Assembly: GCA_017500935.1 (NCBI GenBank)
Contig: JAFVXW010000003.1
Coordinates: 62,001 to 126,000, forward strand
DNA: 64,000 bases
Direction of reading: 5' to 3'
DNA from: Lachnospiraceae bacterium
GTDB lineage: Bacteria; Bacillota; Clostridia; Lachnospirales; Lachnospiraceae
Positions 1 to 64,000 of the stretch are shown here, piece after piece (positions within the stretch are counted from its first letter, which is position 1; every line of letters begins with the position of its first letter). The position numbers and the translations under genes were made by a program. The notes beneath the pieces were generated by a model. The model ran no database searches and was not told the origin of the DNA. It saw only the letters and a program-made list of their open reading frames with translations.

Positions 1-48
1 TGCGGCCAATTTCTCAAGCTGTGTCAGAATATTCTTTTCTTTCATCAT
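1..48 (-). CDS. Start of the next CIS gene (partial, probably baseplate)
   Basis: Sixteen codons of a gene that leaves the window at the left edge. Its ATG at 46-48 overlaps the TGA of the gp25-like gene (ATGA overlap), so it is translationally coupled to it. A second ATG follows immediately. The visible residues begin MMKEKNILTQLEKLAA. In eCIS clusters and phages gp25 is usually followed by a gpJ/gp6-like baseplate wedge protein, so that is the likeliest identity, but the fragment is too short to show it. Confidence 0.6.
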   Translation of the reverse strand, partial: MMKEKNILTQLEKLAA

Positions 49-467
49 TCAACCTGCCTCCATCTGCCGAATCCTGTATCCAGATAATAGGGAAATACCA
101 GATTGACCGGGTTGTTTGTACTTCTTACCGTATAACTGATACCGATATATACAGTTCCGTTAGCTCCTCTGTCCTGTACTTCCACAGAGATATTGTCGAT
201 TCTGGGCTCCCAGCGGAGCAATGCGCTATAAACGGAATCTTCCATAGCATGTTTTGCTCTTGCCTCAGGAAGATCGAACACGTAATCTGTCGCATCACAT
301 CCAAAATCCGGTTCCATGGGTCTTTCTCCCACGCCGGTCATCAAAATCAGATAGATCGCCTGACGGATGTCCTCGTCTTCAGAGGCCATCAGGAAACGGC
401 CTGTCACCGGATCCACCGCAGGTGGAAATGTAAATCCTTTTCCTAAAAATGTCCTGTTTTCTGCCAT
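45..467 (-). CDS. gp25/GPW-like baseplate wedge protein
   Basis: A 140-residue protein of the GPW/gp25 family (Afp9/Pvc9-like), a small baseplate wedge subunit that links the sheath initiator to the wedge ring. The sequence shows the typical early segment with a conserved FPPAVDPVTGR stretch, a DIRQAIYLILMTGVGERPMEPDFGC core containing the family's GER motif, and a C-terminal beta hairpin. Length matches the family. It lies 20 bp after the spike gene and is coupled by ATGA overlap to the following gene. The order spike, gp25, baseplate is the usual one in eCIS clusters. Confidence 0.9.
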   Translation of the reverse strand: MAENRTFLGKGFTFPPAVDPVTGRFLMASEDEDIRQAIYLILMTGVGERPMEPDFGCDATDYVFDLPEARAKHAMEDSVYSALLRWEPRIDNISVEVQDRGANGTVYIGISYTVRSTNNPVNLVFPYYLDTGFGRWRQVE

Positions 468-487
468 TTACTTATCCTGCCTTTTCA

Positions 488-1270
488 TCAGTTGATCTTT
501 GCCATCGCACCCTTTACAGACACGATACCTGAAGCTTTCAATTCTGCGGTCTGCATACCCTGCAGCGCAAGACTGCCGCCCTTTACCTTAGTGGACACCT
601 GTCCCTGAATATTCATGGTCTGTTTTGCGGCAAGATTGACTTTACCGCTGTTTACCTTAACCTGTCCGGGCGTGGCAGCCAGCTCAATGGAGGACTGTCC
701 TGCTTTTAAAGTAATTTTACTCTTTGCGATAATGGAGATTTCTCCCTTTTTCAAGTCCATTTCTATCTTATTTCTTCCTGCTTTATCCTGCAGAATGATC
801 TGATCTTTACCGTCATCCAGACTGACCTTGATTCCCTGAGGTGTGGTAACAGTCACTGACTGTTTTCCTCTTGTGTCATCCAAAGCAACGGAAATACCGC
901 CTTTTGTTTCCAGATATTTGTTGGCATTGGTTTTATCCATCTGCTTTTTTACCAGCGCAGAATCCGCAGGATAAAGGCTTCCCAGCAAAAAAGGCTTTTT
1001 TAAACTTCCGCCGATAAACCCGACCAAAACCGTGTCGTTGATCTCGGGAACCACATAAGTTCCGTATTTTTTTCCTGCATAAGGAGACATCAGACGCACC
1101 CACTCGATCATATTCTGTCCTTTTTCCCATACGGTAAAAGAAACCTTGACCATACCCGGGTATCTGCTGTTGTTGTTTTCCACTACCGTTCCCTGCACAA
1201 AGCCCGGAATGATCTGGCTGTCATATTCCTCATTGGGAACCTGTAATAAATCTGTAATGGAATCTGCCAT
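488..1270 (-). CDS. Spike/baseplate assembly protein (gpV/VgrG-like)
   Basis: About 260 residues. The first 110 form an OB-fold gp5/gpV-like domain (GFVQGTVVENNNSRYPGMV, WVRLMSPYAGKKYG, PEINDTVLVGF). This is followed by a long regular beta region with repeating ITLKAG, VKVNSGKVNLAAK and MNIQG segments, expected for a trimeric beta-helical needle. It should form the puncturing spike under the tube, with the PAAR-like protein as tip. The ATG at 1270 is preferred over a TTG four codons upstream because GGAGG sits six bases before it. It follows the hub gene and precedes gp25. Confidence 0.88.
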   Translation of the reverse strand: MADSITDLLQVPNEEYDSQIIPGFVQGTVVENNNSRYPGMVKVSFTVWEKGQNMIEWVRLMSPYAGKKYGTYVVPEINDTVLVGFIGGSLKKPFLLGSLYPADSALVKKQMDKTNANKYLETKGGISVALDDTRGKQSVTVTTPQGIKVSLDDGKDQIILQDKAGRNKIEMDLKKGEISIIAKSKITLKAGQSSIELAATPGQVKVNSGKVNLAAKQTMNIQGQVSTKVKGGSLALQGMQTAELKASGIVSVKGAMAKIN

Positions 1271-1283
1271 AGGTGCCTCCAAT

Positions 1284-2387
1284 CTATTTAATGCTGTCTC
1301 TTCTTCCTCTGATCGTTGTTGTAAAATACGTATCTGTCAGATCATGCGTTACAGCTGTGATGTAATATTTATCATTTATTGCATCGGCAAAACCGTCAAT
1401 TTTCACAAAACGTCCCGGTACAAGTTCAGGGATTCCCATACAGGTGATCTCCAAAGAACCAAAACCGGATTTCATGGCATCAATTCTTACCTTTGCCCGT
1501 TTTTTTGCTTCCATGGCACTTTCCACGCCGGCTTCATAAAATACCTGTGTTGTGGAAGCCTTGATCCTGTTTGCTGTAGAACCTTTTGAAAATCTGCCTG
1601 TCAGTCTCGCATTTCCCTTGATCAGCTTGCCTTTCTTATCATCAATGGCCCTGACTTCCACCTCATTTACCAGTGTATTACCGCTGACTGAACTGGTCAG
1701 ACTTTGTATCCCGGCTTCCGGTTCCAGGGTCATGATCGGGAGCTTGTTTTTCTCTATTTCCTGAAAATAAGCTTTTCCATCTATGATAAAAAACTCAAAT
1801 CCCATTTTCTGCGCCTGTTGGCAGATAATTTCATAATCTGTCAGCATCCCTGCACGCAAAGGTACTTCTTCCTTCGAACACATATCAACACTTTTTCCTG
1901 TTAAATAAGTTCTCACAGGCTGCTGGCTCAACAGATAACTGACAACCGCATCTGGTTTTGTCTGTCTGAATTCTTCCAGACGTCTGTTTTTCATCAAAAG
2001 TCCCTTTGCATCCATACAACGAACGCGAATGGACGGAGACATATCTTCCGAAAATTCCCAGGAAACGGTATCTATATAGCCGGTAAAAACAGATTCCTTT
2101 TTTGACTGATACCCAATCAGAATCTCCGCTTTCGCCCCTACCTGCAGCGGAAGTTCAATGGATGAGTCAAAATCTTTTTTCTGATAGTCATAACAGCCGC
2201 TGATCACAAATTCACAGCCGCTGGCTTCGTAACCGCTTGTAAGGTCTACGGAAAGCTGCTGGATCATGGACTTTTTGGTCATGACCATCCGTTTTCCATC
2301 TATGATGATCTCCAGAGACGGATTTGTGAAATCATTATATTTTTTTCGCAGCGCAGTAAGAGTTGTACTGCCCGTCATCAGACTCAT
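1284..2387 (-). CDS. Baseplate hub protein (gpD/gp27-like)
   Basis: A 367-residue protein of the phage late-control gene D / gp27 family (Afp8/Pvc8 region), the hub that joins the spike to the inner tube. Visible features are an N-terminal beta domain with paired tube-like folds (LEIIIDGK, LSVDLTSGYEASGCEFVISG, VFTGYIDTVSWEF), a helical middle (LSQQP, GMLTDYEIICQQAQKMGFEFFI), and a C-terminal domain ending TLTDTYFTTTIRGRRDS-like. It has a good ribosome site and lies 14 bp before the spike gene. In many clusters hub and spike are one VgrG polypeptide; here they are separate genes. Confidence 0.88.
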   Translation of the reverse strand: MSLMTGSTTLTALRKKYNDFTNPSLEIIIDGKRMVMTKKSMIQQLSVDLTSGYEASGCEFVISGCYDYQKKDFDSSIELPLQVGAKAEILIGYQSKKESVFTGYIDTVSWEFSEDMSPSIRVRCMDAKGLLMKNRRLEEFRQTKPDAVVSYLLSQQPVRTYLTGKSVDMCSKEEVPLRAGMLTDYEIICQQAQKMGFEFFIIDGKAYFQEIEKNKLPIMTLEPEAGIQSLTSSVSGNTLVNEVEVRAIDDKKGKLIKGNARLTGRFSKGSTANRIKASTTQVFYEAGVESAMEAKKRAKVRIDAMKSGFGSLEITCMGIPELVPGRFVKIDGFADAINDKYYITAVTHDLTDTYFTTTIRGRRDSIK

Positions 2388-2413
2388 AAACTGTCTCCAT
2401 TTCTACAAAAGTT

Positions 2414-3070
2414 TTACAACAGACTTCTGGGATTTAATGCACCGAGAGTTTCCGCTGCTTTTCTGGCTGCGGAAGAACCGCTTGTTGTGCCTGATGTGAT
2501 CGTCTTTTTCATAAAATAGGTATCGTCACCTACAATGGATAATCCAAGCTTTGCACGGATCGGACTGCCGTCTCTGTCAAACATGGTAAATTTTGTATCA
2601 AGCTTCGTCAGCCTTCCTACAAAACGCATATCTCCCCAGGAAAAACCAATCAGCGGGGTATCTTTTTCTCTGGAATCATAGTGCATGAATTCAGAAAGAA
2701 ACTGACATACCTGTTTCACATTTCTGGGCTGGGATTTTCCTTTATACTTGATCTTATTGTATACAAGACCGCCAAGTTCAGCCGCAGTACCATCAAGATG
2801 ACTCTTTTGGTCAATGATAATGGAGACTGACAAAGTCGCCGGTGCTCCTTTCATAAAGGATAGGTTTCTGGCCTGAAAAGGTTCGTTAATGCCATTGTTA
2901 TTGATATAATGAAGATTATGGGAAATGGAATATTCTGTAGGATTAAATCCGCATTCCATCGATGCTTTTACTTTTCCGTTTTCATCGCAGACTTCCAAAA
3001 CTGCCTTTACGATAGAACCCAGTGCAGCACTTACCGCTTTGTCTGCCAATTTGCCGATTACTCCTGCCAT
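2414..3070 (-). CDS. CIS tube-initiator/baseplate adaptor protein (Afp7-like)
   Basis: A 218-residue protein like the contractile injection system tube-associated family (Afp7/Pvc7, related to T4 gp53/gp54). Characteristic segments are ECGFNPTEYSISH, FMKGAPATLSVSIIID, PLIGFSWGDMRFVGRLTKLDTKFTMF and SPIRAKLGLSIVG. Many relatives carry a C-terminal LysM domain. This one ends in a short Ser/Ala-rich tail and appears to lack LysM. Its ATG overlaps the stop of the preceding 770-aa gene (TAATG), so translation of the two is coupled. Role: connecting the first tube ring to the hub, inferred from the family. Confidence 0.85.
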   Translation of the reverse strand: MAGVIGKLADKAVSAALGSIVKAVLEVCDENGKVKASMECGFNPTEYSISHNLHYINNNGINEPFQARNLSFMKGAPATLSVSIIIDQKSHLDGTAAELGGLVYNKIKYKGKSQPRNVKQVCQFLSEFMHYDSREKDTPLIGFSWGDMRFVGRLTKLDTKFTMFDRDGSPIRAKLGLSIVGDDTYFMKKTITSGTTSGSSAARKAAETLGALNPRSLL

Positions 3071-5382
3071 TACTTAATGCCTCTCCTTTCCCGTTCTTTT
3101 TTTAACTGTCTATCAATATCCTTATATACCTGTTTGCTGATACGATGGATATTGATATCCATCTGCCTGGATACACTTTCAGAAACAATATTGTCTACTT
3201 CCGCACGGGATACAACGGTATTGCCTGCCGTCGGTACATTTATGCCGTCCGGCATATGACTGAGCATCTGTGTTTCCTGATTTGATTCATTGCTCGTATT
3301 ATAGGTATATCTGGTATCTTTTGTGATCACTTTTTTTTCAAAAACAATATCTTCCAGAAGTTCTGTTTTTTCTTCTATTTTTTTAATTTCCTGCTGTTGT
3401 TGACTATTCTGGTCATTTTCCTGTTTGTAAACAAGAGGCACCGGACTGATCACAGAAAGTGCGGCACTGTTTTCATAACCGGATCCACCTGCTGTTATGC
3501 CATTCCGTACAGACGCATTATTTGCTGCAGCGCCTTGTCTGGCAGCTTCCGGTACAACAGGTGCAGAACCTGCCGCAGAATAAGCAGCAGGCAGCAGAAA
3601 GGCAATATCCGGTGCATTTTGACCTTGCGCAGAGTTCATACTCCTTTCTACATGCGACATGGAAACACTGCCGCCGCTGTATGCAGAAATCTGCGCTTTT
3701 TGAGGAACAATCACCAGATTTTGCAGTAATGTGGTATTGACATTTCCATTCTGTTCTTCTGTCGAAGATGCTTTTGGAAGCACAAGCTCCAACATATCAT
3801 TTTTCCAGGTATATGTAATCTGTGAATATCTGTTTTTCTTTTCAGCCCCTTCATTTACAGCATACTGCAGATCAGAAATCAGGTTTTGTGTTCTGGTAAA
3901 GTCGGGAGCTGATTTTCTGATTAACCGTCTTGCCTGGTAGTCACCATATTCTTCTGCCAAAACCGGAACTTGCAATGCGGCTGTGTTTACCACACTTGTA
4001 TGTTGTATCGTATTTGTATTAATGATAGTTGTAGTTGTCTTTTCAGCCTCTTCATTTCTTACTGTCGTTTTATCATAAACAAGACTCATCGGAAGCAAAA
4101 GTACTTCTCTGCGCTCAAATCGGATCGTTTCCTTTGGTTTCTGATGCCAGATGATTCCTGCCGGCTCCTTGCTTCTGTCAATTTCCTGCGTCCGAACTTT
4201 TTCATCTTTATGCAGAAATCTTTCTAAAAGATGAGTATAATATTTATGTTCTGCCGCTGTCTCTTTCTTCATCACATAGTTGATTTTCTGGACGATGACA
4301 GCGTCTGTGTTTTCTTTTTGCTCAACAATATTTTCTGCTTCAGCCTGCTTTTCTTTCGGGAAAAACAAAGCAGTCGGTCTTACCGGTAACGGAGATATTC
4401 TCCCCATTATCTGTGTCTGAAAACGTTCTTTACCCATACGCTGTTTTTGCTGTACGGAAAGTGTCAAATTTGCCAAGTTTGAAGCTGCGGCATGCTGCAG
4501 CTTGTTCCTATTCTGCTGTATTTTCTGGCTCTGCAGAACAATATTCTGCTTATTTATTTCGGAAGTTCTTGAAAGCTCTGTTATTTTAGATACTTCTGTA
4601 ACATTCTGCTTCCGGATTTCTTCTGTCTTTACGGTCATCTGTTTTGTGATCGTTTCTGCCAGATAAATTACTTCCTTTTGCGTAATCATCTCCTGCGCCT
4701 GCATGCGGAGATTCTGTCCGCGCTGTGCAGTCAGTCTTTTCCGATACTGATCCGGAAGCTTCTGCGCTGCCTGTTCCATGACCTCTTTTAACACAGTGGC
4801 CATCTCTTTTACAATTACCTTTTCCGCTTCTTTTTCATATTTTACCCAAACAGTATGGATATTTTTTTCAAGAACCGGCAGGATCCGCTGCTGCATAGAA
4901 GGAATTTCGGACAAAACTGTCAGAAAATTCTGTACCTGTACACGGTTATCCTGTTCTTTGACCAATGTTTCTTTATATTCTGAGACCACCTGTTTTACCA
5001 GTGTTTTGATGATCTCCTTCGTCTCTTCTTTTGTTTCTTCCTCACTCTTTGGCACCTGTGTATGAATCAGGTTGGCAGGCATGATCTCCCGCTTAAAGTT
5101 AGGACTTTTTTCATATACCGGATTTGCAGCTATCAGATTCATCGTATTCTGATAATTGATCATATACCGGTTTGCCATCGTATGATAATGATGGTGATTG
5201 ATATTCTGAATCCGGTTCTGCACATAGGTAACAGATGGTGACTGCACAACCGGAATTTCATCCTCTTTTGTCTCGCTTTTTAAATAAAATAAAGAAAGGG
5301 GATTGATGGCGGACACCATTCCTGCATATTTCTCCAACATGTTGTTTCCAAAAGATGTATATTGATTTGTCAGCATATGCAT
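3070..5382 (-). CDS. Large Gln-rich coiled-coil CIS protein of unknown function
   Basis: A 770-residue, very hydrophilic and mostly helical protein without signal peptide or membrane segment. Residues about 100-330 are long charged coiled-coil-like stretches rich in Gln, Lys and Glu. About 560-650 is an Ala/Gly/Ser-rich linker. The last 45 residues are a distinct helical region ending in KERERRG, a type of ending I have seen in other CIS-associated proteins (recollection, not tested). It lies between the second tube protein and the Afp7-like protein. Length and composition would suit a ruler or scaffold spanning tube and baseplate, but no known domain is recognised. It starts at 5382 (or ATG 5376) after AAAGGGGG. 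Confidence 0.75.
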   Translation of the reverse strand: MHMLTNQYTSFGNNMLEKYAGMVSAINPLSLFYLKSETKEDEIPVVQSPSVTYVQNRIQNINHHHYHTMANRYMINYQNTMNLIAANPVYEKSPNFKREIMPANLIHTQVPKSEEETKEETKEIIKTLVKQVVSEYKETLVKEQDNRVQVQNFLTVLSEIPSMQQRILPVLEKNIHTVWVKYEKEAEKVIVKEMATVLKEVMEQAAQKLPDQYRKRLTAQRGQNLRMQAQEMITQKEVIYLAETITKQMTVKTEEIRKQNVTEVSKITELSRTSEINKQNIVLQSQKIQQNRNKLQHAAASNLANLTLSVQQKQRMGKERFQTQIMGRISPLPVRPTALFFPKEKQAEAENIVEQKENTDAVIVQKINYVMKKETAAEHKYYTHLLERFLHKDEKVRTQEIDRSKEPAGIIWHQKPKETIRFERREVLLLPMSLVYDKTTVRNEEAEKTTTTIINTNTIQHTSVVNTAALQVPVLAEEYGDYQARRLIRKSAPDFTRTQNLISDLQYAVNEGAEKKNRYSQITYTWKNDMLELVLPKASSTEEQNGNVNTTLLQNLVIVPQKAQISAYSGGSVSMSHVERSMNSAQGQNAPDIAFLLPAAYSAAGSAPVVPEAARQGAAANNASVRNGITAGGSGYENSAALSVISPVPLVYKQENDQNSQQQQEIKKIEEKTELLEDIVFEKKVITKDTRYTYNTSNESNQETQMLSHMPDGINVPTAGNTVVSRAEVDNIVSESVSRQMDINIHRISKQVYKDIDRQLKKERERRGIK

Positions 5383-5410
5383 GTCCCCCTTTCTCTTTAT
5401 TTTGTGCAGA

Positions 5411-5845
5411 TCAGTACAATGCCACTTTCAGCATGGTTTCATAACTGATCTCCAGTCTTTCCATAATAAATTCGCTGCGTGATGCATCCAGATCAGACCA
5501 GGATACTTTTTTTACATAACATCCGCTGAATGTATAGGTATATCGGGGCATCCGGTCCTGATCCAGCACAAAAACAATAATATCTGTTGTAAAACGATAT
5601 CCCGGCTGCAGCAGATAATCTGCCATCAGATCCAGACTTGCGCCTCTTTCCAGGATCAGCGTTTTTTCAGTTCTGGGATTACCGTCAAGTGTATACACCC
5701 TGTCATTGACACCGCCTTCTGAAACTGTCTCTGTATCGATCACAGCTTCCACACCGGTGACTTTGGCAAAAGGAACCTCTATCGGTCCCAGATATACGAT
5801 GAAGTTGTAACCTCTGGCTTTACCGGCCATTTTTCTGATATCCAC
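5411..5845 (-). CDS. Second tail-tube protein (Afp5/Pvc5-like)
   Basis: A 144-residue member of the T4 gp19-like tail tube family (Hcp-like fold). It shows the family features: GYNFIVYLGPIEVPFAKVTGVEA, a loop with the SEGGVNDRVYTLDG segment, the TLILERGASLD strand, and a final SRSEFIMERLEISYE helix/strand. It differs clearly from the main tube protein at 6517-6969 and so is probably the minor tube ring at the baseplate end. It starts at GTG 5845, preceded by GGGGGC at 5851-5857. The first ATG, five codons later, has no ribosome site. It follows the DUF6760 stop by 12 bp. Confidence 0.88.
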   Translation of the reverse strand: MDIRKMAGKARGYNFIVYLGPIEVPFAKVTGVEAVIDTETVSEGGVNDRVYTLDGNPRTEKTLILERGASLDLMADYLLQPGYRFTTDIIVFVLDQDRMPRYTYTFSGCYVKKVSWSDLDASRSEFIMERLEISYETMLKVALY

Positions 5846-5857
5846 TGATTGCCCCCA

Positions 5858-6055
5858 TTAAATTTCAAATATATTTTTTGGTGCATTGGTGACCTGTTTA
5901 TGTATCAGGCCAATCTCGCTGCAGAATCTCCGTCTTGTGAGATGATCCAGCTGCATGACCTCGTCAAAAGGCCAATGAAAATAATAGGAAATATAGGATA
6001 CTTCCCTGTAAGCTTCATCCTTTGGATAGACGGCTATTCCGCCAGTGTAAAATTT
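5858..6055 (-). CDS. DUF6760-like domain reachable only by -1 frameshift
   Basis: A conserved-looking reading frame of 63-65 codons with the features of the short DUF6760 proteins found in CIS clusters: DEAYREVSYISYYFHWPFDEV, then LDHLTRRRFCSEIGLIHK. The frame has no ATG, GTG or TTG before the conserved part; it opens after a TGA at 6065-6067 and the first ATG lies inside the domain. It overlaps the 3' end of the chaperone gene in the -1 frame, exactly at an AAATTTT slippery heptamer. Ribosomal slippage would give a chaperone-DUF6760 fusion of about 182 residues. A sequencing error or a start at ATA/ATC remain alternatives. Confidence 0.72.
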   Translation of the reverse strand, partial: KFYTGGIAVYPKDEAYREVSYISYYFHWPFDEVMQLDHLTRRRFCSEIGLIHKQVTNAPKNIFEI

Positions 6056-6405
6056 ACGGATTTTTCAAACACTTTTCCGCATTCCGGACATACACAGGTC
6101 TCTTTTACTTCTTCCATTGCGTTGATCTGCTGATACATGTTCTGAAGATAAGCAAGATCTGCAGAAAACAGTCCTTCAATGACTCTGGTAGTCACTACCG
6201 GCACATCACCTAACTTAGTGATCACGCGGGATAATAACATAATAGTCAGATACGCAGGATTTCCCACTACTCTGGGATCTCTCAGAGGTACGATCTCATC
6301 TGCAGCGGTTGCAAGGCGCATCACGCCATGTCTATGGATCACACCATTGTCATCTTTATAACCTTTTGGAAGGTCAAATTCAAATTCAGTAATAAAATCT
6401 GCCAT
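6034..6405 (-). CDS. T4 gp26-like tail/baseplate assembly chaperone
   Basis: A 123-residue protein of the T4 gp26-like baseplate hub assembly / phage tail assembly chaperone type: FDLPKGYKDDNGVIHRHG, MRLATAADEIVPLRDPRV, NPAYLTIMLLSRVITKLG, VIEGLFSADLAYLQNMYQQIN. It ends with a CVCPECG half zinc-ribbon. The ATG at 6405 is chosen over a TTG four codons upstream because GGAG lies seven bases before it. The gene ends at TAG 6034-6036, 13 nt after the slippery site at 6049-6055. The pairing of a short and a frameshifted long form parallels phage lambda gpG/gpGT chaperones, although the proteins are unrelated. Confidence 0.85.
   Translation of the reverse strand: MADFITEFEFDLPKGYKDDNGVIHRHGVMRLATAADEIVPLRDPRVVGNPAYLTIMLLSRVITKLGDVPVVTTRVIEGLFSADLAYLQNMYQQINAMEEVKETCVCPECGKVFEKSVNFTLAE
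6049..6055 (-). other. Candidate programmed -1 frameshift site (A AAT TTT)
   Basis: In the chaperone frame the codons read GTA AAT TTT, that is A_AAT_TTT, a perfect X_XXY_YYZ heptamer. Slipping back one base gives AAA TTT TAC and enters the open DUF6760-like frame, while the zero frame terminates at TAG 13 nt later. A weak stem (TGGC/GCCG with six-base loop GGAATA) starts four bases downstream; I see no strong pseudoknot and no upstream Shine-Dalgarno at the usual distance. Confidence 0.6.
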
Positions 6406-6450
6406 AATACTCTCCAAAAACCTGTTTTTCGCTCCCCTGAGCTTATGCTA

Positions 6451-6485
6451 CGCCGTGCCTGTACCTTTAAGGGTACAGGCCGGCG
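6451..6485 (-). promoter_or_regulatory. Strong intercistronic hairpin after the tube gene
   Basis: CGCCG, T, GCCTGTACC, loop TTTAAG, GGTACAGGC, CGGCG: two perfect stem segments (5 and 9 bp) separated by one bulged T. It lies 32-66 bp after the tube stop and before the chaperone start. No T-run follows on the minus strand, so it is not a typical terminator. A stem here could stabilise the 3' end of a processed sheath-tube mRNA, or slow read-through, and so give tube and sheath more product than later genes. This is inference from position. Confidence 0.6.
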
Positions 6486-6516
6486 ATAAACACCCTTTCC
6501 AAACAAATACCTTAGA

Positions 6517-6969
6517 TTAACCTGTTACCTTGGAAATACTGTAACAAACCAGTTCAATGCTTTCAAATGCGATTTCAGAAGAGCTTGCATTGAAATCAGG
6601 AGCGGTGTACTTGGAAGGCCATGCTTTTTCAAGCTTCCAGCTTGCAAGTACGGTACTGTTTGCATCATCATAAAGCTCAATTGTAACGTCTTTTTCACGA
6701 TCAGCATCCTTTAAGGAACCATCGGAAATACCCATAACCCAATCATAGAAGGTGGTAGATGCGGTCATACCCCACTTTAAGGTTACATTGCCGTACTTTG
6801 TCAGACCGGGATATTTTCTGGGAGAGTTGATGGCATCGTCGCCTTCACGATATTCGATTACGTCAATCGTAGCATCAAAACCGCTTACTTCGGAAAAAGA
6901 TGCGCTGTCAGCACCTGCTACATTGACTTTATAGTTATATTTCTTAAAAGGATAATTAGTTGCTGCCAT
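6517..6969 (-). CDS. Major inner tube protein (Afp1/Pvc1-like)
   Basis: A 150-residue T4 gp19-like tail tube protein. Typical segments are YPFKKYNYKVNV, ASFSEVSGFDATIDVIEYREGDD, PRKYPGLTKYGNVTLKWGMT, DWVMGI and the terminal SEIAFESIELVCYSI. It should polymerise into the rigid channel inside the sheath. It follows the sheath gene by 33 bp with a GGAGG site, giving the usual sheath-tube order. The strong hairpin at 6451-6485 lies just after it. Confidence 0.93.
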   Translation of the reverse strand: MAATNYPFKKYNYKVNVAGADSASFSEVSGFDATIDVIEYREGDDAINSPRKYPGLTKYGNVTLKWGMTASTTFYDWVMGISDGSLKDADREKDVTIELYDDANSTVLASWKLEKAWPSKYTAPDFNASSSEIAFESIELVCYSISKVTG

Positions 6970-7002
6970 TTAGATTGTCCTCCGTTTTACTTAATTTCTC
7001 TC

Positions 7003-8724
7003 TTAGCCTTCATCTTCCATCAGCTGGGTAATTCTGAAGATAACAAATTCAGCAGGTCTGCTGGGCGCCACACCGATCTCGCAGATCAGACGGCCGTTTA
7101 AGATATCACTCTGGCTCATGGTATCGCGGCCCACATTTACAAAGAATGCCTGAGTTTCGCTTTCACCAACCAGTGCACCGGAACGCCACATATCACGCAG
7201 GAAGGAACTGATGGTGGAACGTACTCTGGTCCAGAGGAAAGTATCGTTGGGTTCAAATACTGCCCAGCTGGTATTTGCCTTGATGGTTTCTTCCAGATAG
7301 ATGAACAGTCTGCGAACGTTGACATATTTCCAGAGGCTGTTGGAGGATACGGTTCTTGCACCCCAAACACGGATACCCTGACCGGGAAGCGCACGAATCA
7401 GGTTCACGCCTGCAGGATTTAAAACATCCTGCTCAGCCTTGTTGTACAGGCAGCTTAAGCCGATTGCATTGTATACAACCTCATTAGCGGGAGCTTTATG
7501 TACGCCGCGTTCTACGTCGGTTCTTGCATAGATACCGCAAACTGCACCTGAAGGAGGAATATATGCGGGTTTCTTGTTTAAGGCATCATAGATCTGGATC
7601 CAGGGATGATACATAGCCGCATAGTCAGAATCCAGTTTTTCTCTGCAAGCCAGAGCATCCTGTGGACGGGTAACATCCAGAGGAAGGTCAAGGACTGCAA
7701 AACGGCTGCCCAGATTGGAGCACTGTGCGCACAAAGCAAGCTGTACAGCAGGACTTGTTACGCCGGGGATTGCCATGATGCTTACATTGTTGATTTCCAC
7801 AAATGCTGCAAGACCAGTTCTCTTTCCGGGGCCATTGTCCTTGCCCATAAAGATATCATCGGTAATACCCTTTGCAGAACCATCGCAGCCGCCTGCCAGA
7901 CGAACCTGAGCAGATTTTGCATCGGGATTTGCTGCAAATACATTAAACAGAGCTGCTGCTTCTGCAGGTTCAGAAGCTTCCACTTCAACGATCTGAGATT
8001 TGGAAAGCACCTTGCCGATAAAGTCTGCACTTGCCTCATTGAAGGAAACCTTTTCATAAGTTTCAACATTGTCTTTGTAACGGATTTCCAGATCAGCAGC
8101 GGTTACATACAGAAGCTTCTTGGCAACAACATTTTTATCTACTAGATCTTCTTTGATCGCTGCATTTAAGGTAATTTCATTGCCCTGTACGCTTTCTACC
8201 TTTGCACATGCAACTACCTTGCCGTTAACAACAGCTTCAACGGTATCGCCGGCAGCAAAACCGGAAGCATTTGCCAGCTTGTAGGTCTTGGAGCCGTCAG
8301 CGCCCTCAATGGTTTCTACAACTGCAGATTTGCCGCGATTAGACTTAGCCGCTGCGATAACGATCTCATTACCCCACTTACCGGGATTCTTTGCGGTGAA
8401 CTTAATGGTTCCCAGTTCCAGAGATGCTTCTTTTGCATCCGCGGGAACAACACGCATTACGTAACATCTGGTACCTCCGTTAGCAAAGAACTGCTCTACG
8501 GAGTATGCAAGATAACGATAGGAACCGTAAGTGCTTTCGGACAGATATCCGCCGAATTTGCGTGTGAAGTCAGCAAAACTGGATACGAATTCAGGCGTAC
8601 CGATCACGTTACCTTTTTCTGCCATGCCTACGAAACCGGCTGTAGAAGTGCCAACGCCTTCCATCGGTCTTAAACCGGATTCAAATTCCTCCACATATAC
8701 GCCGGGAGATAAATATTCTGCCAT
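7003..8724 (-). CDS. Contractile sheath protein
   Basis: A 573-residue tail sheath protein. The N-terminus YLSPGVYVEEFESGLRPMEGVGTS is the classic sheath start. The C-terminal domain carries TSWAVFEPNDTFLWTRVRSTISSFLRDMW and ends in GVAPSRPAEFVIFRITQ, both family hallmarks. Residues about 130-280 form a variable insertion with an SH3-like segment (FAAGDTVEAVVNGKVV), probably on the outer surface. PVC and Afp have three sheath genes; only one is present here, so all rings may be built from one subunit. Ribosome site AAAGGAGG. Confidence 0.95.
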   Translation of the reverse strand: MAEYLSPGVYVEEFESGLRPMEGVGTSTAGFVGMAEKGNVIGTPEFVSSFADFTRKFGGYLSESTYGSYRYLAYSVEQFFANGGTRCYVMRVVPADAKEASLELGTIKFTAKNPGKWGNEIVIAAAKSNRGKSAVVETIEGADGSKTYKLANASGFAAGDTVEAVVNGKVVACAKVESVQGNEITLNAAIKEDLVDKNVVAKKLLYVTAADLEIRYKDNVETYEKVSFNEASADFIGKVLSKSQIVEVEASEPAEAAALFNVFAANPDAKSAQVRLAGGCDGSAKGITDDIFMGKDNGPGKRTGLAAFVEINNVSIMAIPGVTSPAVQLALCAQCSNLGSRFAVLDLPLDVTRPQDALACREKLDSDYAAMYHPWIQIYDALNKKPAYIPPSGAVCGIYARTDVERGVHKAPANEVVYNAIGLSCLYNKAEQDVLNPAGVNLIRALPGQGIRVWGARTVSSNSLWKYVNVRRLFIYLEETIKANTSWAVFEPNDTFLWTRVRSTISSFLRDMWRSGALVGESETQAFFVNVGRDTMSQSDILNGRLICEIGVAPSRPAEFVIFRITQLMEDEG

Positions 8725-8748
8725 TTTAAATCCTCCTTTAAAAATGAT

Positions 8749-9135
8749 TTACTTTACTTGTGTTTTAACCTGACCAGGATTGGTGATCTGAATCACCCCT
8801 GCATATGCACACATACATTTACAGGACTGGTTCAAGGCCGGTTTTCCACCGATTAAAACGGTCGGTGAACCTGGGATCCATGTACCTGTGATCATTGGGG
8901 TACATGGCTGTGGGGTCAATACCCCCATCGCTGCAGATGTGGCTGCAGATACTGCCGGATTCGCCAGCGACTGACACATTCCGAAAGGCATGATATTCGT
9001 CATGGGAATACAATCCGAAATCGTTGCCACCGGAGAAGGAGAAAGAACTCTTGCCGTTGGAAGCACCATCAGGGAAGAAGGGGCAAGTCCAAAGGAACAG
9101 GTCAGCATCGCTCCATTCGTAACCAGCAAAGCCAT
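8749..9135 (-). CDS. PAAR-like tip protein (DUF4280)
   Basis: A 128-residue protein like the DUF4280/PAAR-like family found in CIS clusters. It shows the opening TNGAMLTCSFGLAPSSLMVLP, MTNIMPFGMCQSLANPAV, GVLTPQPCTPMITGTWIPGSPTVLIGG and NQSCKCMCAYAGVI, with repeated Cys and Pro-Gly turns. PAAR proteins cap the spike as a sharp cone. Two Cys-rich stretches could bind metal. The start ATG at 9135 is one base after the stop of the previous gene, whose last codons contain the ribosome site AAAGGAG. Confidence 0.87.
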   Translation of the reverse strand: MALLVTNGAMLTCSFGLAPSSLMVLPTARVLSPSPVATISDCIPMTNIMPFGMCQSLANPAVSAATSAAMGVLTPQPCTPMITGTWIPGSPTVLIGGKPALNQSCKCMCAYAGVIQITNPGQVKTQVK

Positions 9136-9136
9136 A

Positions 9137-9835
9137 CTAACTCCTTTCTGCCTTTGTGTCTGCTGCCTGAACTTTTACCTGATCGACACTGCCTTCTGCT
9201 ACCGGAAGAACATAATTTCCGTTCCCGTCCGCATATGTCCTGTAAACAAGACGGAGTTTATCTCCCTTTCTATGCGTATGCATAAGCGGCTGATCGATCC
9301 TGTATATGTTCGTGCTCTCCTGCTTTTGGATCACAAACACATCCAGCGTGTCATTACTTCCCAGCCCGAAAACCCGACCGGTCAGTTTTTCTTTGTGATA
9401 CCCCATCAGTTCCAGAAAGTATCCGGATTCATCTGAACCTGCGTTTTTCAGCATGTATCCGCTGTCTAGTTCGCTGATTCCGTATACCAGAAACGGAGTA
9501 CCTGGATTTGGCGGCGTTATCTGCCCGCCGCAGAGACTGCAGCGATACTGAAAACTTCCGCCGGGTTTATGATAAAGTCTGACTTCAGCAACCGGAAAGG
9601 ATGGATCCAGCTTTTTCTGATCAATGGTCACCGTCTTTACGAAATAATCGTTCGCCTCGATCCTGACTGTTACCGGGCATTCGATAGGTTCCATAAACAG
9701 ATAAAAACCTTCCTCCTTATAGGTTACGGATATCGGACGTTCATCCGCATAAAACTGTGTGACTTTTCCGACAAGCTTTCTGCCGGTAAAATCATCCACC
9801 AGACGAAGTGCAAAGGATAATTTATGTCTGATCAT
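9137..9835 (-). CDS. CIS-associated protein with beta-sandwich N-terminus
   Basis: A 233-residue protein with no firm family. The first about 85 residues (LSFALRLVDDFTGRKLVGKV, YFVKTVTI, AEVRLYHKPG) look like a carboxypeptidase-regulatory-like or invasin-type beta sandwich. A CSLCGG pair follows at about 95-100, then further beta-rich sequence. The start at 9835 is chosen because ATG overlaps the TGA of the Pvc16-like gene (ATGA); a longer frame reaching 9976 would run over that gene. Between cap and PAAR genes it may be an accessory of the sheath terminator, but that rests on position only. Confidence 0.75.
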   Translation of the reverse strand: MIRHKLSFALRLVDDFTGRKLVGKVTQFYADERPISVTYKEEGFYLFMEPIECPVTVRIEANDYFVKTVTIDQKKLDPSFPVAEVRLYHKPGGSFQYRCSLCGGQITPPNPGTPFLVYGISELDSGYMLKNAGSDESGYFLELMGYHKEKLTGRVFGLGSNDTLDVFVIQKQESTNIYRIDQPLMHTHRKGDKLRLVYRTYADGNGNYVLPVAEGSVDQVKVQAADTKAERS

Positions 9836-10410
9836 CTTCTCCTGCCCTCCATCTGCTCTGTGCCAAAAGCAGCATCCACAACTCGTGTAAAGCTGCTTAC
9901 CTTGCGTGAAGACAATAATACAGGAGCCACGGAAAAATAAACTGCAAGCTGATACGGAATATCCAGGACAGACCACAATTTTGTCTTTTCCTCAAAACTC
10001 ATCGTCTGTATGGTAATTGTAGCTTCCATCTCATCTTCTTCTGCTACAGATTCTGCCAGAACCGGATGATCCATCAGAATCTGCATTACTCTTCCAAGGA
10101 TACGCTGTTCATTCTCTGCATCCAGAGCCATCTGGGATTTGGAGTTGATATAAACCGCATAATACAGATTTAAAGGCTTGGGAGGCAGTCTGCGCTGTGA
10201 AGCATTAAGCCTGACATACTCAGTCTGTCTGTATTCCCGCATTTCCTGTATATCATACAGATATAGTCCCAACTGAAAATCTGCATTTTTGTCAGTGGGA
10301 ATCGTTAACATCACGGATTCCGGTGAGGAAATCAGCTCCGGACAAAGATTATCCCGCATTGTCTTTAATATAGTATTGCTGACATCGGATATCACATGAA
10401 AATCTCCCAT
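9832..10410 (-). CDS. Cap/sheath terminator protein (Pvc16/DUF4255-like)
   Basis: A 192-residue protein of the DUF4255/Pvc16 N-terminal type. Features are the opening ISDVSNTILKTMRDNL, the LTIPTDKNADFQLGLYLYDIQEMREYRQTE strand-turn, and RRLPPKPLNLYYAVYINS, where the family usually has PPLxLDLxYLLT. The C-terminal half contains LDIPYQLAVYFSVAPVLLSS. Pvc16 caps the distal end of tube and sheath and fixes length. Ribosome site AAAGGAGGA. It is followed by an ATGA-coupled gene. Confidence 0.88.
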   Translation of the reverse strand: MGDFHVISDVSNTILKTMRDNLCPELISSPESVMLTIPTDKNADFQLGLYLYDIQEMREYRQTEYVRLNASQRRLPPKPLNLYYAVYINSKSQMALDAENEQRILGRVMQILMDHPVLAESVAEEDEMEATITIQTMSFEEKTKLWSVLDIPYQLAVYFSVAPVLLSSRKVSSFTRVVDAAFGTEQMEGRRR

Positions 10411-10425
10411 TCTGCTTCCTCCTTT

Positions 10426-12123
10426 CTACCGTACTGTTGTGATATTATAATAAAGCAGGTCATCGGCATCATTTGCCTGATAACATAACTCATAGGAAAA
10501 CAGTTCTGTATCGATCACCTCTTTGTAGACAGCTTCCGCAAAATTAATATTTTTGATATAAGAATACCGGTAACTTGTCTGCGTTTGATCCTGTTGGGCA
10601 TATCTGTGTCCCTTATTGAGTTCCTCAAAAGTAATATTTCCGAATGCAGTGGGTGTACGCTGTCTGATATAGGAAATAGCAATACAGTCCTCTAAGTTTG
10701 TGGCTCCATTTATGGGGATATAATCAGTGTCCTTATCAAAAGGTGTCTCCAGTTTTTCTTTATAAACGGTTACGCCATCCACTGTAATACTTTTTAATGC
10801 CAGATCTTCTTCGTTAATCCACTCACTGTCATTGATAAAGTAATAAATCTTGTTTTCTGTTTTTACATAATCCTGCGGTTTGTCCTCATCAGGAAGATCC
10901 ACATTCAATGCTGCCAGCAGAAGTTCCTCTACAGCGTCAAGTTCTGTTTCTTCACTGCTTTCTTCTTCGGCAGATTTATCAACCACAGGCTCTGCAGAAG
11001 TATCCAGCTTTAATCCGTCTCCCACGCCCTCAGGCAGATACCAGCCGTTTCCTTCATCGGAATCACTGTTTGGAGCAATGTCTTTTGAAACGATCCTGAC
11101 AATACAATCTGTCTTCAGCAACAGATTGGCGGTTTCATAAACAAAACAGCTGCCTCCGTCATAGGTATAAAAAACCTCCGGATCATCCGCAAACATCGCG
11201 GTTACATCTTCCATCGACAAATTCAGGAGCGCTTCATAGGCCACATCACCATCAGCCACAATTCCTGTATAATACGGACGTCCGGCCTGCGTAAACAAAG
11301 TCCCCTCCCCCTGGGGCATCCCCATGAAAAACTCTCCTTCATATTTTTTCATGCCGTTTTCGTAATACAAGACACCGTTTTCATGATATTGTCCATTGAG
11401 ATAGGTTCCTTCGTAGATCAGCTTTCCCTCTTCCGTGTACTCCACACCGCTTCCGTTGTAAAAACCGCCTTCAAACTCTCCCTTATACCAGATAGAGCCG
11501 GAATCATAGTAAAGAACCCCTTCTCCTTCAAACTGATTATTCCCAAAAGAACCTTCGTACTTTTTACTCCCGTCGGGATAGTACATGATTCCAATACCAT
11601 CATATTTATTTTCGGCAAAACCGCCTTCATAAACAAGAACACCGCTCTGGTTATAAAGAACACCATTACCGCTGCACTGTCCCTTATCGATATCGCCTGT
11701 ATAAACCACTGCACCGTTTGCCGCGCGGATATTGGCTTTTCCGCTATATTCCGCCAGTTCCATATCGTCATAATCAAAATAAATATCTGTGACAATACCT
11801 GTAGTTGTTGTCACCGGTTTTTCCACCGGTTCCGCGATCAGTGAAAAATAGGCAAACACCAGAACACATGCACCTACGATCAGTGCTGTTACCAGCTTTT
11901 TAGATATCAGAAGTTTTCCGACTGTATAATAATCATCTTCTGATTTTGGTTTAAAATGAAACAGTTCCCTGAACTTTTTGATGACGGGAGCAACGATCTT
12001 ATTGGCGATCACATTGACATTCACCATCATCTGGAGCTTGCGCAGGAAATTGCGGACCGGATTCAATGTGAGAGCCTTAAGTCTGGATAAGACCGCTGTC
12101 AGCACTTTCAATATGTACTGCAT
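10426..12123 (-). CDS. Membrane-anchored MORN-repeat protein in the CIS operon
   Basis: 565 residues. A basic N-terminal region of about 75 residues is followed by one membrane helix (about 77-97). About seven MORN repeats follow (about 125-290; units such as YEGGFAENKYDGIGIMYYPDG and YEGEFFMGMPQGEGTLF), then an acidic linker (about 380-410, SSEETELDAVEELL) and a unique C-terminal domain of about 150 residues. Topology suggests a cytoplasmic N-terminus and an external repeat domain. MORN repeats commonly mediate membrane or protein contacts. It stands between the HAMP sensor and the cap gene with good ribosome sites, so it is part of the operon. Exact role unknown. Confidence 0.8.
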   Translation of the reverse strand: MQYILKVLTAVLSRLKALTLNPVRNFLRKLQMMVNVNVIANKIVAPVIKKFRELFHFKPKSEDDYYTVGKLLISKKLVTALIVGACVLVFAYFSLIAEPVEKPVTTTTGIVTDIYFDYDDMELAEYSGKANIRAANGAVVYTGDIDKGQCSGNGVLYNQSGVLVYEGGFAENKYDGIGIMYYPDGSKKYEGSFGNNQFEGEGVLYYDSGSIWYKGEFEGGFYNGSGVEYTEEGKLIYEGTYLNGQYHENGVLYYENGMKKYEGEFFMGMPQGEGTLFTQAGRPYYTGIVADGDVAYEALLNLSMEDVTAMFADDPEVFYTYDGGSCFVYETANLLLKTDCIVRIVSKDIAPNSDSDEGNGWYLPEGVGDGLKLDTSAEPVVDKSAEEESSEETELDAVEELLLAALNVDLPDEDKPQDYVKTENKIYYFINDSEWINEEDLALKSITVDGVTVYKEKLETPFDKDTDYIPINGATNLEDCIAISYIRQRTPTAFGNITFEELNKGHRYAQQDQTQTSYRYSYIKNINFAEAVYKEVIDTELFSYELCYQANDADDLLYYNITTVR

Positions 12124-12157
12124 GGAAACTCTCCTTTATTCTTTTATAATCCCGCTA

Positions 12158-14845
12158 TCATCCACAGCGGAAAATATAGTATTTTGCAATCTGATCTTCA
12201 GGATTATCCTGCAAAACCATCGCAAATAAATTCTTGGCTTCATACAGATAGCCTTCTTCAAACAGTTTGACTGCTTTTCTGAAATTGCTGTCTGAAATAC
12301 GGATCATATGTATCTGCTGTGCATCACGGTCATCATAACACTCATAGAAACCATTCGCCCAACTGTCTACACCCAGTCTTCCTACATACCGAAGTCCATA
12401 TTCTCCGGGATCTTTGATCTCCCGAATAGCCTCTGTAGTAATAAAAAGTCTGGTATCAAGCTCCAGAAACTGCTCTTTGCCTGTAAGGATTTTATCCATA
12501 TCCGGAATGATCGTCGCCGGAATATACTGTTTTTCATCTCCGCAGATTACAACACTTACCTCTGTCTTATGCAGAATAACTGACATATGTAAAGGAGTGA
12601 TTTCCTGCTCTTGTGCCTGTGCATTATAGGCATCCACATTGGCCAAAATCGTCAGCGCTGTCTGAATCGCGCTGTTTACTCCATTGGGACAGATCAGCAG
12701 AATCCCCGAAAGATTGCTGTTATCTACAATAGGCATTGCCCCCTGTTTTAGAGCCTGCTCATTGATCAGATTGAAAAAGCGGTTCATCTCCTTGGCCTTT
12801 TCCTGCAGACTGTCACTTCTTACCGAACTGCTCATCTGAATGGAAAGTAACGTATAGTTTCCTTTCATACAGGAACCCGGCATCAGATTTCCCAGATTAT
12901 CCTGTTTTAACATGCGGATCATGCTCATGGGCATAAACTTATAATAAATATCACTGAGATTCTTCAGATTCAGGATCTGCAGATCAATATCATCCGCCAT
13001 TTTGTTAAATACTCTGCTGATTCCTGCCAGTTCATCCTGTGTCTCAGGTTCAATACGAATATCTCTGTTGCCGTCCGCAAACAATTCCATGCCCTGCCGG
13101 ATTTCAGAAAGCGGCTGAAGGATCCTCATATACAAAGCTGTGAGAAGGACAGCAAGCACAATCAGGAAAGCTGCACATATCCAGATAAAATTACGGATAT
13201 ATATACTCTGGTAGGCATCTACTTTTGCAGTATATACACCGGTTTCATACAGATATACACTGCGCCCTGCGGTACCTCCTACAGGAGTTACACTGATAAT
13301 ACGCTCACCCATGTGATCTGTAATGGTTGCGGACTGCGCCATACCGCTGCGGGCCGCACGCAGATAAAGTTCTTCCAGTTTTGTATTGACATTGATGCTG
13401 ACCGGATAGAAACAGGGATTTTGCTGATCCACACCGGTATAAAGTTCGCCGTCTTCAAAATAGACCACTCTTGCATACAGATCCCGTCGCTGCATCTGCT
13501 CTTTTAAATACCGATAGTCCTCACTTACATAATCATAAGGATACTGCAGTGCATCAAAAGATTCCTGTCCAAAAAGCGCTGTCATCATATTCCCTTCGTC
13601 CAACACCTGCTTTTCATAGCTCTCTGTCACACTGCCCTCATAGTAGTAATACACCACAAGACCAAATATGGACATGGTCAGGATCATCAGCGGAAGAGCT
13701 GCCAGTAAAAGCTTGGCCAGAATGGTTTTTCCTCTGGTTATGCCTCTGTAAATGCTCCATGCTGCAAATGTGATCACCGCACAAACCGCAAGACCAGTCA
13801 AGGTATAACGAAGGATATTGATTGCAAGCTGTCCTGCCGAAAGATAAATCACATTATTTTCTGCCCAGACTCCACCATCCATACTGCAGAGAAGATATCT
13901 GCCTTCCGCATCCTTTACAACCGCTGTAAAATCATCCACGGACTGCATGGACATCAATGCGATATCAGCTGGCTTTATACTTCCCGCAAAACCTTCCGTC
14001 CCTTTTTTGACCAGACTTTCTGTGCCATCCTGAATATTCAGCTTCAGAATATCACCTGATTCGCCATCCTGTATATACACATAACCGGATTCCGCAAAGG
14101 CAAGATATAAAGGATACATCAATACATCCACCACACGGGCAGGATAGATTTCCTCCACCTTGTTTTCTGCTGCATGAAATACTTTGCCTGATTTAGAGAT
14201 ATAAGCGATATCGGTACCGTTTCCCACAGCCTGATATATGCCTTCTCCTTCCGCTAAAGGATAATATCTTTCTGACTTGATATTCACACTTCTGTCAGAA
14301 AGTGCTCCGAATTCAAATACCCGTCTTGCAGCAAGCGTTTCTGTTTTGTTTACCCCGATCACAGAAATTACATCACCGGATATATTCATCCATCCATAAT
14401 GCCAGTTTTCCTGCATGGACTTTTCAGCTTCAGGACTTTGCAGATTTGCTACATCCACTATGATCTTTCCGGGTAAAAGCTGGTTGAAATCATATACAAC
14501 AAGTTCCTCTTTTACCAGTTCACCGGTATACTCATCCAAGGCATTTCGAAGTACATATACTCTGCCGTCATCTGCCGCCTGCGCAGCCTGAATCTGATAC
14601 ACCATATCCTTTGCAGACTGTGCTGTTGTCACAGACTTTGTAATCCGGCCAGTTTGGTCCACATTGGCAATCACGATCCTGTCATTTTGATACCATGTCA
14701 CAATGGAATTTCCGTTTGCTTCATGACTGACTGTGTAAATCTGATCAACCGGTATTTTATAATTTGTAAAGGCCTGTATAAAGGCTGCTGTCAGGATCAC
14801 TGCAAATATGATCGCTGCCGGAATCCATTTTTTATTCTTCATCAT
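12158..14845 (-). CDS. HAMP sensor with degenerate class III cyclase domain
   Basis: 895 residues, four predicted membrane helices (about 7-26, 340-362, 374-402, 552-574). Residues 30-338 are beta-rich and propeller-like and lie outside. Residues 405-550 form a second external domain, possibly Cache-like. A HAMP segment follows (about 575-625, LQPLSEIRQGMELFADGNRD). Residues 660-840 align by eye with a class III nucleotidyl cyclase (KFMPMSMIRMLKQDNLGNL opening; final GLRYVGRLG, GFYECYDD), and a TPR-like tail (853-893) is typical of such cyclases. The metal-binding Asp positions are lost: the FSDI equivalent reads SIQM. It is therefore probably a receptor pseudocyclase rather than an enzyme. 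Confidence 0.8.
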   Translation of the reverse strand: MMKNKKWIPAAIIFAVILTAAFIQAFTNYKIPVDQIYTVSHEANGNSIVTWYQNDRIVIANVDQTGRITKSVTTAQSAKDMVYQIQAAQAADDGRVYVLRNALDEYTGELVKEELVVYDFNQLLPGKIIVDVANLQSPEAEKSMQENWHYGWMNISGDVISVIGVNKTETLAARRVFEFGALSDRSVNIKSERYYPLAEGEGIYQAVGNGTDIAYISKSGKVFHAAENKVEEIYPARVVDVLMYPLYLAFAESGYVYIQDGESGDILKLNIQDGTESLVKKGTEGFAGSIKPADIALMSMQSVDDFTAVVKDAEGRYLLCSMDGGVWAENNVIYLSAGQLAINILRYTLTGLAVCAVITFAAWSIYRGITRGKTILAKLLLAALPLMILTMSIFGLVVYYYYEGSVTESYEKQVLDEGNMMTALFGQESFDALQYPYDYVSEDYRYLKEQMQRRDLYARVVYFEDGELYTGVDQQNPCFYPVSINVNTKLEELYLRAARSGMAQSATITDHMGERIISVTPVGGTAGRSVYLYETGVYTAKVDAYQSIYIRNFIWICAAFLIVLAVLLTALYMRILQPLSEIRQGMELFADGNRDIRIEPETQDELAGISRVFNKMADDIDLQILNLKNLSDIYYKFMPMSMIRMLKQDNLGNLMPGSCMKGNYTLLSIQMSSSVRSDSLQEKAKEMNRFFNLINEQALKQGAMPIVDNSNLSGILLICPNGVNSAIQTALTILANVDAYNAQAQEQEITPLHMSVILHKTEVSVVICGDEKQYIPATIIPDMDKILTGKEQFLELDTRLFITTEAIREIKDPGEYGLRYVGRLGVDSWANGFYECYDDRDAQQIHMIRISDSNFRKAVKLFEEGYLYEAKNLFAMVLQDNPEDQIAKYYIFRCG

Positions 14846-14856
14846 CTTACTTTTCC

Positions 14857-15765
14857 TTATTCTTCATTGCCAAGATACACATCGCCGACATACTCCATGG
14901 CGCTGTAAGACACATTTCTGTCATATGCCCTCTGTGTGCTGATCCGCAGGTAAATCTGCCAGCCAGCATAAAGTATTGTCACCGTTACCAGCATCGTCAG
15001 CATGATCCTGGCGGGATTTCTGAATAAAGTATTTTTAATCCTGCGAAATGTTTTTTTGATCTGCCAGAAAAATCCCTGTCTTGCAATGGGACGATCCGGC
15101 ATGGAACGCAGCTGATTCATGATCTGTCCGAAAGATACAAAGGAATGATTCTGCACCTTCATCCAAAACAGCCTCAGTTCATCCGGATAATGATCAATCT
15201 GTCCGTGAAACCTGTCTTTCCAGGGCAGCTCCAGAATGGAAAATACCTGCTGTGTTAAAGGCTCCATAGAATCTCTTTCCGCAGAAAGAAGTTCTTCGCC
15301 TTCCGGATCAAAATCTTTGAAATCCAGAAAATAGTTGAGTGTTACGCTGCAGTCACTGCCGATATTGATATTTCTGGGCTGTAAAAGAAGTCTGCAGACT
15401 TCTCCTTCTATACCGGTTTCAGCCATTGCTCCTACAAGATTCATAGCTGCCTTTTTACATTTCACAAAATCATAGAGATAGATACTTCCCACTGTCTGCA
15501 AAAGATTCTCACTCTCGTAGTGAAACAGAAGCTTTAGCTCTCTGCCCACACTGAAAGACCCTACATAGTTTTTTGCATGAGAAAAAAGTTTTCCCTGGTT
15601 CATCTGTTCTGTGATGTATTTGCGGTGTGAGTCACTTTTTATGGAAATCATGGTATAAAAAGGACGCGCGCTGTCCCGGTTATCCCGGCACACCGTGATA
15701 TCGTTCACTTCATTTCTTAAAACCACTCTTACATTTTCCAGATGCATATTCATTGCGGGAACCAT
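14857..15765 (-). CDS. C-terminally anchored membrane protein of the CIS operon
   Basis: 302 residues: a soluble region of about 230 residues, a basic helix (QIKKTFRRIKNTLFR), one membrane helix (about 253-273) and a short external tail of about 27 residues. The soluble part (NYVGSFSVGRELKLLFHYES, VCRLLLQPRNINIG, YPDELRLFWMKVQNHSF) recalls the helical-lobe/anchor layout of EssB/YukC pseudokinases, but I cannot assign it to that family. It sits 11 bp before the HAMP sensor gene, so the pair may form one membrane complex. Ribosome site GGAGGT. Confidence 0.7.
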   Translation of the reverse strand: MVPAMNMHLENVRVVLRNEVNDITVCRDNRDSARPFYTMISIKSDSHRKYITEQMNQGKLFSHAKNYVGSFSVGRELKLLFHYESENLLQTVGSIYLYDFVKCKKAAMNLVGAMAETGIEGEVCRLLLQPRNINIGSDCSVTLNYFLDFKDFDPEGEELLSAERDSMEPLTQQVFSILELPWKDRFHGQIDHYPDELRLFWMKVQNHSFVSFGQIMNQLRSMPDRPIARQGFFWQIKKTFRRIKNTLFRNPARIMLTMLVTVTILYAGWQIYLRISTQRAYDRNVSYSAMEYVGDVYLGNEE

Positions 15766-15787
15766 GTCTACCTCCAGATATCGTCAA

Positions 15788-17566
15788 TTATCCTCTCGGA
15801 TTTGCGGAGACGATTATGTATGCATGTGCAAAGATCCCTGGATCACCGATACAGGAAACTTTCACTTCATATACACCTTCCGCAGTAGGTGCTGTATAAA
15901 TACCATTGTTGTCAATGCGGCCTCCGGCTGCATCCAGAACCTCATAACGGCAGGCCTGTTCAGGAATATTCACAAATCTGGGAACAATCTGTACAATACC
16001 TCTGGGTGCTGTTGTAAGGGTATCGGGAGCGATCACCAGCATGCCCTGATTCTCTTTTGTTTTATAAATGTTCTTGCCGCTGTCCTGTACCCTGCATGCG
16101 TACCAACGGATCCGAACACTGGTACGAACCACTTTTGTTTTGGGCTTTACAGCCACAATAAAGGTTCCGCGGTCAGGAAGAAGTTTGACACCGCAGGAAA
16201 ACTGAAGCTGTCTTTCAGTCTGCTCCGTATTTCCAAACAATTCCGCATCGCCGAATATGATCTCTTCCTTTACTTCTCCATTGTCACGGTTTAAGATTTC
16301 AACCGCAGCTTCCACATAAACCGGACCTTCGCCAAGTCCGTGCATGATTTCTTCGGAATAACATACCTTTCCGGTATCCCCCACTGCTCCAAGGGAAAGA
16401 TCAAACGTACCTGTCACAAACGCATTATCTGTGACTGCAGGTTCTGCCGCTGTTACAATATGTCCGGCAGATTCTTTTACGATCGCCTGCTGCGTATTAT
16501 TCACAGAAGGACAGTATTCCTTTAAGTCCTCAAACAGTTTTAGCTGTGCCGCAGAACTTACATATTGTCCAAATGGAACGCCTTCCAGACGGCTTAACAA
16601 TACCCTGTCTCCCATTCTGATCACGTGCAGTTTTGCCAGATAAATGATGGTATCGTAATCATTCTCGATCACGGTATCCATGGCTGTTTTAAAACTGTCA
16701 TTAACAATTGCTGTAAGTAGATTTTCCTCCAGACAATTTATCATAACAGGAGTTACAGGTTCAGTTACATATCTGCTTTTGTCCTTACGTACCTCAAGAT
16801 TCTGTACTTTAAGATAAAATGTTTTTAAAAATCTGACTTCGTCTTTTAATGCCAGTTCTGTTTTAATGGTTTTCTTTTCGTAACGGTCAAGCTTTACGTG
16901 GTCCAGTTCCACCAAAAACTTCTGTTCACTTAAACCATCTATATTTACGACATATTTTACAGAGATCAGTTCCTGTGTCTGACGCTTTTTCTCAATCGTG
17001 GTATAAACCGTAAGATTTCTGTCTTTCGGCAGTACTCTGAGCACCTTATTGGTGATTCTGCAGTCTTCATCTTCATATAAAACAGTTTCCGTCAGCCAGC
17101 TGTCAACTTTTGCAGGAACCGCACTGCAGCTGTCCTGATCGATCAGAGAAAGCTTATACCCTTCTTTTACGTGATTATATGCACTCTCGCTTTCCTGCCC
17201 TTCTTCCTGCATCACTGCATATACCTTTTCATCAGGCTTTTCCATATAAGAGATAGCCAGATACGCAATATCTGAATGCAGATTCTGAACGCCATCGATC
17301 GTAGAAAGCTTCACCACTTCCGTTTCAGGCACCACGATCTCACGTCCGCCGCCGTCAATGGCAAAACCAGCCTGCAGGATCAGCGCAGTCTCATCTGCTG
17401 CAACCACTTTAAGTCCTGAAACAATACCACTGCCATGAAGCATCAGATTTCCCAGGCGACGCTTATCATTCATATATCCCTGTTCCATGGAAAAATCTCT
17501 GGAAGTCAGAAGCTTTCCATAATAATAATTGTTTCTGTCATAAGAATAAAACTTACGATTGTTCAT
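15788..17566 (-). CDS. Fibre/baseplate-associated CIS protein
   Basis: 592 residues, no membrane segment. The N-terminus NYYYGKLLTSRDFSMEQGYMNDKRRLGN, followed by LMLHGSGIVSGLKV, matches a type of protein repeatedly seen in CIS clusters (recollection of the pattern: a Gly-Lys-Leu-Leu motif, then HG-G-V-GL). The middle (about 200-380) is helical. The C-terminal about 150 residues form beta domains ending in an Ig-like or big-domain segment (ITAPTAEGVYEVKVSC type). Presumably a baseplate appendage or receptor-binding part. It begins 3 bp after the stop of the 1236-aa protein gene. Confidence 0.65.
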   Translation of the reverse strand: MNNRKFYSYDRNNYYYGKLLTSRDFSMEQGYMNDKRRLGNLMLHGSGIVSGLKVVAADETALILQAGFAIDGGGREIVVPETEVVKLSTIDGVQNLHSDIAYLAISYMEKPDEKVYAVMQEEGQESESAYNHVKEGYKLSLIDQDSCSAVPAKVDSWLTETVLYEDEDCRITNKVLRVLPKDRNLTVYTTIEKKRQTQELISVKYVVNIDGLSEQKFLVELDHVKLDRYEKKTIKTELALKDEVRFLKTFYLKVQNLEVRKDKSRYVTEPVTPVMINCLEENLLTAIVNDSFKTAMDTVIENDYDTIIYLAKLHVIRMGDRVLLSRLEGVPFGQYVSSAAQLKLFEDLKEYCPSVNNTQQAIVKESAGHIVTAAEPAVTDNAFVTGTFDLSLGAVGDTGKVCYSEEIMHGLGEGPVYVEAAVEILNRDNGEVKEEIIFGDAELFGNTEQTERQLQFSCGVKLLPDRGTFIVAVKPKTKVVRTSVRIRWYACRVQDSGKNIYKTKENQGMLVIAPDTLTTAPRGIVQIVPRFVNIPEQACRYEVLDAAGGRIDNNGIYTAPTAEGVYEVKVSCIGDPGIFAHAYIIVSANPRG

Positions 17567-17569
17567 CTG

Positions 17570-20500
17570 TTACCCCTTTCTTTTTCCGGACTTACGGATC
17601 AGGAAATATCCCAATCCCAAAAGCAGTGCTGTTGCTGCCGCGCCCAGAAGGCCAAAATCAAATGCTTTTTCCTCATCCGCTACATCTGTGGCACCTACAA
17701 TACAGTAACGCCCAAAGCGGTCCGTGAACACATACGCCATATCATCATCTCTTCTGGTATCGAAAAGATTGACATTTCCTTCTTCATCCACACTTGCGAC
17801 ATAAATTGCACTGTTTACATATTGCTGAGGAATCGGAAATCCCACTTCCACTTCCTCAGAAAGTACAACCTGCTCTCCGTTTCGCTTTACAGACACTTCA
17901 TACGCCGCAACTGCTATATGCTCTTTTCCAGCAGCTTCCTGTACCGATTTATCCAACGTTTCATCTGCCGGAACCGAAGTTACTTCAATCTGCGCTTCCA
18001 CAGGAATAAGTCCTTCTTTTGCTGAAAGTATGATACCTGTCATGGGATGTTTTAAAACAAAATCTGTATAAGTCGGTCCCGAATCACTGTCCATAAAAGA
18101 CCTTCTGCTCATCAGGCGATTGCCGTCTGATGCAGCTCTTTTACCTTCACTGTCTTCCTTCAGAATTTCAGTTTCTTTTTCCTTCACCGTAAATGTAGCA
18201 CTGACAACCTCTGAAGATGTCATCTTGTCCTTAACCGCAATTGCTTTGATGTGAACCGGCTTTGTGATAGAGACTGCACCGCTGTATGTATAAAGATTTC
18301 CAGGATTCTCAGGATCCGGCAGTGTTCCGTCAGTGGTATAGTAAATTGCCGCTCCCTGTGTATCAGAAAACATTGTCAGTCTGCTTCCTGTTTCCACTTC
18401 ACCGCCCTGTACAGAAAATACCGGTTTTCCAACCTGATCCGCAAACGTATAGGTGAATGTGGAAATACTGCTTTTTGCGCCTTCCTCATTCATGGCAAAT
18501 GCCTGTATGGTCATGGGCTTATCCACAATGATCTTGTCAGCATAGAGGCTTGCAAAGGTATCCGGTGAGGTTCCATCTAAAGTATAATAAATATCCCCTT
18601 CCTCCGCTGTCAGTTCCACTTCCTGATTTTTCAGCAAAACTGCCATATTCGGGATAGAAGCTTTTGGAGCTGCCAATTCAATCAGATAGGGATACTGGAA
18701 ACTTCCCACTGCGTTGGGGAAATTGCTGCCCACAGGAACTGCCACCGCATTTAAAAGAAATGTCTCCTCTGTACCGGATGCAGGTACAAGAACCTGATTT
18801 CCTCTGGGACTGCTGACATTTGGAATATCACCGTTTGTTTCATAATAAATCGCCGCATTTGTCACATCAGTTTCTATCCGGATCAAGTCGCCTTCTTTTA
18901 CCTTGGTTCCGGACGCAGGTGTAACAAAAATACCGTTTTCATAATTGCTGATCGTATAGACATAAGTCGCTGTCTGGGAATCTGAATAATCAGCACCTTT
19001 TGCATAAGTAATCAGGGAAATCGTCTCACCCGGCTTTCCGGTAAGAACTGCGGTGTCTCCGGAAAGAGGAGAACCGCTTTTAGGATTGCTTCCGTCAACT
19101 GTATATAAGATTTCTGCTCCGTCTGCCGCGCTAAGCTTTATCACAGTACCGCTGGTGATCACAGAACCACTTGCAAGGGAAGGCGCAGGCGGCTGCAGCA
19201 CAGGTGATACAGAAAAGTGAAAAGTTCTTACCGCACTGCTGATGCCGTTTACAACACAGATTGCTTTGATCTGAACCGAGGAAGTAAGCAAAATCGGTTC
19301 TGAATATAACTTTCCTGTAGTCTGCGTGGGATTGGATCCATCCAGTGTATAATAGATCAATGCATCCTTATCCAGACTTGCAAGCTCCACTTCCGTATTA
19401 ACAGTCACTGTTCCTTCTGCCGGTTTGGAGTATGGAGGTGCAATGATCTGAGGATATTGATAGGTAAACTGCACAACAGCACTGTCATTCATTTCTTCTT
19501 TTACAGCAAATGCTGTAATCGTTATATATCCGCTTCCTTTCGGAACAGTGATTGCCTTCTGTCCCTCATATAATATGGTTGTTTCATTGCGAGGACTTCC
19601 GTTTTCGTCCAGCACAGGCGCAGAACCGTCTGTGGTATAGTAAATTCTTGCGCCGGCTGTAGTTGTGGAAAGAAGTATTTTATCTCCCTCTTCCACAACA
19701 GTAGGTTTGTTTTCCACAGTTGCAGGAGTCACTGTAGGTGCTGCTACCGTTTCCAGATCATTTACAGGAAAGGAAAACTGTACTACCGGACTGTCTTCAA
19801 AAACCTTTTCACCGGTATTATCATCTATTACGATTGTCTTTGCCTGAATCAGAAAATCTTTACCGGCTTCCGCACCGTTTTGTGCGTCAATGAGAATATA
19901 CCCTGTTTCAACGCCATAACACTTTGTAGTGCCGCTTAATACCAGATTTTTTGTTTCCTGATCAAAGCTGTAAGCAGGCGAAGTTCCATCTGTGGTATAC
20001 AGAATCTTTGCTCCGGCTGTTTCGGTTGTCAGATAGACCCCATCTTTTAAAGAAACCGCCGTACCTGATTTGGGAGAGCTTTCCGGCGCTGCCGCAATCT
20101 GCCTTTCCGCAAATCGATATACATACTGTACCGGTTCGGAAGCTTTCATGATTTCGCCATCAGCTGCCGAAAATTTAATAGTCACAGCGGTTACCGTAAA
20201 CATCGCACCCGGCTGTCCGGTAACAGTAATTCTGTCCGAATAAACAATCGTGTTTTCCCCTGTAATCAGCTGATAAATTCCATTCTCCTGTTTTATTTCG
20301 TAGGAGGGGACCTGTCCGTTTAAGGTATAGAGAATTGTTCCGCCGTCGGTCTGTGTGCTTAAGGAGGCAGTTGTTCCATCAGGAACAAGGACCGGCTCTT
20401 CTGCGGTAGTCTCAGGAGCGATCGTCGGATTTTGTGCCTGATCTTTTCCCAAAATATACCGGAATGTGGCAACAGAACTGAATTCCTTTCCATCACAGGC

Positions 20501-21280
20501 AGAAATCACACGAATCGTCAAGGTTTCCTGACTAATCCAGGATGGCGGAATCTCAAGAGTATTACCGGTTCCAAAAGTCTGCATGGAAGCATTTGCTTTA
20601 ATAAAAGTTTCTCCATTTACTGTGATATCACCATCTTCACCTTTTTGTGCCCTGTTGAAACTGGGCGCAGAACCGTCCACTGTATAAAAAAGTGTTCCTT
20701 CTCCGATAAATCGCAGGATGTCTCCGGCCTTGAGCAGTTTCATCTCTGTATCGGAAGTCTCCGGTGACACCAAAATCGGGGATGCATTGTCATAGAATGA
20801 AATCCGATATTCATCCAGTCTTTGTTCTTCTCCCAAAAACTGCTGTACATACAGATAACATGTTTCACCTGAGGTCAGCGCTCTGCTTAAAATGATCTGC
20901 TGTCCGGCTTCATATTTTGTTCCCTCTGTATTCAGGAGCAAACCTTCCGTGTCTGATAATTTCATGTCGTAAAACTTATAATAAATCTCCGTTTCACTGT
21001 CTGCCGCATAATTATCAATATATGCCTGCACACCGTCCATTACCTTCCAGACACTTCCCTGTGAGTTGATGACCGTTCCGTTATTGGTTACAAACCGCAG
21101 CTCATCCATCGCTCTGGATGTGAACAGGAAAACTCCCGTCACACCCAGCACTGCGATCAGAGTAACTGCAAATCCCAGAATCATCTGAAAAGAACGGAGC
21201 CTGCGCTTCATTTTTTTTCTGTATGTAGTTTTTTTGCGTTTTCTTTGTTTACCGCAATTTCCATTTTTTTCAGTTAACAT
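17570..21280 (-). CDS. Giant doubly anchored surface protein with nine CHB_HEX_C-like repeats
   Basis: 1236 residues. A strongly basic N-terminus (RKRKKTTYRKKMKRR) precedes a membrane helix at about 33-54. The large external part contains about nine repeats of 85-100 residues marked by (I/L)YYTTDGS-P signatures, the chitobiase/beta-hexosaminidase C-terminal (FN3-like) type. A conserved pre-anchor beta domain follows, then a second membrane helix (about 1208-1230) and a KSGKRKG tail. Both ends are thus in the membrane with a long external loop. There is no sortase motif. It is paralogous to the next gene upstream (21284-27442); the pair are separated by 3 bp. Confidence 0.82.
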   Translation of the reverse strand: MLTEKNGNCGKQRKRKKTTYRKKMKRRLRSFQMILGFAVTLIAVLGVTGVFLFTSRAMDELRFVTNNGTVINSQGSVWKVMDGVQAYIDNYAADSETEIYYKFYDMKLSDTEGLLLNTEGTKYEAGQQIILSRALTSGETCYLYVQQFLGEEQRLDEYRISFYDNASPILVSPETSDTEMKLLKAGDILRFIGEGTLFYTVDGSAPSFNRAQKGEDGDITVNGETFIKANASMQTFGTGNTLEIPPSWISQETLTIRVISACDGKEFSSVATFRYILGKDQAQNPTIAPETTAEEPVLVPDGTTASLSTQTDGGTILYTLNGQVPSYEIKQENGIYQLITGENTIVYSDRITVTGQPGAMFTVTAVTIKFSAADGEIMKASEPVQYVYRFAERQIAAAPESSPKSGTAVSLKDGVYLTTETAGAKILYTTDGTSPAYSFDQETKNLVLSGTTKCYGVETGYILIDAQNGAEAGKDFLIQAKTIVIDDNTGEKVFEDSPVVQFSFPVNDLETVAAPTVTPATVENKPTVVEEGDKILLSTTTAGARIYYTTDGSAPVLDENGSPRNETTILYEGQKAITVPKGSGYITITAFAVKEEMNDSAVVQFTYQYPQIIAPPYSKPAEGTVTVNTEVELASLDKDALIYYTLDGSNPTQTTGKLYSEPILLTSSVQIKAICVVNGISSAVRTFHFSVSPVLQPPAPSLASGSVITSGTVIKLSAADGAEILYTVDGSNPKSGSPLSGDTAVLTGKPGETISLITYAKGADYSDSQTATYVYTISNYENGIFVTPASGTKVKEGDLIRIETDVTNAAIYYETNGDIPNVSSPRGNQVLVPASGTEETFLLNAVAVPVGSNFPNAVGSFQYPYLIELAAPKASIPNMAVLLKNQEVELTAEEGDIYYTLDGTSPDTFASLYADKIIVDKPMTIQAFAMNEEGAKSSISTFTYTFADQVGKPVFSVQGGEVETGSRLTMFSDTQGAAIYYTTDGTLPDPENPGNLYTYSGAVSITKPVHIKAIAVKDKMTSSEVVSATFTVKEKETEILKEDSEGKRAASDGNRLMSRRSFMDSDSGPTYTDFVLKHPMTGIILSAKEGLIPVEAQIEVTSVPADETLDKSVQEAAGKEHIAVAAYEVSVKRNGEQVVLSEEVEVGFPIPQQYVNSAIYVASVDEEGNVNLFDTRRDDDMAYVFTDRFGRYCIVGATDVADEEKAFDFGLLGAAATALLLGLGYFLIRKSGKRKG

Positions 21281-21283
21281 CTG

Positions 21284-24200
21284 TCAGGATACCTCTTGTT
21301 TTTTCGTTCTGATGATCATGACTGCTCCCAATCCGGTCAGCAAAGCAGCACAGGCAGTTAAAAGCAGAATCAGATTCAGATCCCATGTATTGTTTTTATC
21401 CACACGGGCTCCCACAATACCAAAATTCTTTAAATGTGCAACATTGGCATACGCATATCCGTTTTCACGTCTTGTTTCGATTACCTGTATCTGTCCTTTT
21501 TCATTGCTGTAAATGATAGACACATCCGCATTCTTATAGTCATCAGGAAGAGGAAGTGCAATTTCCACCTCTCCTTGGGGCTGAATCCGTTTTCCGTTGA
21601 GATAAAGCGTAACCTCATAATTGTTTAAAAACTCATATTCGTCGCCCAGAAGATTTTTTACACTCTTCTGTGCATCTTTGGAAATCGCAATTTCCTTTGT
21701 TCCCAAAGTCATCTTGTCAGAAAGGCTTGCATCGCTGCCAGTCAGAATCGCACCATTATTGAAGTCTCTCAATACAACATTACCCGAAAGAGCATTATCA
21801 GAAACCCCCGGACGTCTTTCTTCCAGCTGTTCCGTATTCAGTTCCGCAGGACCGATGTTTTCTTCGGCTTCCTTTTGTGCCTGCTTTTCTTCCTGTGCAG
21901 GTATATTATCCACGGTATAGGAAAGTTCAAGAACATTACTGTTTTGCATGCCATTCAAAGCTGCGATCGCTTTTATGGATACATTTCGGTTAATTCTGAT
22001 GCCATCGGCAGGGTTATACAGGAAAGTTCCTTCCTTGGCTTTGGGATCAGGAGTTGATCCATCAGTAGTATAATAAATATCAGCCTGTGCCTGATCTGCA
22101 GAAAGCCATATCACTTCACCTGCCTGAAGATTTCCGGAATCTTTAGACGCAGCCAGACCGGATACTGCTTCCGCAAAGGTATAGGAAAAGATACTTACTT
22201 CACTGTTTTCGTAATTTTCTTCCACAGCGATGGCTTTCACCACCATATCCTTATAGATCACAATAGGATATTCATATACATAACTGTTTTTATCCGGATC
22301 GCTGCCGTCAACGGTATAGTAAATCTTACCTTTATTAGCTTTTAAAACCAGATTGGTGGCTTCCGTCATTACCGTACCGCTTAAAACAGACCCATTGGGC
22401 GCTGCCAGCTGTTCCATCATTTTATACTGGAAGTTGGCATAACTGCCGGTCATTTCTGTTCCCGGAGCAACCGCAACAGCCTTTAAAATCACCATACTGC
22501 CGGGTTCTCCCGTGATCAGCACATTGTTTCCTGCTATCCCCTCCGTAATGGGATTTCCGGAAGCCAATGTAAAGTAAATAGTACCGCCGGTCACATCTGT
22601 AGTCAAATGGATCTTGTCTCCTTTGGAAACGACAGCCCCGCTTTCCACATCTGCTGTAACACCGCCCACATACTGACTGATCTGATAAGTCAGAGTAACC
22701 ACTTCACTTGTGGTTGCGCCGGTCTTTTTGGTACATACATTGACTTTAACGGTATCACCGGGATTTCCGGTGAGTACCACGCTGTTTCCGCTGTTTACCA
22801 GTGCATTCTGATCATCGGAAGGGTCGGAACCATCAGTGGTGTAATATACTGTACCATCTGCTGCACTGAATATGATCTTTGTCCCGGAAGGAACAATGGA
22901 GCCGCTGCTGGTGCTGACAGAAGGTTTGGCCATCTGCTGTGCCAGTGTATATTTGAGCGTCACAATCTCGCTGGATTCTCTGTTATACACCGCAAACGCC
23001 TTGATCACGGTATCACGGGTGATCACAATCGGTGCTTTATCGCTGAATACAGGGCTGGACTGGGTAGGATCCTTTGGTGTTTCCCCATATGCGATCTCAT
23101 AATAAATTACAGCATCTTTTGTGGCACTCATCAAAAGCACCTCTGTATTGGCTTTTACAGTGCCGGAGGAAGGATTTCCGTAAGGTGCTCCCACCGCATC
23201 CGCATAAGTATAAACAAATTCAACCACATCACTGTCAGCCATATCCGGTTTTACCGCAATAGCCTTGATCACAAAATACCCGCTTCCTTCCGTAACCGAA
23301 ATGGGATCAGACGGGTCATACTGCTTTGTAGTTCCCTTGCAGGTGTAAGAAATATTGTTTCCGCTGACTGTCATAGTCACTTCCGGCACATTACCGTCTG
23401 TGGTATAGAAAATCTGTGCATCCGGCGTGGTCGCAGAGAGAATGATCTTATCTTTCGCAATCACCGTATTGGATGTGCCGGGTGTGGCTGTCACGGCTCC
23501 CACTACCTCCTGATCTGCGATCTTAAAGGTAAAGCTAACCATTTCACTGTCTTTCATTTCCGCTTTGCGGGCAAATGCTTTTACCGTAAAATAGCCGCCG
23601 TAAATACCATCTGCGGTGATCACATTGGTATATTTCTCACTGTTTTCATCCGGAACTGTTCCGTCTGTTGTAAAGAAAATCTCTGCATCTGAGGTTGCAC
23701 AGTTTAATACGATCTTGTCACCTTTCTTTACCACAGAAGGGTCTGCTCCCGGTGATTCGGGATATGCGGTAGGTGCTTCTACCTGATTCTGCTGTGCAAT
23801 CTCATAGGTAAATGTTACTGCAGGACTTGCCTTTTTCTTATTGTTAAAACGAAGCTCTGCTTCCTGCTGTGATTCATCCAGTACAGGACAAGCCAGCATC
23901 TTGATCGTGGCTGTGGAACCGTAGGAAAAACCGGAGGCTTCCGTAATCTGAATACCGGAATCCACATGGTACAGTTTTGTTTCTCCAAGCGCCGTTATCT
24001 TTGCGTCATCCTGAATCTGGATCTGCGGTTCCTTTCCATCTGTAGTATAGAAAATAACCGTTTGAGGATCACTGGAAAAATGCAGGACTCTGTTCATGGC
24101 AATATTACTGCCGGGGGCAAGAAGCGCAATAGGAACTGCCACTGCGCCCTGTTCTTCCACATAGTACACGTATACATCATTGGAAGAAGGACCGTATCCG

Positions 24201-27200
24201 TCTGCAAATACAATAGCTGATACATAAGAATTCTGGTTTTCATGGGACATGTCAAAATACAGATCGCCGTCCTGATAGACTCTCAGGCTTTCATCCTCCA
24301 TATTTGTAATATCTGCATCCACATCGTCCATTTCATACCAGACATCATTGCATTTTACATACAGCTTTTTCGTCTGATCATCTTCACAATAGATAATCGC
24401 CCCCATTGTATTGACATCTGTACGGGCATCCAGTTCTTCGCTTCTGCTCTTGTCACTGATCATCAATGGTACAATAGGGTCACCTGTCAAATTATAGAGA
24501 ATTAAATCTGTATTGGTTTTGCCGGTAATATAAATCCTGCTCTCCACCGCAATTGCAGTAGGTTCACCAGAATCAGTGGTTTTAACAGTTGTCGGAGATA
24601 ATGAGGGCACTGCCGCATTATCCATAATAGTATATACATATTCCTGAACAAATGTAGCATAACGCTGCTGATAAGGAAGCTTGCTGTCCGGAAGTTGACT
24701 TCCGTCCGGATGTGTCTGTTCTTTATTCACAACAGGCTCTGCATAAACATAATATCTGCTGCCCACCGAACCAGAAATCTTCTGCGCTGCTTCCAGATAC
24801 CAAGGATCTTCTTTGGTACCGGAACCAGACCAGTCAGAATATGTAGCAACACCGGTCATTCCCAGTAAGGTATTCGGAAGCTTTGTCAGTTTTTTATCGC
24901 TGACCAGAATGCGCATTTCTTTATATGGATATTCCGCTTCTTTTCCATTTCCTACCTGAATCAAAACCTGGGATCCATCAGGGATTCTGCTGTTATTCTC
25001 AGGAACAGTAGTCAGAAGGGTATCCTTGATAAAGGTTATAAGTTCGTATTCATACAGCTTCTGTTTTACTACACCATCTTTTTCCGCTTCAGCCAGTACA
25101 TACAAATGAATCAGATTGGAATCTTCCTGAATGATCATCTCTTTTGATAATGTCATCTCTGCTGCATTTACATAACCAATCGTAATCGTGGCCGGATCCA
25201 GATAATCAGCTTTTGAAGGATCCTCTATCTGCAACCCGGATTTATCTCCATAAAAAAGCTTCATCTTATAATTTTTACCGTCAGGCAATGTCAGCTTCCA
25301 TTTTGTGGTCCCCAACGCATAAGCGTTACTGCTTTCATGGGAAATAAATTCTGTATCCGTTTCTTTCTTTAAAGATAATTCAGGTTTATCAAGCATCGTA
25401 TCAATTTCTGTGTATGTCCTGGTTGAAAGACCACTCCAGAAAATCACATCATTTTTTAGCTCGTCATCATTACCGTTTAAAATAATTTTTAATATAGCTT
25501 TAACAACGGTAGGGTCTCCTGAATATACAGGACAATTTTCTTCCGCTGACACTATATATGCATCTGTTCCTGATGTGGTCTTTCCATTTAAAACCGCTGT
25601 AGGGGTTTCCATAGTCTGGGGATCAGATTCTTCACCTGTTGTTACATAGAGTTCAACTCTTGAATTTACCGCAAAAACAGTTTCATTATTCCACCCCTGT
25701 AAAATACCCTGGACATCAATTCTGTTATTCGCACCTGTAGGTTCCAGTATTTTAGGCGGTGCAAATGTAATCAGGCCAGATACCCCCTCCAGTTCGGGAG
25801 TGAGTTGATAATTATCCTTCAATAAATGAAGATCATATTGCTGATCATAAAACCAGTTGATTATTTCTCCATCAATATCATTTGCTGTAAGCTGCTTATC
25901 TTCGATATCAGATTCTCCGCGGACAGTAATTTCTTTAGTCGTTACACCTTCTGTACTGGTTTCCGAATAGTTTAACCTGACAGTGTATTCCGGATCGTCA
26001 TAAGCAATAATCTGCATAGGATTTTTGGGTATCACTTCCCCCAGAAAATAGGTATTTGATTCACTATATGAGCCAGAACCTTCTTTTCCCCATACATCCT
26101 TTATTGCTCCAACAGCCCGCGTACCATCTTTATGCAGAATACAATCCTGAATGGTCACATTTCCATTTCCGATATCATACCCATGGATACCGCCCACCAT
26201 ACCAAGAATATCTCCTTGGATTGCCATACAATTTATAATCTCTTCGAAATATTCTGGTTTGGAGCTGCCTCCGGATACACTTTGTTCAGGTATACCATAA
26301 CTATATTCTTCATTTAGATTGATACAGGCCTGTATTACATTTCCGCTGCCCACTGCCTGACCGGCAAACATACCGCCAGCTATCCAGTTGATACTTTTTC
26401 CGTCTATTGCTGAATTAGCCTCAATATTAACATTTATATCACTTTGACATCTTTTTACTGTGACAGAGTTTTCCATGCATCCAACAATCGTACCTACACC
26501 AACCTGTAATGTAGCATTTGTTAAACTGCTGGAATCATATAGTCTTATAAAAAAATCTTCTGGACTATCTTTCTGTGCAAATACTGATATATCTTCAAAC
26601 ACTGATTGATCAGCACCGCCGCATACAATACCTACACCACCACCTGCATGTGTCCCTTCGGTATCATTAATTACTCTGAAACTACTGGGGCTTTCTGCAT
26701 AAACAATTCGAATATTTCTGATTATTGCATCTTCCACACGCGAAAACATCAGACCATAATTCGTCACTCCTCCACCTTCTCCATCAAACAGTGAAGGAGG
26801 AAGCACAGCTCTGGTTGTCTGTGCTTTTTTCTTAAGAGTGATCGTATGCCCCTGTCCGTCAAAGGTATCTCCCTGAAACAACCATCCACTACTGTATTCA
26901 TACTGATTTTTTTCATTATTCAGAAATGCTTTGGTTTTACTGAAGCTATTATTGAAACCATATTCAAAATCATTTCCTAATTTAAATGTGATATCTGCAT
27001 TTCTGGTAACTGTAGAAATAATATCCGTACCATCCTCATTCTGTCCGGACACAAAAGAATGACTTCTTTTTAAGCCGGAGAACACATACTCCAACTGTTC
27101 TGCTTTCGTAATATATGCAACATAATCATCACCTTCTTTATACAGCGACAATCCAATATCATCAGGTGTCTTTGCATCATCATGATAAAATGGCAGTATT

Positions 27201-27442
27201 GTTGTTCCATCTGAACTCAGCACTTCCCAACCTACTGCTTGCGAAGCTGCCTGTGTATCCCGATTCAAAATCAGTGCCACACCAACCACCGCCATCAAAA
27301 CGCACAAAATCCCTGCAATACTGTACAGCTTCCACATTTGTACAGTGTTACGGCGCTTTTTTCTTCTATGTACTTTTTTCTTCGTTTTCACATGCTGTCT
27401 GGGCGTCATCTCCGACGATTCATTCTTATAATAAAGTCCCAT
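21284..27442 (-). CDS. Giant doubly anchored surface protein, beta-helix plus CHB_HEX_C-like repeats
   Basis: 2052 residues. A basic N-terminus (KTKKKVHRRKKRRN) is followed by a membrane helix at about 38-59. Residues about 110-470 look like a right-handed beta-helix (FDGQGHTITLKK, NYGLMFSRVEDAIIRNIRIVY, GGGVGIVCGGADQSVFEDI). A mixed beta region follows, then about eight chitobiase-C-terminal-like repeats with YYTTDGS-DP signatures in the second half. A pre-anchor domain similar to that of the 1236-aa paralogue, a C-terminal membrane helix (about 2023-2044) and a short basic tail complete it. Such repeats often bind or space surface polysaccharide; here they may dock the CIS at the envelope (inference). 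Confidence 0.82.
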   Translation of the reverse strand: MGLYYKNESSEMTPRQHVKTKKKVHRRKKRRNTVQMWKLYSIAGILCVLMAVVGVALILNRDTQAASQAVGWEVLSSDGTTILPFYHDDAKTPDDIGLSLYKEGDDYVAYITKAEQLEYVFSGLKRSHSFVSGQNEDGTDIISTVTRNADITFKLGNDFEYGFNNSFSKTKAFLNNEKNQYEYSSGWLFQGDTFDGQGHTITLKKKAQTTRAVLPPSLFDGEGGGVTNYGLMFSRVEDAIIRNIRIVYAESPSSFRVINDTEGTHAGGGVGIVCGGADQSVFEDISVFAQKDSPEDFFIRLYDSSSLTNATLQVGVGTIVGCMENSVTVKRCQSDINVNIEANSAIDGKSINWIAGGMFAGQAVGSGNVIQACINLNEEYSYGIPEQSVSGGSSKPEYFEEIINCMAIQGDILGMVGGIHGYDIGNGNVTIQDCILHKDGTRAVGAIKDVWGKEGSGSYSESNTYFLGEVIPKNPMQIIAYDDPEYTVRLNYSETSTEGVTTKEITVRGESDIEDKQLTANDIDGEIINWFYDQQYDLHLLKDNYQLTPELEGVSGLITFAPPKILEPTGANNRIDVQGILQGWNNETVFAVNSRVELYVTTGEESDPQTMETPTAVLNGKTTSGTDAYIVSAEENCPVYSGDPTVVKAILKIILNGNDDELKNDVIFWSGLSTRTYTEIDTMLDKPELSLKKETDTEFISHESSNAYALGTTKWKLTLPDGKNYKMKLFYGDKSGLQIEDPSKADYLDPATITIGYVNAAEMTLSKEMIIQEDSNLIHLYVLAEAEKDGVVKQKLYEYELITFIKDTLLTTVPENNSRIPDGSQVLIQVGNGKEAEYPYKEMRILVSDKKLTKLPNTLLGMTGVATYSDWSGSGTKEDPWYLEAAQKISGSVGSRYYVYAEPVVNKEQTHPDGSQLPDSKLPYQQRYATFVQEYVYTIMDNAAVPSLSPTTVKTTDSGEPTAIAVESRIYITGKTNTDLILYNLTGDPIVPLMISDKSRSEELDARTDVNTMGAIIYCEDDQTKKLYVKCNDVWYEMDDVDADITNMEDESLRVYQDGDLYFDMSHENQNSYVSAIVFADGYGPSSNDVYVYYVEEQGAVAVPIALLAPGSNIAMNRVLHFSSDPQTVIFYTTDGKEPQIQIQDDAKITALGETKLYHVDSGIQITEASGFSYGSTATIKMLACPVLDESQQEAELRFNNKKKASPAVTFTYEIAQQNQVEAPTAYPESPGADPSVVKKGDKIVLNCATSDAEIFFTTDGTVPDENSEKYTNVITADGIYGGYFTVKAFARKAEMKDSEMVSFTFKIADQEVVGAVTATPGTSNTVIAKDKIILSATTPDAQIFYTTDGNVPEVTMTVSGNNISYTCKGTTKQYDPSDPISVTEGSGYFVIKAIAVKPDMADSDVVEFVYTYADAVGAPYGNPSSGTVKANTEVLLMSATKDAVIYYEIAYGETPKDPTQSSPVFSDKAPIVITRDTVIKAFAVYNRESSEIVTLKYTLAQQMAKPSVSTSSGSIVPSGTKIIFSAADGTVYYTTDGSDPSDDQNALVNSGNSVVLTGNPGDTVKVNVCTKKTGATTSEVVTLTYQISQYVGGVTADVESGAVVSKGDKIHLTTDVTGGTIYFTLASGNPITEGIAGNNVLITGEPGSMVILKAVAVAPGTEMTGSYANFQYKMMEQLAAPNGSVLSGTVMTEATNLVLKANKGKIYYTVDGSDPDKNSYVYEYPIVIYKDMVVKAIAVEENYENSEVSIFSYTFAEAVSGLAASKDSGNLQAGEVIWLSADQAQADIYYTTDGSTPDPKAKEGTFLYNPADGIRINRNVSIKAIAALNGMQNSNVLELSYTVDNIPAQEEKQAQKEAEENIGPAELNTEQLEERRPGVSDNALSGNVVLRDFNNGAILTGSDASLSDKMTLGTKEIAISKDAQKSVKNLLGDEYEFLNNYEVTLYLNGKRIQPQGEVEIALPLPDDYKNADVSIIYSNEKGQIQVIETRRENGYAYANVAHLKNFGIVGARVDKNNTWDLNLILLLTACAALLTGLGAVMIIRTKKQEVS

Positions 27443-27474
27443 TTTTCCTCACTTATGCTTTCGAAGCGTATTTG

Positions 27475-29220
27475 TCAAAACACCATTGTGTCATAAAGCT
27501 CCATCAATGCTTTCTGATCGGGCTTTAACGCTCTGTTTACTTTTCTGTATTCATTGGCTATACCACTTAACACATCCTGCATGGTCACACAGCCGGATCC
27601 AGAGGCTGCCATCCACGCACTCTGCATCGCCGCATTGCGGATCGCCGCGCCTGAAAGTTCAAAATTGTCTGCCAGAAGCTCCCAATCAAGCTCTGCGGAA
27701 AGCGGCGTTTTTTCCGGAAACACCTTTTCCCAGAGCTGCCTGCGCAGTTTTGCATCCGGCATCGGAAAATTGATCATATAGGTAATTCTTCTGCGAAAAG
27801 CCTCATCAAAATTCTGCAGAAGATTTGTAGTCAATATACAGATTCCGTCACTCTCTTCTATACGCTGCAGCAGATACGCAGTTTCCGCATTTGCATATTT
27901 ATCCTGCGCATCACTGACTTCATTTCTTCTTGAAAAAAGTGCATCCGCTTCATCAAAAAGCAGAATTCCTTTTAATTTCTTTGTCTGTTCAAAAACCTTT
28001 GCAATATTCTTCTGGGTCTCACCTATGTATTTGCTGATCAGCGAAGACAGATCCACTCTGTACAGAGGAAGCTTCAGTTCAGCCGCAATCACCTGCGCTG
28101 CCATGGTCTTTCCTGTGCCGGGTGCACCATAAAAAAGAATGGAAATCCCGTTTCCGTAAGCATACTTTTCAGAAAAACCCCAGTCACATAATACAGTATC
28201 CCGTTTTTTAAGCATCTGACAGATCTGCTCAAGCCTTCTGCTGTGTTCTGCCGGCAGACACAAATCCTGTAAGGTCTGGTTTGCATTCAGACGCCTGATT
28301 CCTTCTGTATCTGCATCTTCTTTTGCATGACGCTGTAAAATCCTTCTGAACATCTCCTCTGTTAATGAATGGTTTTCTCTGGCAGACATAAGTGTATATT
28401 CCAGTTCCAGATCTGAAAGAATACGTTTCATTTCTGCTATGGAAACCTGCTTTTTTACAAGCTTCTGAGCAAATATATGCAACCCGGCTATTATATCTTT
28501 GTCTGGATTGTTATGCTTCCAGTCATTCCAGTATGCCTGTCGATCTGCTTCATTTGTCATCGGAATGCTGCGAACCAGACAGGAAAGCTTATCCGTCAGT
28601 CTGCTGATTTCTTTTGCAGAAGCTGCAAGCACTGCAATATCCAGTCCTCTTTTACATAGATCAGCAGCTTTATCTGCAATTTTATCCGAAAATGTCATCT
28701 TACGGATATCCAGACAAAGAATCGCATCATATAGAACTGCCGTCAATAATAATTCCGTATCCATATTCAGCATGCCATCCCAGAAAAGAATGGGACGGGC
28801 AGTACGGTAAGCAACCTGAGAAATCAGAAATCTGCTGCCTTCTCTGCCGGTAAGAACTACACATTTTCCCTGCTTCCTATCCTGATCAAGTCCAAGGAAG
28901 CAAGTCAGCTCTTCTGTTAATTCTCCTGCTCCATACACTTTTTCCTGTGCCGGAAAATCCAGTATAAGGCCTTCCGGCAAACCACCATTTATGCTGTCAG
29001 GCACTTCTCCCTTTATATACGAAACAAATGCGGGATACAAAAAAACATCCCTATCTGTATGGCCAAAAACAGGAGGCAGTATCTGTATATCTTCTTTAAG
29101 GTCACCAATAGCCGCTGAAATCTCCAGCGGTCCCTTAAGCAGCTTATATGCCAGATTTTGCTGTTCCTTTGTCAAAGAAAAAAGCCTGCAGGCTTCTTCC
29201 CAATACTCCCTCTTGTACAA
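27475..29220 (-). CDS. AAA+ ATPase of the CIS (Afp15/Pvc15-like)
   Basis: 581 residues. A C-terminal AAA+ module carries Walker A GAPGTGKT (about 364-371), Walker B ILLFDEADALF (about 417-427), sensor 1 ILTTN and the arginine stretch FRRRITYMINF. The N-terminal about 330 residues form a less conserved domain, which also matches the family pattern. Every eCIS cluster carries such an ATPase; it is thought to assist assembly. The start is TTG 29220, seven bases after AGGAG; no upstream ATG fits. It lies 52 bp after the 286-aa gene. Confidence 0.92.
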   Translation of the reverse strand: MYKREYWEEACRLFSLTKEQQNLAYKLLKGPLEISAAIGDLKEDIQILPPVFGHTDRDVFLYPAFVSYIKGEVPDSINGGLPEGLILDFPAQEKVYGAGELTEELTCFLGLDQDRKQGKCVVLTGREGSRFLISQVAYRTARPILFWDGMLNMDTELLLTAVLYDAILCLDIRKMTFSDKIADKAADLCKRGLDIAVLAASAKEISRLTDKLSCLVRSIPMTNEADRQAYWNDWKHNNPDKDIIAGLHIFAQKLVKKQVSIAEMKRILSDLELEYTLMSARENHSLTEEMFRRILQRHAKEDADTEGIRRLNANQTLQDLCLPAEHSRRLEQICQMLKKRDTVLCDWGFSEKYAYGNGISILFYGAPGTGKTMAAQVIAAELKLPLYRVDLSSLISKYIGETQKNIAKVFEQTKKLKGILLFDEADALFSRRNEVSDAQDKYANAETAYLLQRIEESDGICILTTNLLQNFDEAFRRRITYMINFPMPDAKLRRQLWEKVFPEKTPLSAELDWELLADNFELSGAAIRNAAMQSAWMAASGSGCVTMQDVLSGIANEYRKVNRALKPDQKALMELYDTMVF

Positions 29221-29272
29221 TCTTTACTCCTGTTCTGAATGCCAAAAGCTACTTTATTTCAAATATCTCCGA

Positions 29273-30133
29273 TTACTTTTTCCTTTCGTCATCGGATGCC
29301 TCCTGCTGCATACCGTCTCCTTCTGCATCGATCACAGAAATCTCTTCCTGCATCGCATGTCTTCTCTGCTCCCGGTAATATTCAAACATTCTCTTTTTAT
29401 CAATGTCAAAGGCGTAGTTTAATTTGCGGATAAACGCTCTTTTCTGTGAATCCTTTCTTGCAAGGATCGCCTGCAGCAGGGCGGATTCTTCAGAGGCTTC
29501 CCGCATCCGCTCATGAAGCTGCGCGTCCTCACTGCGCTCATTTTTCCGTGCATTTTCAGAAACTTTCTTCTGCATCTGCACGATAGCTTCCTTACGCAGT
29601 GAAAGCTGTGACAATTCCTGTTCGCTGCTTAAATAAGGCATTGTTTTCAGAATTGTTTCCATATTTGTATTATGCAAATACGGTTCCATGGAACGCACTG
29701 ACCATGGTTTATTTTCTGCCTTTTCCAAAAGCACCGAAGCATTCTGCCATCTTCCGGAAACCCAGGCACGGTTTTCATTTCCTTTCTTCTGCTCGGGCTT
29801 TTGCTGATATTCCTTCATAGATCTTTGATACCGGGAATTTACCGTATCGTAGATGTTGGTCTTCATATTGGCAAATACAAAGCTTCTGGCACGGTTGGGA
29901 TTATAACCCATCTGAACCTTTCCATAAAAGGTTTCCAGCTTTAACAGGCGATCGCACGAAAACAGGTGTCCATAATCCTGAAATTCGTAATAGCCTTCAA
30001 TACGTTCATGTTCTTCCCAGGAATTCAATGTGACATGTACAGGAGCACTCAGACGCGCAAACGTTTCCCGCATCTGTTCTTTTTCCTTTAATCTGGAACT
30101 GTCCTTCTTTTTTTTCGCATCAAACTCTGCCAT
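29273..30133 (-). CDS. First gene of the CIS operon, charged protein of unknown function
   Basis: 286 residues, very rich in Lys, Glu, Arg and Gln, without signal peptide or membrane helix. Residues about 35-110 (YYEFQDYGHLFSCDRLLKLETFY, GYNPNRARSFVFANM) look like a folded domain. Residues about 175-270 are helical and probably coiled coil. No family recognised. As the first gene after the promoter region and directly before the ATPase it may be an assembly or regulatory factor. The ribosome site before ATG 30133 is weak (AAAGGG about ten bases away). Confidence 0.7.
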   Translation of the reverse strand: MAEFDAKKKKDSSRLKEKEQMRETFARLSAPVHVTLNSWEEHERIEGYYEFQDYGHLFSCDRLLKLETFYGKVQMGYNPNRARSFVFANMKTNIYDTVNSRYQRSMKEYQQKPEQKKGNENRAWVSGRWQNASVLLEKAENKPWSVRSMEPYLHNTNMETILKTMPYLSSEQELSQLSLRKEAIVQMQKKVSENARKNERSEDAQLHERMREASEESALLQAILARKDSQKRAFIRKLNYAFDIDKKRMFEYYREQRRHAMQEEISVIDAEGDGMQQEASDDERKK

Positions 30134-30191
30134 GTGTGAAGAACCCTTTCTGCACTGCCGAAAACAAATTACAGTTATGCCTATTTTAACT

Positions 30192-30226
30192 ATTATAGTA
30201 TCCTACAGATTGCTATTAAATACTAT
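30192..30226 (-). promoter_or_regulatory. CIS operon promoter with inverted-repeat operator
   Basis: A perfect -10 (TATAAT, 30192-30197 on the minus strand) lies about 60 bp before the first CIS gene. No good -35 stands 17 bp upstream (TTTAAT-like), which suggests activator-dependent initiation. A 7-bp inverted repeat ATAGTAT/ATACTAT (30195-30201 and 30220-30226) overlaps the -10 and reaches to about -35. It is a plausible operator for the LuxR-type protein encoded next door. Confidence 0.6.
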
Positions 30227-30254
30227 CCCCCGAAACATGTAAAAAAAGGGGGAT
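30225..30254. repeat. Inverted repeat ATCCCCC/GGGGGAT beside the CIS promoter
   Basis: Perfect 7-bp arms at 30225-30231 and 30248-30254 separated by 16 bases that include an A7 run. On the minus strand it follows the regulator stop (30265) by about 11 bp but is not followed by a T-run. It may be a weak terminator for the regulator transcript or a second protein site. Confidence 0.45.
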
Positions 30255-30264
30255 GGATTTTGTT

Positions 30265-31503
30265 TTACAGAATCAAAGCAAAATCAGCCCTGTCATTCAG
30301 CCCGGTTTTTATCATAATATTCTGCACGATAGTTTTTACGGTGGATTCTCCGATTCCCAAAGTCTTTGCCACCTTTTTATTGGTAAAGCCAAAGGCGATC
30401 AGCTTTGCCACTTCTCGTTCACGGGGACTTAAATTGACAGAAATCATTCGCTGCTTGATCGTGCCGCCTAATGAAGCATATCCGGTCATATATTTTTTAT
30501 ATAAGTGGCTGACCTCTTTTTCTGCTTCAGTGTCCACCAAATGAAGGCATTCTCCAACAAGATTATCGGTCAATCTGGAATACTCTGCCAAAATTCCGTA
30601 CAGTCTGTCCGGCAATGCCAGCATGATCGCTTTATTCAAATGTTTTTTTGCAAGCTCACCAAACCCGCTGTTATGGTAGGCAGCGGCACATAGCAGGCGC
30701 AGATGTATCTCTGTAATCACAGTTTTATCCACTACAGCCTGCGAAATCATTGGTTCTATTGAATTGGGAATGATACGCATCAGAGCCAATCCCTGAATGC
30801 CTTCCATCTCATGCTGTCTGGCTGCCACACCATAAGCAACCATATACAGCAGTTTGGCATAATATACCTTTACCATAGGATGCATATCCGGCCACACCAA
30901 CTCAAAGTTTCCCTGTTCAAACCACTGCGGATAAGCATTGTATTTGAATACAGAGCTGTCTGATGCCGTCAGGATCATGGAAAGAATTTCCTGCTCTGTC
31001 TGTCCTTTGCAGGGAGCTTTGGAAATTGCTTTCTTTGCCTGATTCCATAACTGCATATCACCGTTCCAGATTGCACATGATGCCATCAACATGCCAGTTC
31101 CTGCAACTGTACATAATTCCCTTGCTGCATTTTCCATGTTTTTCAGCAAATCAAGCGCTTTATCGATTTCTCCCCGACAATAAGCCATCTGCGCATCAAA
31201 CAGACATCTGGCTTCCGGATAACTGCGCAGCATCCTTGAAACTTTTGCAGCACTCCCCGGTATATGATATAAATCGGTCATTGTCAGATCCGGTGATTTT
31301 CTGGGAAATGAACACAATATACTTTCCCCATTCTGTTCCTCTTTGCAGCGTCTGTCTCCTGGACGCACCGCATCTTCCGGAATCATCCAGTTTGTTCCAA
31401 ATCGTATTACGCCTTCTATTTTTCCCTGTCTGCACAGATTCTGTACTGTTCTGACAGAAACATTCCACTTTTTTGCTGTTTGTGCAACTGTAATCATGTT
31501 CAT
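30265..31503 (-). CDS. LuxR-type regulator with N-terminal excisionase-like HTH
   Basis: 412 residues with two DNA-binding regions. Residues 1-50 are a MerR/excisionase-like helix-turn-helix (ITVAQTAKKWNVSVRTVQNLCRQGKI, GTNWMIPEDAV). Residues about 350-405 are a LuxR/GerE HTH (LSPREREVAKLIAFGFTNKKVAKTLG, ESTVKTIVQNIMIKTG). The middle about 250 residues are helical and TPR-like, as in MalT-type regulators, but the MalT ATPase is absent. It lies directly upstream of the CIS operon on the same strand, so it is the best candidate regulator. It has its own promoter with repeated TTTGCG/CGCAAA half-sites, suggesting autoregulation. Confidence 0.85.
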   Translation of the reverse strand: MNMITVAQTAKKWNVSVRTVQNLCRQGKIEGVIRFGTNWMIPEDAVRPGDRRCKEEQNGESILCSFPRKSPDLTMTDLYHIPGSAAKVSRMLRSYPEARCLFDAQMAYCRGEIDKALDLLKNMENAARELCTVAGTGMLMASCAIWNGDMQLWNQAKKAISKAPCKGQTEQEILSMILTASDSSVFKYNAYPQWFEQGNFELVWPDMHPMVKVYYAKLLYMVAYGVAARQHEMEGIQGLALMRIIPNSIEPMISQAVVDKTVITEIHLRLLCAAAYHNSGFGELAKKHLNKAIMLALPDRLYGILAEYSRLTDNLVGECLHLVDTEAEKEVSHLYKKYMTGYASLGGTIKQRMISVNLSPREREVAKLIAFGFTNKKVAKTLGIGESTVKTIVQNIMIKTGLNDRADFALIL

Positions 31504-31533
31504 GTGTCATCTTCCTTTATGCAGGATTTATAT

Positions 31534-31610
31534 TTTGCGTTTATGCGCAAATCATGTGACTTTTGTAATATTTGACAAAACACTTTACGTCAAAACGCAA
31601 AAAACGCAGG
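31534..31610 (-). promoter_or_regulatory. Regulator promoter with repeated TTTGCG/CGCAAA half-sites
   Basis: On the minus strand TTGACG (31588-31593) and TATTAC (31565-31570) are spaced by exactly 17 bp, a good sigma-A promoter. Just downstream is the inverted repeat TTTGCG (31534-31539) / CGCAAA (31546-31551) with a 6-bp spacer. Around and upstream of the -35 are further ACGCAAA and ACGCA copies (about 31595-31609). Several similar half-sites flanking one promoter suggest an operator array. Confidence 0.6.
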
Positions 31611-31630
31611 TTTGCCGACTTCCGGCATAT

Positions 31631-31711
31631 CTATTCTTCTTTGCGGCTGTAATAATCCGTAAATTGAGGCATATTTTCTTCCTGTTCGTTATTTGCAGCA
31701 GGTGATTTCAT
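31631..31711 (-). CDS. Possible 26-residue coupled ORF
   Basis: ATG 31709-31711 overlaps the esterase TGA (ATGA). The product is acidic (MKSPAANNEQEENMPQFTDY, then YSRKEE). It could be a real leader or small protein, or the leftover C-terminus of a lost gene; coding status is uncertain. The following 120 bp hold the regulator promoter. Confidence 0.3.
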   Translation of the reverse strand: MKSPAANNEQEENMPQFTDYYSRKEE

Positions 31712-32310
31712 CTTTCTGCGATACACACATCAGGTTCTTTTTCTGTACCGCTGATAAAGGCACGGATGGGTTTTGTTTCAAACAATCTCATAAATACAGG
31801 TGCCATATAGCCGCGGCACATCCCCGAAAAGGTGGGACTGTTTATGTATGTTCTTCTGAAATAGTCATTTCGAAACCACACACCGTTCCATGCTGAAATT
31901 CCTCCTGAGGAACCGCCGCTGGTCATATGCATATTGGGGTCATCTGAAATACATAAACCGTGACGCTCTGTCAGCGCCGGAATCACTTCATCCACCAAAA
32001 AACTCATATAGTCCGGACCAAATGTATCATAATCATTACAGCGCATATTTCTGGCCTGACCGCGTCCGTCTGCAGAATTCATGATACCTACATGCATACC
32101 AAAGATCACACAGGGAGGCATCACACCTTCCTCATAAAGCTTATCTACAGCATCGGCTTCTTCTGTGATCAGTTCATCATGATGAATGATCACACCGCAT
32201 GGTGTCTGCTGCGGGCAAACCGGTATCTGAAGCTGATACGCATATACAGTTCCTGCCCTTAAGCCTGTACTTTTACTGATGTATTCCCCTTTGATTCTTG
32301 TGTAAGCCAT
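31708..32310 (-). CDS. Alpha/beta-hydrolase esterase, probably C-terminally truncated
   Basis: 200 residues resembling the putative esterase family (enterochelin esterase/esterase D type). It has a nucleophile elbow TSGGSSGG, the usual WNGVWFRNDYF helix after it and an IIHHDELI region near the oxyanion site. The sequence stops just after the strand that normally precedes the catalytic Asp and His (RAFISGTEKEPD), about 80-100 residues short of typical length, so the acid/His part of the triad is missing. It is likely inactive or the remnant of a longer gene. Good GGAGG ribosome site. Confidence 0.7.
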   Translation of the reverse strand: MAYTRIKGEYISKSTGLRAGTVYAYQLQIPVCPQQTPCGVIIHHDELITEEADAVDKLYEEGVMPPCVIFGMHVGIMNSADGRGQARNMRCNDYDTFGPDYMSFLVDEVIPALTERHGLCISDDPNMHMTSGGSSGGISAWNGVWFRNDYFRRTYINSPTFSGMCRGYMAPVFMRLFETKPIRAFISGTEKEPDVCIAER

Positions 32311-32449
32311 ACTGTGACCTCCATTATGAAAGAGATTTTATAGATTTACTTTACTACAGATCATTTTGCTTATCAATATAACTAATTCTTCCTTTTGTAT
32401 GTTATACTGTCTTAAATCAACACATTTCAAGCAAAGGAGAATCTATATC

Positions 32450-34057
32450 ATGAAAGCCTGTATTATCCAGCCGCCTTATTCGGCCGACTATGAAAAATCC
32501 GAAGAATGCTTTGAACTCCAGCTCTCCCTGATGGATCAGTGCGATTCCTCCATGGATCTGATCGTATTGCCGGAATGTTGTGATATCCCCAGTTTGGCCC
32601 GTACCTCCAAACAACGTCTTGACAGCATTCACAGATATAACCGGATCATTTTGGACAAAGCAGCCGAAACCGCACGCAGATGCAGTGCCATGGTATTTGT
32701 CAATGCACGTTATGATTCCGGGAATGGACTGATCAATACCACTTATGCATTTGACAGAAACGGTAATGTTGCCGGCAAATATTTTAAGCAGCATCCTACT
32801 GCCGGCGAAGTAAATATGCCGGAAGCAGATACTGCTTATGCGTTTACCCACAGCGAACCTACTGTCCTCGAAATGGAAGGATTGCGCTTCGGTTTTCTGA
32901 CCTGTTATGATTTTTATTTTTATGAAGCCTTTCCCACACTGGCCAGACAAAATCTTGATATTATCATCGGCTGCTCTCATCAAAGAAGTGATACCCATGA
33001 TGCCCTTGAGATCATCACAAGATTTTTGGCCTATCATACCAATACCTATGTGGTACGTTCCTCTGTCAGCATGGAGGAAGCTTCCCGTATCGGCGGCGCA
33101 AGCATGATCGTGGCACCCACCGGAAGCATTCTTGCACATTTATACAGCAAAGTAGGACTGGCCTGTGCAGATTTTGATCCAAAAGAAAAATACTATAAGC
33201 CCGCAGGATACGGAAATCCTCCCGCTGCCCACCATGAATACATTGAAATCGGCCGGCGTCCCTGGAAATACCGTCCCGCCGGCAGTGCGATCGTATGTCC
33301 CGACCGCTGGATGACCTATCCCAGAACCTGCTCTCACAGAGGTTTTCATGCCATTGCTCCGGAAAACAGTCTTCCTGCTTTCGGTGCTGCCATTGCCATG
33401 GGCGCAGATGAAATCGAATTTGATATCTGGCCCACAAAAGACGGTCAGATCGTGTCTCTCCATGATGCCACCCTGGATCGGGTATACGGCACCGGAAACG
33501 TTTATGAGCATACCTACGAAGAACTGCTTCGTTTAGATTTTGGCTGTAAATACGGCGAAGCCTTCAAAGGCATGAAAATCTTAACATTTGAAGAGATCCT
33601 GAAAAAATTCGCATGCCAGACCATCATGAATATCCACGTAAAAACTGTTGATAATACCTGTGAATATGACCGTGCCATTCTGGAAAAGATCATAGCTTTG
33701 ATTTATAAATACGATTGTCAGGATCATGTATACTTCATGTCCGGCAATGACAATTTCCTTCGCCTTGCGAAAGAAGCTGCGCCCCAAATCCCACGCTGTG
33801 TGGGCGGCGGCAATGATCCCTGGGGAATGGTGGAACGTGCCATAAAATATGGCTGCTGCAAAATACAGCTTTTCAAGCCATACTTTGATCAGCAGATGAT
33901 CGACAAAGCACATGCCCACGGTATCCGCTGCAATGTTTTCTGGTCTGATGATCCCAAAGAAACAGTCTCATTTCTGGATATGGGAATTGACACCATTCTG
34001 ACCAATGACTATAACCGCATCTCACAGGAAGTTTCAGCCTGGAAACAAAAAAACTGA
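32450..34057 (+). CDS. Nitrilase-type amidase fused to glycerophosphodiester phosphodiesterase
   Basis: 535 residues, two catalytic domains. Residues 1-275 form a carbon-nitrogen hydrolase with an apparent Glu42-Lys113-Cys152 triad (LPECCD, GKYFKQHP, FLTCYDF). Residues 288-530 form a GDPD TIM barrel with SHRGFHAIAPENS (His296, Arg297, Glu305), DEIEFDIWPTKDG (Glu322/Asp325 region) and LHDATLDR (His338). All key motifs of both appear intact. The product has no signal peptide and should be cytoplasmic. It may split an amide-linked glycerophosphodiester (for example from ethanolamine lipid or modified teichoic acid), which is inference. Start ATG 32450 follows AAAGGAG; an upstream in-frame extension is unlikely. 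It is one of few plus-strand genes. Confidence 0.85.
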   Translation: MKACIIQPPYSADYEKSEECFELQLSLMDQCDSSMDLIVLPECCDIPSLARTSKQRLDSIHRYNRIILDKAAETARRCSAMVFVNARYDSGNGLINTTYAFDRNGNVAGKYFKQHPTAGEVNMPEADTAYAFTHSEPTVLEMEGLRFGFLTCYDFYFYEAFPTLARQNLDIIIGCSHQRSDTHDALEIITRFLAYHTNTYVVRSSVSMEEASRIGGASMIVAPTGSILAHLYSKVGLACADFDPKEKYYKPAGYGNPPAAHHEYIEIGRRPWKYRPAGSAIVCPDRWMTYPRTCSHRGFHAIAPENSLPAFGAAIAMGADEIEFDIWPTKDGQIVSLHDATLDRVYGTGNVYEHTYEELLRLDFGCKYGEAFKGMKILTFEEILKKFACQTIMNIHVKTVDNTCEYDRAILEKIIALIYKYDCQDHVYFMSGNDNFLRLAKEAAPQIPRCVGGGNDPWGMVERAIKYGCCKIQLFKPYFDQQMIDKAHAHGIRCNVFWSDDPKETVSFLDMGIDTILTNDYNRISQEVSAWKQKN

Positions 34058-34073
34058 CAGTCAGCATACTGCA

Positions 34074-36263
34074 TTAAATACGGTCATAAATCTCCTTTTG
34101 CATTTTGATCGAAAGCTGACCATACACAGCACTGTAGCCACACACCCTGACGATCAGATCAGGGTGTGTTCCCTTTATCTGCATTTCTTCCATCAGCATC
34201 TTTTTATCCGTTACATTTGCCTGCAGAACAGGTATCTTGTATTCCATGCAGGTTCTGAAATAGTCTGTCACCGCCTCCTCATACTGACTGCCGTCAATCA
34301 TCGGAAGCGCAAGATCAAAAATCCCCACATCATGGAATTTGGCCTCAGACAAAACGGACATGGAACGTGCGGCAAGCGTCAAAACCGGAGGTGACACCAT
34401 ATTCATCTGCCGCGATAATGGTTTGCCGCTTTCTCTGCCGTCAGGAGTTGCACCCGTATTACAGCCCATATCATTCCACATATAATAAGTAAACAAAGAA
34501 GTATGCCACGGGATGTCCTGCCCGTTACAGATCCCATCTGCCACATCAGCAAGCTTATGCGCAAGCGCACCGGCAAAAGCATCCGCTTCTTCGGAATGTC
34601 CAAAACGCATCCTGCTGTTTTGCAGCTTTTCGCGTAAAAACGCATGGTTGACAAAGTTTTGTTCCACAGCTTCCATCAGCTGTTCAAGACTGCCTTCCGC
34701 ATATGCTTGTCTGAGACTGAGAAGACTGTCACATAACGTTCCAAATCCCACCAGTGAAAGGGTTTTATGATAATATCTGGCACCGCCTTCTGCGATATCC
34801 ATTCCTTTCTCTATACAGTCTGCCGTAAACGCAGACATCATCGGTTCGGGATTGATCAGGTGATGTTTCTTTTCATAGGGTACAAATTCTTCTGCCAGCA
34901 CCTGAATACAGGAACGGAGGTTTTTCAGAAAAGAAGCCTGCAGCTGCTCAAATGTATCAGCTTCAAACTGCCCATAACGGTACATCTTCCTATCTTTTTC
35001 GTCTATGACATCCGGATTTTGACACAGGCGCAGCGTATCCAGAAGAATCTGCACCGTATTGATGTAGACAAACGCACGGCTGTGCAGCTGATTGGGACAG
35101 ATTACTTCCTGACATCCATTCCCCACGTAGGTACAGGCATCTTCATAGGTAAGTCCCATTTTAAGGAACATGGGAATGATATATTCATCATTTTCTATGA
35201 CAAGATTGTTGTTGCCGGAAAGCAAAAGCTGTGCCAGCCGCTTTACATACGCCCGTGGACTGTCTTTACAGATTCTGGCATTTAACTTGGGATTGATCAG
35301 CTTATTGTGTGCATAGGCATCCAGGATCATATCTGTAATTTCATTGTAAACAGCTTTTTCTTCCCGGTCACGACCGCCGATCATAACAGTCACACCATTG
35401 TCATAGGTCTTTCTTTCCTCATTAAAATGACAGTGCATATCTGTTTTATGTAAAAAGCTGCAGATCAAAAATGCGGCTTCTTCTTTCGTCATGCGGCCTG
35501 TCTGCAGATCCCTTTCGTAAAAAGGCAAAAGCAGTCTGTCCAGACAGCCATAGGCATTCATCTCCACACCGTCCAGCCCGGAAATGAACCATGTGGTACA
35601 CAAAATACTGTTTAATGCATCAAACATGGTCACCGGAGCTTCCCAGGGGGTATTGACAGAAGACACGATCCGTTCCAGATTATACCGAACATCTTCATCC
35701 AGATCATTACCCTGCAGATCCAGTTTTTCCTGCGCCAGCGCACGCAGCCGCAAGCCAATTTTTTCCACTGCGCGGCATATTCTCATGACCATTTCCCGGT
35801 ATCTTTTTTTCTGTAGATCTGTCTCTGTCCGGTTTCTCTCAAGACAATCTTCATATACTCCGCGAAATCCAACCGAAAGAAGCTTGTCGTGATCCAGTGT
35901 CCGGTGCAGATTATCTGTGTAAGTTCCAAAACTGATCAGATTCCTTTCTCTTACCAGTTCCCGGAAATGATCCAGCGCAGTCATGTCAACACCGCTTTTT
36001 TCTGCACAGCGATTGCCGACGCCCACATAACAGATGTGCCGTTCTTCTCCCAGATCAATTTTAAACGCAAAGGGATAATGATCAAAAAGCTGAACAGGAC
36101 ATTCTTTTGCCGCTGCTTCTATGATCGCAAGTTTCCTGTCATAGGGATCACCGCCCACCGGAATTTTTCTGATTAAATTTGTCAGATCAACAGGCGGCTT
36201 TTCCAAAACGCTGTCAAAATCTGCCTGCATCACCGGTTTCATTTTCTGAAAATCAAAGTTCAT
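34074..36263 (-). CDS. Glycyl radical enzyme (PFL-like, Cys-x-Glu type)
   Basis: 729 residues, the length of eliminase-type glycyl radical enzymes. The thiyl radical loop reads YVGNGCQEV (Cys near residue 384, Glu two later, as in dehydratases and lyases). The C-terminal glycyl loop is VRVCGYSAVYGQLS (near residue 706). The substrate is not clear from the sequence. No activase lies beside it; the nearest is at 52798-53691. Its start codon overlaps the stop of a YkgJ-type cysteine-cluster gene, so the two are coupled. It converges with the nitrilase-GDPD gene with 16 bp between. Confidence 0.88.
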   Translation of the reverse strand: MNFDFQKMKPVMQADFDSVLEKPPVDLTNLIRKIPVGGDPYDRKLAIIEAAAKECPVQLFDHYPFAFKIDLGEERHICYVGVGNRCAEKSGVDMTALDHFRELVRERNLISFGTYTDNLHRTLDHDKLLSVGFRGVYEDCLERNRTETDLQKKRYREMVMRICRAVEKIGLRLRALAQEKLDLQGNDLDEDVRYNLERIVSSVNTPWEAPVTMFDALNSILCTTWFISGLDGVEMNAYGCLDRLLLPFYERDLQTGRMTKEEAAFLICSFLHKTDMHCHFNEERKTYDNGVTVMIGGRDREEKAVYNEITDMILDAYAHNKLINPKLNARICKDSPRAYVKRLAQLLLSGNNNLVIENDEYIIPMFLKMGLTYEDACTYVGNGCQEVICPNQLHSRAFVYINTVQILLDTLRLCQNPDVIDEKDRKMYRYGQFEADTFEQLQASFLKNLRSCIQVLAEEFVPYEKKHHLINPEPMMSAFTADCIEKGMDIAEGGARYYHKTLSLVGFGTLCDSLLSLRQAYAEGSLEQLMEAVEQNFVNHAFLREKLQNSRMRFGHSEEADAFAGALAHKLADVADGICNGQDIPWHTSLFTYYMWNDMGCNTGATPDGRESGKPLSRQMNMVSPPVLTLAARSMSVLSEAKFHDVGIFDLALPMIDGSQYEEAVTDYFRTCMEYKIPVLQANVTDKKMLMEEMQIKGTHPDLIVRVCGYSAVYGQLSIKMQKEIYDRI

Positions 36264-36742
36264 ACGCCATGAAACTCCCTGTACATGTCAATTTCTTCTG
36301 TTACCTGCTCCAAAAACGCCCTGCACGCCTCATCTTCCGCCAGAATTTCCCCAACTTTTTTAACCGCCTTTAAAAACTTTCTGTCAAACAGGATTTCGTC
36401 ACTGTGACCGATCATGGGGCACACATTTGCTGCACGGGTATCTTCTTCCACAAAAATCTCCCCCTCTTCATCAATTGTGGGAAAAAAGGGAAAAATTCTG
36501 CAGGCCAGCGGGCGCTTGCTTCTGTCACAGGTACCGTCACACACAGCAAGTCTTACGCCATCTTCTGTGAGAATGGTTCTGAGGCTGCTTTCCTCGTGCG
36601 GAAACAGACGCATTCCTGTTTTTTCATCCCCTTTGCAGCAGGCTCCGTCACAAAGTAGTCCGCAGTCTGCTTTTAATGGAGTCAGTTCTCCCAGTGTCTT
36701 ATATATTTTTTCATACATTTTCTGGTAATTTGTATTCGCCAT
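36260..36742 (-). CDS. YkgJ-type cysteine-cluster protein
   Basis: 160 residues with the cysteine pattern of the YkgJ/zinc- or iron-chelating family: CGLLCDGACCKGD, CDGTCDRSKRPLACRIFPFF and a late NVCPMIG cysteine. The protein overlaps the glycyl radical enzyme gene by 4 bp (ATGA) and is its upstream partner. Such proteins are small metal-cluster proteins of uncertain role; coupling to a radical enzyme suggests a role in metal supply or enzyme maintenance (inference). Confidence 0.8.
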   Translation of the reverse strand: MANTNYQKMYEKIYKTLGELTPLKADCGLLCDGACCKGDEKTGMRLFPHEESSLRTILTEDGVRLAVCDGTCDRSKRPLACRIFPFFPTIDEEGEIFVEEDTRAANVCPMIGHSDEILFDRKFLKAVKKVGEILAEDEACRAFLEQVTEEIDMYREFHGV

Positions 36743-36770
36743 GGCTGTTGCTTCCTTTTATGTATCTTAT

Positions 36771-36929
36771 TTATTCAAAAAAACCCGTCAGAAATTTTTT
36801 CATAGAACCTTCATAGCATGCTTCTGCCAAAAATTCTGTTCCCAGCTGATCGCCCCAACTGTAGTAAATAATGGTTCTTCCCAGACTGTATTCCCACTTT
36901 TGAAACTTCGGATATTTATGCCGGAATTT
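36771..36929 (-). pseudogene. Remnant C-terminus of an unknown gene
   Basis: In this 292-bp intergenic stretch the minus strand reads 52 codons, from after a TAG to TAA 36771-36773, with a protein-like sequence (KWEYSLGRTIIYYSWGDQLG, CYEGSMKKFLTGFF) but no start codon or ribosome site. It looks like the tail end of a lost gene; no family recognised. The rest of the gap holds nothing clear besides the upstream region of the NlpC gene. Confidence 0.45.
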
Positions 36930-37034
36930 CTATTATGAAAAGCATAACATGATTACCCTGTTTTTACTACTTGTAAAGAATTACTTTTCATGTTACTTTC
37001 AAATCATCCTATCCTGTTGAAGGTATTTTTTTGA

Positions 37035-38000
37035 ATGACATACAAATATTATTTACGGAAACTGAATATTTGTTTTCTGCTGATATTTCTTATGAGTTTT
37101 TTCTGCTGCTGCAATACCTCTTCTGATAACTTCGCTGATAACTCCCCCAATGCAGAGAAACCCTTTGTAACAATCACGGAAGAAAACACGGAAAATTCCC
37201 TTCCATTGCCCGACACAGCTGATTTTTCAACGCCAGATTATACAGTCACTGAGCCAAAGCTGCCTGACAAAGAAGCTACTGTCCAGGCAGATATCCCTTC
37301 TTTGCTTACTTTTCTCCGAATCGCCCTTGAGCCGGCGTGCAGTACCATGTATGTCTGGGGCGGCGGCTGGAACGAAGAAGATACCGGAGCAGGCATCGAA
37401 GCTGTCACTCTGGGTGTCAGTCCCAAATGGGCCGATTTTGCTGCCAGGCAGAATGCCTCCTATGATTACACAAAAACACGTTATCAGATTCATGACGGAC
37501 TGGACTGTTCCGGCTATGTGGGATGGGCTGTTTATAATGTTATGGAAACAGAAAATAGAAAAGAAGGTTATGTGATCAAATCCACACAGATGGCGCAGCA
37601 TTTTTCTGAACGCGGTCTTGGAGAATATATCCCTGCTGCCGATGTCCAAAAATGGCAGCCCGGCGATATCTGCAGCATGAAAGGCCATGTATGGATCAGC
37701 CTTGGCATGTGCAGCGACAACAGTGTTCTTTTATTGCACGCCAGTCCTCCCGGCGTAATTTTTTCCGGTACTTTACTACCTGATGGTTCTGTAAGCGAAG
37801 CAGTAAAACTGGCCGAACAGATTACACAGACTTATTATCCTGACTGGTATAAAAAATACCCTGACTGCAGCCGCTCGCATTCGTATCTGCCAAATTCTTC
37901 TGTCATGCGATGGAACACGGATATCTTATCTGATCATGAAAGGATTCAGGATATGAGTGCCAACGAAGTCATAAAACTACTTTTTCATACAAAGCAGTAA
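37035..38000 (+). CDS. NlpC/P60-like cell-wall hydrolase lipoprotein
   Basis: 321 residues. A hydrophobic N-terminal segment ends in a Cys-rich lipobox (MSFFCCC, Cys 24-26), a Ser/Thr/Asn linker of about 60 residues follows, then an NlpC/P60-type domain. The catalytic Cys is in HDGLDCSGYVGWAVYN (Cys158) and the likely His in SMKGHVWISLG (His216). It should cut peptide cross-bridges in peptidoglycan from the outer membrane face. The insertion between residues 105 and 150 is longer than usual. It is followed by a terminator. GAAGG ribosome site about 12 bp before ATG. Confidence 0.8.
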   Translation: MTYKYYLRKLNICFLLIFLMSFFCCCNTSSDNFADNSPNAEKPFVTITEENTENSLPLPDTADFSTPDYTVTEPKLPDKEATVQADIPSLLTFLRIALEPACSTMYVWGGGWNEEDTGAGIEAVTLGVSPKWADFAARQNASYDYTKTRYQIHDGLDCSGYVGWAVYNVMETENRKEGYVIKSTQMAQHFSERGLGEYIPAADVQKWQPGDICSMKGHVWISLGMCSDNSVLLLHASPPGVIFSGTLLPDGSVSEAVKLAEQITQTYYPDWYKKYPDCSRSHSYLPNSSVMRWNTDILSDHERIQDMSANEVIKLLFHTKQ

Positions 38001-38006
38001 ACAAAT

Positions 38007-38038
38007 CCCCCCTAAGGATCTTTTTTCCTCAGGGGGAT
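38007..38038 (+). terminator. Terminator after the NlpC/P60 gene
   Basis: ATCCCCC and GGGGGAT form a 7-bp stem, with partial further pairing (AAGGA/TTCCT) inside, followed by CATTCTTTGTTT. It lies between two converging genes and may act in both directions. The poor T-run makes it moderate. Confidence 0.55.
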
Positions 38039-38067
38039 CATTCTTTGTTTAATTTCAGCTCATAATA

Positions 38068-38910
38068 CTAAATATAAACCCATTCTCCGTCACATCTGAC
38101 TGCTTTTAAGATCAGGTCGCGCATCCGCATGACTTCCAGTGTTTCCTGCGGATCAAAACAAGCTTTTCCGGTTTCAAAAAACTGCAGCATATCTTCTATC
38201 AAATGTACAAAAAAGGGTGACTCTATCTTTTTATGTACTGTCTGTCCATTTTCCAGCTGTGCAGTAACAGAAAATTCCAGAGGATTGGAATATATGATCG
38301 CAACCTTTGCATTGTTTTTCGTTTCTACATGACAAACGTACTGATTGCCCAGAGTTTCGACTTTTGCCCTTTTTACCGGATCCTGCAAAAGGGAAACTGC
38401 CATTTCCACCTGATGGATCAGGTATTCTTCCAGATTGGAACCGCCGCCGGTCAGAATGATATTGCGTGTTCCTCTTACTTCATTGAGTTCCTCGCTGTAG
38501 CGAAGTGCGGAAGAACTGAAAAAAGGAGTCCCATATTCTTCTGCAGCTTTGAAAATCTGCAGCGCAGTTTCCAGATTGGGAGCAAAAGTTTTATCAATAT
38601 AAGTGGGCTTTTTATAAGAAAATACCTCTTTGGCATATTCCAGATGCTTCTCCGGATTGGAAGGTGCCAGTACAACGATCACATCACTTTTTTCACAAAG
38701 TTCTGCAAGTGTCATACAGCGTTCCACGCCCATTCTTTCACACCACTCATCGGTAGACTCTCCGCTGACAGGTGAGATATCACGTTCCGCCCAGGCATAG
38801 GAAAGCTGATATTCCAGCCCCAGTTTCTGATTTGCCGCAGCAAACCATGCCGGGTAATTATCTGCATGCCATTCGCTGATAAAATAATCTGCAAATCCTA
38901 TTTTTTTCAT
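38068..38910 (-). CDS. Gfo/Idh/MocA-type oxidoreductase (short)
   Basis: 280 residues, related to NAD(P)-dependent sugar-type dehydrogenases. It opens with KKIGFADYFISEWHADNYPAW and has SDVIVVLAPSNPEKHLEYAKE and KPTYIDKTFAPNLETALQIF, which occupy the place of the usual EKP motif. The GxGxxG dinucleotide motif is replaced by GFADYF, so cofactor binding is doubtful. It is translationally coupled (4-bp overlap) to the next oxidoreductase gene upstream; they may form a heteromer or work on one substrate. Confidence 0.78.
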   Translation of the reverse strand: MKKIGFADYFISEWHADNYPAWFAAANQKLGLEYQLSYAWAERDISPVSGESTDEWCERMGVERCMTLAELCEKSDVIVVLAPSNPEKHLEYAKEVFSYKKPTYIDKTFAPNLETALQIFKAAEEYGTPFFSSSALRYSEELNEVRGTRNIILTGGGSNLEEYLIHQVEMAVSLLQDPVKRAKVETLGNQYVCHVETKNNAKVAIIYSNPLEFSVTAQLENGQTVHKKIESPFFVHLIEDMLQFFETGKACFDPQETLEVMRMRDLILKAVRCDGEWVYI

Positions 38911-39974
38911 TCGAAGGAAATCTCCTTTTTGATCTCAGCAGACTGATACAATGCATCCAGAAGCTTTGCGCTTTCCAAAATGTTATCAATGTGGCTGCGG
39001 GTCTTTTCTCCGGTATAAAGAGATTCCACAAATGCAATATCTTCCATGTGATGCTGCTGGGGAATGTCATATTCGGGAGCAATAGTCTCTAAGGTTGCAC
39101 CGTCGTAAAGTTCAAATTTGCCGCCGTAGGTCAGTCTTGCACCGCATTTGTCACCTAAAAAGTCAATGAACATTTCATTCTGATTGATATTCTGCGCCCA
39201 GGCACCGTTAAAGGAAATGCTTGCCTTGTCGGTGCGGATATATCCGGTGATAAAGTCATCCACATCATTTGTGCCATTTTCCACATCCGAGGTATCTTCT
39301 GCCCACATATCGGTATATTTGTAGGCTTTCATATCCTTTGCCATTTCGCTGTAAGCGTCACAGGTCAGATTTTTAAGCTTTGCGCCGCCCAGAATATACA
39401 GGATCAGGTCCAGGAAATGAACGCCCCAGTCAATGAGAACACCTCCGCCGGACTGGGATTTTGTTGTAAAATCACCGCCAAGACCGGGAATGGAACGGAA
39501 ACTTCTGAAAGAACAGTATACATGATAGATATTGCCGAATCTGCCCTGACGGTTTAATTCTTCCAGCATCTCCACAGACTTGTTATAACGGTTGCATACA
39601 CCGATGGTCAACAGTTTGCCCTGTTTGTTGGCTTCCTCTGCCATTTCTTTGGAAAGCGCATAGTTGATGGTGATGGGCTTTTCACAGAATACATGCTTAC
39701 CGGCACGCAAAGAATCCATGGTAATGGTGTAATGCGCATAGTTGGGTGTCAGTACAAATACGGCATCCACCTCAGGATCTTCCAGTGCGATCTTATAATC
39801 AGTGATCACATTTTCAATCATCGGATAGGTTTCTTTCATCTTTTCCGCTTTTTCGATGAGCAGATCGCAGGCATATTTAATGCGCACATTGTCCATCTGT
39901 GCAAATGCCGGAAAATGCGCGGAAGATGCAATTCTTCCACAGCCGATGACTGCCAAAACTTTTTTCTCTCTCAT
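38907..39974 (-). CDS. Gfo/Idh/MocA family oxidoreductase
   Basis: 355 residues with a complete Rossmann start (AVIGCGRIASSAHFPAF), the DPEVDAVFVLTPNYAHY segment, and the catalytic-site motif AGKHVFCEKPI. The C-terminal alpha/beta domain has GGGVLIDWGVHFLDLILYILG, the family's conserved GG-L-D-G-H. It likely oxidises or isomerises a sugar or inositol derivative in the cytoplasm; the substrate cannot be told. It is followed by a coupled shorter homologue. Confidence 0.9.
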   Translation of the reverse strand: MREKKVLAVIGCGRIASSAHFPAFAQMDNVRIKYACDLLIEKAEKMKETYPMIENVITDYKIALEDPEVDAVFVLTPNYAHYTITMDSLRAGKHVFCEKPITINYALSKEMAEEANKQGKLLTIGVCNRYNKSVEMLEELNRQGRFGNIYHVYCSFRSFRSIPGLGGDFTTKSQSGGGVLIDWGVHFLDLILYILGGAKLKNLTCDAYSEMAKDMKAYKYTDMWAEDTSDVENGTNDVDDFITGYIRTDKASISFNGAWAQNINQNEMFIDFLGDKCGARLTYGGKFELYDGATLETIAPEYDIPQQHHMEDIAFVESLYTGEKTRSHIDNILESAKLLDALYQSAEIKKEISFE

Positions 39975-39975
39975 G

Positions 39976-40926
39976 TCAGGTTTCCTCTCTTTTTCTGTAT
40001 TCTTCCAATTTCTTTATAAATTCTTTTTTTCTCACAGGAGAAATCAGCACGGTTTCCTGTTTTCCTCCCTGTGAATAGCTTACGGAAAGTCTGTCCAGCG
40101 ACAATGCTGCGGAAGACAAGGGATTCTTCGTTTCCTTAACAGACCGGATCGCTGCATATCTGATCCTCATTTTCCCATAAAAGCCGCAGGAAACAAGCAT
40201 ATGCCCGGAATACAGGACATATTTGATATCCTTTAGCGGCCAGAGCAAAAGAAGCACAACTACAGTTGTCAGCATCATAAACGGATCAATTCCGTCTCCC
40301 TTTATGACTGGATCCAAAACCACCCACAGCATCAGTACAACAGTCCCTCCCAGCAAGATTGCAAGCCACCAGTCCACTTTGCTTCTGTATAACAGTCCGG
40401 TTTCCTGACTCTCTATACGCTTCAATTCTGCAAGTTCCTGATCCTCGAAATGTCCTGCTCTGTAGTGTTTCAGATAGTAAATGAAATAAAACAGAATCGG
40501 CCCCAAAACGGCTGTCATCGAAACAGGCATAAAGAGCCTTCCCAGCATTCTTCCCTGCGCACAGCAATACACAAGATACGCAAAAATACACTGTATCACA
40601 AAATTCATAAAAGTCAGCAGATAATACATATCTTCTGACTGCGATTTTTTTGCTTCCTGTGCATGCTCTGAAAATACATCCTGTTTGACACAATAAACCG
40701 CAATCGCCATGATTCCCATCAGAAAGAGAATCATCACAAATAAAAAAATCAGAATCCCTTTATCGGAATACCTGTCCGCCATTCCCGATACATTATAATG
40801 CATCGGTATCTCATCCGGAATCCTGTTCCAAAACAGAATCGGAACTCCCACTGACAATATCCCAATCAGTACGGTTAATTTATGCAGAATCCTGCTGAAA
40901 GAACACCATTTTTCATGTCTGAACAT
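39976..40926 (-). CDS. DUF1648-type multi-pass membrane protein
   Basis: About 316 residues. The N-terminus carries a first membrane helix and the DUF1648 signature IPDEIPMHYNVSGMADRYSDKG, as in SdpI-like proteins. Further helices lie at about 75-95, 125-150, 155-180, 215-235 and 240-255. The C-terminal about 90 residues are soluble and PH-like (LYSGHMLVSCGFYGKMRIRY, LSLDRLSVSYS). Start ATG 40926 is chosen because TAGGAG stands before it; a longer frame to 41070 would invade the divergent promoter. It ends one base before the oxidoreductase start region. Confidence 0.75.
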   Translation of the reverse strand: MFRHEKWCSFSRILHKLTVLIGILSVGVPILFWNRIPDEIPMHYNVSGMADRYSDKGILIFLFVMILFLMGIMAIAVYCVKQDVFSEHAQEAKKSQSEDMYYLLTFMNFVIQCIFAYLVYCCAQGRMLGRLFMPVSMTAVLGPILFYFIYYLKHYRAGHFEDQELAELKRIESQETGLLYRSKVDWWLAILLGGTVVLMLWVVLDPVIKGDGIDPFMMLTTVVVLLLLWPLKDIKYVLYSGHMLVSCGFYGKMRIRYAAIRSVKETKNPLSSAALSLDRLSVSYSQGGKQETVLISPVRKKEFIKKLEEYRKREET

Positions 40927-40987
40927 CAATACTCCTATATGCAGCATCATATACTTTAAATTTCTTAATTTAACTTTACTACAAAGC

Positions 40988-41016
40988 TTGAAAATATACA
41001 ATCTATATCCTATGCT
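40988..41016 (+). promoter_or_regulatory. Sigma-A promoter for the GH106-like gene
   Basis: TTGAAA (40988-40993), exactly 17 bp, TATGCT (41011-41016), lying about 45 bp before ATG 41061 in the gap between divergent genes. ACAGGAG at about 41047-41053 is the ribosome site. Confidence 0.55.
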
Positions 41017-41060
41017 GAATATAAACCAAAATTTTGTCATATCACACAGGAGAAAAATTG

Positions 41061-43724
41061 ATGGAAACAAGATTAAATCAGGTTCTGCTTGGAAAAGAAG
41101 ACAATTATATCCTCCCTTTTTTCTGGCAGCATGGAGAAGATGAAGTTACCCTTCGCCATTATATGAAGATCATTCATGAATCCAATATACATGCGGTATG
41201 TGTAGAAAGCCGTCCTCATCCGGATTTTGCCGGTCCCGGCTGGTGGCATGATATGGATATTATCATAGACGAGGCCAAAAAGCGCAGCATGAAGGTATGG
41301 ATCCTGGATGATGAGCATTTCCCGACCGGATATGCTGCCGGTGCTTTAAAAAATGCACCGCTTACACTTCATCATCAGTATCTGGATTATTACCGTCTGG
41401 ATGTATGCGGTCCCATGCCGCAGGCACAGGTTGTGATTGATCAGTATATTCATCCTGCGCAAATGCCGGAATGGGAATATGAATCCAACAGCAGATATGA
41501 ACCGCTGCATGATGACCATTTATACAAAGTGATCGCGTGTCCTGTCATCACAGAAGGAAAACTTGGTGTTCCCACAGATCTGACCCCACTGGTAAATGAC
41601 GGAATTCTGGAATGGGATGTTCCGGAAGGCTATTATCTGATTTTTATCCTTTACCTGACACGGGATGCCAATGGCCGGAATAATTATATCAATTTTATCG
41701 ACAGAGATTCCTGCCGGCTATTGATCGATGCCGTGTATGAACCTCACTGGGCACATTACGCCGATGAATTCGGTAAAACCATTGCAGGTTTTTTCAGTGA
41801 CGAACCGACCATCGGAAATTCTCCCGGATATACCGACTGTAACTACATCGGAAAGACAAAACAGCCGCTGCCCTGGTCGGACGCTGTCCCGGTCAAAATG
41901 AAAGAAGCCTTCGGCACGGATGACTGGTATACATATCTTCCCTATCTATGGATGGAAGCACAGGATGGACAGTCCCGTGCACGCATCCGGACAGTGTACA
42001 TGGATGTGCTCTCAAAGCTTGTACAGGAATGCTTTTCCGATCAGGTCGGACATTGGTGTGAAGAACACGGTGTGGAATATATCGGCCATATCATGGAAGG
42101 GGAAAGCAGTCACCTTGGTCCGAATCTGGTTCACTTTTACCGCGCTATGGCCGGTCAGCATATGTCAGGTATTGACAACATCGGAAACTGCATCCTGATC
42201 GGCGGTCAGGAGGTTATGCGCAGCTATACCGACAAATGGAGATACGATGCTCCATTCTGGCACTATGCCTTTGCCAAAATGGGCACCGCGCAGGCTGCTT
42301 TGGATCCCAAGAAAAAAGGCCGCTGCATGTGTGAAAATTTCGGAGCCTACGGCTGGGAAGCGGGTGTAAAATCCTTTAAATACTATATGGATTTCTTTCT
42401 GGTACGCGGTGTCAATCATTATGTTCCCCATGCCTTTTCGCCCAAAGCATTTCCCGATCCGGACTGTCCGCCTCATTTTTATGCCCACGGTGAAAACCCG
42501 CAGTATAAAGCCTTTGGAGAGCTCATGGCATACTCCAACCGGGTCTGCCATCTGATCAATGGCGGTGTATCTCATCCAACAGCCGCGATCATGTATCACG
42601 GTGAAAATGACTGGGCCGGAACTGCCGATAACTGCGCTTATGCAGCCAAAGCACTTGTCACTTCCCAGATTGATTTTCATGTATTATGGCCTGATGTATA
42701 TACGCACAAGGAAGAATTCCGCACGCGAATTGAAAACGGTGTTTTTGAAGTCAACGGTTACAGATATCAGGCACTGATACTTCCCGGCTGTGAATACCTC
42801 TACAAAGATACCGCGGATTTTGCATATGCCGTTCACAAAGCCGGCATTCCGGTATATCTGACGGGTGAATTTCCAAAAGGAATCAGCAACTGTACGCCCG
42901 AAGAATCTGCTGCATATACAGAAAAGCTGAAATCCTTTATTTTTGCCGCACCCAAAGATTTGCCCAAGCTTCTTTCTGCAGCCATACAGCCGGAAATCTC
43001 TCTGAAGGAACCTTATCCCAATCTGACCTGTTATCACTATACAACGGACTGCGACACCTTCTTGTTTTTGAATGAAGATCCTGCCAAAACCTTTACCGGT
43101 CAGATTCGCATCAAGCGCCAAAAGCCAAGCACGCCTTATCTGTATGATGCATGGGAAAACCGGATCTATTCTCTTGCCTGTGAACAGGATGGTGAAATGC
43201 TTACACTCTCTCCCGCCATTCAGCCGCTGGATATGATCATCATCACCTTTGATCAGACGATAACAGATGCCGTCAGATCAATTCCCGATTCCAAAGGCCA
43301 AAAGATACTGTTTAACTGTTTTGATATTTCTCTGGCTGAAGCAACCGATTACCCGCACTTTACCGCAACTGACCTGCATGACAGTCATCGAAGCATAAGC
43401 CGTGTTTATCCTGATTTTTCAGGCTGGATCCGTTATGAAACCTCTTTTGATTTTTGGGATGAAAGCTGTGAAAATGCATTGTTGTTGATTGACGATGTTT
43501 ATGAATCTGCAGAAGTATTTATCAATGATATTTATGTGGGTACCCGTATCTCAAAACCTTACCGTTTTGACATCCTCAAGGCACTTCAGCATGGTAAAAA
43601 TACCCTGCGGATCGATGTTGCCACCACATTACGGAGAAAACTGCGCGGCATCCGTGACGATTTCTCCCATGGACCGCTGGCACCTACCGGAATTATAGGA
43701 GATGTCTCCCTGTTTTTGCATTAA
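41061..43724 (+). CDS. Large glycoside hydrolase, GH106-like
   Basis: 887 residues, no signal peptide. The N-terminal catalytic part looks like a TIM barrel of the GH106 (alpha-L-rhamnosidase) kind: PFFWQHGEDEVTLRHYMKII, HAVCVESRPHPDFAGPGWWHDMD, KVWILDDEHFPTGYAAG, AGFFSDEPTIGN with a candidate acid, and HIMEGESSHLG. A beta-galactosidase-like jelly roll lies at the C-terminus (about 770-885, WIRYETSFDFWDE, VYESAEVFINDIYVG). Being cytoplasmic it would act on imported oligosaccharides. The family assignment is by eye; related unclassified families are possible. Confidence 0.7.
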   Translation: METRLNQVLLGKEDNYILPFFWQHGEDEVTLRHYMKIIHESNIHAVCVESRPHPDFAGPGWWHDMDIIIDEAKKRSMKVWILDDEHFPTGYAAGALKNAPLTLHHQYLDYYRLDVCGPMPQAQVVIDQYIHPAQMPEWEYESNSRYEPLHDDHLYKVIACPVITEGKLGVPTDLTPLVNDGILEWDVPEGYYLIFILYLTRDANGRNNYINFIDRDSCRLLIDAVYEPHWAHYADEFGKTIAGFFSDEPTIGNSPGYTDCNYIGKTKQPLPWSDAVPVKMKEAFGTDDWYTYLPYLWMEAQDGQSRARIRTVYMDVLSKLVQECFSDQVGHWCEEHGVEYIGHIMEGESSHLGPNLVHFYRAMAGQHMSGIDNIGNCILIGGQEVMRSYTDKWRYDAPFWHYAFAKMGTAQAALDPKKKGRCMCENFGAYGWEAGVKSFKYYMDFFLVRGVNHYVPHAFSPKAFPDPDCPPHFYAHGENPQYKAFGELMAYSNRVCHLINGGVSHPTAAIMYHGENDWAGTADNCAYAAKALVTSQIDFHVLWPDVYTHKEEFRTRIENGVFEVNGYRYQALILPGCEYLYKDTADFAYAVHKAGIPVYLTGEFPKGISNCTPEESAAYTEKLKSFIFAAPKDLPKLLSAAIQPEISLKEPYPNLTCYHYTTDCDTFLFLNEDPAKTFTGQIRIKRQKPSTPYLYDAWENRIYSLACEQDGEMLTLSPAIQPLDMIIITFDQTITDAVRSIPDSKGQKILFNCFDISLAEATDYPHFTATDLHDSHRSISRVYPDFSGWIRYETSFDFWDESCENALLLIDDVYESAEVFINDIYVGTRISKPYRFDILKALQHGKNTLRIDVATTLRRKLRGIRDDFSHGPLAPTGIIGDVSLFLH

Positions 43725-43731
43725 CACAATG

Positions 43732-43766
43732 AAAAATGGACTGTCTGCATTCAAACAGACAGTCCA
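43732..43766. terminator. Bidirectional terminator
   Basis: A perfect 11-bp stem (TGGACTGTCTG 43737-43747, CAGACAGTCCA 43756-43766) with an 8-base loop, between converging genes. On the minus strand it is followed directly by T5 (43732-43736); on the plus strand by CTTGATTTT. It ends both the GH106-like gene and the secreted-protein operon. Confidence 0.85.
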
Positions 43767-43820
43767 CTTGATTTTATGCTATATATTTCTTTGCTATATG
43801 ATTCAGATCACTTTGCGCAA

Positions 43821-45914
43821 TTACCAACCGGGATATCCCCCTGAAAAAGGAATCTGATAGTAACCGCTGGCACCTTCGTATATCAGATATTTATCAAAAT
43901 CTTCTTCCTGATTGGTCATATACATTCCTTTTTCAATTCCATAAGAAGCGGCATACAGATCAACAGAACCGATACCGTAATTAGGTTCCCAGTCTGCTCC
44001 CTGTGTGATCTGCAGTTCATAATCTCCTGCTGTGTCCAAAATACACAACTGGGCATATGTTCCGGATATGATCAGCGTTGCAACCGCCATTCCATCTTCA
44101 TCCACAAAAGAACCATTGATCTCATCATAAGGAATATACTGAATCTTATGACCATTGGAAGCGGTACCAACCAGATTAAGTTCTACATCAGTTGCTCTTC
44201 CACTAATTTCACTGTTCCAGTACATCATATATTCCACACCGCTTCGGCCATAGTAGCCATAACTGTAAAGAGATCTTGCAGTTTCAACAGCCTGTCTGGG
44301 CGTATCGAAATCTTCTTCATGGAATGAATTCAGATATTCCATGCACAGACTGGCACGGTCAATAATCATTTTGGTCCCATAATTCATGGATTTATCAATA
44401 TTTACAGCTTCCTGTGCATTCTGTGCTGCAAGCAGATATACAAGTGCCAGATCCCGCATCTGTTCTTCCACAAAAGATTCATAATCATCTCTTTTTCCTT
44501 CTACCAGCCTCAAAAAGTTGCTATGTGCATAACCTACAGCATCCTGTATTGTCAGATTCGCTGCTGCCCCAAGGGTCGCGTTCATTTGCTCCTGACTAGA
44601 GCTTCCAAATATTCCCTTTAATATTTCATCCGTGACTAAATTAGAAACATCTCCCCAGATACTGATAACCTTTCCGGTTGTTTCTTTTATTAGTATCTCA
44701 GCAAATCCTTCTGCAAACTGTGCGGCAAGATCATCTGAAGAATACTTACCTGATTTAACTAAGTCAAGCACTGCATCCAGCGCTTCTGTACATTGTTTAT
44801 CAATCGATCCTCTGGAATAATTGACAGCAGTCTGTAACCCGTTGTGTACACTGTCAGACATATTCATGATATTACGCATTGAAGAAGCGACACTCAATAA
44901 ATCATCACCCTGCAGCGCTGTATTGATCTTTGATGTATAATCCAATGCCCAGCAGAATTTTTTGAGTGCACCGGTCCCCCAGAAGGATGTCCCCAACTTG
45001 TCCATCGCCTCCGTTCCCATTCCACCGATGCTGCTCGTAAAATCCATAAGTTCCATGGTATCCTGAGCCACGATCAATTTTTCATTAACCTGCGGAATGA
45101 GAATTTTAAGTGCTTCATTAAAATATAATTCGTAATCGGCATATCCCGTCAGATAGGAAGGAATCTTATGAAGATTTTTTATTGCATCAGAAAAAGCTGC
45201 CCAATTCTTTGATGTTTCCACATCAAAACAATATTCCGCACGCCAGTAAGCCATGTTATATGCTGCATCCGCATAAACTACTTTTTCCAGATAATTGTGA
45301 ATTGACCATATGTTTTTCTGATTGATGACATATAAAATCTTCTTGTCATAATCAAATACAGAATAAAGGCACAATTCTGCCATAGCCTCTGCAAAATTCA
45401 CAAAAATCTCACCGTCACTCTGCTCAACAATACTTTCTTCACCACTGGGATTGTAGGTCAGAATATAAGGATCCAAGATATGAGCATGACCATCGCCAGA
45501 TCCATAGTCGATTTCTATATCTGCCCCCGGCGCCTTCACGATACGGCGGAAAATATTACGACGCCTTCCACCGGTCGCTTCCCTGAACTCTTCATCAGCC
45601 ATTTCCTCAGGAATGTAATCCATCGGAAAAACATCCTCTCTGTAAAAACAAATCTGGGTGTCATGGTAATGAAACTGAACATTTTTGATATTTGTCAAAG
45701 AATCTGCCGAAATATAAACTTCACCATTATAGCGCATAAACTTTCCGGTAAATTGATTGTCGGCTCCGTTTACAACCTGTACCTCAAACTCATTATTGTA
45801 TTGAGAAAACTCCATCATATCTGCATTGGCAGGGATTAATGAACTCCAAAAAACAACAGCTGCAAGCACCAGTGCAAACAAAGATTGGCGTAATTTATTT
45901 TTCTTATGTTTCAT
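43821..45914 (-). CDS. Large secreted protein of unknown function
   Basis: 697 residues with a clear signal peptide (basic start, hydrophobic core to residue 26, likely cut near NA-D at 31/32). Residues about 35-210 resemble copper-amine-oxidase-N-like/stalk domains (FMRYNGEVYISADSLTNI, GEIFVNFAEAMAELCLYSVFDYDKKILYVIN). The middle, about 215-520, is helical (IKNLHKIPSYLTGYADYELY, MRNIMNMSDSVHNGLQ). The C-terminus is beta-rich. No family recognised and no anchor seen. It is 12 bp after a lipoprotein gene, so the two are probably co-expressed and may interact. Confidence 0.75.
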   Translation of the reverse strand: MKHKKNKLRQSLFALVLAAVVFWSSLIPANADMMEFSQYNNEFEVQVVNGADNQFTGKFMRYNGEVYISADSLTNIKNVQFHYHDTQICFYREDVFPMDYIPEEMADEEFREATGGRRRNIFRRIVKAPGADIEIDYGSGDGHAHILDPYILTYNPSGEESIVEQSDGEIFVNFAEAMAELCLYSVFDYDKKILYVINQKNIWSIHNYLEKVVYADAAYNMAYWRAEYCFDVETSKNWAAFSDAIKNLHKIPSYLTGYADYELYFNEALKILIPQVNEKLIVAQDTMELMDFTSSIGGMGTEAMDKLGTSFWGTGALKKFCWALDYTSKINTALQGDDLLSVASSMRNIMNMSDSVHNGLQTAVNYSRGSIDKQCTEALDAVLDLVKSGKYSSDDLAAQFAEGFAEILIKETTGKVISIWGDVSNLVTDEILKGIFGSSSQEQMNATLGAAANLTIQDAVGYAHSNFLRLVEGKRDDYESFVEEQMRDLALVYLLAAQNAQEAVNIDKSMNYGTKMIIDRASLCMEYLNSFHEEDFDTPRQAVETARSLYSYGYYGRSGVEYMMYWNSEISGRATDVELNLVGTASNGHKIQYIPYDEINGSFVDEDGMAVATLIISGTYAQLCILDTAGDYELQITQGADWEPNYGIGSVDLYAASYGIEKGMYMTNQEEDFDKYLIYEGASGYYQIPFSGGYPGW

Positions 45915-45926
45915 TGTATGCTCTCC

Positions 45927-46589
45927 TTATTCAAATGAATACAGATTTCCTGTTATGGCATCAAGAGCTTCCGGTGTCCAGGCAATGGATGTTACTTCTG
46001 TTTCAGAGTTCATTTCCAGTAAAAATTCTTTTTCCAGCATCGCAACCTGCTTTTGCTCAATAGCTGATGCTATATCTTTTACAGCTGTGTCAATCTGAAC
46101 ATCATCGGCATCTTCAGGCAACTGTTCCATAGCTTCCCTGCATACAGATGCAGCATCCGGATAGTTAATTGTAACCCTGCAATGCGCCGCATCTGCTTCG
46201 TGAACAGTTACCGTCGTCGTTTTGATAATAGCATTGCTTAAAAGATAACTGGTATCATATTCTGCCAATTCTTCTTCAGGAACAAGATAAGCGTCAAGCT
46301 CCCATGCAAATATCTCTTCTGCTTCCGCAACATAAACCGGATCATTTTCAATCGTGATTGTTTCTCTGGATTCTGTTTCAGGTTCAGCACTTTCTGTAAC
46401 TGTTTCTTCTTTGGCAATTTCTGTTTCCTGAACCTGCATTTCAGGGTTCTGCGTTTCCGAATTTTTAACCAGTTCAGATTGATTCTGTTCAACAACTGTT
46501 GAAGGGGCAGTAACTTCTTTCGACTTACAGCTTGTCAGCATCGTAAGAAACATAACTGCAAGAAGTAAGGATATGATCCATTTTTTCAT
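45927..46589 (-). CDS. Lipoprotein of unknown function
   Basis: 220 residues. The signal peptide ends in the lipobox MLTSC (Cys21), followed by an acidic Glu/Thr/Val-rich linker of about 60 residues. The C-terminal about 140-residue domain (TTTVTVHEADAAHCRVTINYP, VKDIASAIEQKQVAMLEKEF) looks like the DUF5105/DUF4878-type fold with helix and beta sheet. The ATG at 46589 is preferred over one seven codons upstream, because AAAGGAAA precedes it. Forms an operon with the secreted protein downstream. Confidence 0.75.
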   Translation of the reverse strand: MKKWIISLLLAVMFLTMLTSCKSKEVTAPSTVVEQNQSELVKNSETQNPEMQVQETEIAKEETVTESAEPETESRETITIENDPVYVAEAEEIFAWELDAYLVPEEELAEYDTSYLLSNAIIKTTTVTVHEADAAHCRVTINYPDAASVCREAMEQLPEDADDVQIDTAVKDIASAIEQKQVAMLEKEFLLEMNSETEVTSIAWTPEALDAITGNLYSFE

Positions 46590-46722
46590 AGTACAGTTTT
46601 CCTTTCGCATTGATAACTTTGATCATTGTATCGGAAATCATATCCAATACGTAATTTACTCCGGACATCACCTGGATGGTAACTCTTCCGTTCCTTCATA
46701 CTATTATTCATAAGACCATGCC

Positions 46723-48153
46723 TTATTTCTGCTGACTTGATAATAAAGTAAAACCGTTAAGACTTATAAACCCGTTTCCCTGATATTCAAAATACAGTGC
46801 CTGTACCCCGTCCGGAATGGCAATATCTGTCTCATAAATCTTCCATTTATTCGTTTCCTTTACTGAAAATGTTCCGATGCAGCAACCCTCCGGGGCTGTT
46901 TTTACAAGAACATTTCCATTACAGATACCTCTGATCTGTACCTGTACCAGGCGTGTATTCTTACATTCAAAATACTTATAACCGGCACCGGAACCGCTTT
47001 CCAGGTAACACACATAACCAAGACATTCCACTCCGTCAGGTTCATCCTGGGTAATATAAGGGAATCTTGCATCCACATTTTTCCCAAATGAAGTTACTCC
47101 CTGAATCGGTTCGTTTTTACTGTACAGATTACATGCCAGATATCCCGGATAAAATCCTTCCCCTTTCAATGGACCGCCGTTTGATCCGCAGGAAGTGATC
47201 TCCACCTGTGGAATCCTGCCGTCCGGAAGAATCTCCATGGGTTCCATACAGGCCTGTCTGCTGAAGGAATGACCATTTGTATGACGATGATAAAAGATAT
47301 ACCACTGACCATTAATCAGCTCCATTCCTCCATGGTTATTGTTTGGATAAGCCATGCGTCTCTCAGGTGACTTATACGTCCCGATTCCAAGATCCACATT
47401 ACTGATAATCGTTCCTCCAAACACAAAATTTTCCACCGGAGAAGCGCTGGTAGCATAACAAAGCTCATGCATCCAGATACTGGAATACACATAATAATAG
47501 GTATCTTTTACTTTTCGAATAGAAGAGGCTTCAAAGAATTCATGTCCTTCATATCCGGTTCCGGCACTGTGTGATGCACTGGGAACTATGGTTCTGGATT
47601 CTTCTGCAACTGTCAGCATGTCCGACTTGAGTACAGTCACCTTAGCTCCTGCTGCTGTTTTATCGTCAGGAGCACAGAAACCTGTATACAGATAAACCTT
47701 ATCCCCTTCTGCCAAAACTGCAGGATCAGCAATCATATCTCCCGGCTTCTCCCCAAAGATCACGCCGTCTTCATAGTGCACATACCCGTAAAACTGATAT
47801 CTGCCTGCCGGTGTATCGCAGACAGCCACTCCTACTCTGGCAAAACCGCCAAAGAAATAATACAGGTAATATCTTCCATCTGCACCCTGACATACATCCG
47901 GGGCATACAGACATCCTTCTCCATCTTCATTTTGAGGATCATCACATCTTCCGTAAATGATTCCTTCATATTTCCAATCCTTAAGATCCGTTACCGAAGC
48001 AGAATAACAAACATAATCATTTAAACAAAATGCATGCCCGTGAAATTTATCATGAGAACCATAGACATAAATGCGGTCTCCAAATACATGCGGTTCTCCA
48101 TCCGGAACATATTCCCATGACGGCATATAAGGGTTAAATCCTTGTTTCTGCAT
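46723..48153 (-). CDS. GH43 family glycoside hydrolase with C-terminal carbohydrate-binding domain
   Basis: 476 residues, cytoplasmic. Residues 1-320 are a five-bladed GH43 propeller: GEPHVFGDRIYVYGSHD at the start, MIADPAVLAEGDKVYLYTGF holding the middle Asp, and GHEFFEASSIRKV holding the likely acid Glu. The last 130 residues are CBM6-like (GYKYFECKNTRLVQVQIRG). Likely alpha-L-arabinofuranosidase or beta-xylosidase. ATG 48153 follows GGGAGGATTGA, in which the stop of the previous gene lies, so the two are coupled. Confidence 0.85.
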   Translation of the reverse strand: MQKQGFNPYMPSWEYVPDGEPHVFGDRIYVYGSHDKFHGHAFCLNDYVCYSASVTDLKDWKYEGIIYGRCDDPQNEDGEGCLYAPDVCQGADGRYYLYYFFGGFARVGVAVCDTPAGRYQFYGYVHYEDGVIFGEKPGDMIADPAVLAEGDKVYLYTGFCAPDDKTAAGAKVTVLKSDMLTVAEESRTIVPSASHSAGTGYEGHEFFEASSIRKVKDTYYYVYSSIWMHELCYATSASPVENFVFGGTIISNVDLGIGTYKSPERRMAYPNNNHGGMELINGQWYIFYHRHTNGHSFSRQACMEPMEILPDGRIPQVEITSCGSNGGPLKGEGFYPGYLACNLYSKNEPIQGVTSFGKNVDARFPYITQDEPDGVECLGYVCYLESGSGAGYKYFECKNTRLVQVQIRGICNGNVLVKTAPEGCCIGTFSVKETNKWKIYETDIAIPDGVQALYFEYQGNGFISLNGFTLLSSQQK

Positions 48154-48155
48154 AT

Positions 48156-48998
48156 TCAATCCTCCCAAGTCAGATTTGCAAATATCTTTTCCGATATCCG
48201 AATCTGTTCCTTTATTTTTTCTATTTCTGTATCCAGCTCTTTGACATCCTGCCATCCAAGAGTAGTCACTGTTTTTTGACAGCCTGCAAAATACCTGTCA
48301 GGAGCCTCAGCAAACTCTTCTTCTGAAATCTCATTTCCATTCGCATCGGTGCAGGTTACATTTTGCGGATCATACAGGGTAGTTTTATACGCAATAGGCA
48401 CGGTTGTGATTTTTCCGTCTTTCAGCTTCAGTGCACGGTAATTTTCATAATATTCTGCCGCACCGTTTTTTAACACATCATATACGGCATAATGAAATAC
48501 ATCATCGCTATCGATATATGTATTCAGCGTCTCCTCCAACAGCAGATCCGGTTGGGAATCTCCTTCCGGAAAATCTGTTTCACATTCTGCCAGAGCGTCA
48601 AAGCTTTCATTCACCTCAAAAAATCGGCTGTATGTATACAGCCCTGTACCGCCGTGATTGGATACGATCATTTCCAGTCTTCCATTGCGGTCAAGATCTG
48701 TGACAGCATAGCGGCAAATCTCGTCTGCATATTCTAAATCCGGCAGCCACATGTCTTTGTTTTTTGCGATGATCGCCAGCTGTGAATCAACATCATATTC
48801 CTCATCTTCTATTGTCTGCTGATTTTGCTGATCAACCTTTACGCTTTCCCCCACAAGAATGGATGTCGGACCATCAGCTCCCCCGATGATTCCGATTGCT
48901 CTGCGGGAACTTAGAATAGTGTCAATTAAAAGCGCTGTCACCAGAGCAGCTAATGTCATAAGAAATATGATCGCTATGATAAATGTATTTTTCTTCAT
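48156..48998 (-). CDS. Membrane-anchored protein bearing the GIIGGADGPTS motif
   Basis: 280 residues. One N-terminal membrane helix (about 7-25), then RAIGIIGGADGPTSILVG at about 34-51, then a soluble external domain with an FG-GAP-like segment (AVTDLDRNGRLEMIVSNHGG). The motif is the well-known signature of the beta subunit of sodium-pumping decarboxylases, yet nothing else of that protein is present. Similar short motifs occur in other Clostridial lipoproteins (recollection). Function unknown. The ATG at 48998 overlaps the stop of the GH32/43-like gene. Confidence 0.7.
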   Translation of the reverse strand: MKKNTFIIAIIFLMTLAALVTALLIDTILSSRRAIGIIGGADGPTSILVGESVKVDQQNQQTIEDEEYDVDSQLAIIAKNKDMWLPDLEYADEICRYAVTDLDRNGRLEMIVSNHGGTGLYTYSRFFEVNESFDALAECETDFPEGDSQPDLLLEETLNTYIDSDDVFHYAVYDVLKNGAAEYYENYRALKLKDGKITTVPIAYKTTLYDPQNVTCTDANGNEISEEEFAEAPDRYFAGCQKTVTTLGWQDVKELDTEIEKIKEQIRISEKIFANLTWED

Positions 48999-50461
48999 AG
49001 GCAAATCCCTTCTAACATCATCTCATATATCTGCAGTGACGTAATCTGTGCCTCAGCGTTTTCCAAATAAAGGCTTACATACTTCACATGATCCGGTGTA
49101 TGGTAAGTCTGTACGAACACGTCATCTATGTACAGTTCAAATATATCCGCATGACAAAGCAGCTTGAATGTAAATGGAATCTCCGGAATGAAATTCGTTT
49201 TTCCCGCGGTATAAGGTTCTACCACGTCAATGATCTCACGGCTGTCGGTATCCGCCTTCCAATCCTCGATTTGCGCATGCGTATATTTGGGATTGCCGCC
49301 CTGCACGGTAACTGTGCGAATATCTCCATCTCCTTTAAACGCAAAGCCAAAGCGTTCATACGGAATTCTTCCGTCAGAACGGACTACAGCTGTTCCCTCA
49401 ATGAAAACACCGCAGTCCGGTATCTGCGTCAACATTTTTTCGGAAGAAGCCCTGCTGAATAAAGCATAAGAATCACTTTTTGAAGAAAGCAAAAATGTTT
49501 CCCTAAGATCGCAAGGAGTAATATCGGTTCCTTTCAAAAGATCGTTCTTTTTCCAATAGCCCAGTCGAAACTTGCCGGAAGTATCCACAAAAGGCTTTTT
49601 TATGGGAAGAAACCACACGTTTTGATGCAGACCGATAAAACACAGCTCTTCTATCTTCTGTGCCGTCACGTAGTTAGTCAATAAAAGTTCATCCTTCTCT
49701 CCACGGGCAAAGCTTGCCAGCCAGGAAACACCATGATACCGATTTCCATGAGATGTCCCGTAAATTATCATACCGTCTTTGAGAGGCCGAAAAGTACCAA
49801 GCGGAGAATCCGCTTCAAGAGCAATGATCGAATACCCTTCATTGCCTGCCACACGCGGCAGTCCGCCGATAAGATAATACTTATCTCCCAGCTTTTCACA
49901 TCCTCCCACTTCAAAATTGACAGGTGTTTCATCTCCCCAATCAATCTTTACAGGGGGAAGAGCTTCCCATTTGAGACCATCCACAGATACCATCATGCCG
50001 CAGCCAAAGCTGTCTGTTTCAGGCTTAGGGGTAGCAACCACAAATCCGTAATATTTTCCCTCATAATCCACCGTATACATATGATCCCATCGCTGCTCTT
50101 CCCGATACCAGCGCGGATCCGGATGGCTGTCCATATCTTCACCGCAGAAATCCCAATGAATGAGATCCTTAGAGGTATGAAAACGCAGAGTATCATTTTC
50201 ATGGCCCGGCTTTCCTGAAAAGGAACCATTATTCATGACAAAAGTATCCCCAAAACGATGCACAAACATTTTCCAAACAGGCTTTGTGTCAGTGATCACT
50301 GCACCAACATCCTGGAAGTGCACTCCATCTTCGGATACAGCACACCACACATGAAGATCTTTGCCGCCATGATAGCGAAACATCGAAAAAAGATAGTATT
50401 TGTTTTCATGATAGACAATCGATGTATCCCACATATGTCCATCCTTTGGCATGTACAGCAT
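48995..50461 (-). CDS. GH32/GH43-like five-bladed propeller hydrolase
   Basis: 488 residues, cytoplasmic. The N-terminal propeller has GHMWDTSIVYHENKYYLFSMF (Asp in the nucleophile place), HVWCAVSEDGVHFQDVG, FHTSKDLIHWDFCG and NFEVGGCEKLGDKYYLIGG (Glu candidate). The C-terminal about 150 residues look like the GH32 beta sandwich (FKLLCHADIFELYIDDVFVQ). It may cut a fructoside, arabinoside or related link. It is first of a three-gene coupled group (this gene, the GIIGGADGPTS protein, GH43). Ribosome site AAAGGGGG. Confidence 0.75.
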   Translation of the reverse strand: MLYMPKDGHMWDTSIVYHENKYYLFSMFRYHGGKDLHVWCAVSEDGVHFQDVGAVITDTKPVWKMFVHRFGDTFVMNNGSFSGKPGHENDTLRFHTSKDLIHWDFCGEDMDSHPDPRWYREEQRWDHMYTVDYEGKYYGFVVATPKPETDSFGCGMMVSVDGLKWEALPPVKIDWGDETPVNFEVGGCEKLGDKYYLIGGLPRVAGNEGYSIIALEADSPLGTFRPLKDGMIIYGTSHGNRYHGVSWLASFARGEKDELLLTNYVTAQKIEELCFIGLHQNVWFLPIKKPFVDTSGKFRLGYWKKNDLLKGTDITPCDLRETFLLSSKSDSYALFSRASSEKMLTQIPDCGVFIEGTAVVRSDGRIPYERFGFAFKGDGDIRTVTVQGGNPKYTHAQIEDWKADTDSREIIDVVEPYTAGKTNFIPEIPFTFKLLCHADIFELYIDDVFVQTYHTPDHVKYVSLYLENAEAQITSLQIYEMMLEGICL

Positions 50462-50501
50462 TAAAAATCCCCCTTTCCCGTTATTTGTTTAGTTAATCTT
50501 T

Positions 50502-52751
50502 TTATGACTCTGCCAGAATACGGTCAACCACCTGCTGACGGTATACAGGGGACAAACTGCAGAAAAACGCGGAATATCCGGTCACACGAACCACCAGATC
50601 AGGATGTCTGGACGGATCTGCATGTGCCTCCAGCAATTTCTCCCTTGACAAGATATTAATGTTGATCAGAGTTCCTCCCATCTCATTATGAGTCATGATC
50701 AGATTTTCAACAGCTTCAATACCGCCTGCATTGTGCGCCAGTGCTGTATCCAGTTCGATCTGCAAAGGAGCTGAGTTGCCCCAGCCGGGCTGACACATTG
50801 CAACAGCTACCGCCTTGGCCGTGGGTGCGGCCTGACCGTTTCTGATAAAGCCGGGATCAGGATCAATATTGTGTGCAATACCCTCTCCATTCTTACGTCC
50901 GTTAGGTGTAGCGGGAACTCTTCTGCCCAGTGCTTCAACGATACCGTGACTGAACATGCCGGGAATTACATTGTATTTGGTATTGGGCAGAGGTGAGCCT
51001 TTCACCAGATCCACATACAGGTCACGGATCTTCACAGCCCATTTATCACCAAGAGATCCACCGCTGCCATAACGGTTGATGTTCTTTAACATCAGCCGGA
51101 TATCTTCTGCTCCCTCATAATTGGTATCCAGAACATGTTTCAGTTCCTTCCAGGTCAGACGCTTCTCATTGACAACACGCTGTTCGATCGCTGCAAAAGA
51201 ATCGGCAACAGTGGGCATACCCACACCGTCCTGCGTAAAGTTATAAAGATCAACACCGCCGTCGCAGCAGTCAAGTCCGCGCTCAATGGTGCCGTGACAA
51301 AACAGGTTCAGCACGATCTCCGGCTTATACTTGCCATGTTTGCGGGCATGAACATCATGCCCCTCCTTCATGGTCTGTACGGAGATACCCAGATGATGAC
51401 TATACAGTTCCCACAGCTTTTCCAGAGAATACTCTTCTTCCGGTAATTCCATCATCTCGTCCAGCGCAATCGTGAAGGGCTTTACCATACACAGACGGGA
51501 AACGTCCTGCAGACAGTACTCTACACCGGGCAAAGCGGTCCAGTTACAGCCCACTTTAGCGCGCATACGTGCGATCTCCATGGGGTAACCATTTCTGATA
51601 TACCCTTCATTTAAACCCTTGGCACAGGAATAGTCTACGCCGGTGCCATCCTCAAACAGAATCTCAACCGCACGGCGCAGAAGTTTTCTGTCCATATTTT
51701 CATGAACACGAAGAGCCACATTGCAGGGAATTTTCAGCGCATGCATCGCTTCCAGAATAATATAGCTCATGTCGCAGGTCAGGTCTGTACCGTCGGGTGC
51801 TTCACCGCCAATCTGTGAATAATGAGTCTCATTATAAAACAGAGATGCCATATACCAGATTGCCTGTTCATCAGTCAGAATACCCGCTTCTTTATCTTTT
51901 TTAAAAAAAGGCTGCAGCCAGCGGTCAAGCTGTCCCATACCGCCGCCTGAATTATACATACAGTCAAAAGTCTGGAAATGATTGATAAACTGCACTGCCT
52001 CACGGAATGTACGAGGAGGATTGTCGATCAGCCATTCATTGATATCTGCAATCTCCAAATAATTCTGTTTTAATTCGGGATCTGTTTCTTTCGCCGCAAG
52101 TTCACGGGCATATTCTACATGGCGACGGATAAAGGTCTGGATTCCCAGCACAGTATCTTCCTCACCCTGATAAAAATCCTGACTGGCCGGTGCATTAACC
52201 ATGCGGTAATAACGGATCTTATTAAGCAATCCGCCCCAGCCAAGCTGTAAACCGATCTGCACATCCGGACCAAGATGGTTCATACCGCCGATACCAGAAT
52301 AAATGATATTATACTTCTGCTGCAGCGGCTTCAATTCATGGGGATACTCTTCATCCGGCCATCCGATATTGAAAGGGATAAAACCAATCCATCCGCAGGC
52401 CAGCGCACTGGCAGGATGAATAATGGTGGGGTGTACTTCCAGCCAATTACGAAAATTGCGTCCTATCTCCACTGGACCTACTGCCTTGTTACCATAGGTC
52501 GGATACCAGGGTGTAAATGGTACCGGTTCTTCCCAGTAAATAAAACCGTGGTCATCAATATCATAGAAATACGTAGGTTTTCCTTCACTCAAATCAGTAC
52601 CGTGATAACGGGTCTCGATTTCCCCCTTATCATTGACAGTACGCAGGATTACTCCATTGGCATCCAGCTTCTTCTGATTCATCTCTACCTTGGCGTCATG
52701 CAGCATATTGATATTCTGCCGATAATCCATAGCATCATCCTCCTGTTTCAA
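50502..52751 (-). CDS. Glycyl radical enzyme with atypical active-site loop
   Basis: 749 residues of the pyruvate formate-lyase superfamily. The C-terminal glycyl loop is complete (VVRVTGYSAFFCSLSP, Gly near 724). The expected thiyl loop reads KVGCNWTALPGVEYC: the Cys near 400 is present, but the residue two places on, Glu in eliminases (GCVEP), is Trp. It is therefore not a standard diol dehydratase, choline lyase or hydroxyproline dehydratase, nor PFL with its Cys-Cys pair. The activase gene lies directly upstream, so it should be functional. The neighbouring sugar hydrolases suggest a polyol- or sugar-derived substrate (inference). Confidence 0.88.
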   Translation of the reverse strand: MKQEDDAMDYRQNINMLHDAKVEMNQKKLDANGVILRTVNDKGEIETRYHGTDLSEGKPTYFYDIDDHGFIYWEEPVPFTPWYPTYGNKAVGPVEIGRNFRNWLEVHPTIIHPASALACGWIGFIPFNIGWPDEEYPHELKPLQQKYNIIYSGIGGMNHLGPDVQIGLQLGWGGLLNKIRYYRMVNAPASQDFYQGEEDTVLGIQTFIRRHVEYARELAAKETDPELKQNYLEIADINEWLIDNPPRTFREAVQFINHFQTFDCMYNSGGGMGQLDRWLQPFFKKDKEAGILTDEQAIWYMASLFYNETHYSQIGGEAPDGTDLTCDMSYIILEAMHALKIPCNVALRVHENMDRKLLRRAVEILFEDGTGVDYSCAKGLNEGYIRNGYPMEIARMRAKVGCNWTALPGVEYCLQDVSRLCMVKPFTIALDEMMELPEEEYSLEKLWELYSHHLGISVQTMKEGHDVHARKHGKYKPEIVLNLFCHGTIERGLDCCDGGVDLYNFTQDGVGMPTVADSFAAIEQRVVNEKRLTWKELKHVLDTNYEGAEDIRLMLKNINRYGSGGSLGDKWAVKIRDLYVDLVKGSPLPNTKYNVIPGMFSHGIVEALGRRVPATPNGRKNGEGIAHNIDPDPGFIRNGQAAPTAKAVAVAMCQPGWGNSAPLQIELDTALAHNAGGIEAVENLIMTHNEMGGTLININILSREKLLEAHADPSRHPDLVVRVTGYSAFFCSLSPVYRQQVVDRILAES

Positions 52752-52797
52752 AAAAATGTTATTTGAGTGATCGGACGTAAAGATACTTTTTCCTTAC

Positions 52798-53691
52798 TCA
52801 ACACTTTACATTTTTGCCTACATCCTTAAAAGGCCGGCAGAATTCCTGAATCTGCTCTTTGGCGGGAGGAATGATATCCTTTGCCTGATAATCCAATCCA
52901 AGAGATTCATATTTTCCACCGCCCAGCTTATGGAATGCCAAAAGCTCGACCAGTTCCACACCATCCAGATTTCTGACCAGCTCTGCAGTTTCACGCATAT
53001 TCTCCATGTTTGCATTGATTCCGGGAATTACAGGAATCCTCACCCAGATATGCGCCCCTGCATCGGAAAGCCTGCGGATATTTTCTTTCAGAAGCTGATT
53101 ATGTACCCCAACCGCCTTCACATGTGTCGCATCATCCATACATTTTAGATCAAATAAAAACAAATCTGTATAGGGCAATATCTGCTCATACCAGGAGAAC
53201 GGCACATTTCCCGCAGTATCTACTGCAGTGTGAATGCCCTGTTCCTTTGCCATCCGCAAAAGTTCTGTAAGAAAATCCTTTTGCAGCATGGGTTCACCGC
53301 CCGAACAGGTCATGCCGCCGTTTTCTTTATAAAAAGGTTTATCCATCATCACGATGTCCAGCACTTCCCGGGGCGTATAATCCTTTCCTGCCATTGTAAG
53401 CGCTTCCGCATAGCACAGATCTGTGCATTTCCCGCATGCAGAACATTTTTCACGTTCAAATACCCGCTCTCCATCCCTCATCACATGACACTGGTTCGGA
53501 CACACCGCAAAACACTTGCCGCAGCCGATACACTTGATCGGATGAAATTGCACTTCCTTCTCTGAACGTATCGATTCCGGATTATGACACCAGAAACAAT
53601 GCAGATTACATCCCTTAAAAAAGACGGTTGTCCGGATTCCCGGCCCATCATGAACTGAAAAACGCTGAATATCAAAAATAGTTGCTTGCAT
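52798..53691 (-). CDS. Glycyl radical enzyme activase (radical SAM)
   Basis: 297 residues. The radical SAM motif is KGCNLHCFWCHNPES (CxxxCxxC), followed by two ferredoxin-type clusters, CIGCGKCFAVCPNQC and CSACGKCTDLCYAEA, the layout of activases for non-PFL glycyl radical enzymes. NGGMTCSGGEPMLQKDF is the SAM-binding GGE motif. It should generate the glycyl radical on the enzyme encoded 46 bp downstream and may also serve the one at 34074-36263, which has none nearby. Confidence 0.93.
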   Translation of the reverse strand: MQATIFDIQRFSVHDGPGIRTTVFFKGCNLHCFWCHNPESIRSEKEVQFHPIKCIGCGKCFAVCPNQCHVMRDGERVFEREKCSACGKCTDLCYAEALTMAGKDYTPREVLDIVMMDKPFYKENGGMTCSGGEPMLQKDFLTELLRMAKEQGIHTAVDTAGNVPFSWYEQILPYTDLFLFDLKCMDDATHVKAVGVHNQLLKENIRRLSDAGAHIWVRIPVIPGINANMENMRETAELVRNLDGVELVELLAFHKLGGGKYESLGLDYQAKDIIPPAKEQIQEFCRPFKDVGKNVKC

Positions 53692-53738
53692 GTCTCTTCC
53701 TCAAATAAAGCCGCCAGGCACTGATCGTGTTGTTTTTT

Positions 53739-53981
53739 TCAATGTAACACACGTAAACAGAGAAAGTCAACGGAATAGAAATTTCCTGCATTGTTATTAG
53801 CAATGCTGATCAGCCAGGCTATGAACGCCTCTCTGCTTTTTAGGGTTTCAAAATTCATATAAGCAGCAAGGCAGGTTTCCTGTATCAGATCCTCTGCATC
53901 ACATTGATCCTGAATCTTATACTTTACAAAACGTTCAAGTATATTTTTGTGCTGCCTTAAAAGCTCTTCAAATTCATTCAT
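53739..53981 (-). pseudogene. Truncated ECF sigma factor (region 2 only)
   Basis: 80 residues matching sigma-70 region 2 (DQCDAEDLIQETCLAAYMNF, REAFIAWLISIANNNA). The sequence then changes and stops, so region 4, which binds the -35 element, is absent. It has a strong ribosome site (GAGGAGGTGATGGC) and a cre-like palindrome upstream. Probably a deletion remnant, although a short peptide could still be made. It lies 47 bp before the activase gene. Confidence 0.75.
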
Positions 53982-54008
53982 GCCATCACCTCCTCTTTAC
54001 AAAACTAT

Positions 54009-54024
54009 TTGAAAACGTTTTCAA
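54009..54024. promoter_or_regulatory. Perfect 16-bp palindrome, cre/LacI-type operator
   Basis: TTGAAAACGTTTTCAA is fully self-complementary and its core TGAAAACGTTTTCA fits the catabolite-responsive element consensus (TGWAANCGNTNWCA) for CcpA/LacI-family proteins. It lies about 28 bp before the truncated sigma gene, at the head of the activase/glycyl-radical-enzyme group. The rest of the 53982-54268 gap is AT-rich and shows nothing else clear. Confidence 0.7.
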
Positions 54025-54268
54025 CTATTAAGTCGTTTATTTTGCAAAAAGGTTCAAAAGTCTAAATTATTTAAACATTTTTTCTTAACCTTTATCTGAA
54101 AACCACTTTTATAAATTAAATATAACGCCTTTTATTGAATCTGTCCCTAGCTCAATACATCCTCCCAAGATACTAACAACCCTTTTCTCAAAACTTAAAA
54201 AGCAGCCTTACGTTATGCAAGACTGCTGTGGTTATACTCCTAATATCTGGCCCAACATCAATAGAATG

Positions 54269-54754
54269 CTATATCCTTATTTCATAATACAAATAATCTC
54301 CCGTGAAAGCACTTTCCGAGTTATTTACTTTTCTATCATACAACTGAAAACCTACACTTTCGTAATTCTTAGGAGCAATAAAATTACTGTTTGTACATAC
54401 AATTACTCTCTTTAATCCCACATAAGATCGAATTCTGTTAACGGCTTCCTGCAGTTGTAAACGCCCATAGCCCTTTCCTTTATAAGCACTCCGGATTCCA
54501 TTATGACCTATCTCAACATACTCAGGTGTATTTCTTGGATCCCATGTTATAAATCCTATCGGATAACCATTCAAGCAAGTTACAAATCCGCACTTATCAG
54601 CAACCTCTGGATTATCGTAAAAAAAGGAATCCGATTCTGACCAGTTGTCATTCCATATTTTTTTATTTCTCGGATCATATGAATAAGCATCCTTTAAAAT
54701 ATCATACATCGTACCTCGTGGAAACTCTGAAAACTTTTTAAACTCTATACCCAT
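54269..54754 (-). CDS. GNAT family acetyltransferase
   Basis: About 161 residues. The acetyl-CoA loop appears as GIRSAYKGKGYGRLQLQEAV (the R-x-x-G-x-G/A pattern reads YKGKGYG), with the usual NGYPIGFITW strand before it and the C-terminal NYESVGFQLYDRK segment (the GF ending of GNAT folds). The substrate is unknown. Start ATG 54754 follows AGGAG; an ATG nine codons upstream lacks a site. It follows a nucleotidyltransferase gene, forming a two-gene unit that recalls resistance-type pairs, without proof of such a role. Confidence 0.8.
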   Translation of the reverse strand: MGIEFKKFSEFPRGTMYDILKDAYSYDPRNKKIWNDNWSESDSFFYDNPEVADKCGFVTCLNGYPIGFITWDPRNTPEYVEIGHNGIRSAYKGKGYGRLQLQEAVNRIRSYVGLKRVIVCTNSNFIAPKNYESVGFQLYDRKVNNSESAFTGDYLYYEIRI

Positions 54755-54783
54755 TTGTTTTACTCTCCTGATTTGATTCATCG

Positions 54784-55365
54784 TTACAAATACTCCGCAA
54801 GCGAAGAAATATAATGTTCATGCTGACTCTCCGCATTCTGTTCCAACCACTCGAACACAACATTCAGCATCTGTTCCTCATCATATATTTCCGCATCTTG
54901 TCCGCAAATTCTTCTGTACATTTTTTCGATATCATCATAACAATCAATGCCACGAAGATAGTGTTTTAAGTTTGCAACAAACAACTTCAATGTATGATCA
55001 TATCGGTTATTCAGCTCCGACAGCTCCTTCTTGGAAACGGCAGTACAATGGGGCTTGGCCGTACATGTGATATCCACCACCATAAAAGGATTTTCCGTAT
55101 TCATTGCAACTGACAGAATATATTTCTGCGGAGCCAGACTTGGAGCATAATCATAGAAAATAAGATCATACTCTTTTGCTATAAGCTCCGGAAGCTTTTT
55201 AATAAACATACCATTATCTGTACCCGAAACATCAATCTCGATGTCAACATCAGAATATTCATCAAAAGTGCCTTTACTCAGACTTCCGTAGATACTGCAG
55301 GATTTTACTTCCGGTATCTGCATCAAAAACTCACATATTTCTTTTGCATATGTCTGTATCATCAT
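54784..55365 (-). CDS. Nucleotidyltransferase-fold protein
   Basis: 193 residues. The N-terminus has the polymerase-beta-like motif CSIYGSLSKGTFDEYSDVDIEID (GSxxxG and SDxD metal ligands). The third acidic residue may be in FMVVDITC. The C-terminal half is helical (LFVANLKHYLRGIDCYDDIE). It probably transfers a nucleotide to a small molecule or protein; the target is unknown. GAAGGAG ribosome site; two successive ATGs. It lies two bases upstream of the GNAT region. Confidence 0.8.
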   Translation of the reverse strand: MMIQTYAKEICEFLMQIPEVKSCSIYGSLSKGTFDEYSDVDIEIDVSGTDNGMFIKKLPELIAKEYDLIFYDYAPSLAPQKYILSVAMNTENPFMVVDITCTAKPHCTAVSKKELSELNNRYDHTLKLFVANLKHYLRGIDCYDDIEKMYRRICGQDAEIYDEEQMLNVVFEWLEQNAESQHEHYISSLAEYL

Positions 55366-55441
55366 TGCTCCTTCACATCTTCCTTTCAGAAAATTATATT
55401 ATTTTTCTCTAACACTTTCCCAGTTTTTAAACATAGCAACC

Positions 55442-55674
55442 TTAATCTAACACCACAGATTTCTTATTCCCTTTTTTATTTCTGGGATACTCACGGATTC
55501 TCACTACAAAATCCAGATTTACAGCCTCAAGCATCCCTTTCTTTTCAATCATCAGGGCATTTCCGCTGATTTCTTTAATAACACCCTCCAATTTTTTACC
55601 CAGAGCTGTTCATTCCGATATTGAATGAACAGTACTATGAGTAACACAAATATGACAATATAACTTGTTTCCAA
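55442..55674 (-). pseudogene. Frameshifted small membrane protein
   Basis: TTG 55672-55674 follows a strong GGAGGTAAG site. The frame opens with a membrane helix (SYIVIFVLLIVLFIQYRNEQLW), then runs into an A6 run (55592-55597). Adding one A restores a frame that continues VKKLEGVIKEISGNALMI up to VRIREYPRNKK and a TAA at 55442-55444. Either a real one-base deletion or a homopolymer read error. Expected product is about 77 residues, family unknown. Confidence 0.6.
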
Positions 55675-55695
55675 ACCCTTACCTCCGCGGATTTT

Positions 55696-55920
55696 CTACA
55701 AAGCCGCTTTTTCAACCAATTCCTGCAGTCTGCTTTTGGCTGCTGTCTGCTCAGCTTTTACCGATGCACAGGCTCGATTCAACTTACCAAGCAAGGAATT
55801 GATCTGACCTTTTACATTCTTTACCTGTCCCTAGGCCTCACTGATGCGGTTCATCACGTCCAGCTTCTCCTTATCTATGAGTCTCCCGTTCTTTTCATTC
55901 TCTCTGTACAGGAAATCTCT
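55696..55920 (-). pseudogene. Remnant coiled-coil gene with internal stop
   Basis: The minus strand reads a helical sequence (FLYRENEKNGRLIDKEKL, then VMNRISEA) broken by TAG, then GQVKNVKGQINSLLGKLNRA and KSRLQELVEKAAL, ending in TAG 55696-55698. No start codon at the 5' end, where another TAG stands. Looks like the decayed C-terminal part of a larger gene. It ends 21 bp before the small membrane protein start. Confidence 0.5.
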
Positions 55921-55949
55921 CTATCTCATAGTCTTTTCCCCTGTTCATA

Positions 55950-56426
55950 CTAATTTCTTCTTTCAGCCTCAATACAGGCATCGATCACAAGTACTACTGC
56001 CAGTGCTGCTACTTCATCCACACTACTTCCAAATCGAATTTCATAAGCATCTCCCCAGGTCATCCACTCTTTGGATACAGATGCAATCATTCTATCCCCG
56101 TCGGTTATTTCATACTCATGATCCCAGAAATCTCCATGCACCTTCCATCCCAGACCGTTTACACTGTACTCATGTTTAAAGAATGTAAATTCCTTAACTA
56201 CTTCAGCTATCCGGGCTCCATTTCTGGATACATGATACTTGGGAAGAAAGGTAAATAGCTCCTGTTCAATAAATGCAAGTTCATTTCCCCGCAGATCAGA
56301 GAGATGGAGTTTTTTACCCCAGGTAAATATTTCACCCTCCACGCAATACTTTTCTCTTCCTTCCTCATCATAAATGGAAAACTGATCTCCCCAGGTAAAG
56401 ATATGCTGTTTTATGTATAAATTCAT
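55950..56426 (-). CDS. LURP-one-related (tubby-like fold) protein
   Basis: 158 residues with the repeated strand pattern of the LURP-one-related family: YIKQHIFTWGDQFSIYDEEG, YCVEGEIFTWGKKLHLSDLRG, LAFIEQELFTFLPKYHVS and VHGDFWDHEYEITDGDRMIA. The fold is a closed beta barrel around a buried C-terminal helix (AALAVVLVIDACI), as seen here. These proteins are thought to act as membrane-tethered or lipid-binding scaffolds. It sits directly downstream of the flotillin gene beyond a terminator. Confidence 0.82.
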   Translation of the reverse strand: MNLYIKQHIFTWGDQFSIYDEEGREKYCVEGEIFTWGKKLHLSDLRGNELAFIEQELFTFLPKYHVSRNGARIAEVVKEFTFFKHEYSVNGLGWKVHGDFWDHEYEITDGDRMIASVSKEWMTWGDAYEIRFGSSVDEVAALAVVLVIDACIEAERRN

Positions 56427-56464
56427 CCTGTTCTCCTGTTTCTGTCTATTCTTTCTTATTCGTT

Positions 56465-56493
56465 AAAAAGAGGCTCACCTTCCGTGAGCCCCT
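56465..56493 (-). terminator. Terminator after the flotillin gene
   Basis: GGCTCAC (56484-56490 on the minus strand), a GGAAG loop, GTGAGCC, then TCTTTTT. A compact 7-bp stem with a T-run directly after the flotillin stop at 56503. Confidence 0.85.
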
Positions 56494-56502
56494 TTACAGG
56501 AA

Positions 56503-57933
56503 TTACTTATCTGCAGATGACTCCTGCTCACCGGAAGTTTCCTTTGCAGACTGCACCACTACAACCGGTGCTGCTGCCTCTGTTGCCATTTTTCCTCCTA
56601 AAGCTCCCATGATCAGGCTCTTGATATCAATTCCCATTCCGGCACTGATACCTTCCGTCACCTGAGTCGTACCATTTACGATATCAGACAAAAGCTTTGC
56701 ACTGTTGCCTTCTCCATACATGGTGATCTTGTCAACCTTGCTGAGAGGCTCAGCCACATTTTTAGCAATTTCAGGCAATGCAGCCATGATCATCTCAATC
56801 ACTGCAGCCTCACCGTATTTCTTCATTGCCTCCGCCTTCTTATCAATACCTTCTGCCTCTGCTAACGCTTTCAGTCTGATTGCTTCTGCTTCTGCTTCGC
56901 CAACGGCACGGATACCTTCCGCTTCCCGCTGACGCTCAATCATTTTTGCTTCAGCCTCTTTGGTACGACGGAATAATTCTGCCTCCGCTTCCTGTTCTGC
57001 AGCATAACGTTCTGCGTCTGCTTTGGCACGGATCTCTGCATCTAATGTCTGCTTGGTAACATCAACTTCTTTTGCTTTCAACTCCGCAGTACGCTCTGCA
57101 CGAGCGATATCTGCGTTTGCGGAGGTAATTTCAATGGTCTTTCTCTGCTCCTGTTCCTGAATAGAGTAGGCCGCATCTGCTTCCGCCTTCTTCACATCAG
57201 ACTGTCTCTTTAACTCTGCCTGACGGATTGCCAGTGATGTCTGCTTTTCTGCAATCTCCATCTCAGATTGTACCTTGGCATCATTCGCTTCTTTTGCAGC
57301 CTGCGCCTGTGCAATGGCGATATCTCTGTCGGCCTGAGCTTTTGCTACAGCAGCACCCTTTTTGATCTGGGATATATTATCAATACCCAGGTCTTCAATC
57401 ACATTATTCTGATCTGAGAAAGACTGTACATTAAAGGATATCATCTCCAGCCCCATCTTCTGCAGATCAGGAATGGCGTTTTCCTGTACACGTTCTCCAA
57501 ACGCTTTACGGTCAGTAACCATTTCTTCCAGACGCATCTGGCCCACGATCTCACGCATATTGCCTTCCAGAGTATCCTGAACACGTCGAATGATCATCTC
57601 CTCGCTCTCATTTAAAAAGAACTTGGAGGCAAGTGCCATCATTTCTTCACTCTGTCCGATACGGATTTTGACAGTAGCATCCACTTTCACGTTGATATAC
57701 TCTGCATTGGGTACAAAGTCTGTCGTCTTTACATCCACAGAAAACATTTTTAATGACAGCTTATCCAGACGTTCCAAAAACGGAATTCTGATACCGGCTT
57801 TTCCAATCAAAATACGCGGTTTTCGGAAACCGGAAATCATATACGCTGTATCAGGCGGAGATTTCACATAACCGATCATTAAGATCAGAATCAAAAAAAC
57901 AAGAACAATACCTACACCAACTAAAAAATCCAT
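56503..57933 (-). CDS. Flotillin-like SPFH/band 7 protein
   Basis: 476 residues. An N-terminal membrane helix (about 5-22) precedes an SPFH domain (about 25-190, with PFLERLDKLSLKMFSVDVKT, EYINVKVDATVKIRIG and QKMGLEMISFNVQSFSD). A long Ala/Glu-rich coiled coil follows (190-370, repeats such as AEAEAIRLKALAEAEG), then a C-terminal Gly-rich part. This is the flotillin layout (YuaG/FloT type) that scaffolds membrane microdomains. AAGGAGAAAAGG ribosome site. The 246 bp upstream (57934-58179) hold no gene I can support. Confidence 0.93.
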   Translation of the reverse strand: MDFLVGVGIVLVFLILILMIGYVKSPPDTAYMISGFRKPRILIGKAGIRIPFLERLDKLSLKMFSVDVKTTDFVPNAEYINVKVDATVKIRIGQSEEMMALASKFFLNESEEMIIRRVQDTLEGNMREIVGQMRLEEMVTDRKAFGERVQENAIPDLQKMGLEMISFNVQSFSDQNNVIEDLGIDNISQIKKGAAVAKAQADRDIAIAQAQAAKEANDAKVQSEMEIAEKQTSLAIRQAELKRQSDVKKAEADAAYSIQEQEQRKTIEITSANADIARAERTAELKAKEVDVTKQTLDAEIRAKADAERYAAEQEAEAELFRRTKEAEAKMIERQREAEGIRAVGEAEAEAIRLKALAEAEGIDKKAEAMKKYGEAAVIEMIMAALPEIAKNVAEPLSKVDKITMYGEGNSAKLLSDIVNGTTQVTEGISAGMGIDIKSLIMGALGGKMATEAAAPVVVVQSAKETSGEQESSADK

Positions 57934-58179
57934 CCCTTTTCTCCTTTCTCATTTGTGCTTCTCTTGTTTGGTTACACATGCCTTTTACGGCGGTTGTTTT
58001 CCCGCCATATCCATGATCCGTATAGTTAGTATCCGTTCTCTTGTACTCATACGCCCAAGCTCCTTTCTGTCGTTCATGCCAGCTATTACTTGTGCTATTA
58101 TTGTACAAAAGCTGATACAGGAAATAAATGGCAATTAAAGTAAATTAGCGGGAGCTATTTCTCTCTTTTGGGATAAATT

Positions 58180-59640
58180 TCAATCTGAAATACCGACATA
58201 GCCTGTTTCTTTAATGATATATTGGCCTTCTTCAGACAATATCCACTGGAGAAGTTTATCTACGTTTTCGTTTGTATTTTCTTCATAGGTTACAGCATAC
58301 ATCGCTGTGACAACAGGATAGTTTCCATTCCGAATATTTTCTGCCGTTGGAGCTACTCCGTCCACAGAAAGCATTTTGATATCGGGATTCTGGATAATCC
58401 CCTCCACATAATATCGGAAAGAAAAACCGATGGAATTGGATTTGCTCCGGTAATCGGACACCTTTTCGATAATGCCGGACATCATGCTGTTTACCAGTTC
58501 GGTAGGCGCCTCCATGATTGGAGTGTCACCCATAAACCGCTTCAGCATGCTCTGACTGCCGCTGCCTTCATTGCGTTGGAAGGCGGCGATCTCTTCGTTT
58601 TTGCCTCCAACTTGCTTCCAGTTCGTAATCTCACCAGAATAGATTCCCTTTATTTGTTCCGTGGTAAGATTGTCTATGGGATTATCTTTGTGAACGAAGA
58701 ATACAAAGGCTTCCATTCCAACCGGTGTATACACAAGGGATGTATTACATTCCTCTGCATAGGCTTTCTGTTCTTCTGAAGGATAGACTCCCAGGAACAG
58801 ATCAATGTTCTTCTCTGCCAGATTCCGATAACCTTCAGGTGTATTGTTGTATTCAAAAGTCCCGTCATACAGCTTGGTCGTTTCCGGATAGACCGCATTG
58901 ACAAATGCAGAATAAACCGGGAAAAACGCAGCAGCTCCGTCAATAACGGGAAGTTCCTCTGTAAGCTTCAGCGTCTTACTGTCGATCTTCACAATTTTTG
59001 AATCTTCTCTGAACGGAAGATATTCATGAACATTTATATTAGGCGCTGTGTTGACAGTAATACTCTCATCATATTTCTCATATCCATAGTTAATGCCTAA
59101 GGCAACAAAGTAGACTACTGCAAAGATCAACCATGCAGTAAAGAATTTTTTTCTCTTTTTCAGCCAGATCATTGGCAATGCAATGGATGGAAGAATAATC
59201 ATCCCGATATATACCAATACTTGATGAACCCCTTCTGAAATGAGGGTCATGCCTCCAATAACTGCTGTATAAGCACTCGCCACAATGGTTACTACCGTTA
59301 AAACGATTTTCACAACGAATAACAACACCTCTTTGCCTGAAGAAACAGCTGTATCTGCATCACGTTTTTTCCAACAATAAATGCTAAGTAACAAATAGAA
59401 TAATAATAATGCAATTCCAACTAATATTTCACTGCCGCCATGATAAATCATTTGCAAAGCAGGAAGCGCCCCAAATACACTGCCCCAGATGATTCTTTTA
59501 TGAAGAAAAACTGCAGCAATCATAAAACAGGCCAGCCAGAACAGAAGCACAACTAACGCAAGGTTTGTTCCTGTAACCCAAGAAAATAGGTAAATGCTCA
59601 AAAACAATATTGCCGGTATATATCCCATGTATTTTATCAT
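58180..59640 (-). CDS. Polytopic membrane protein with C-terminal phosphate-binding-like domain
   Basis: 486 residues. The first about 205 residues hold six or seven membrane helices (for example LALVVLLFWLACFMIAAVFL, VLVYIGMIILPSIALPMIWL). Residues about 215-486 form a PstS-like periplasmic binding domain: LPVIDGAAAFFPVYSAFVNAVYP, IDLFLGVYPSEEQ, FFVHKDNPIDNLTTEQIKGIYSG and FQRNEGSGSQSMLKRFMG, the last being the ligand loop. The binding domain would be held at the outer face. No ABC transporter genes lie nearby, so it may be a sensor rather than a transporter part. Confidence 0.85.
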   Translation of the reverse strand: MIKYMGYIPAILFLSIYLFSWVTGTNLALVVLLFWLACFMIAAVFLHKRIIWGSVFGALPALQMIYHGGSEILVGIALLLFYLLLSIYCWKKRDADTAVSSGKEVLLFVVKIVLTVVTIVASAYTAVIGGMTLISEGVHQVLVYIGMIILPSIALPMIWLKKRKKFFTAWLIFAVVYFVALGINYGYEKYDESITVNTAPNINVHEYLPFREDSKIVKIDSKTLKLTEELPVIDGAAAFFPVYSAFVNAVYPETTKLYDGTFEYNNTPEGYRNLAEKNIDLFLGVYPSEEQKAYAEECNTSLVYTPVGMEAFVFFVHKDNPIDNLTTEQIKGIYSGEITNWKQVGGKNEEIAAFQRNEGSGSQSMLKRFMGDTPIMEAPTELVNSMMSGIIEKVSDYRSKSNSIGFSFRYYVEGIIQNPDIKMLSVDGVAPTAENIRNGNYPVVTAMYAVTYEENTNENVDKLLQWILSEEGQYIIKETGYVGISD

Positions 59641-59734
59641 TCCCTACACCTCATCTTTAACTGTCTGGAAGATTAATAATATAACTACAGTCTATTGTAA
59701 ATAATCTATACGCGCAATAACCTTAAACAAATCT

Positions 59735-59781
59735 TAAAAAAGAAATGGAGAAGCATGCCGCTGTAACGCTTCTGCTTCTCC
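59735..59781 (-). terminator. Terminator after the frameshifted lipoprotein gene
   Basis: On the minus strand GGAGAAGCA and TGCTTCTCC (59747-59755 and 59773-59781) form a perfect 9-bp stem with a 17-base loop, followed by ATTTCTTTTTTA. Confidence 0.75.
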
Positions 59782-59787
59782 TTCTGA

Positions 59788-60184
59788 TTACTCATAGATG
59801 ATAATCAAGGCTGCTAACCAATTACCCGTGTTTACTTCTTTGGGTGCCTTTTTTAAAAGCACATCGCTTAAGGTATCACCATCCACGTAGCGGTCTTCAT
59901 CGTAATCATCACTCCAGCCACCGTGACCGACACCGCCAGACATATGAAACCAGTAGGAGGATCCATTCGGGTATGTAATATTCACATCATAGGATGACTT
60001 ATTTCCTAAAAATCTCATATTGATACACATTGATACCATCAGAAATGGTTTTATTTTCTGTATCCACTTCATAACTGACATTATTCTTTTCTATTGTATA
60101 AACTGTACTTGTAGCTCCGCATGCACACAGAAGCAAAGACATCATTAAAATCAATAGATACATTTGCATTTTTACAGCTTTCAT
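59788..60184 (-). pseudogene. Frameshifted small lipoprotein gene
   Basis: The first frame (60184 to 59999) gives a lipoprotein signal (SLLLCACG) and VYTIEKNNVSYEVDTENKTI up to INVYQYEI, then stops. The continuing sequence (LGNKSSYDVNITYPNGSSYW, up to VNTGNWLAALIIIYE) is in another frame down to 59788. Removing one T from a T5 run near 60004-60010 joins them into one protein of about 131 residues. Either a true mutation or a homopolymer error. Family not recognised. Confidence 0.75.
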
Positions 60185-60191
60185 CCGGCAC

Positions 60192-60362
60192 CTATCTTTC
60201 CCTTACAAACGTAATCAGCAAACACAGTGTAAAGTTATTCCAGTATGTAACACTCACTACTTCCCAACCCTGCTTTGCCATATCATTCATAAGCTGCTCT
60301 GCCTTCCTTTTACTGCTCTCAATCTTCAAAAAGTCCGTCGGTGTCACGCCGGCCAAATACAT
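60192..60362 (-). CDS. DUF4177-like small protein, possibly 5'-truncated
   Basis: 56 codons ending TAG 60192-60194. The core KRKAEQLMNDMAKQGWEVVS followed by TYWNNFTLCLLITFVRER is the DUF4177 type, small single-domain proteins of unknown role. The frame continues upstream without a ribosome site back to the GH95 stop region, so the 5' end may be lost or it may start at ATG 60362. It is 8 bp before the lipoprotein gene. Confidence 0.5.
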   Translation of the reverse strand: MYLAGVTPTDFLKIESSKRKAEQLMNDMAKQGWEVVSVTYWNNFTLCLLITFVRER

Positions 60363-60399
60363 GAAGTTAGAAACAAGACCGTCTCGCCTGACTATCAGA

Positions 60400-62672
60400 T
60401 CATCTCAATGCAATCACTGTTCTGCCTCCCAAATTGCCATGTATTGTATAATCCGTCAGTGTTCCGTTCTTCCACTGCATATCCACGGTCACATTGCCTC
60501 TGGCCGCCAGTCCCTTTACTGAACCTTCTGCCCAGGCATCCGGCAATGCCGGAAGCAGATAAATATGTTCCTCATCCGACTGAAGCAGCATCTCGCAGAT
60601 CCCGCTTAACAAGCCGAAATTTCCATCGATCTGAAATGGCGGATGAGCATCCAAAAGGTTGGGGTAGGTACCGCCGCCCCGGTTGAAATGTACCAGATCA
60701 AGTGCATCATCAGTCCCCTCTGCATCAATATATTTCAGCAGACCATCCATCAGTTTCAGAGCCCGGTTTCCATCCCGCAACCTTGCCCAGAAATTAATCT
60801 TCCATGCCACACTCCAGCCGGTTCCTCCATCACCTTTTACCTCCAGGGTCTTTTTACATGCTTCAAACAGATCGTTTTCCGCATCTTTAGAGATCAAACC
60901 TGCCGGGAATAATGCATATAAATGTGATATATGGCGATGATGAATATCCTGTTCCACCAACGGCTCATTCCACTCCAGAACTCTTCCGTCTTCCCCTATG
61001 CTCAGACCTTTGATCCGATCCACACAGGCACATATCTCTTTATAAAAGCTGTCCGAGATTTCCAATACCTCACATGCCTTTTACAATCCAAAAACAGGCG
61101 TCGAACTGCCATATTCATCATAGCACTACTCTTAGAAACATCGCAATCCTCTCCATTTAACAAAAAATTGTTCTCAGGGGAGGTACCCGGACAAAGCATC
61201 AATGTGTGGTCAGTATCTTCTGTCAAAATATCCAGATAAAACTCTGCCGCCTTCTTCATGATCGGAAAAGCACGTTCTCTCAGATATTCTTTATCTAGAG
61301 TATATACATAGGTATCAAACAAATGCTGGCATAGCCATCCGGAACCAATAGGGAAATACGCATACTGCGGCAGACCGCATATAGGGGCAGTAAAGCCCCA
61401 GATATCCGTGGTATGATGTGCCACAAAACCTCTGGCATGATAAAAATCCCGGGCTGTTTTTTCCCCTGCCACAGAGAGAACTCTGATCAGATCTTCCAGC
61501 GGTTCCATCAGTTCCGGCATATTGCAGGGAAGTACCGGCCAGTAATTCATCTGTGTATTAATATTCATAATATAATTGGAATGCCAAAATGGCTGTACTC
61601 TATTATTCCAGATACCTTGCAGATTCGTCGCCTTACTTCCGGCTCTGGAAGATGCAATCAAAAGATATCTGTTATAATTGAACATCAAGGTATAGAGGCT
61701 GTTATCCCGTTTTTCGCTTTTCAGCAGTTCATCTGTAGGCAGATCTTCCGTTTTCTCACTGCCAAGTTCCAGGCAAACCCGATTGTAATAAGACTGATAG
61801 TCCGCAATATGTGTCTTTTTTATATCCTCATAACTTATCTCACAGGCATCCTTCAGCATCTTCAAACAGGCATCTTTGTATTCTTTGCCCTGTAAAAACG
61901 GCAGCTTATCATATCCGTTATAGCTGGTATCTGCTGTAAAATAAAGGGTTGCACAGGTTGTATTTTCCACCTTTATGCGATCATTATCTTCTATGATGTT
62001 TCCATCACACAGAACCTTTACCACTCCCCGGAACTGGATGCCTTTTTCTTCATCCACGTCAGAATAGGCAGGCGGGTCACAGTAAGGGGCATTAACCGGG
62101 GTGAAGGATTCTCCCGGGCATTCTCCGTCTATTACCAGCATTCCATGCTGTATCTGTTTTGTGTGATTTAGCGGGCAGTCCGCTGATACTTTGAAAGAAA
62201 AACTGCTGTGATCTTCCGCTTCGATCCGATATACCAATACCTTATGCGGATAAGAGACAAATGCCGTTTTTATATATTTTTTCCCGTCTGCAGCAAATCT
62301 ACTCGTGAGCACTGCCGTAGTCAGATCCAGACTGCGCTGATACTCTGTATATTCAGTAAAACCAAAATGCAGAAACAGAGAACCAAAAGCCATGTAAGGC
62401 TGGGTGCCCACGGTCATGAAATGTTCTTGGAGTTCCAGCTTACTTTCCTTATATTGGCCTTCCATAGCCAGCTTCTGTGCCTTTTTCCATGATTCATAGG
62501 CTCCTTCCCGGGTTACTGTCTTCGGACGCCCTGCATACAGAGTATCGTGATTCAGAGATATCTCATCTGTCTTTACACCGGAATAACACATCGCTCCGAT
62601 CGTTCCATTTCCCAGAGGCAGCGCTTCCATATAATACTGTGCCGGTGAAAAATACAATAAACTGTTCTCCAT
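60400..62672 (-). pseudogene. GH95 alpha-L-fucosidase with a single frameshift
   Basis: Together the two frames give about 757 residues, the normal GH95 length. The first part (62672 to about 61080) has the N-terminal domain (AQYYMEALPLGNGTIGAMCY) and the (alpha/alpha)6 barrel (NLQGIWNNRVQPFWHSNYIM, NTQMNYWPVLPCNMPEL, CPGTSPENNF with the general acid region). The second part (about 61080 to 60400) continues with HRHISHLYALFPAGLI, NFGLLSGICEMLLQS and the C-terminal beta domain. The break is in an A4 run at 61079-61082; one more A restores LDCKKACEVLEIS. Cytoplasmic fucosidase if intact; real decay or read error undecided. Confidence 0.88.
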
Positions 62673-62699
62673 TTTCTCTTCCTTTTCCTTGTAATCGTA

Positions 62700-63336
62700 A
62701 TTCTTTTACTGTTTATGTTATAAATGATATCCACAGCATCCGGACGAATACATTTGTCAATGGCGTATACACCTACTGCACATTCATTTCCTTCCGTAGT
62801 CATTGTCCATGTATACAGCAGATGTGCTTCATAGGTTTTCAGATTTTCGGACTGCAGAAGATCTTTGTGTTCTTTTAAGAAGCTTCCCGGGATCCGCTCT
62901 CCACTCATCGATGAAATCCAGTTTAAATCCATCCAGATCCCATTCAAGCAGTGCTTTTTTATAGAGAGCTGACAAAAAATCCCGTACTTCTTTATAACGC
63001 GGATCCAACACCGCTGCCTGAATATCATCCTGTTTTCTCAGAAATATTCTGGGCATAAGAATACCATGTGGATTAGAGAGGATCCTTAGCCGCAGCCGGC
63101 ACATAAACCGGAGTCATGCCGCACGCACTACACCACCAGTCTGCCAGTTCTTTCATTGTCTGACGCATGGGAATGGCACGCCTATCCACCCTAAGGGTGA
63201 TGACAGCAGAATATTGATTTGTAAATTGTGCGACACAAATGTCATTTATACATTGCGGTTCCATAAGGCTCTGTCCAGGATACGGTAAAACTGTCATCTG
63301 CAACTTTATGCCGAATATATTTTGTTGTTTCTTCAT
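62700..63336 (-). pseudogene. Decayed GH36 alpha-galactosidase
   Basis: Fragments in family order. First, from ATG 63336, the N-terminal beta domain up to WWCSACGMTPVYVPAAAKDPL, where a TAA replaces the Tyr codon of the DPLYSTWYS motif. STWYSYAQN then follows, then a jump to DPRYKEVRDFLSALYKKALL, WDLDGFKLDFID (nucleophile Asp region), another gap, then ENLKTYEAHLLYTWTM and VGVYAIDKCIRPDAVDIIYN. Only about 210 codons of some 700 remain, with a nonsense codon and at least two large deletions. Clearly a dead gene. Confidence 0.8.
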
Positions 63337-63363
63337 TTCCTGCTCTCCTATCTTCTGCAATCT

Positions 63364-63585
63364 ATGATTAATCCAAATCTATCAAAAAAGGAAACGAATT
63401 TATCTCCCGTGGAATATCTGATGAATTTCCGGATTGAGAAAGCCAAGTACCTGATCCGGCAGGGGTACACTTTTCAGGAAGCAGCCACATCCGTGGGTAT
63501 AAATGATATCTTCTATTTCAGCAGATTATTTAAAAAGATTGTTGGGTGTTCTCCTTCAGAATTTCGCAAGGCGAACCTGCATTGA
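63364..63585 (+). pseudogene. AraC-type regulator remnant (C-terminal HTH)
   Basis: 73 codons covering the second half of an AraC/XylS DNA-binding domain: LSPVEYLMNFRIEKAKYLIR, AATSVGINDIFYFSRLFKK, GCSPSEFRKA. The first helices read NPNLSKKETN, lacking the YLSRLF residues expected, and there is no sensory domain. It is divergent from the GH36 remnant, the usual place of a sugar-operon activator, and has decayed with it. Confidence 0.75.
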
Positions 63586-63670
63586 TCATGTCAAAGGTGT
63601 TTTTTTGTATGTTGGTACAAAAAAACGCCAGCTTCACTGCTGCCTGTTTAACCGTGATGTAATTCTTCAT
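63530..63670 (-). pseudogene. Short HTH-like ORF remnant
   Basis: 46 codons starting at ATG 63670 after AGAGGAGAG. The opening MKNYITVKQAAVKL resembles an excisionase/MerR-type helix-turn-helix start, like that of the regulator at 30265-31503, but the rest has no HTH pattern. Its end overlaps the AraC remnant on the other strand. Likely a truncated gene. Confidence 0.35.
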
Positions 63671-63682
63671 TCTCTCTCCTCT

Positions 63683-63716
63683 AAAAAAACCGCAAAGCTT
63701 ATTTGCTTCGCGGTTT
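63683..63716 (-). terminator. Terminator downstream of metA
   Basis: On the minus strand AACCGCGAAGC, loop AAATAA, GCTTTGCGGTT (one mismatch) followed by T7 (63683-63689). It lies about 145 bp after the metA stop; the intervening 63717-63859 holds no gene I can support. Confidence 0.8.
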
Positions 63717-63859
63717 ACCAACAATAAACAATATTTCTTCATGTTTTGTTTGTTATGCTACCACCCCATTTTTCTGTTCAACTTTGTCAAAAAATGAGGT
63801 GTTTTGTAAAAACAGATTGGTTCATTAAAATCCCACAAACCCTCATAAACACTGGATTT

Positions 63860-64000
63860 TCAGCGCATGTCCCGCAGGTCAAACGGTGTTGTCTGGTAAA
63901 CGTAATAATTCAGCCAGTTCGTATACAGATTATTGCAGTGTGCTCTCCAGGATAAAATCGGTCTCTGGGTGGGATCATCATCCGGATAATAGTTTTCCGG
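63860..64000 (-). CDS. metA: Homoserine O-acyltransferase, C-terminal end (partial)
   Basis: The last 46 codons of Met[41 protein letters not shown], stop TGA 63860-63862. The [17 protein letters not shown] ending is distinctive for the MetA family, which acylates homoserine for methionine synthesis. Acetyl or succinyl preference cannot be told, since the active-site residue lies outside the window. Confidence 0.92.

Follow-up and report, generated by a model that had tools for sequence, protein, structure and literature searches.

It is an open question how a contractile injector can act from within a Gram-positive cell with a thick wall. In Streptomyces, a studied Gram-positive case, the injector depends on a single membrane protein and its action ends in cell death (PMC12237407). 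The 64,000-nucleotide stretch of Lachnospiraceae DNA analysed here (the window) contains a CIS operon in which a block of six tightly packed genes (10426..27442, minus strand) stands between the ATPase gene and the structural genes, and the question raised by this locus is whether such a block holds the particle at the envelope of its producer. The initial annotation had described these six genes and counted five membrane proteins among them. Their order and coordinates were borne out, with gaps of 3-34 bp inside the block; from the ATPase gene to the Pvc16_N gene the intergenic distances are, in order, 32, 3, 3, 22, 11, 34 and 15 bp. A purine-rich stretch lies upstream of gene starts.

All genes of the run lie on the minus strand. 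The first encodes a regulator with HTH_17 and LuxR/GerE domains (30265..31503; GerE E 2.5e-13), followed by a 286-aa protein without Pfam or NCBIfam match, to which no family could be assigned and which has relatives in 3 of 80 loci (29273..30133), and by an AAA+ ATPase with a TTG start (27475..29220; Pfam AAA E 2e-28). Beyond the block come a Pvc16_N protein, presumably with a cap or terminator role (9832..10410; Pfam E 2.4e-29), and a CIS protein with no family assigned, conserved beside Pvc16_N in relatives (9137..9835), whose likely start codon (ATG at 9835) overlaps the stop of Pvc16_N. These are followed by genes for a PAAR-like DUF4280 protein (8749..9135; Pfam E 1.8e-35), the sheath (7003..8724; Phage_sheath_1 E 5e-19), the inner tube (6517..6969; Phage_T4_gp19 E 7e-41), a second tube protein (5411..5845; Phage_T4_gp19 E 2e-15), a 770-aa protein without Pfam family (3070..5382), a CIS_tube protein (2414..3070; PF19266, E 6e-26), the hub (Phage_GPD, 1284..2387; E 1e-9), the spike (Phage_base_V, 488..1282; E 9e-22) and a gp25-type protein (45..467; E 7e-23). 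About 10 kb more of the operon lies past the left edge of the window (extended locus L004), with two baseplate-J-type genes, a second AAA ATPase, a gpI-like gene recognised by eye and without Pfam match, and, as a candidate effector, a PI3/PI4-kinase-like protein (E 3e-6). The initial annotation had seen no toxin or lysis gene in the window; a Pfam search of 40 window proteins (frames up to position 56426, small frames aside) matched no such family either, but the operon past the left edge does encode this candidate. Between 5000 and 24900, predicted promoters were at chance level (38 found, 39.6 expected) and terminator-like sites were uninformative (18 found, 14.6 expected).

Sheath, gp19-type tube, hub, spike, gp25, baseplate J, Pvc16_N and AAA genes in one cluster place the locus in the CIS/eCIS superfamily, and the same set is found in the classical eCIS (Afp, PVC, MAC), in which we know of no membrane block. 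The locus is not a canonical T6SS (i-iii), as no TssJLM family was found among the Pfam matches of 30 proteins covering the cluster.

The block is not a peculiarity of one genome, an explanation that was considered and rejected, since the module recurs across related loci, usually in the order 592-aa protein, single-pass kinase-like protein, HAMP receptor with dead cyclase, and MORN protein. In six-frame counts, with denominators set by the length of sequence available behind the 592-aa gene, the kinase-like gene is present in 75 of the 76 loci that offer 1 kb or more (locus L183 having the adaptor without it), and MORN and HAMP genes in all 57 loci that offer 6 kb or more. In a family sample of 200 genomes from 200 genera, 20 of them CIS_tube-positive, strong matches to the kinase-like protein occurred in 19/20 positive genomes versus 0/180 others (Fisher p 1e-25), that is, in 19 of the 200 genera; strong matches to the 592-aa protein were found in 19/20 CIS-positive genomes and in 3 incomplete genomes. 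The phylum sample gave strong kinase-like matches in 6/17 CIS_tube-positive genomes versus 0/381 others. For these two proteins, the check proposed in the initial annotation, namely whether homologues occur mostly without CIS genes, thus had a favourable outcome. Its notion of a Clostridial CIS variant needs amendment: the block is real, but by these gene counts it is common among Clostridial CIS and does not define one odd variant.

The 592-aa protein (15788..17566) matches the NCBIfam family CIS13_fam over residues 8-145 (E 1.1e-20). Its score of 74 bits lies below the equivalog cut-off of 370 bits (NF053767), and as judged from this match it carries the N-terminal domain common to CIS13 proteins and is not a full member of the family. 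The Cis13-type N-terminus was found in 59 of 60 relatives (398 encoded relatives were obtained in one scan), and positions 18-82 of the family profile also resemble Anabaena All3314/Cis19 (E 0.0056). The C-terminal part is long and perhaps Ig-like, with weak Ig-like Pfam matches in a few relatives and no Pfam match at all for the window's protein. No transmembrane segment was found in the latter by hydropathy; in some relatives one stretch rises above threshold. Four Bacillota CIS have a Cis13-type gene and lack the membrane block, so that docking at a membrane does not follow from this N-terminus by itself. The 295-301-aa gene that follows the Cis13-type gene in genomes G385, G296, G581 and G510 was considered as a pseudokinase devoid of a transmembrane segment and rejected, having no profile match; by eye, these genes are presumably glycosyltransferases.

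In Anabaena, Cis13 is reported to anchor the CIS to a membrane, and when its transmembrane domain was deleted 9 of 14 observed CIS were free-floating (PMC8894136). The thylakoid-anchored CIS (tCIS) of Anabaena and the present system share the Cis13-type adaptor domain, together with the Cis19-like resemblance near its N-terminus, and the present system would likewise be held on a membrane inside the cell. Whereas Anabaena Cis13 has a putative transmembrane helix of its own, as the tCIS definition demands, the window's adaptor lacks one and a separate bitopic protein is encoded next to it; moreover, receptor, MORN and wall proteins are not known among the described parts of the tCIS.

The neighbouring gene (14857..15765) encodes a 302-aa, probably bitopic pseudokinase-like anchor, with an N-terminal domain predicted to be cytoplasmic, a transmembrane segment (254-272) and a short outside tail with an IG motif conserved in the alignment. 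The segment scores 1.55 in the window's protein, slightly below the hydropathy threshold of 1.6, which is exceeded at the matching place in 19 of 19 mapped relatives; the other four membrane proteins of the initial count have segments by hydropathy. Alignment profiles of the anchor family match the kinases PAK1 (E 5e-5) and NEK1 (E 8e-5) over 84-97 residues, the PAK1 match dropping to E 0.003 with a larger alignment. No Pfam family was matched by the window's protein, and when 64 family members were scanned one by one (E 1) no kinase family appeared among the 25 of 39 families listed; the kinase assignment is weak. The column of window residue 127, which we take to be the catalytic Asp of the HRD motif, is occupied by L, V, I, M, A or C in 63 of 64 relatives, and this hydrophobic residue speaks against an active protein kinase. 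A cytoplasmic pseudokinase domain followed by one transmembrane helix is also described for EssB/YukC of type VIIb secretion (PMC9600267), whose 140-residue extracellular domain is, however, missing from the window's anchor. Identity with EssB/YukC (PF10140), considered for this layout, was rejected: there were 0 matches in the window's own genome at E 0.001, and no EssB chain stood among the 34 profile matches of the anchor family at E 0.1.

The HAMP receptor (12158..14845) has four transmembrane segments, two predicted outside domains, a HAMP domain (E 9e-9), a class III cyclase-like domain and a C-terminal tail. Its family profile matches the class III adenylate cyclase 2w01 (E 6e-8), but reading of the profile aligned to 2w01 and CyaB indicated that the catalytic positions, which we take to be the metal-binding Asp and the Asn/Arg, are not kept. 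With a cyclase devoid of catalytic residues, signalling would proceed by conformation or binding, and not by cyclic nucleotide. Co-occurrence with CIS, as anticipated initially for the whole membrane block, holds for the receptor in 14 of 20 CIS-positive genomes, but a relative is also present in one genome without detected CIS (G125). In G085 and G176 no receptor was found next to the module, and in G104 only a HAMP-type gene was found, 22 kb from the module. Given these four genomes, the receptor is not an obligatory part. The MORN protein (10426..12123; Pfam MORN E 1.4e-16) has a basic N-terminus, one transmembrane segment (78-96) and MORN repeats predicted to lie outside.

The two giant proteins, of 2052 aa (21284..27442) and 1236 aa (17570..21280), are of the same kind, with CHB_HEX_C_1/Fn3_assoc repeats (7 and 7-8, respectively; Pfam E 1e-60 to 1e-74), and are predicted from their charge pattern to be exported. 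Hydropathy indicates membrane segments at both ends (41-59 and 2025-2043; 34-52 and 1210-1228). Among 80 genomes searched, long strong matches to the 1236-aa protein were confined to G000 and G086, both with CIS; the repeat unit itself occurs in surface-type proteins of 46/80 genomes. By their distribution, the giants mark the window's subclade; their place in a sister clade is taken by different exported proteins, one of them TolC-like (OEP in 26/27; TolC structures matched, E 6e-5) and another with weak Cu_amine_oxidN1 matches. Giants and TolC-like protein were found together in 0 of 80 loci, the pattern expected of exchangeable envelope parts. The surface-anchor part of the initial proposal is exchangeable between subclades. 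In one clade (20 rows of 592-aa relatives) assigned labels indicate neither giants nor a TolC-like protein, so that some systems may do without a wall-spanning partner. The module is present in cultured commensals of all three kinds: Lachnoclostridium sp. An196 belongs to the window's clade, Clostridium sp. MD294/ASF356 has the TolC-like type, and Petralouisia muris falls in the clade with neither.

From gene content and order, association with CIS, domain matches and predicted topologies, we infer docking, physical contacts, direction of firing and triggering as follows. The locus would encode a T6SS-like CIS of presumably monoderm Clostridia, docked to the membrane by a dedicated complex, gated by a receptor and firing outward through the producer's own envelope, a reading to which we assign a probability of about 0.62. 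The particle would dock at the cytoplasmic membrane from within the cell, the 592-aa protein binding the baseplate through its N-terminal domain and, having no helix of its own, handing the particle to the adjacent bitopic pseudokinase-like protein. The MORN protein and the two C-anchored giants would form the outside part, across or beyond the wall, and the HAMP receptor would sense an outside signal and license docking or firing. Retention at the envelope, as suggested by the initial annotation, is supported on genome evidence by the co-occurrence of anchor and adaptor with CIS and by the Cis13-type N-terminus, given the anchoring role of Cis13 in Anabaena. The presence of so conserved a membrane block in the operon speaks against a freely released eCIS. 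It is a more tentative proposal, made with less than even confidence, that monoderm Clostridia may have derived from eCIS a trans-envelope, type-VI-like system whose gated basal complex consists of adaptor, anchor and receptor, and in which exchangeable parts that span the thick wall, TolC-like in one clade and giant C-anchored fibres in the window's clade, guide the needle while the producer survives.

The exported proteins also bear on a different outcome, in which cytoplasmic particles would be recruited by the module to the membrane upon envelope stress sensed by the HAMP receptor and fire into it, bringing about regulated death of the producer. Streptomyces CIS need the bitopic CisA for contraction in cells and for cell death (PMC12237407), and a dead-cyclase receptor with a LuxR-type regulator would fit a stress switch. 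Both systems are from Gram-positives and include a bitopic membrane protein, in CisA one needed for firing; compared by description, however, the N-terminus of CisA is largely unstructured and its outside domain resembles solute-binding proteins (PMC12237407), and the window's anchor has a kinase-like domain inside and a short tail outside. Giants, MORN protein and the TolC-like proteins of relatives, all predicted outside, would be hard to explain if the particle only pierced its own membrane, and we regard self-killing as unlikely.

A purely regulatory or surface-signalling passenger, controlling expression or the cell surface while particles assemble in the cytoplasm and are released by lysis as in classical eCIS, appears less probable still. 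Signalling genes near CIS are usual, GerE (LuxR-type) regulators adjoining 25.8% of eCIS loci (PMC8213781), and the repeat unit of the giants is widespread in surface-type proteins. Nevertheless, the kinase-like protein has no strong match in CIS_tube-less genomes of either sample and follows the Cis13-type adaptor almost invariably, the block sits between structural genes in the window, and no lysis family was matched among the operon proteins searched, left-edge extension included and very small frames aside. Variation of the exported proteins between subclades would also suit an immunity block whose surface proteins protect against the producer's own or kin CIS; this is very improbable, since the proteins that stay constant, namely the kinase-like protein, the MORN protein and the receptor, are predicted to be for the most part cytoplasmic or receptor-like, and they are encoded among structural genes and not beside an effector.

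On the envelope-docked reading, the block is a conserved set of several genes and a candidate for the complex that would dock and gate the particle and cross the wall. Cultured gut commensals make this question testable, and the kinase-like gene is offered as a marker for predicting whether a CIS of Bacillota is docked or released. T6SS-like, contact-dependent action is described for two haloarchaeal CIS that include a conserved membrane protein (PMC11566945). In H. borinquense, too, the CIS cluster has an additional conserved membrane protein (Hbor_38620), but, compared by description, the latter has six predicted transmembrane helices and a cytoplasmic domain of ~150 residues, whereas the anchor described here is bitopic. 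The nearest relatives reported for haloarchaeal Cis11 are from Bacillota (PMC11566945).

The contractile injection system (CIS) operon of G000, the window's genome (a draft assembly of 3.56 Mb in 87 contigs, with 95.07% completeness and 5.67% contamination), lies on the minus strand and begins at 31503 with a gene for an HTH/LuxR regulator. This is followed by genes for a 286-aa protein, an AAA ATPase, a block of six tightly packed genes (10426-27442), a Pvc16_N protein, a conserved unknown protein, a PAAR-type DUF4280 protein, the sheath, two tube proteins, a 770-aa protein, CIS_tube (PF19266), hub, spike and gp25. The operon extends approx. 10 kb beyond the window's left edge, where two baseplate-J-type genes (one by Pfam, the other by similarity to the first), a gpI-like gene and a second AAA ATPase gene are found. 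The PI3/PI4-kinase-like gene (E 3e-6; minus strand, positions 9076-10845 of L004, a stretch left of the window), located at the 3′ end and adjoining the second ATPase gene, is the likeliest effector candidate of the operon. A frame of ∼123 aa (6034-6417, minus strand) with no Pfam match above cut-off lies between the two tube genes, and a frame of 120-123 aa occupies the same position in many related loci.

Intergenic gaps within the block measure 3 to 34 bp. Both giant repeat proteins (2052 aa, 21284-27442; 1236 aa, 17570-21280) begin with a basic N-terminus followed by a hydrophobic segment, carry 7-8 CHB_HEX_C_1/Fn3_assoc repeats, and end in a second hydrophobic segment and a basic tail. 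They are predicted to be exported surface proteins with a C-terminal anchor. The first 140 residues of the 592-aa protein (15788-17566) match NCBIfam CIS13_fam (E 1.1e-20), as do those of 59 of 60 relatives, and the same region weakly matches Anabaena All3314/Cis19 (E 0.0056). The protein falls far below the CIS13 equivalog cut-off, and thus has the adaptor domain in common without being a full CIS13 member. The 302-aa protein (14857-15765) consists of an N-terminal domain, a single segment (254-272) whose N-side is basic, and finally a short tail, predicted to lie outside, that carries a conserved IG motif. A profile built from 20 of its relatives matches PAK1 in PDB (E 5e-5); with 64 relatives, the profile finds NEK1 (E 8e-5) and, more weakly, PAK1 (E 0.003). 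No kinase family is among the 25 of 39 Pfam families listed when the 64 members are scanned singly at E 1, so that the assignment of a kinase fold derives solely from profiles. The catalytic Asp position is hydrophobic in 63 of the 64 relatives, and the protein is termed here pseudokinase-like. The 895-aa receptor (12158-14845) combines HAMP with four hydrophobic segments; its family profile matches class III adenylate cyclases (2w01, E 6e-8), and the cyclase-like domain, as read from the alignment, appears to have retained no catalytic positions. The MORN protein (10426-12123) has one segment (78-96) and a basic N-terminus, from which its repeats are predicted by the positive-inside rule to lie outside the membrane.

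Among 200 genomes of the family, one per genus, CIS_tube is present in 20. The kinase-like profile matches 37 of the 200 at E 0.001, and all 19 genomes with strong matches (E<1e-20) are among the 20 CIS genomes. A further match, in G006, covers only 31 residues where the contig ends, adjoining a 592-aa-type gene. The remaining 17, at E 1e-6 to 8e-4, are weak and mainly span the kinase-like part. The twentieth CIS genome, G138, holds merely a CIS_tube remnant with two stops, with no other CIS match in the surrounding 20 kb. Strong matches to the 592-aa protein (22, with 13 further weak ones) comprise 19 CIS genomes and G006, G146 and G163, of 67, 68 and 87% completeness, respectively. The receptor query matches 54 family genomes at E 1e-5, merely 15 of them across the cyclase part, namely 14 of the 20 CIS genomes and G125. 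Divergent receptor copies were detected by an iterated model in G054 and G076, none was seen beside the module in G085 and G176, and the sole HAMP-type gene found in G104 lies 22 kb from the module. The G125 relative (contig C30, L110) belongs to a genome in which CIS_tube was not detected; the receptor family may also serve other partners. The repeat unit of the giants is widespread (46 of 80 genomes searched, i.e. 20 CIS-positive and 60 others), and long matches below E 1e-100 were found in these 80 only in G000 and G086, both CIS-positive. Within the window's own genus, 3 of 13 genomes, G000 included, show a strong kinase-like match.

A scan of GTDB contigs with the 592-aa alignment yielded 398 relatives, and the best 80 of these, biased to near relatives, were analysed as loci. 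Of these 80, 76 extend at least 1 kb past the 592-aa gene, and six-frame searches found a kinase-like gene in all of them but L183 from Peptostreptococcaceae (75 of 76). MORN and HAMP genes were found in all 57 loci of the 80 that extend at least 6 kb past the 592-aa gene, the HAMP count being the softest since its model was iterated and also takes in other HAMP receptors. Family loci served to build the models, and at least three of these loci reappear as identical rows among the 80. A CIS structural gene (Pvc16_N included) is apparent in 53 of the best 80 loci. Where flanks of at least 5 kb before and 9 kb behind are available, one is found in 42 of 47 loci, and the remaining five probably have a flank that ends short of the structural genes.

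Three arrangements were noted. The window's clade, which comprises 20 labelled rows and one contig-cut row (support 99 in a quick tree), encodes one or two giant repeat proteins ahead of the 592-aa protein. The second features two exported proteins behind MORN, of ∼680 and ∼900 aa; neither giants nor the ∼680-aa protein were seen in the third. The ∼680-aa protein (e.g. L096, a Clostridia CIS locus, 14490-16538) carries an OEP/TolC-type domain in 26 of 27 members (best E 1.2e-14) and matches TolC structures (E 6e-5), while the ∼900-aa protein gives weak Cu_amine_oxidN1 matches. That Gram-positive lineages encode a TolC-like protein in a CIS operon is itself unexpected. This protein is present at full length in nine CIS genomes and in G006, making 10 of the 200 family genomes; 7 further matches are weak. 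It does not occur alongside giants in any of the best 80 of 398 loci. The tree requires 14 changes of its label, in part an effect of contig ends, which hide the gene. In the G000 assembly, further CIS genes are carried on two short contigs: C21 (L114) has a 592-aa-type gene, a kinase-like gene and a receptor, and C51 (L005) has CIS_tube. We infer that together they represent a second CIS, which could be foreign given the contamination of 5.67%. The 592-aa-type protein of C21 groups with rows of the TolC-like type.

In a phylum-wide sample of 398 genomes, CIS_tube was found in 17 (16 above cut-off) and kinase-like matches in 19, of which the 6 strong ones all fall within the 17. In a seventh CIS genome, G544, a local profile detected a kinase-like protein at the CIS locus, with no detectable TM segment. 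Among the remaining ten CIS_tube genomes, neighbouring genes look phage-like in G200, G500 and G539, and in G366 CIS_tube lies on a short contig. A Cis13-type gene is present in G385, G296, G581 and G510, with no membrane-block match in the stretch read. In G346 and G507 an exported protein, by eye substrate-binding-like, is encoded behind the Cis13-type gene, and the MORN gene is on the opposite strand. The block is therefore a feature of only some Bacillota CIS. At L235 (5634-6860) and at the G507 locus (L244), the gene that follows the Cis13-type gene on the same strand seems to encode an exported, substrate-binding-like protein, and is itself followed by one for a HAMP-matching protein with ∼13 TM segments.

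Known docked CIS employ a Cis13 TM helix and a Cis12 extension in Anabaena (PMC8894136) and CisA in Streptomyces (PMC12237407); the haloarchaeal anchor is not fully resolved, with a six-TM protein as candidate (PMC11566945), and both T6SSiv and gut Bacteroidales have likewise been suggested to use a Cis13-type anchor (PMC12210884). No description of the present module was found in the literature searched, which did not extend to bioRxiv and most subscription journals. Within that literature, some of its parts were not found described for any CIS. Contact between the 592-aa and kinase-like proteins, membrane docking, firing direction, receptor signalling and producer survival are all putative. 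Farther right in the window, past the CIS operon, the stretches 34074-36263 and 50502-53691 were noted for two PFL-like/glycyl-radical genes, one adjoining a radical SAM gene, as well as GH43-type genes.
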